DNA of 24,417 nucleotides, from NCBI GenBank assembly GCA_013115145.1, contig JAAPAO010000334.1:13982-38398 (forward strand), read 5' to 3'. Each line of letters begins with the position of its first letter. The stretch's first letter is position 1. This DNA is from Perkinsus chesapeaki. Taxonomy: Eukaryota; Perkinsozoa; Perkinsida; Perkinsidae. The notes beneath the pieces are model-generated. The model ran no database searches and was not told the origin of the DNA. It was given only the letters and a program-made list of their open reading frames with translations. A program made the position numbers and the translations under genes. Of the stretch, positions 1-24,417 are shown piece by piece.

Positions 1-70
1 CCTCTGTTTTATTATAGTGACATCTCCTCTGTTTTATTATAGTGACATCTCCTCTGTTTTATTATAGTGA
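1..70. repeat. 25-nt tandem repeat at window edge
   Basis: A 25-nt unit beginning CCTCTGTTTTATTATAG is repeated almost three times from the first base; the last copy diverges after TGAT. It lies just upstream of an intron acceptor (TTTGCAG ending at 102), so it is intronic in the RCC1-type gene. The array may extend to the left of the window. Confidence 0.9.
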
Positions 71-102
71 TATTGTTCATTGCTTTATATTAGTCTTTGC
101 AG

Positions 103-2396
103 GTTTACGGTCGTCGACCCCATTGCGCGTGCGTGGCCCTTTGGAGGAGAGAAAGATCGTTAAAGCTGCGTGTGGTGGATCACATATGGCAGCAATAACT
201 GATGAGGGCGAGCTTTATACTTGGGGGTAATACGGTGGAAATCATTTAGTATATCATCGATTGATTTATAGTCACCGATTTAGAAGTTGTTAATTGTTAT
301 TTGCCAAATATGATTGGATTTAGAATGTTCTCCTGTTACAGGAGTCCTGTACATGCTTTGGTGTTGTTTGACCTTTTATTATATAAACTGACTTTTCGAA
401 TGGTTTCAACAAATCACCACAGACTTATTGGCGTCGTCAGCTCAGGGACTCAGACCACTGATCTGAATTGCACCAATGCCCAATAGTTAGCAATGAACCA
501 TTCGATTAAAATTTTTTTACATCGAAACTTCGTCCGGTTTGCTTTCCCTGATTTATTGGAAAATGATTCTCAGAATTTAACGTGGTATTTCACGCTCTCC
601 GTTTCGGAGACAAGTCTTTGTATTTCCTGTCGTTGTACTGGATAATATAACCAAGCATATAATATAAAGATGTCGGTCAGTGATTTCGGTATTGCTGCTG
701 GCAGGTTGACAGGGAGGATTTTCCTATCGAAAGTGTTAGGTATGAATTTGAGTAGTGCTGTCTCCTTTTGTGTCGCACTGTGTACTTCGGTGATTATATA
801 CCATCGCTTCCTCCATTATGGAGACTTCTTCCCCACGGCAGGTATGGTCGTGATGGCAACCTGGGCCACGGTGACAAAGCTGACGTTGGTGTACCTAAAT
901 TGGTTGAGACCCTAGCAGGCAAGAAGATAGTTGACGTTGCTGCCGGCGGTGGGCATACCATGGCCCTGGATGATAAGGGAGTCCTGTAATGATAAGGAGG
1001 ATGCTGTGTTGTGGAGGAGAATTTCTATTAGTGTCTCTTTGGAAAATCGTTTTCTGCGTGGAAAACGTTACGTAGTAATTGCCACTGATATTATTTTTAT
1101 CCCTAATTATTTCACTACTGAATCTTGTAGCTTGAATTCGACTGTTGTTTGAAGGTTACGTTGTATTTTACATATTATGTGCTGTGAGCTGCGGGGCTCC
1201 CTCACCACTATACGCTACGTAGGGCCGAAGAGCGTGTTTTTGGCCGTTTGGTATTTCCCGTATTTTCCTGAGCGGCTGTAGATGCAGCCAGCGACGTGAA
1301 AAGTTTCCCACACTTGACCTGATATGTCTAAGTACACTACGTCTGACTTGGTCTTCTCCAACACTAAATAATAGTTACCACAAATTTCCAATATATATTA
1401 CGTTATTGGTATTTATTTTAATGTTTTCATCCGGATTGGTATGGCCAGCTGAACCGTATCGCTGTGGTTGAGAAAAACAGTCCTACAACGCTCAAGACAA
1501 TCTTTGATCCCTGTACGTTATAATAAGGAATGGTTTTTAGAATCAATTCATTTTAATCAACGTTGTGCAATTGGTTTTCAGTTATTCAGCAGTAGTAGTT
1601 TAACAATAAGATGTATGTGCTCACTTTTTAACTAGTAACTATTAAACATAGTGATATAGTTGGCTGAATGATATTAGTAAAAACACCTTCACAGGGATAA
1701 TCCCTGAGGGATTAGGTGGATGCTCGGCTGAGATAATTTCTGATACGCTGTCCCCTTATTGGCACTGAAATGAAGCACCTTTGTGTCATTTCAGTTATGT
1801 ATTTGGCAGAGGAAGGGACGGACAATTAGGCCGAGGAGATAATATAGAGTCGGTTGCAGCCTACCGAACGTTACCAGTTGTTGTTGATTACTTCGGCGCT
1901 AATAAACTGAGAGTCACGGTAATATAAAGGGAACTACGTAGGGCGAGATGGTATGATAGAAAAAAATATCATGTATATGTCTTGTATGTCCTTTGTATAA
2001 GTCTTTATCTTTTTTATGAAAAGTCATAAAGCGTATCTTTGAAGACACTGTGATTTTCTAGAGGATTAGTGTGAGGTACGGAGGAGAATAGTCACCATCT
2101 TCAACAGTCTTTGGTGTCATTTCATTTAACTCATCTCATCCATATGTGACTACACGTTGACCGAAAACCGCAATCAATCCAATAGGACCTCGCTTTTGCC
2201 AGCACACAGAGGTAGTTTGCCAACTGAGTTAGAAATGTACCGACTCTGTTTCGAGATTTACCTTTTTCAATTTGTGGTATTTGTAACTGTAGGGTTGTTT
2301 TTGGTGTTCATTAAATCCATTGATTTATTACATATTTTCCCATTTCAGGCCATTGCGTGCGGTAATGACTATTCAGTTGCTCTAGCAACAGCCTAG
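103..2396 (+). CDS. RCC1-repeat (regulator of chromosome condensation-like) protein, 3' part, four exons
   Basis: Exons are 103-226, 842-985, 1795-1918 and 2349-2396 (TAG). Each junction is GT-AG, and codon phases match across all three introns. The joined product has canonical RCC1 blades: ACGGSHMAAITDEGELYTWG, then YGRDGNLGHGD, AAGGGHTMALDDKG, FGRGRDGQLGRGD and IACGNDYSVAL. RCC1 repeats form a seven-bladed propeller, used for Ran nucleotide exchange in RCC1 itself and for many other roles in relatives; which applies here cannot be told. Only about 2.5 blades are inside the window; the 5' part lies to the left, since exon 103-226 starts mid-codon after an acceptor. The introns are long (615, 809 and 430 nt), and two carry the 22-nt double palindromes described below. 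Confidence 0.88.
330..351. repeat. 22-nt 7-8-7 double palindrome, W = CTCCTGTA
   Basis: W(1-7) at 330-336, reverse complement of W at 337-344, W(2-8) at 345-351, all exact. Located in RCC1 intron 1. Read as a transposon excision footprint. Confidence 0.8.
1692..1713. repeat. 22-nt 7-8-7 double palindrome, W = CAGGGATT
   Basis: W(1-7), reverse complement of W, W(2-8), all exact. Located in RCC1 intron 2, about 80 nt before its acceptor. Confidence 0.8.
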
Positions 2397-2832
2397 GTTT
2401 AAGAGTGTTATGACCAGTAGGTCATGTTACACAGTTTCAGTGATAGTGGCTATAAAGCACCAGTAGTAGTTACTTCAATAATAATAGTTTCATTAACAAA
2501 TAAACTGGTCTTCTGTTTTCAATGTGTACTTGTCAGAGTCGCGACATAGTCGATCGAACTGTACAGCATGATTTGGTTGATTTAATAGGAATAATAAATA
2601 TATAATTATATTTTATCTACGTACTGTGATGAAGATATTATTGAATTGTAATAAGATAGAAATGATATATTCTATAATTAATATTACTGCTCTCTTCTTG
2701 ATAAGAATCTTACGTGACAAAGGATCAGCTCCTCCAAAGCAAAGATATGCATATAACTGTTTGAATACTTAACGTCTGGCGGTGTGATATGATCTACTAT
2801 AACCCTAAGAGGGCTCGTTTTGTTGTTTTGTT
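2397..2832. other. intergenic, no gene seen
   Basis: AT-rich spacer between the RCC1 gene stop and the next gene. Contains short AT runs (about 2580-2660) and a small imperfect hairpin near 2411-2426. No coding signal was recognised. Confidence 0.6.
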
Positions 2833-3517
2833 ATGCCGGCAGATTCCCCTCAGAAAAGCAAGTCGTCAGAGGGCATGGGTGATGTTCCCTATAGGGTGCC
2901 CATGTCGAGGGATTTGGAGGGTTCGGTGTACTCCGATCCACCGGTCATCTGGACAAGAATTATGCCAATCAAAGATGATACTTTTACGTGGGGTAAGAAA
3001 AGAATATTGAGGGTGCGCTCTTCTTCTTAAGCATTGAGTGAAAATGGTGATGGTCGTAGTTATTTGATCGACTTACAAATAATTTGTCGGATGGTTTGTA
3101 GCTGGTAACGATTCTGTAAGGCTCGCTAAGCGACCAGACATATATCGTCCAGCTATGCAACTCACAAGTGTCACTTGCTGAATCGAATCACCGTCAGACC
3201 TGGTAGAAAGGTGATAGCAGAGTATAGAGAAGTGCAAACTGCCTACCCGTTACTACGGGTATCTTGCTTCATCGCACTGTGTAGATTTCCGACTATCAAT
3301 ATCTTTGTCAGCAAGATATTTATATTTTTCTATTCAGAGCAAATATATAAAGGTGAAGCCTCGCCGCCGGTATCTGAGCAGCTTCCACAAGATCTGGATG
3401 GTCATCCCTTCCAAGGCTCAACCTACATTCCCCTCGAGCCGGGTTGTATGGTGTATCTTCATCCACGAGGGGACAGAGGACTCCGATTTGGTGGTCGATA
3501 CAGACCGTGGGCACTGA
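2833..3517 (+). CDS. hypothetical protein, three (or four) exons, about 150 aa
   Basis: Exon 1 is 2833-2992 (ATG; donor GTAAGA). The last exon is 3338-3517, after a 79-nt intron with acceptor CTATTCAG, ending ...DLVVDTDRGH. A middle exon encodes LNRITVRPGRKVIAEYREV and ends at 3258. Its 5' boundary is ambiguous: either one intron 2993-3130 (155 aa), or a 14-nt micro-exon at 3102-3115 followed by a 53-nt intron ending at 3168 (147 aa). Both keep the frame. The start is the first ATG of an open frame and could be preceded by another exon. The C-terminal half is basic (KYIKVKPRRRYLSSFHKIW). No family was recognised and no signal peptide or membrane segment is evident. Confidence 0.55.
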
Positions 3518-3725
3518 TGGTGAAGCCAAGTACGGCACCGAGTCCAATGGGAAACAGTTATGAGCATTCTTATCACGATGGTTTCAATTGATTTATCAAA
3601 TTCATTGAGTTGTAATGTCCAAAGATTTCCAAAGTAACTGTGACGGTTGTTGCGGCTGCAAAAACATTTTAAAGTGGGGGCATCCAGAGTGTTTGGAAAA
3701 GCAACTGTTTCTGGTTGTATTTGAG

Positions 3726-4473
3726 ATGTTATTCAATAAAGCTATGGGTTTGATAGCAGCAGCGGCCACTGTGGCATCCTTCGCTTACTGGTTCAATTTC
3801 CTCCTCAACGATCCTTTCCATCTTGGTTGGAAGACCATGGATTCACGTCACGTCACATTTGGTCATTGCCAACAGTTCGGCTTATCGGTCGCGTTGAGCG
3901 ACGTTCTGGCGTTGCTGCCCTTCTTTGCTAGTCACAGTTTGCTGGCACGGAGGAGTGTTAAGAAGGCTATTGGGGTGTTTGATGAACCTTATGAACAATC
4001 GGTTTACTTTGGCGTCAGCTCACTAACATTGGCGATGTCGGTTTACTTGTGGTGTCCTGTAAGCGACTGTTCTTCCTTTAACATGACTGATGTGAGCCTA
4101 TTAAAAGGCGTTCTGTGGTTTGGGTTATCTATAATAGGCATGGTCCTCACTACCGCATCCAGCGCGACAGTCATTTCCTTACTGGGAAAGAAACGACAGA
4201 AGAAGCTTGTGAAGACGTTCCCGTACAGTATCGTGAGGCATCCAGGTCAACTTGGATTTCTGCTACTATTCTGGTCAATCCCAGCATACACTCCGAACCA
4301 CTTGTTCCTGGGGCTGTTATGAACTGTATTCCCTATCGGCGGTCGTGTTGCTCGAGGAGGCTGATCTTCGAGATCCTATTGTTGGTTTCGGCAAGGAGTA
4401 CGATAAATACGCTGAAGAAGTGAATGCATTCATTCCAAGTCGCCGTGCATTAGGGTGTGTTTTCTGCCGTTAG
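3726..4473 (+). pseudogene. NnrU/MddA-like membrane methyltransferase, copy 1, frameshifted
   Basis: Paralogue of the intact gene at 4993-5787. Matching segments include YWFNFLLNDPFHLGW, FASHSLLARRSVKK and FPYSIVRHPGQLGFLLLFW; after a frame change comes LYSLSAVVLLEEADLRDP, ending in a YDKYAEEVNAFIP-type tail at 4473. The ATG at 3726 aligns with the start of copy 2; the frame is open upstream to 3615, but that N-terminal addition is absent from copy 2. At 4318-4322 the frame runs into TGA and the conserved tail continues in the +1 frame; no GT-AG intron can explain this. About 10 residues are also missing before FPYSIVRHP, including the loop with the FG motif. A sequencing error is the alternative to a true pseudogene, but the extra deletion favours decay. 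Confidence 0.75.
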
Positions 4474-4992
4474 TTCTCTTGTACGTACATTTGCCTCTCA
4501 AACCCTCCTATTGTGTTATGAAGTGCCAATACGATTGTCTCTTGGTGATGCATTTATACCTTGGCATTTGATGCCTGGCATCGAGTTGTCTGCGAAATGG
4601 CCGAGTTCGGGTCTTGTTTCTCTTCACTGACCCATATTCCTTTCCTGAGGAGGTAAGAATGATCTTGCCACTTTGATCTCCGAAGATGATATCTTTCTCA
4701 CTGTCTTCCGTAATCCGAGCTCTCCCTCCCAATTGGCCTATATCTAAAAAGGTAATTATTCGTACGATATATGAATATATATATTTTGATAGATCAATAA
4801 TACCAATATCAGTAGATTCACACTAATGCCTAATTTACAATATACAGTAGATACTTGTTATTATAATTGGTTCCTGGTTGCGATTTGAATTCAGCGCTGA
4901 TGCTGGGCACATTTCCAATTTCGACGACCGGCCTTCTATGATGAGCTGATATTGTTTTTCGCTTGCCATTTTACAACTAGTGTTTTTCAGTA
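4474..4992. other. spacer between the methyltransferase paralogues
   Basis: No coding signal recognised. AT-rich at about 4740-4860. The last bases, TTTTTCAG immediately before TAATGG, resemble a splice acceptor, so copy 2 may have an intron in its 5' UTR. Confidence 0.5.
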
Positions 4993-5787
4993 ATGGCTTT
5001 CAACTTTACAGCGTATCTCCTGTCTCGTGTTGCCTTCGCTGGTACCATATTGGTATTCCCCTACTGGCTTAACTTCATGCTTAACGATCCCCTTCAATTG
5101 GGCTGGAACACTATAGACTCTGGCGATGTGTTGCCTGAAGGAACATGTGTTATTTTCGATCCTCATTCTCTGTACAACAATCTGCTAGCCTTCTTCATAT
5201 TCGCTGTGCCTCATAGTGTTCTTGCAAGGCAAAGTGTGAAGAAGATTTTGCGCATCGCCGACAAGCCGTATGAAAGGCCGCTCTTTGCCTTCATCAGCCC
5301 TGTAACATTCTTCCTAACATTTTACTATTGGCAACCGATAAGCAACTGTAGCAGATTTGATATCAGCACCTTATCATGTGGTGCCATCATGGTATCAACT
5401 ACGATAAGTTTGATAGCAGTTATATACATCCTGGGCGTAATGTTTACACTACCTGACCACATATTTGGGACTGAGCGCTACAAGCTTAAAAGTGGGGAAA
5501 CGCAGAAGGGAAAGTTGATAACTACCTTTCCGTACAACCTGGTGCGCCATCCAGCCGGCGCTGGATTCCTTTGGCTGTTCTGGAGTTTTCCTTCTTATAA
5601 TGTGAATCACATTATAATTAGTAGTATGTGGACACTCTATGTTGTTCCTGCTACGCTGTTACTTGAAGAAAACAGTCTGCGAGGCCCCAATGGTGAATTT
5701 GGGCCCGCTTATGATCGATACGCTGAAGATGTGGCTGCTTTTTTACCTGGTAAATGTGTTTTTAGAGCTTTTTTTGGAAAGAAGTGA
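4993..5787 (+). CDS. NnrU/MddA-like membrane methyltransferase, copy 2 (intact, 264 aa)
   Basis: Single-exon polytopic membrane protein of 264 aa. Hallmarks of the NnrU / methanethiol S-methyltransferase branch of the isoprenylcysteine methyltransferase-like family are present in order: TM1 (about residues 8-30) ending in YWLNFMLNDP; PHSVLARQSVKK (about 74-85) with the family His-Ser pair; the KPYERPLF segment; TM3-TM4; FPYNLVRHPAGAGFLWLFW (about 178-196) with the Arg-His-Pro motif; and LLEENSL...YDRYAEDVAAFLP at the end. Characterised relatives use S-adenosylmethionine to methylate methanethiol, giving dimethyl sulfide. That substrate is plausible for a marine protist but is inference; other family members act on other thiols or have unknown roles. 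It sits 519 nt downstream of a broken paralogue on the same strand. The start aligns with the expected first membrane helix. Confidence 0.82.
   Translation: MAFNFTAYLLSRVAFAGTILVFPYWLNFMLNDPLQLGWNTIDSGDVLPEGTCVIFDPHSLYNNLLAFFIFAVPHSVLARQSVKKILRIADKPYERPLFAFISPVTFFLTFYYWQPISNCSRFDISTLSCGAIMVSTTISLIAVIYILGVMFTLPDHIFGTERYKLKSGETQKGKLITTFPYNLVRHPAGAGFLWLFWSFPSYNVNHIIISSMWTLYVVPATLLLEENSLRGPNGEFGPAYDRYAEDVAAFLPGKCVFRAFFGKK
5595..5617. repeat. 23-nt perfect palindrome with one central unpaired base, inside coding sequence
   Basis: Eleven paired bases flank a single A at 5606. It lies within the intact methyltransferase gene (codons for SYNVNHII). The aligned region of copy 1 has the same length, so this is not a simple insertion. 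Confidence 0.85.
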
Positions 5788-6386
5788 CGTTGTGCGGTTG
5801 GTTGTTCAGGAAGCATCCTCATAAGTATGTCGGTTAATTTGTTTCGAGGTAGCCAGCATGAATCTTCCGTATATGATCCAGCCTGCTTTTTCATTGTCAT
5901 TCTGCACTCTCCTTTCGTTATCAATTTCTCCATTATGAGTAAACTTGTGTTGCCTAATTTATCGCTAGTTCGAGAATGGCGAATCGGAACAAGAAAGGCC
6001 CCAGAGCTCTCGCCAGCATCCGGATTACGGACGGGGCAGCACACATTAGAGGCAAATAAGATTGGCGTAGTGATGGCATTGTTTGATATTCCACAAAACC
6101 TGTCCCCTAGTGATTGTTGCTTCGGTTCATTAGTTTTATTATTCCAATTGACAGTACATATTTTTGTGTTACAAGTAACCAGTTGGTTAGTGTGGGATAG
6201 GTTATTCCTGAAATGGTCGGGTTTGACACGTATTGTACTGTTGCGATTGGCCTGACGTAATGACGTCTACTTGGAAGATAATAACAACCTGAGTATTACC
6301 ACTCATGAACACGACGAGCAATAGAATGAAGATAAGAAAGTATGGGGAGTGTGTGAGCGACGGTATACATACCAACACCGCAATAA
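5788..6386. other. spacer, no convincing gene; possible tail of the minus-strand Cys-rich gene
   Basis: Open frames here (142 codons on plus, 111 on minus) overlap each other, lack recognisable motifs and have low-complexity composition. On the minus strand near 6270-6390 a hydrophobic segment (FLIFILLLVVFMS) could be a C-terminal membrane exon of the gene at 6387-7139. Confidence 0.4.
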
Positions 6387-7139
6387 TCACTTCCCTCGGT
6401 ATAATAAATAGAGAATAAGTGAACAATCTACATAGTGATAATTCATCTGCATCTGCCTCTGACTAGCGGTAATGAACAGAAGGATTATGAACCCTTCAAC
6501 AGTTCCTGGAACTGAGTTACACTTGACAGATGAGGAGTCAACGTATTTGACGCCATGACATTCTTTCTTAACGTATGCCCATATTATAAAGACATATATC
6601 ACCATGCATCGTACTATGGCAATTTACATTACCCCAGCAATGTTTGACATAACTCTGAAACAACATGAACGCTTGGTGGTCAAGAGCCTCACCATATCGC
6701 ATTTGAGAACACAACGTCCACGGTCACACTTCGTATATTTTCCAGGCCACTCAGTGTTGGTAGGGCAGTCTTTGTTTTCATTACATTGAGGGAGGCACAT
6801 GCCACCGTCAATTCTTCCCTCATACTGAACAGCATGCCATCAAGCAACATAGTGATTCATTACAAGAGACATGAATGGTTTTTCATCATTCCTCATGCAA
6901 TGACAGTCAGAAAACTGTTGCCCATCCTAAGTACAACTTCCAGCGGGCTCGTCATATGGACCTGAACCAGGCGCTCAGTCAATTTAGGCAAATTGATGTA
7001 TAAACAGCCCTCGAGTTCGAATAGCGATAAGATAACCCTTGGTAATGGTTAGTACGCATCGTTACCAGTGTCAAGCCTCCTGCTGTTGTTGCTGGTACTT
7101 CCAGCTCTGATGAAACTGAGCAGACAGGTTCACACTTTA
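6387..7139 (-). CDS. Cys-rich protein with hydrophobic C-terminus, multi-exon, N-terminus unresolved
   Basis: Secure minus-strand exons are 6962-7009, 6864-6914, 6693-6824 and 6573-6654, joined by introns of 47, 39 and 38 nt. All three junctions are GT-AG and phase 0, and the frames agree. The product contains SDCHCMRN, then a dense Cys cluster (GGMCLPQCNENKDCP, YTKCDRGRCVLKCDM), then KHCWGNVNC...DICLYNMGI. Spacing resembles small EGF-like or Cys-knot ectodomain modules common in protist surface proteins. An exon after a 61-nt intron (high end 6511) carries a hydrophobic run (GFIILLFITAS), perhaps a membrane anchor. Upstream, about 7066-7139 encodes VCSVSSELEVPATTAGG and ends at a GTAACG donor; no signal peptide could be found, so the true start is probably further right. 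No specific function can be given. Confidence 0.6.
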
Positions 7140-8106
7140 CATAACTACTGATGGAGGTGCTTACTTCTGGGCAAATACCGAACCATCCTTGGAGAAAGCC
7201 GACAAGGTGAAGAGAATGACTTCGATAGATCTCATTGATGGCAAGTTCGAGAGCTACCTTGGCAGAGTTACTGACCACCCTCCAATTTCTTACACTAGCG
7301 GTGAGACTCATAACATATTATGGGGGGCACCGAGCTACCCTCGACTGAGCGAAACATGGAGAGTTGCGACACGCCGTTGGATCACTACGACCTTGGGGGT
7401 TGTCGTCGAAGCTTTCTGCTTCTACCTCCATTAGCGATCCGTCGGTCCTCGCAACTCGCCCATTGTTTCTAGCGGTTCTGGCGGATACGTTGAGGAGATT
7501 TTACAGTACGATACACGCAGTGTGTCGAAGTAAATTCGGGGAGTATCCGGGCGGGCCCTAGTGGCCCGGTAGCTGTACGCCATATCGATGTGACGCGACG
7601 GGAGGCTGTACGCAACCTACTCTAGGAGGCTTGCCAGCCAGGCTGCTCTGCTGGGTCGCTCCAGGGTCGCCTCGCGACAGTTTTTCTTGGCATCAAAAGG
7701 CTGAAACACGTATTCCAATTTGGAATTCGCAGTTCAACGTTCCGTACCCAGTCGGTAATAAATACGTACACTCAGCGCGTCGCGACTCTTGCTTCAACAT
7801 GCCATCCTTACGGATTCGTCGTTGGATGACCTAAGGAGCGATGTGCACACAGGGGCGAGTAGAGACTAGCTCTAAAGCTGATGTTGATGGGGAATGTACT
7901 CAATGGCAGGAGTTGTTGGGCGATACCAAAATCGCTCATTTATTGGAATTAACGGCCGCTAAGATGCACTAAGAACTATAGGCCTTGCTGAATTTGGCTT
8001 CATGATGGAGTGGCTCGTCCTCATCACTGTCGCAGGCAGTCTTATCTCATATGCTAAGCATGTTATGCTTCAACTTTTGTTCCGTTGTTAGTTGTTCCCT
8101 CGTTCA

Positions 8107-8137
8107 GTACAATATGTACTTGAAGTACGTATTGTAC
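8107..8137. repeat. 31-nt inverted repeat with one central base
   Basis: Two 15-nt arms around a single G at 8122, with one mismatch. Directly followed by a second inverted-repeat cluster. Confidence 0.85.
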
Positions 8138-8142
8138 AGTAC

Positions 8143-8166
8143 GTACATCAGATGTACAGTACATCT
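8143..8166. repeat. variant double palindrome, W = GTACATCT, with 2 extra bases
   Basis: W(1-7) at 8143-8149, reverse complement of W at 8150-8157, two extra bases (AG), then W(2-8) at 8160-8166. Same plan as the exact 22-nt elements with a 2-nt filler. A 19-nt perfect palindrome at 8149-8167 overlaps it. Confidence 0.7.
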
Positions 8167-8600
8167 GAATGCCAGAGAGGTGACGCCGAGTTGTACGCGT
8201 GCCACAAAGTAGCGAGCTTCGACGCATAACCTTTACTGTATTTACTGTAGACCTGTAATGGGGGTCGTAACTGTTCATTACCAAGAGCTTGTGGATAGCT
8301 CCCGGTGGGTTGCCACCGCTCATATCGGCTTCATGGCTTATCATGTATTAGAGCACGTAGTAGGGATGAGTACCCGATTGGGGTTCTCGCACAGCACGTG
8401 TACCTTCCTGATCACTTAAGCGTGGGGCCCCTCCATAAGCTGTGTGGAGCTGGTGGAGCCTGATCAATTGTGCTTGATAGTCGAGCCCTGGCTTCCATTC
8501 TGGGCTGAGGGTTTTGACGATCATGAGGTTTCTTCTTATCCTTAGTTTAACCAAATCTAACATTGAATTCTGTCGCCGTGGCAACAACACATCTTAGACA

Positions 8601-9628
8601 ATGCTGATGTCGAACAACCTTATTGGTACCGCCCTTCTCGTTGCCACTCTGTCCGTGGTCGCTACAATGAGTGAGTCTATGCCTAAATGGTGGCAAGACA
8701 TTTATAGCTCTCTGGATTACTTTCCTGTGGTGACCGAAGCTGACGGTTGTGAACTCAGTAAGAAGCTTAGTTCATGTCTCTATACCACTGAGACTCTCTT
8801 TGGTTCGGTCAACATGACGTTGACGAATCTGAGGATACACTCCTCAGACGGCAGCCGACCGGTTGTATCGGCCGGTTCTGTTTATAGGAAGGATGGGACG
8901 CATGATGTGTCAGCAATTACAGGAAGGCTCTTCCTTACTGAAACATTCACTTCAAGTGGTGGAGAAAGATTCAATGTTACCTGGGAAGTGGATGCTACAG
9001 AACATCTGCTCTCTCCTGTTAAGGTCGGTGAGTTTTTAACATACTCGACCATTACAATCGATTCCTCTTTTGGCAAACATGTTGTCCAGTCTAAGCAGAG
9101 CACCATAATGGCTGGTCCAGCGTCTGCACTTTCAGTGCACGAGGCTCCACACTTTAGGAGCGCAAAGGATCCCGATGAGCAGATCGAGTACGTGCTAGAG
9201 TTATCCTTATATGTTTCTCACGGTTATTTCTATTTTGGTGTAGCCGGGATAAACTTTGAAGCCTCGTGGAATAGCCCAAATGGACTTCGACGTGAAATGG
9301 CTTCCGGGAGTAAGGATATCGCTCGCCTGTGGTATATTCGATCATGAGGCAGCCATACCTAGATCCAGAATATCCTATCATGCCATCAATCTCTGCATCA
9401 AGCAAAAGTTTACAGTTTCTTATGCAGGGCTCCTCCACGGAAGGTTCAAATTTTGTAGTTTTTGCTGCCCAGGCAAATCGGCGGCTGTCATACCAGCGCC
9501 AGGTCCAAATATCTCTATATTATCTTTCAGTATTGCGTTCAGTTTCATCTCTCACTGCAAGTCTCGCCGCTGTCGAACAGCGGCTGTCTAAAGTTAGGCC
9601 AGATCGAAAAGTTTCGAGTCACTGTTAA
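8601..9628 (+). CDS. secreted protein of unknown family, two exons
   Basis: Exon 1 (8601-9309) starts with a clear signal peptide (LIGTALLVATLSVVATMSES) and runs as a 236-codon extracellular domain with a possible disulphide (CELSKKLSSC) and N-glycosylation sequons (NMT, NVT). A strong donor GTAAGG at 9310 and an acceptor at 9367-9368 give a 59-nt intron; exon 2 (9369-9628) then continues in phase to TAA, with SSTEGSNFVVFAAQANRR and a helical tail (SVSSLTASLAAVEQRLSKV). Without splicing the frame would stop at 9347 (249 codons in total). The intron model is inferred from site quality and phase. No homologue is recognised; the overall look is of a lineage-specific secreted or surface protein. 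A 22-nt footprint begins 2 nt before the end of the stop codon. Confidence 0.65.
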
Positions 9629-9646
9629 TGACTCATTAATAATGAG
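9625..9646. repeat. 22-nt 7-8-7 double palindrome, W = TTAATGAG
   Basis: Exact. It overlaps the stop codon of the secreted-protein gene. Collapsing it to W leaves the TAA in place, so it has not created that stop. Confidence 0.8.
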
Positions 9647-9795
9647 CCACTAGACCGACAATGTAACCTTGCTTTGGTGAACTCAAAAGCAACAGGGTTT
9701 TACAGATGGAAACACTGCGAGTCAAGTCTTATGACTCAACTCAGCAACGGTCAACGATCAAGAGTTGTATTAGCGCAACAGGTTGAACACCATGC

Positions 9796-9817
9796 GCCGC
9801 GGGCCGCGGCCCGCGGC
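9796..9817. repeat. 22-nt GC-only palindrome (no spacer)
   Basis: A perfect even palindrome made only of G and C, starting GCCGCGGGCC. It has no central unpaired base, unlike the other palindromes here, and stands out from the surrounding mid-GC sequence. Confidence 0.85.
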
Positions 9818-9899
9818 TGTAGCTGCGTCCAAAGGGTGGATTGCTGGCGAACAAATGTATGGTAAACGGTACAATACGAACGCGACAAGCCACAAACTA

Positions 9900-10598
9900 C
9901 GAAGTGCACAGCCGTGGCCACAGTTGCAGGATATACAAACTGCTTCTTGGATGAAGAATCCCGCCTCTACAGAACTGTCATTCCAGTGTTTTAGTGTCAA
10001 CTGCAATTACCAACGGGCCATCCTGTAACCTCTTAAACTTTTAAGAACTTTTTCTGTGCCCGTCGTTCTTTAAGTACTTCGGAAGACCATCATGGACCTC
10101 GATGCTGTGGGAAGTCCGGCCTCACCACTATGTATTGCTTTGTCACATCTTTCACGACATCCTCGGACTTCTGACCTTCACCTGCAGCGGCTATCATGCC
10201 ATATTTTGCTATATAGTCGAATGTCCTGGCTCGGCTCCCTCCCCAACAGCCGCTGAAGACCGGGTCCAAGCGTGTGTTCCTTTGGAGAGGCGCTCACTAA
10301 TTGCCCTGCTGTGAACCTGAACTTCAGGTCTAATACCAGTTTTAGTCCCGCATGCAACTTCCATGGCACCTCGAGAAGGACACACACGCTGGCGCAGTTG
10401 CACCCAGTTATCAAATGATCTTAGTTGGCTAGTGGACGATGTGTACAGAATGGTAATCGGGTAGCACCTCTGGCATCGACCCTGGTCAACGGGCGGATCA
10501 ACGGCGCCCCTTGTAGACGAGTTAAGATCTGATCCGTAATCGCCTGGAGAGTCGTTTGCCGTGTAATTTCCACTCTTTTCTGGGATGCTGATTGACAT
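9900..10598 (-). pseudogene. decayed papain-family (C1A, cathepsin-like) cysteine protease
   Basis: Read on the minus strand, cathepsin landmarks appear in the correct order but in different frames: RGAVDPPVDQGRCQRCY (about 10510-10460; the family has QGxCGSCW around the catalytic Cys), GQLVSASP (about 10300-10275, the usual GQLVSLSEQ), SGCWGGSRARTFDYIAKYG (about 10252-10197, the usual GCxGG...F.YI...G), and DGPLVIAVDTKTLE followed by TGA then QFCRGGIL (about 10021-9950, the usual GPxxVAID...F..GGI). The catalytic segment has lost the GSCW core, a stop replaces the expected Trp codon, and frames shift at least twice. No convincing catalytic His or Asn segment remains. A secreted or lysosomal protease ancestor is inferred. 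A 15-nt one-base-spaced palindrome (10315-10329) lies inside it. Confidence 0.75.
10315..10329. repeat. 15-nt palindrome with one central base
   Basis: Seven paired bases either side of C at 10322. It matches half of the 22-nt element (7+8) with no third arm. Confidence 0.75.
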
Positions 10599-10959
10599 GG
10601 GCAGTTAGCAGGCTATAGGTGGAACTGACTAGGACGTGCCGGAAGCGGTGGAGACAGCTTTCTGGTAAACCCTTCTTGCGTTAAGGCTGCGAGCTCATCA
10701 ACTTTCAGCGCGTATTATACTCATGAGTCATAGGCTATGAAGATAAGAGCAGTCGCAACATTCTGCAGTATTCTTCTAGCGAGGTGAGGCGGTCTTAAGA
10801 CTGTGAATCCATCAAGAGCTCGTTATTCGAAGCGGCCTTGTGACCCCATTTCAGTGAGTTTCTGCCCTAGTGCGTTGTACACTAGCATCATGGCCTGGTA
10901 ACACAGGTATATAATGTGGTGGAGACGTGAGTGTCTATGCCACGAAAAGTTAGACATCG
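10599..10959. other. intergenic, no gene seen
   Basis: Spacer between the protease pseudogene and the 3' end of the minus-strand multi-exon gene. Contains a small palindrome (GTCTTAAGAC near 10793); nothing else was recognised. Confidence 0.5.
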
Positions 10960-13569
10960 TCAAAGTATAGCATCGTCAATAAAAGTAACAATATTCTCAT
11001 CAACATCCTCGAGCTCAATCGAAACAACTGAGCTGCCGTTTGCAGTGCCGCAGCTGCCTTGCTTCAGCGAAGAGTCCGTCAAGCACCAAGCCGTCGCCTG
11101 TCCATATTTGCTCTCTTCCAGTGCCTGATGGTGAGAATTACTCTATTCGTGTTTTGTAACTTACAAAAAGTGTGGTATGTCCTTTACAATCCTGGATTCT
11201 CTGCAGAATCAAATTTCCAGAGTCATCCAAACATAAGGGGACAGCTGCCGACACAATCTCAGGATCCACCGAATTCCGCAAAACTCGGAGAGAATTTTCC
11301 TCGGGACAATTCTCATCTCGGGGAGGCGCGCGAAAGCTGAAAAGTAAATCACTTATGGTAGTGTCAGGCAGCAATGAGGGAAAACACTCCACAATAAAAT
11401 CTAACTTAGTTCGCCTCAAACAACGCCTGAACAGTCACAGCATTTCCGCTACTAGAGGACCCTAACGGCTCTCAGGCTGGACCCTGTTACGCCGCGACAT
11501 GTTAGTATTTACAAACATTTTTTTACGCTGACGCCTAAAATGTATAAACTCTATTATCTTGATGTCTACTCAAGTACTGTGCACGAAACTACTACTGCCA
11601 GTTACTCTTAACGCACTTTTATCGACACTGTTCACTCTGTGTTACCCTTGACACACTGTTATCGACACTGTTCACTCTGTGTTACCCTTGACACACTGTT
11701 ACCGACACTGTTTACTCTGTGTTACCCTTGACACACTGTTATCGACACTGTTCGCTCTGTGTTACCCTTAACACACTATTACTGCTCCCTGTGTGCGACT
11801 CTACTTTGTTTACTGCCAGCGTTTAAAACAGTAAGCAGTGATTTTTTTAACGAAAGACAAAGTGCCTAAATCCTTTCAAGGAGTTCCCTTACCGATCGCC
11901 AACAGATTTGATACATAGCTCCTGTAGTGGAGGTATATATGTCTCTGTCACTGAATTGAATGTGAACTCGTGAACATATCCTTCTTGATCGCAACTTCCA
12001 GATCTACCGACTGCTGCTGCCATCCATCTGAGAGCGTTCAATAGGATGTAATTATCTCTAACTTACTTAAATCTTCTCAAACCGCGAGACAAACTTTGGA
12101 TAATTCTCGAACGAATTAACGTATGGCTACGCACCTCGAATGTCCACCGCTGCTGAGGAACCCCACACAGATCGGTTCTCCTCTTGATGATTTCCTCACA
12201 TACATTATTTTTTCGTCATTCCACGTCTTCCGGCTGCGCTCGTCATAACCACTGGGACATTGCACCCGAGTGGCCTACAGTTAAAGTCGAAGTTCGTCAT
12301 CTTTAGTGAGAACTCTACCTCCTTTATTTCTATAAAGCGATAAACCCATCCTTGTGGTGACACGGATATGCAGATAGCTGTGAGATCTTCACTTGGGACA
12401 TATTTAACATCATCAAGATGCAATACTTTGAATCCGAGTAGGTGGGTCCAACCCTGACGATCAGTGCTGTATAACTAGTACACGATGTGCCGTAGGTGGC
12501 CCTAGCCAGATGAGCGCCGTATTATATCGACCTGCTTATATGTTTGGAGTATTACGACATGCGATTCGTATGTCATATTGTATCTTCTCTTGGCTCAAGA
12601 ATTCCGTTGCCCGCCTCAGTGGGGAGAAAATTTTTCGTCTGGTTCTGTACATAATGGGAAGGCGCGAACGTCTATTATTGATTTTCGAGCTACTGTGGAT
12701 ATACTGTATCTTTCCGTACATTTCATACGAAAAATGTGCCCCCGGTATGTCAGAGCCACCCGTCACCGACTCGAAGGGCCCCACCTGATCACCGCACCAA
12801 TCTGTTCCAACATTGATCCTATGCTTCATCCCAGATCCTGAAGCATCATTGGCTTGGCCGATGCAAGCCGGGAAGTCTCTGATGTATCGCCTGTTCTTGC
12901 CTGTGGGTTGATGCATGTTAACTTCTCTAAGCATCACACTTGCCTTTCTCCAATGCTTGGGCGAGGACGTCCCTCGACAGGGCATGAATGCTTCCTTTGT
13001 GTAGTGATGGGAGAGTTCTGATGAACCTTTGTAGTCTCCACTGATGGTCGATAACAGTGCCGAGCTGTCTGTTGAAGTCTATCGCTAGAAACCTTGATGG
13101 AATCGTCCTCGATGTTGCTCCTCATCGATAAGTGCTAACCTTATGTCTTCTCGCCGTTTGCACTGTTCTGGTAGAAGCTCCCGAAGTTCGTCCAAGTCAC
13201 TTGGGACTTTCTTAATACCGATGCGCAGATCAGTTTGGGAGCCACATAGCTCTGTGTGAGTGCCAATTTAACTGTCATAAACGCTACTGGCCGACCTCGT
13301 CGCACGATGAGATATATTCGCTCTTCTGTCGTCTCAACTGCGGTCTTCTTCGATGCCACAGATTTCCAGTGCAGTGTGAATCCTCTAGCCGTGCTATTCA
13401 CAGAAGTATCTTGCAGTTGACGTCCTATCGGGACTAATCAACCTGGTTGGTGCTGCATTCGCAGCGAGCTTGCTATGTCTGCCGAGATATTATAGATTTT
13501 CTCTACAGATTGTCTGCTAGTCACCTTCACACCGAAATATGCAGTAGTATAGTCTATACTACTTGTCAT
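10960..13569 (-). CDS. large multi-exon gene, unknown function
   Basis: Minus-strand exons: 13443-13569 (ATG, MTSSIDYTTAYFGVKV), 13296-13382, 13093-13251, 12705-13035, 12556-12644, then an unresolved junction region, 12319 to about 12425 or 12453, 12135-12274, 11893-12027, 11165-11426 and 10960-11124 (TGA). Introns are mostly 40-61 nt; those at 11125-11164 (40), 12275-12318 (44) and 13252-13295 (44) are clear examples, and phases agree at every listed junction except around 12430-12560. Recognisable coding segments include KKVPSDLDELRELLPEQCKR, MLREVNMHQPTGKNRRYIRD, MYVRKSSRGEPICVGFLSSG, TETYIPPLQELCIKSVGD and TKLDFIVECFPSLLPDTT, with an acidic end (IELEDVDENIVTFIDDAIL). There is no signal peptide or membrane helix, and the family was not recognised. 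It could be two genes if the unresolved junction is really a gene boundary. The 466-nt intron holds a 40-nt tandem array. Confidence 0.6.
11601..11783. repeat. 40-nt tandem repeat, four full copies plus a partial
   Basis: Unit starts GTTACCCTTGACACACTGTT; copies are at 11601-11640, 11641-11680, 11681-11720 and 11721-11760, and a partial at 11761-11783. The first and last copies are most diverged. It lies within the 466-nt intron (11427-11892) of the minus-strand gene. Confidence 0.95.
13543..13563. repeat. 21-nt perfect palindrome with one central base, in first coding exon
   Basis: Ten paired bases around T at 13553, starting a few bases after the ATG of the large minus-strand gene (codons for SSIDYTT). 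Confidence 0.85.
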
Positions 13570-13855
13570 AGCAGCGAAATCCAATAATGTAGAACTTAGT
13601 CACTACAGAAAAGGTTCGAACTAAGTCGTTCGAATGCCCACTCTCCATCTGCGCCAACCTGTGCGTCCAGGGCGCGCCGTCAGTCGGGTTTTCGGGTCAG
13701 AGCGTGTACCAAAACACACTTTAGGCCCTAAAGCTTATGTAAAGCCTTGTCCGGACAGGTTAGCCTGGTGCTCATCACAAATTAAGCTCTCAGAGAGGAT
13801 TCCATGGATAACATGTTTTAAAGAAAAGCGTCGAGCTATCTCGAATTTTTGTAGT

Positions 13856-16573
13856 CTATCCTTTTCTATAGAGCTTGGAAGGATACATAATTGAGAAAGT
13901 ACTTAGGATTGGGGTTAAATTGACTAGGGCATCATCACTGCTAGTGACAGAGTTGATCTTGATTCCCTACCTGCAAAGATGATAGAATCGTTTGACTTAA
14001 CAAATTCATTCCTCAGAACATACTCAACATTATTGATACCATCGCTCCGCCATATCATATCGCCTGACCTAACCTGCTGATCGAATTCGAACACTACAAA
14101 CTGAGCTCATCATATACCCGTTGTAGCCTCTCCCACATAGGCTTGTCATCAGCTGGCCTTCTACGGGGTGTATGGTCACTATCATGCAGACACAAGAACT
14201 TGCCATGGCCCTTTGGCGGCCGGAGTATCTTTAAAGGACTTTGCAATCACAACTAATTTATCCGACTCTATACCCTTGGAGAGGTATTCTGAGATCTCTA
14301 TGAAGAGCACTCGACATAGACTGACAATTTAATAGTTCTCCCTCTATAAGGAGATTGACGTTACAACGATTCAGCTGGATGAGCCAAGGATTAGTTACGG
14401 GCAATGCGCGGTTCGATTACTTCCACGCTGCCGGGTTGAGTGAGGCAAAAAGGTTCACAGCCGCCCGCAAGTAATTGATTATGGCGGAGCCTCCAGTATC
14501 TGATTTGCTCGATACGCAGGTTCGACCCTCGCTTCTGTCATTTTACAAATCGTCGTCCTCTCCTCCCCAACCCCAATATTCATTGGAGAAACCATTTATC
14601 TTTTCCCAGTGTTCGGGTGTCATTGCAACTGTGCCACCCACGTTTCCAGGATATGGTACACTCCAACCCCAGCACTCAATTTCACTGCTAAGCTGGGTCG
14701 GTGTTGTACAGGAACCGAAATCAACTCCTGAGAAATGAAGATTCCTCGACGGTAGGCTTCCATGCGACGAGGCTAGAACTTGGAAGTAGTCTTTTTGCCA
14801 TTGCGGTTGGGTGGGACTTGACAATACTTGGTTATGAACCACACTAAGCTACAAACTTTTCAAGGAGAATGCTCTATGAATATCAAGAGTTATTGGTTCA
14901 TACTGTATCAGTTGGAGTGACGTGTTGTTAGTGCTCGCGTTGGATGGATCGATTCAACTCACCGGACATAGGTAAATTGTCGACATCTTGCATGACTATG
15001 CAGTCGGGTGGGCCATCGCCCATACTACGCATGACTTCTCGGAATCTGAGCTACAGTCCTCAAAAAATATCAAACATATTTATGCAAGCTGGAATGGTCT
15101 AGTTGGTTATGACGATCGCCTCACACGCGATAGGTCCCGAGTTCGATTCTCGGTTCCAGTATTTGTATCCATCGTAGCCTTGCCTCACCCGACATTAAAC
15201 AGCCATCCTCGGTTAAATAACTGATTATCAAACTGTTCAATGAGGAATACGTGGAACTCTTGATTCCGCTTGTTCTCAACATTCAATTCTCTGACGAAGT
15301 CGGCTAGGTGCCGCTCGAACTTCTGGTAATGACTTTCCCGGTCTCGATATCTACAGCAAACAGGCGAGTCGGTGAATAGGTGAAGCTTTATTGAGAATTA
15401 GAATAAAGCGACGCACGCTGTACTCATGATTTTTAACTCCGTATTATGGACCGATTAAAGCGATTGCTAGAAGCCTAAGAACTGCCGATGCCTTGCACGT
15501 CACTAAAAAATTGTAACAGCACGCATGCGTTGCCGCGTCAGCTGGTAATACCAGTCAGGGACTTTGTTTAGATCGAAAAGTGCAAGAAGCAACTCACGGG
15601 ATAACAATGGCAATCCGTTTGTCTCGAGTGGCGGGCACTGTGACTTCGGTGGAATGAATTTGCCGATAGTCGATGCAGCCAGCACATTCACAGTGCAATC
15701 TCGAGATACCGCACCACCTTCACAGAGAGAAGCGGTATCCTAATTTGGATTGATAATAGCTGTCCAACCCGCTAGCGCTGCAGCAGGGAAACTGGCCATC
15801 AGGATTGCACTCAGCCTTCTGCTGGGACCCGTCATCTGATGGCCAGCCGACGCCACATCTGCCAGCAAGAGTTAGCACAGTGCATTTCTTTATGGTTTTA
15901 CTGGAAATCATCTCTCCAAGGTTTAGAGGATGCTTTCACCGATGTTGGTTCGACATGCGCCTTTGTAAGCTCGTTAGACTTCGTAACAGCGGTAAGCTTG
16001 GTCGTAGGTTTGTCTGCTCAATCGCTATCCATTTACGGGTTTTACCGTCTTACCTATGACATAATGTTTTCGGTTATCAACCAAGTTCTGTATTCGTTTC
16101 AGCTCCTTCATCAGTCCATCAAGCCTTTGCTCGAGTTTTTCAACTTCTTCACTCTGGAAACGAAATCTATCATCTGAATTGCCATTTCGCTCCACCTTAT
16201 AAGATGCCATCCGTATCCCTTCATCCTTCACAAGCAGTTCCATAACCATATTCCGTATCATTGCTTTGTCACTGTCGGATGCTATCAGTAGGCCTGATCA
16301 CCGCAAGCATCCCGAAACGACGTGTTTTTCAAGTACCAGAGTTGTGGCGTGCTCCGTTTGATATCTGGCCGAATATTTCGCTCAGGATGTATATGGATTT
16401 CTCGTGGCGTTCAAGTTGCCTCAATTTCGGTATGTAGAGAGCCTACTAGCAGGTTCGTATTTCTGTTTCCTTTAGTGTCCGACCTCGAATAGGTAAAGTC
16501 CAGCAATGCACGAAAATGCGAGCAAACCAATAAGAAAGACCAGCAGATATGATGGTGGCCGCGAAACTGCCAT
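13856..16573 (-). CDS. beta-1,4-galactosyltransferase-like (GT7) with hevein-like Cys module, 13 exons, 514 aa
   Basis: Exons: 16484-16573, 16337-16442, 16054-16293, 15902-16013, 15769-15858, 15598-15717, 15189-15350, 14963-15045, 14547-14727, 14421-14499, 14118-14228, 13971-14073, 13856-13923 (TAG). All introns are GT-AG, every phase matches, and the total is 1545 nt. Domains: type II signal anchor (SYLLVFLIGLLAFSCIAGLY, residues 8-27); coiled-coil stem (about 120-145, SEEVEKLEQRLDGLMKELKR); Thr/Lys linker; 8-Cys module (about 184-230) with CGVGW...CNPDGQFPCCSASGWCG and HCECAGC, the hevein chitin-binding spacing; GT7 catalytic domain (about 245-514) with RIAIVIPYRDR, FNRGWLFNVGF, QDVDNLPM (metal-binding DVD, 327-329), GFSNEYWGWGGEDDD (386-394), RPPKGHGKF and HDSDH. 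Family members transfer galactose (or GalNAc) from UDP-sugar to terminal GlcNAc in the Golgi. All key motifs are intact. Acceptor specificity is unknown. Confidence 0.9.
15088..15161 (+). tRNA. tRNA-Val (anticodon CAC)
   Basis: Cloverleaf drawn by hand: acceptor GCTGGAA / TTCCAGT (one G-U pair), discriminator A, D-arm with AGTTGGTTA loop, anticodon stem ATCGC/GCGAT with loop CTCACAC, variable loop AGGTC, and T-arm CCGAG-TTCGATT-CTCGG fully paired. Anticodon CAC reads GUG valine codons. A- and B-box promoter sequences are internal (the B box is GTTCGATTC). It lies within the 143-nt intron 15046-15188 of the galactosyltransferase gene, on the opposite strand. Confidence 0.93.
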
Positions 16574-16654
16574 TGTGGGAAGTTTCAAAAATAAAGTTGG
16601 GGCTTTATCTGATTGCAATCATGGAGTTAAGATTCTCGATGACGATCTACTGAA

Positions 16655-16676
16655 GTCGGATAATCCGACTCGGATT
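16655..16676. repeat. 22-nt 7-8-7 double palindrome, W = GTCGGATT
   Basis: Exact. About 80 nt upstream of the galactosyltransferase start codon. Confidence 0.8.
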
Positions 16677-17021
16677 CAGAGAGCAGACTGTGCTCAGAAA
16701 GGATACCTCACAAATCACGATGATTTGAACAACTTGATTCAATACGCTACTTCAAGCTGATGATGCAGGTAATGGTCCATTTCTGCAGCACTAGCTTGAA
16801 GTGATTCAATTTCCATTGCTGGTGCGTGAATCATTCAAAAATATGAGTTTGAGTGGATGTTAGCCAGCTCATTCAGGGAGGGTGTGAAGGTAGGCGGACC
16901 GAGTGCCCCTATTGGACAGCGGCGATAGAGTGAGCGCGTCCTATACACGAATAAACTTTGTTGTGCTCCTAGTACGCCGACGGCTAACTGAACTACTATC
17001 ATCGATTATCAAATCATTCAA

Positions 17022-17043
17022 GTGTCATGATGACACTGTCATC
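17022..17043. repeat. 22-nt 7-8-7 double palindrome, W = GTGTCATC
   Basis: Exact; intergenic. Confidence 0.8.
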
Positions 17044-17186
17044 CTTCCACAGGGCCCAGTGCTTTATCATGGCGTGGGGGTTACTGGATGGTGCATTCGA
17101 TGCGCGATTCTGTGTGCGCTCCAGCGTAGTGCACGGAGACCTGTGAACGATTATGCGGTTTTCCAGTGTTTCAATTTGATGGTAGA

Positions 17187-17208
17187 CTCTGTTTAACAGA
17201 GTCTGTTA
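17187..17208. repeat. 22-nt 7-8-7 double palindrome, W = CTCTGTTA
   Basis: Exact. The left palindrome extends to 21 nt (17184-17204), which suggests slightly longer hairpin copying on that side. Confidence 0.8.
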
Positions 17209-17242
17209 TTACCGTTATTGTATTGTGCGCTGTGACCGCCGT

Positions 17243-17264
17243 GGCGTCAGTGACGCCGCGTCAC
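17243..17264. repeat. 22-nt 7-8-7 double palindrome, W = GGCGTCAC
   Basis: Exact; 34 nt from the previous element. Confidence 0.8.
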
Positions 17265-17703
17265 ATATTTGTGCATGCGTTCCGAGGCCCTTGCGCGGGC
17301 ACTTTCCTAGTGAACTTTAGGTTGGATTAAGGACAGGAGTGAGTTGAGCTTCTGATCCTCACTAACCTGATATGCAGAGTACGTTTTTATACATATCTCT
17401 TTGGAAACGGATGCTCCATTATTGAAACTTCAACATGTTACGTAAAACACTTACATAAATATTATAGGTTTTTGTCAGGACCGTTTCGTCGCACCTGATA
17501 GAATTGATGGCGAGCGAAATTCTCACGTGCGCGCAAGCTGTGAATTTTCGATATGCAACTCAATGACTTCTGAGTAAAAAAGCTAACCGGGAACCAAAAA
17601 ACATGTTATCAGGACCCAACATGTCCTCCATGCCTCTGTAGGATCCTCTGTACGCGGCCATTAATCGATTCTGTCAGTTTCTGGATAGTTGAGGAAGCAA
17701 CCG

Positions 17704-17882
17704 ACTTTGGGCGAGCGAGATTTACTATAAAGACATTGGGCGAGCGAAGTTTGTTACCTTTCTTATTAGATTTGGAAAAGCACAACCCGCTACGGGAACT
17801 GCCTTCTGTGTAACCGCCTCTTTATCGCACTACGTAGAAATTATCACACAATAGCCACTTTGGGCGAGCGAGATTTACTATA
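17704..17882. repeat. dispersed direct repeat with GGGCGAGCGAG core
   Basis: A 26-nt sequence is present identically at 17704-17729 and 17857-17882, with a shorter diverged copy at 17735-17752 (TTGGGCGAGCGAAGTTT). No open frame is associated. It could be a relic of a transposon subterminal repeat or a protein-binding site cluster. Confidence 0.8.
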
Positions 17883-17916
17883 GTATCCCAGTCGCCCACT
17901 ACCAGTGGTATAGTCC

Positions 17917-17938
17917 CACTATCCGATAGTGACTATCG
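17917..17938. repeat. 22-nt 7-8-7 double palindrome, W = CACTATCG
   Basis: Exact; intergenic, about 35 nt after the second copy of the GGGCGAGCGAG repeat. Confidence 0.8.
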
Positions 17939-18093
17939 CCCGGCAGACGAAGTACGCACCTACGGTAATATCACTGTTATAGTGAGTCGATTTTACTCAA
18001 TGTATAAAATACGTACTTTAGAGATCGATAACAATCTAGGAACCTAATGAAGTAAGCAAGCCCTGCTTAGCAAGGGTATTTGGAGAATCTCCA

Positions 18094-18160
18094 TTGTCGA
18101 TTTCGCTAACGATTTTAGTTGTAATCTGATTACAACTAAAATCGTTAGCGAAATCGACAA
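18094..18160. repeat. 67-nt perfect palindrome with a single central base
   Basis: Arms 18094-18126 and 18128-18160 are exact reverse complements (33 nt each) around T at 18127. The left arm begins TTGTCGATTTCGC. A smaller 13-nt one-base-spaced palindrome (TGGAGA-A-TCTCCA, 18081-18093) abuts it. It lies 33 nt beyond the stop of the C48 protease gene. Confidence 0.95.
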
Positions 18161-18192
18161 GGAACAAGAAACTGTCTGAAGCGGCAGGCGAT

Positions 18193-19085
18193 CTATTCGA
18201 TCTCTAGACTGGTAGGGAAATGCTCAGGTGCTACAGCAGCATGCTGTAGCAGAAGCAGGTGCTCGATCGGCAGCCGTGGAAACCGATCGATCTGCTTGCT
18301 TTGAAGGCAATCGAATACATGGTCCCTCATTCTGGATTCATCAAAATTGGTTGCTGCCACTTCTGCCGGACTCTTGTCAGACAGTGGCAGCTTCGTGAAA
18401 TGCGCCAGGACATGCAAGCCACAAAGGTTGCCGGCGCTACTTTGCCGTTGAACTCCCAGGCAGATGAACAAGTTGTTACTGCCGAATGGATCGACACAAC
18501 TACGCTGAACCCGGTCATGGAGGAGCATGCTCATACTATCCACATGAAGCAGCTGGCCACCCATACGAGCAATACCCACGGAATGACCACCGCCATTGTT
18601 GATCGGCTGGAGAACTGTCAATGTGCCGATGACGGTGGACTGAAACGCATCGGTGTACCGTCTTTCAGCTGCCACGTTGGAATACTTGCATCCTCTGACC
18701 TTCGCATGGTGCTGCCGACCGTTTCGTACAATAGGAGCATCCATGAATCAATCATCCCAACATTGATGGGCTCACCCCGAGTAGTCAGGCTCCTCCTGTC
18801 GAAATTAGTGACTTCAGCACCACCAATAGGCAGCCAAATGCTGTCGTCACCGTTATTCACATCTACAGACCTGTCGGTAGCAACAGATTGACTAGGTCCT
18901 GCTACCGATGATCCTGGCACTGCTCCAAGAACTTCCTGGCTGAACAAACTGCTAGCCGACAGATTCTCGAGAAACTCCGCCTGCGACAACGGTGGGCTAG
19001 TATTGTTCACACGTTCATCCGGACGCCTTGAGTCAGGGCTTCCGGAGGTTGAGGAAGACTCGGAGTTTGGAATGGTACCTACCAA
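18193..19085 (-). CDS. C48 (Ulp1/SUMO-protease-like) cysteine peptidase, probably transposon-encoded
   Basis: Two overlapping minus-strand frames make up the protein. The N-terminal one (19085-18618) has a Ser/Pro-rich region, then DDSIWLPIGGAEV and EPINVGMIDSWMLLLYE, the usual Ulp1 substrate-groove start. The C-terminal one (18744-18193) holds the catalytic set: GGGHSVGIARM (His), LLHVDSMSM (Asp), VQRQ (oxyanion Gln) and AGNLCGLHVLAHF (nucleophile Cys). They can be joined by an 80-nt GT-AG intron (donor after LLLYET, acceptor before STVIGTL), or the change of frame may be decay. The true start is not visible. C48 domains of this type are often carried by Mutator-like and other DNA transposons, and a MULE transposase lies immediately upstream on the same strand, so a shared element is likely but not proven. 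Confidence 0.65.
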
Positions 19086-19242
19086 TACGAAGTTCCCAAT
19101 AACGAATACGTGCAGATGATCTCACCGGTGGTAGGCTCCTGCGTACGTCGCCTACGAGAATGCTCGGGATAAACCCCATTCTCCGTCAGCTGGCGCGTTT
19201 ATTTTGCGTGCTTCACGAAACCAAGTTGGCCTTCAACTTCAC

Positions 19243-19263
19243 GTCCTTCATAGTATGAAGGAC
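19243..19263. repeat. 21-nt perfect palindrome with one central base
   Basis: Ten paired bases around G at 19253, in the tail of the MULE remnant. There is no third arm, so it fits a single-hairpin product rather than the 22-nt type. Confidence 0.8.
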
Positions 19264-19288
19264 GGACCATAATAAGCGTATGGAGTTC

Positions 19289-19310
19289 ATACGGTGACCG
19301 TATTACGGTC
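19289..19310. repeat. 22-nt 7-8-7 double palindrome, W = ATACGGTC
   Basis: Exact; inside the MULE transposase tail. Confidence 0.8.
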
Positions 19311-19369
19311 GTATGGTCGCCGTTTCCGCCGATCATCACGGTTAGCAAGGACCAGGTCACTTCGAACTT

Positions 19370-19391
19370 CCCTCATTATGAGGGCCTCATA
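19370..19391. repeat. 22-nt 7-8-7 double palindrome, W = CCCTCATA
   Basis: Exact; places in-frame TAA and TGA codons directly after the conserved WTWIDVVLKHM block of the transposase. Confidence 0.85.
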
Positions 19392-19998
19392 TGCTTCAGG
19401 ACCACGTCGATCCACGTCCAAATAATAGGGCGGACGTCAGCAGAGAAAAGGGTATTCCATTTATGATGGAAACCCTCCTGGGAGTTGTTAGTCCGCGGGA
19501 AACCGTTGAGCGCACGCTCACGCATGGTCTACCCACCTACTATCACTTACCATATTCTATATCCTACATATACAATCATATTTTACCCTGTAAACCTGGT
19601 GAGTTACCAACACAAACATGAAGGTGAGACGCTGAAACAGTACAGTTAGTACAGCTAGTAAACTCTGAATTGAAAACCACCATCATATTTTAAGCAGGTC
19701 TTAAACAACAACCGGTGAGCAATCATTATTGTCGTCACAATATATGACGTCCTAAGAAAACCTTTGGCTAAGAATGAAACTGTTTGTTACTTCGGGATGT
19801 CGGACTGAGATTTCCGCCAAGCCGTTGAACCTCTGTCTGATATGCAGTCTCACAAAACAAGGGTGTGAGATTCTTCTGCATTCCACCATATGTGCGCCTC
19901 CGGGAAAACTTCCTGGACCGCTGGGACTCAAAATCCATTACGACACTGGCTACGGTCGTGAAGTCTGGCAACACAGAGCGAATATGCGTTAGCAACCT

Positions 19999-20020
19999 GA
20001 TGTAGGCTACATCATGTAGC
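19999..20020. repeat. 22-nt 7-8-7 double palindrome, W = GATGTAGC
   Basis: Exact; sits at the frame break between the DGTYKVCP segment and the HIRSVLPDF segment of the transposase. Replacing it by W gives one open frame across the junction. Confidence 0.9.
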
Positions 20021-21475
20021 CCTCCTTCGTGTGATCCGACAGCAAGGCATCAAAAGCTGGGTAGAAGGTCCCACCAGGATGCATGCATAATATAGTGTAT
20101 TGTTGCACCCAATACCTGGGGCATACTTTGTAAGTACCGTCCATGGGAAGTTGGGCTCTACCCGGCCTGATATAAATATGCTCCATAGCCCAACGATTGT
20201 AGTAGCAGATGATACGATGTCCATCATCCGAGCCACTATCCCACAGAAAAGCCATGTACTTGTCGCCTGTATCCGAGTCACCAAAAGCAACGTATTGAGA
20301 ATCTTCAGGAATATCGAAGCCGGTTCGCTGCTCCTGAGAGGACTGGCAGCTAAATTTTCTGTAAAGGTATAGGCCCTAATGGGGAATCCCAATTTTTCTG
20401 TGTCTTACTCAAACATGTGATTTGCCGGTGCTTTCCGTGACGTCGCTCCTGTTCATTTGAGGTCCTACGAAGGACCAGCTCTATTCGGGAATATCGTGTA
20501 TATTAGGGGAAAATCAGGGAGGCCCTGGTATACACTTCAGACACGTCGCAGGCAAGGATTTATCGAGCTTCATGGAACAGTGTTCCTCTATTGCTGAATT
20601 TCGAAATATAATATAAATTTTTGATTAAATATGTGTTCAAGGAGCAAGAACAAACATGAAATACAATTCCCCCGGGAATATTTGGCGTTCCCCCATGAAT
20701 TACGGGCCATAATTGATCCCCGAGTTGGCCCGAAACCCTACGAAACACTTAGAAAGTCCCCTCACTGTCTTTACTATCTGACATACTTTACTATCGCTTC
20801 TTGGCTAGCGGGTCCACTCCGGGTCAATAGGTATGATAATATAAGAACATGAAATTAATTATATAAATCTAACTATTGCTGTTTATGTGTAATACTGGCA
20901 ATGTAGTTATGTATGATGATAGGATATCATACATTATTAGTTATATTATGGTTTAGATTGATACTAAGATATATAGATAATTTAGAATATATTCTATCTT
21001 ACATTATTAAGTATTAAAGCGTTGAAATATATTCATTTGTTATGATGGTACAGTAGCTAGTTTTCATATTATTTATACTAAAGTCTATCTCAGCTTGGGT
21101 CGATACATATTAGTTCACTATATAGGATTGTTTTATTTACTATAAAATATTAGTTGATTTGAGTAAATATAATAAATCACATTACAAATTATCAATATTA
21201 GGTCTAGAATATTTATATAGGACACTATAGCGCACTATATCACTATAGTATATATATAGGCTACATCATATTATATGCTTAAAGTACTATACTAAATATA
21301 CAGTATATAACTTTATATGATGTACCAAGTATCTTTCAGATGTCTAAGGGATGTATTCGTAATATTAATGAACAATAATATTAATGTATAACATAGATTA
21401 AATATGTTGGAACTAGATGTAAAATCGATACAAATATATTAAGTATATAGTTATTATGAAGTATAGATAAACTGG

Positions 21476-21497
21476 AATGGAGCCTCCATTATGGAGG
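21476..21497. repeat. 22-nt 7-8-7 double palindrome, W = AATGGAGG
   Basis: Exact; in AT-rich intergenic DNA, where its GC-richer bases stand out. Confidence 0.8.
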
Positions 21498-21621
21498 TAC
21501 TTATAATTTGTATTCATAACTATAGGAAATAGCAAAATTTTCTCAGCCATCGCTCCATCATCCACGGAACCTATGGCACTGATCTCACATATTAAATTTA
21601 GTTTGGTAATAACAATCTGGT

Positions 21622-21643
21622 ATTACCACTGGTAATTTACCAG
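21622..21643. repeat. 22-nt 7-8-7 double palindrome, W = ATTACCAG
   Basis: Exact. Further partial copies of the same bases flank it (GGTATTACC-type text from about 21617 and GGTAAT at 21647), so this site may have been hit more than once. Confidence 0.8.
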
Positions 21644-21876
21644 ATCGGTAATATCCACCAGAGTTTGCCAGCCAGCCCCCCTTTCGTTTTTGACCATACC
21701 ACATTCAGATCCGTCCAAACTTTTTATCGGAGAAGCATTGCCAGTCACGGCAGCGTCATCGGTGATTTAGTAATGGCCGAACATTAAAACGGCAAAACTA
21801 CAGTGAACCCTGAGGAAGGATATCATATTTCAGACCACAAATCGACAATTTCAAATAAAGTTTCGCAACAGCCAAG

Positions 21877-23218
21877 CTATTTTGTGACAGTTGAGCTGTG
21901 TACCTCAACTCGTAAACGAAAACGTTTCCCCTTCTCCATCAACATTATGATAACAAACTCAAAAAGGCTTGAGTATGATTTTATAACTCGATCAATCAGC
22001 TCAGATATATCTTTTATAACGTGAGTTGCTCCTGCAGCCCACAGCTCCTCAGGCGAGCTCAGACCAGTGCCATACACACCAACACGCCAGCCAAAACCAG
22101 CTCCAACCTAATCGGAGATCTCCAAGGAGCTCGATTTCACTTTCCGGGCTCACTTGCATGTCCATCGGGTGATCTCCGACCATCATGGCTTCTTCGGCAT
22201 TCTCACACTTCCATTTTTTCAGCAAAAAATTGCTTCCATCATTGCTCGGCTTTGGTCGTAAATTCATGTCACCTCCAACAACCCCGTCAACATCTGATTC
22301 TGATACTCCTTCCTCTTCCAGAAAATGCATAACCGCCGACACCTGACCAGCGTTCGCTCAGAGTTCAGCTTAGTAATGCGGCTTCCGCAGTGGAGGTGTG
22401 CGATTGCTTGGCCCGAAAATACACGGGAAATTTGTCAAACTTTTCCTCCGAATTTTCATGTTTCTCTTAACGCCTGTGCGCTTATCAGAGCTTCAGGTAG
22501 GTTATAGAATATATACCGTTACCGAAGCCCTGAGAGGTATCTCTATACGGGGCTATTTCGGACGACATCTCGGCAAAACTGGCTCGTTTGTGTGCCTTTA
22601 AGGCCACTGGAGAGTCAATGGCCCTGGGCCATGCAGAAACGGCGCACATTTCCGGTGTATTGGATTTCTCCTCTCGTGGGAGACAGTCTCAATCAAAATT
22701 AAGAAGACATAAATCTCGAGAGACAGTCTCTTGATGGCATTTATTTTCTACCCTAGCATCCCACACAGATCACTTACATCATCCAGCGACAGCACGCCGA
22801 TTTTTTCAACTCCCAACCGGCGCAGATTTGAAAATAAAACTGATAAGTCGCAGGGAGTTACGAACGTCGGCTTGTAGCCCCTCAAATGGTCCATCACAGG
22901 CTCCGAAGGAATCCCAACTTCGCGGAGCTTTTTCTCGATATCGGAGTTGGTCGCTGAAGAAAGCCGTCACCACCGACTTTTCAGTTGCCTACCTGTCATG
23001 CACAGAGCATCTTCATTAAAGCGATTTGTGACAGGGTTGTATCCAAGGGCACCTTCGAGCTCACTTCTCGCCAAGCCATACCGACTTTGCATTCCATTTG
23101 CCAGCTCTTCCACGGACGGCCCATATGTTTTATTCAAGTCAAGTAGAGTGCCGTCCTTGTCGAAAATTGCGTATCGAGGTACTTTTGAAATTCTCTTCAA
23201 GGGAACTGAAGGCGGCAT
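21877..23218 (-). CDS. HAD-superfamily phosphatase (phosphoglycolate phosphatase-like), 4 exons, 273 aa
   Basis: Exons 22993-23218, 22778-22953, 22154-22342 and 21877-22107 (TAG), total 822 nt. Introns are 39, 435 and 46 nt, GT-AG, all phases matching; GTAAGT at 22777 is a consensus donor. Motif I is RYAIFDKDGTLLDL (Asp20 nucleophile, Asp22 acid/base). The cap region follows (EELANGMQSRYGLARSELEG to VSAVMHFLEEEGVSESD). Motif III Lys is in NLRPKPSNDGSNFLLKKW, motif IV in MMVGDHPMDM, and the Rossmann end is GAGFGWRVGVYGTGLSSPEE with AAGATHVIKDISELIDRV. All catalytic residues are present, so a functional soluble phosphatase acting on a small phosphorylated metabolite is expected; the PGP-like arrangement is clear, but the substrate is not fixed. 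The ATG at 23218 lies shortly before motif I, as usual for the family; an upstream exon cannot be excluded. Confidence 0.88.
22618..22632. repeat. 15-nt palindrome with one central base
   Basis: Seven paired bases around T at 22625, in the 435-nt intron of the HAD gene. It has two arms only. Confidence 0.75.
22677..22734. repeat. pair of GAGAC-A-GTCTC motifs in HAD intron
   Basis: The 11-nt palindrome GAGACAGTCTC occurs at about 22680-22690 and again at about 22720-22730 (extended to 13 nt). Both are within the long intron of the HAD gene. Significance unknown. Confidence 0.6.
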
Positions 23219-23281
23219 TGATATACAATATGGACTGAATGATACCAATTGTATAGAAGAATTGGAATGTACACTAAATAA

Positions 23282-23375
23282 ATGAGTTCACAGTTGAATT
23301 AAATGGACAGTAAATACATACAAAATTAATGAGTTCACAGTTGAATTAAATGGACAGTAAATACATACAAAATTA
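23282..23375. repeat. 47-nt tandem duplication
   Basis: Two identical 47-nt units, 23282-23328 and 23329-23375, starting ATGAGTTCACAGTTGAATTA. A third copy begins (ATGACAGTTAA) but diverges at once. It lies between the divergent HAD gene and the small plus-strand gene, so it could sit in a shared promoter region. Confidence 0.95.
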
Positions 23376-23415
23376 ATGACAGTTAAACATTTGCTAACAG
23401 TTAAAGTGAAGCTCT

Positions 23416-24345
23416 ATGATGTCAAGGGATGTCGCGAAACTCGTAAAACTCCTAGTCGATCTACGGAGTGCCTGCGTGAGTTTCCTGGCTTTGATCATGG
23501 TCCTAAACTTGACGGAAGTAGGTGAGCATGTATCCTTTATTACTGGTGTGAAGTCAGGTGTGAGTTGATATGGAGCAGTAAGAGCTGATCAGGCCTAGTC
23601 GGGTTTACTTTAATTAAGTTAATTCCTCCATCGCGACTGGATAGTGCATCCGTCGGGACCCCTCCGCCTATATCTCGCAAGCCAGTTGATATGTTTTGGT
23701 AGTTTTACAAATGGGTTTATTGATCTAATCCTGGAACAGAGTCACTAGGAACACAACCGCCTTTGTAATTGATACTTAGAGACATATTGCCATGTTTGCT
23801 ACACCGTTTCGGTAGATTCAAGTCTATTAATTCCATATCGTATTCCCTAGTGTTTCGAGATTGAATTTTCCAAGGTGAAGTTCCTAAACGAGACTTCTCC
23901 AGTCCAAATTAAAATAACTATTTTTCCAACTACTAGGCGCTGAAAAGGTGTTGTAGAATGTGCAAAAGGCATACTTGCCATTTGATCCATTTAATGGACT
24001 CGTGCTCATGGGAGAGAATACACCAATTCAAATGAGCTATATTATGCAGGCAACATAGAACGGTTGTCAGAGGCTTACCTCACTTGGAGGTGAGCTATCT
24101 CTAGCAATAACAGCGCGTTCAATAAACTAGTTCGGAAACTCAGAGCTCGTTGGAATGCAATGGAGCTGGTTCCCGAAAAAGAAGGAAGTTCTGAAATAAG
24201 ATCTATAAGAACTGTAGACCTGATCGATCCACGATTAACCAGTTGCGCGTTTCGGAAGGGTGATTCTTGGATATCTTGGATATCTTGCATTTTCCTAACG
24301 CAACCTGCGCAAGAATTGTGTACGGCGGCGATGTATTGGCTATAA
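23416..24345 (+). CDS. small putative membrane protein, 4 exons, 132 aa, unknown family
   Basis: Exons 23416-23521, 23593-23698, 24105-24259 and 24314-24345 (TAA); total 399 nt with matching phases. Introns are 71, 406 and 54 nt (the last has a CCTAAC branch-like motif). The N-terminus has a hydrophobic segment (CVSFLALIMVLNLTEVGLVGF), likely an anchor or signal, followed by a Pro/Ser linker (PPSRLDSASVGTPPPISRKP) and a charged C-terminal part (FNKLVRKLRARWNAMELVPE, RSIRTVDLIDPRL). A further exon inside the 406-nt intron is possible (RNTTAF before GTAATT at 23767). If exon 2 is not spliced at 23699, the frame stops at 23702. No homologue is recognised. Confidence 0.5.
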
Positions 24346-24417
24346 CTAGTGGAACCCGTCGCTCCGCTCCAGTGTTATATTCCCATTTGATGTAGTAGAA
24401 TAATGTGTATATAGATG

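Follow-up and report, generated by a model that had tools for sequence, protein, structure and literature searches.

The stretch of Perkinsus chesapeaki DNA analysed here (the window, 24,417 nucleotides) contains 22-nt double palindromes of one shared architecture. The 8-base word W from which they are made differs from site to site, and the question is what process makes them. Each reads W(1-7), the reverse complement of W (rc(W)), then W(2-8), or 7-8-7 in short. The original prediction listed thirteen such sites and estimated that about 0.0001 would arise by chance. Our exact scan of the window recovered all thirteen without a mismatch, at 330-351 (W=CTCCTGTA), 1692-1713 (CAGGGATT), 9625-9646 (TTAATGAG), 16655-16676 (GTCGGATT), 17022-17043 (GTGTCATC), 17187-17208 (CTCTGTTA), 17243-17264 (GGCGTCAC), 17917-17938 (CACTATCG), 19289-19310 (ATACGGTC), 19370-19391 (CCCTCATA), 19999-20020 (GATGTAGC), 21476-21497 (AATGGAGG), and 21622-21643 (ATTACCAG), and added a fourteenth at 9796-9817, whose W (GCCGCGGC) is itself palindromic. 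The chance expectation, recomputed for the window under equal base frequencies, was 9 × 10^-5 sites against the 14 observed. Positions 6500-6521, 8049-8070, and 18054-18075 are candidate decayed 7-8-7 sites with one substitution each.

The same architecture recurred in our genome sample, which consisted of further loci of the same 35.4-Mb assembly, many of them picked as homologues of the window or of hAT domains. Sixteen stretches of 10 kb (158,536 bases in total) were picked by place alone and held 22 exact sites, spread over 10 of the 16, which extrapolates to ∼4,900 sites genome-wide and puts the window, with 14 in 24.4 kb, above the average density. Window and sampled loci together contained 61 distinct exact sites for k = 8 at offset 1, one of them of low complexity (L016:2803, W=CTTTTTTT), and any other arm length or offset tried gave at most 6, so other arm lengths are far from equally common. 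At offsets 0, 1, 2, and 3, this combined set gave 0, 61, 0, and 2 sites for k = 8; there were 1 and 6 sites for k = 5 at offsets 0 and 1, 1 and 2 for k = 6 at offsets 1 and 2, and 3 for k = 7 and 4 for k = 10 at offset 3, and all remaining entries for k = 5-12 were 0. Within the window, k = 6 to 15 at offsets 0-3 with arms of at least 4 yielded no further exact site beyond a sub-match at k = 10, offset 3, that falls within the site at 19999, and k = 5 at offset 1 gave one site. Open frames of at least 150 codons contained 2 of 57 sites.

Repeat copies reveal what such a site looked like before. Eight of the 61 sites were comparable against repeat copies, and at six of these a total of 17 copies from the same genome carried a single W in place of the 22-mer, a replacement confirmed base by base in 14 copies. 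The remaining three come from L015, in which two repeat copies bear scars at different 8-mers, two of them overlapping, and each scarred copy displays the other's W unscarred. In the window, 17112-17369 (+ strand) is a copy of a dispersed repeat with four further copies of 231-239 bp and one more partial copy, and this repeat provides an unscarred reference: the W of the site at 17187 and that of the site at 17243 each stand alone in five repeat copies elsewhere. At 17187 the left flank is one base longer in the W-only copies, giving a net difference of 13 rather than 14. The comparable site L015:9740 was too divergent to read, and at L009:4380 one copy is 14 bp shorter, yet two bases differ from W. 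The comparison covered 4 of the 10 listed matches spanning L009:4245 and 2 of 2 at L009:4380; in paralogue searches with window 1-2600, window 20201-24417, L026, and L015 as queries, no listed match crossed an exact site. Related sequence, here within one genome, thus does display the single 8-mer, and together with the specificity for k = 8 the single-W copies point to an 8-bp target duplication where the 8-mer had once been single.

We interpret every site as an excision footprint: a hAT-type DNA transposon would have inserted at W and later cut itself out. This reading, put forward in the original prediction, is in our judgement highly probable, and it draws on the architecture, the W-only copies, a preference for nTnnnnAn within W, two-sided filler, and palindromes with a 1-nt centre. 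A hAT transposase closes each flank into a hairpin, with the nick one base into the flank. A hAT-type element would insert at the 8-mer W and duplicate it, and its excision would produce the hairpins W(1-7)-rc(W) on the left flank and rc(W)-W(2-8) on the right. If the host then opened both hairpins at a good distance from the tip, each 3' tail would bear a copy of the 8-mer complementary to that of the other, so that the tails could anneal through it, and trimming of the overhangs and filling of the gaps would give W(1-7)-rc(W)-W(2-8), or W plus 14 bp. Opening at the exact edge of W should be unnecessary, as the same 7+8+7 product would follow wherever the opening falls, provided that complementary tails are exposed and anneal. 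In this scheme we infer the annealing step, the hairpin opener, and the identity of the element.

The base preference within W was strongest at positions 2, 3, 6, and 7. T at position 2 with A at position 7 (nTnnnnAn) occurred in 14 of the 61 W compared with a background of 7.1% (p = 8 × 10^-5), and is therefore a preference and not a rule. Hermes likewise favours nTnnnnAn, and its target duplications are 8 bp long (PMC10368747). This preference is not common to all hAT elements, and the TcBuster consensus nnnTAnnn fits 1 of the 61 W.

Excision hairpins might also leave products of other lengths. A search that demanded intact W(1-7) and W(2-8), and which footprints with deletions escape, found 59 scars with a filler of 8 nt in the non-redundant set compared with 0 in three rounds of first-order Markov controls, and 10 with a filler of 3 (control, 3.3); every other filler of at least 2 gave at most 5. 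Fillers of 0 (187, control 62.7) and 1 (36, control 24) were also above control, an excess that we provisionally take for short tandem repeats. Mixed footprints with small deletions or insertions, the usual though not defining finding for hAT elements, were not what we saw among the arm-keeping scars, where filler 8 dominates; as the search needs intact arms, this uniformity may partly reflect detection bias. Rarer, longer scars hold filler copied from the flanks past W. L009:9617 consists of W(1-7)-rc(W), 2 nt of the reverse complement of the left flank, 2 nt of that of the right flank, and rc(W)-W(2-8), and the same two-sided flank explanation accounts for L012:8370 (filler of 17 nt) and L004:1437 (29 nt), with 0 in controls. 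Among palindromes with arms of at least 9, 29 had a 1-nt centre, whereas centres of 0 or 2-11 nt accounted for 0 to 5 each, and 96 of the 215 with arms of at least 7 and a 1-nt centre overlapped no 7-8-7 site. The longer flank filler and the excess of 1-nt centres are predicted by hAT flank hairpins with a one-base offset, and with the dominance of offset 1 they argue for such hairpins, known here by their products and not by their enzyme. In the window, a perfect palindrome with 33-nt arms and a 1-nt centre (18094-18160) may stem from one side alone, from a flank hairpin whose opening was distant from the tip; no neighbouring second copy of its 8-mer turned up.

Fold-back template switching in replication, in which W is copied, the strand flips, and then flips back with no transposon involved, would likewise turn a single-copy 8-mer into inverted copies at the same place and would suit the palindrome at 18094. 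It leaves unexplained, however, the fixed 7-8-7 format with its near-absence of other lengths, the hAT-like base preference centred on W, and the two full rc(W) copies bearing opposite-side flank bases at L009:9617, and we regard it as improbable. Programmed elimination, in which a domesticated hAT transposase would remove germline elements on schedule so that the assembly represents a rearranged, scarred genome, would fit the ∼4,900 extrapolated scars alongside no clear element in 242 kb. A domesticated hAT enzyme is known in Kat1 of Kluyveromyces lactis, whose breaks leave the flanking DNA capped by hairpins, although Kat1 works at the MAT locus in mating-type switching and the scars here stand at many unrelated 8-mers (PMC4763223). 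Elimination on schedule is made less likely by graded decay: for k = 8, with overlaps merged, 60 sites had no substitution, 38 had one, and 34 had two (0, 8, and 43 for k = 7; 0, 2, and 1 for k = 9). It is also made less likely by scar content that varies between repeat copies and by one scar common to two repeat copies, one of which bears a substitution. The latter scar must have been duplicated and inherited, and together with the range from perfect to decayed it indicates that scars are inherited. Programmed elimination thus keeps a small probability, and both it and fold-back switching are less likely than hAT excision footprints.

Flank hairpins are also a product of RAG/Transib, and P elements also make 8-bp duplications, so the footprints could belong to another superfamily (Transib/RAG-like, P-like, or Mutator-like). 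Transib-type chemistry, however, leads to 5-bp duplications without a one-base offset, and offset 0 gave just 1 site for k = 5 and 0 for k = 8; the Hermes-like base preference and the hAT domains in the genome also speak against such an origin, which we consider unlikely. A sequencing or assembly artefact might produce adjacent inverted copies, as some library chimeras typically show, but would hardly give a base preference, graded decay, or one and the same inherited scar in two repeat copies, and we give it next to no weight.

Palindromic filler also arises as P-nucleotides in V(D)J recombination from hairpins opened off centre, and these are usually a few nucleotides long and irregular, unlike the scars here. 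Ac/Ds excision in yeast, Arabidopsis, and Candida albicans shows a flank hairpin, filler palindromes centred on the complement of the element-adjacent base, and microhomology repair, all as here (PMC5873905). The Ac/Ds footprints are mixed, with 28 different ones in 128 Candida revertants, filler of at most 3 nt there, and, in budding yeast, palindrome arms reaching 20 nt, whereas one product dominates here among scars keeping both arms (PMC5873905). TcBuster footprints are also of the hairpin type, but they are short and varied and its consensus is nnnTAnnn, unlike these scars (PMC3499496). Hermes and TcBuster are mobile elements, whereas here we have scars without a mobile copy. The element mPing is not hAT. 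In its precise excision, target-duplication microhomology steers repair in a similar way, whereas in our scars the annealed copy would be inverted and a scar remains (PMC4561436). A literature search covering few of the subscription journals, and some sources in part, returned no description of this 7-8-7 scar and none of hAT footprints from Perkinsus.

If the excision reading is true, scars can be recognized without a relative or an element copy, because 14 of the 22 bases are fixed by the other eight. Past hops of DNA transposons would become countable and datable by decay, and host hairpin repair would be readable from sequence alone. The 14 bp gained per scar are not divisible by three, so that excision would also supply new mutations steadily. 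Uniform scars pose a puzzle about repair. The hAT footprints in the literature are mixed (PMC5873905, PMC3499496), and hairpins in this lineage may therefore be opened at a greater distance from the tip, or repair may lean far more on annealing. We tentatively suggest, while ourselves leaning slightly against it, that the host in the Perkinsus lineage has one dedicated route for hAT hairpin repair via the target duplication, that almost all hops of a nomadic element, itself nearly traceless, leave an identical 14-bp tag, and that the thousands of tags are a datable record of a nearly absent transposon.

The hAT dimerisation domain was recognized above cut-off at 4 places, within open frames of 97-246 codons, and DUF4371 matched at 2 places, one with internal stops; no intact hAT transposase appeared among these matches. 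A solved-structure search with a short hAT piece gave a single match to an unrelated molecule (E 0.77). The original prediction had also called for elements with 8-bp duplications, and this part was borne out by one weak candidate at most. A search for 8-bp duplications with 14-bp inverted ends gave 1 match compared with 0.33 in controls, nothing clearly above chance, in a 242-kb non-redundant sample in which many loci are just 3 kb and would cut long elements. Looser end settings at the four hAT relic loci gave the weak candidate, around a relic at L044:1146-4774, with the TSD TATGCTAC and ends that agree at 9 of their first 10 bases; a search for further copies of it found none. In distance spectra of 7-mer direct repeats, tandem repeats drowned any signal. 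The elements look rare or hidden in the assembly, in which case the scars would record a long hop history of a low-copy or unassembled element. The uniformity of the scars, their numbers, and the scarcity of elements are oddities in their own right. A gap in a duplicated stretch (C3), considered as a possible occupied site, turned out to be unrelated sequence, and the repeat at the end of the window (24345-24417) was considered as a possible element end, for which no opposite end was found. The first 16 bases of this repeat occur in six exact copies, including the window's own, and wherever the distance could be read these lie at most ∼1.1 kb from a contig end.

The original prediction named thirteen 22-nt sites in the window with the structure W(1-7)-rc(W)-W(2-8), where W is an 8-mer specific to each site and rc(W) its reverse complement, and all thirteen of these 7-8-7 scars proved exact (13/13). 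A fourteenth exact site, absent from that list, starts at 9796. All loci sampled from the assembly together contained 61 distinct exact 22-mers of this kind, and other arm lengths or offsets were not comparably frequent (0 to 6 each vs 61). We estimated density only from 16 stretches of 10 kb picked by place, the remaining loci having entered the sample by homology to the window, hAT domains or repeats. The place-picked stretches held 22 exact scars in 158,536 bases vs 0.0006 expected, one of them (L016:2803, locus and position) being of low complexity. Scars were present in 10 of the 16 stretches and unevenly spread (0 to 7 per stretch), and extrapolation from these stretches to 35.4 Mb gives ∼4,900 scars genome-wide. 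The 7-8-7 scars are real and strong, both in the window, which forms the final 24.4 kb of a 38.4-kb contig, and elsewhere in this assembly of 884 contigs.

The sites had been interpreted as footprints of hAT-type transposon excision, in which flank hairpins with a one-base offset anneal through the 8-nt target duplication. We consider this very likely; the footprints would be unusually uniform, and the element nearly out of sight. Related repeat copies within the genome show the state before scarring. One copy of a dispersed repeat occupies window 17112-17369, and five copies elsewhere carry both CTCTGTTA, the 8-mer of the scar at 17187, and GGCGTCAC, that of the scar at 17243, once each. Scarred and unscarred copies differ by 14 bp at 17243, and by a net 13 at 17187, where the left flank is one base longer in the unscarred copies. 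A sixth copy, on contig C101, is without the stretch between the two sites. The counterpart of the scar at L009:4245 has a single CGCAGGAT in four copies. Another repeat has two copies at locus L015; their scars sit at different 8-mers, of which two overlap, and each copy is unscarred at the 8-mer of the other. Comparison was possible for 8 of the 61 sites and clear for 6 of these, with the predicted single 8-mer seen in 17 comparisons over the 6 sites, all within one genome. At L009:4380, one copy has the scar in common, with a single substitution, and another is without the 14 bp, yet two bases off W; at L015:9740, the available copy is too diverged for a reading.

If the flanks were each sealed with an offset of one base, palindromes centred on a lone base would be expected in abundance. 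Counting only arms of at least 9 nt, 29 palindromes had a 1-nt centre, 22 of them outside exact scars, compared with 4 without a centre, 1 with a 2-nt centre, and 0 to 5 per centre length from 3 to 11 nt. Window 18094-18160 is a perfect 67-nt palindrome with 33-nt arms and a single central base. We also searched for scars in which the filler, the bases between W(1-7) and W(2-8), consists of hairpin copies of the flanks. This search returned 59 scars with a filler of 8, two each with 6 and 7, and one each with 5, 9, 17, 20, and 29. Fillers of 3 (10 vs 3.3 in the control) and 4 (5 vs 0.7) exceeded the control, and a filler of 2 was below it (4 vs 9.3); the excess at 0 (187 vs 62.7) and 1 (36 vs 24) is taken for putative short tandem repeats. 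The filler at L009:9617 consists of rc(W), 2 nt of reverse-complemented left flank, 2 nt of reverse-complemented right flank, and rc(W), which can be read as both hairpins opened two bases past W and joined without annealing. Such a filler would hardly arise unless W had once been present in two full copies, which points to a former insertion at the site.

We infer that annealing accounts for the dominance of one form. If the hairpins were opened such that complementary stretches of their tails overlapped, these tails would anneal, be trimmed, and yield an identical 7-8-7 scar whatever the exact nick, and scars with longer filler would be the minority joined without annealing. The dominance of 7-8-7 is an upper estimate, since footprints missing part of W escape the filler search.

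The 8-mer itself shows a base preference, with bias peaking at positions 2, 3, 6, and 7 (19.4 at position 2 vs a maximum outside W of 5.8, four bases before it). Over the 61 symmetrised sites, T occupies position 2 and A occupies position 7 in 51%, a single measurement by symmetry, and 14 of the 61 W combine both, vs a background of 7.1% (p=8e-5). This motif was examined because it is known for hAT elements. For the hAT transposase Hermes, nTnnnnAn is the preferred target and the duplications are 8 bp long (PMC10368747). In other systems, hairpin-capped breaks are described for Kat1 (PMC4763223), mixed, short footprints for TcBuster (PMC3499496), and, for Ac/Ds in Candida, 28 footprints from 128 revertants with a filler of at most 3 nt, the authors citing yeast cases in which palindromes are longer and an involvement of microhomology (PMC5873905). 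The introners of Amoebophrya, repeats from the same wider group, have 3-5-nt direct repeats and are hence unlike the 7-8-7 scars (PMC7789003). Our literature search, which covered titles and the start of abstracts, brought up no description of a uniform scar of the 7-8-7 kind.

The number of sites by fewest substitutions from the perfect 22-mer was 60 with none, 40 with one, and 42 with two, or 60, 38, and 34 after merging overlapping windows. Neighbouring word lengths gave 0, 8, and 43 (k=7) and 0, 2, and 1 (k=9), and the two-substitution class is in part chance. This graded decay, together with the scar common to two repeat copies, means that scars are inherited and that their ages span a range. 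Loci of at least 7 kb contain 57 sites that are exact or one substitution away; 2 of these fall within open frames of at least 150 codons, vs ∼13 expected from frame coverages if sites fell evenly, although scarring may itself disrupt a frame.

Scheduled removal, that is programmed elimination, is compatible with the tests run. This and the difference of 13 at 17187 slightly lower our confidence in hAT footprints and slightly raise that in programmed elimination, which we regard as very improbable. As to the element expected for hAT excision, four places carry a hAT dimerisation domain and two carry DUF4371, one of the two adjoining a dimerisation domain on contig C379; no intact transposase was established among these places. 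A scan of 242 kb for 14-bp inverted ends bordered by 8-bp duplications gave 1 match vs 0.33 in controls. A weak candidate for a hAT-like element, from four loci tried, is a hAT relic on contig C779 (L044:1146-4774), which lies between two copies of TATGCTAC (an 8-bp duplication) and has short inverted ends; these agree at 9 of their first 10 bases, and 20 shuffles of the relic locus gave no such pair. A search for a further copy of this candidate found none. Either the element has few copies that hop frequently, or its copies lie outside the assembly, or the sample is too small. A Tc3-type helix-turn-helix match just below the cut-off at L041:4378-5150 overlaps a hAT dimerisation-domain region, and may represent a pair of transposon relics, either adjacent or nested. 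Window 17439-17557 is 87% identical to DNA next to a hAT domain on contig C721, and just after it, at 17704-17882, a 26-nt word (ACTTTGGGCGAGCGAG...) occurs twice in exact and once in diverged form.

The window also contains a 25-bp unit repeated three times in tandem (1-75), tandem 40-bp repeats (11601-11800), and a tRNA gene (15088-15161). The protein encoded at 4993-5787 shares 64% identity with a protein of Perkinsus olseni and 53% with one of P. marinus, and this single protein points to a Perkinsus-like protist as the source. This frame and the adjacent one at 3615-4322 have weak, below-cut-off similarity to phospholipid methyltransferases and are perhaps a tandem pair. A repeat (ACTAGTGGAACCCGTC...) starts at 24345-24417; its six exact copies each lie ∼1.1 kb or less from a contig end, and it seems to break the assembly.
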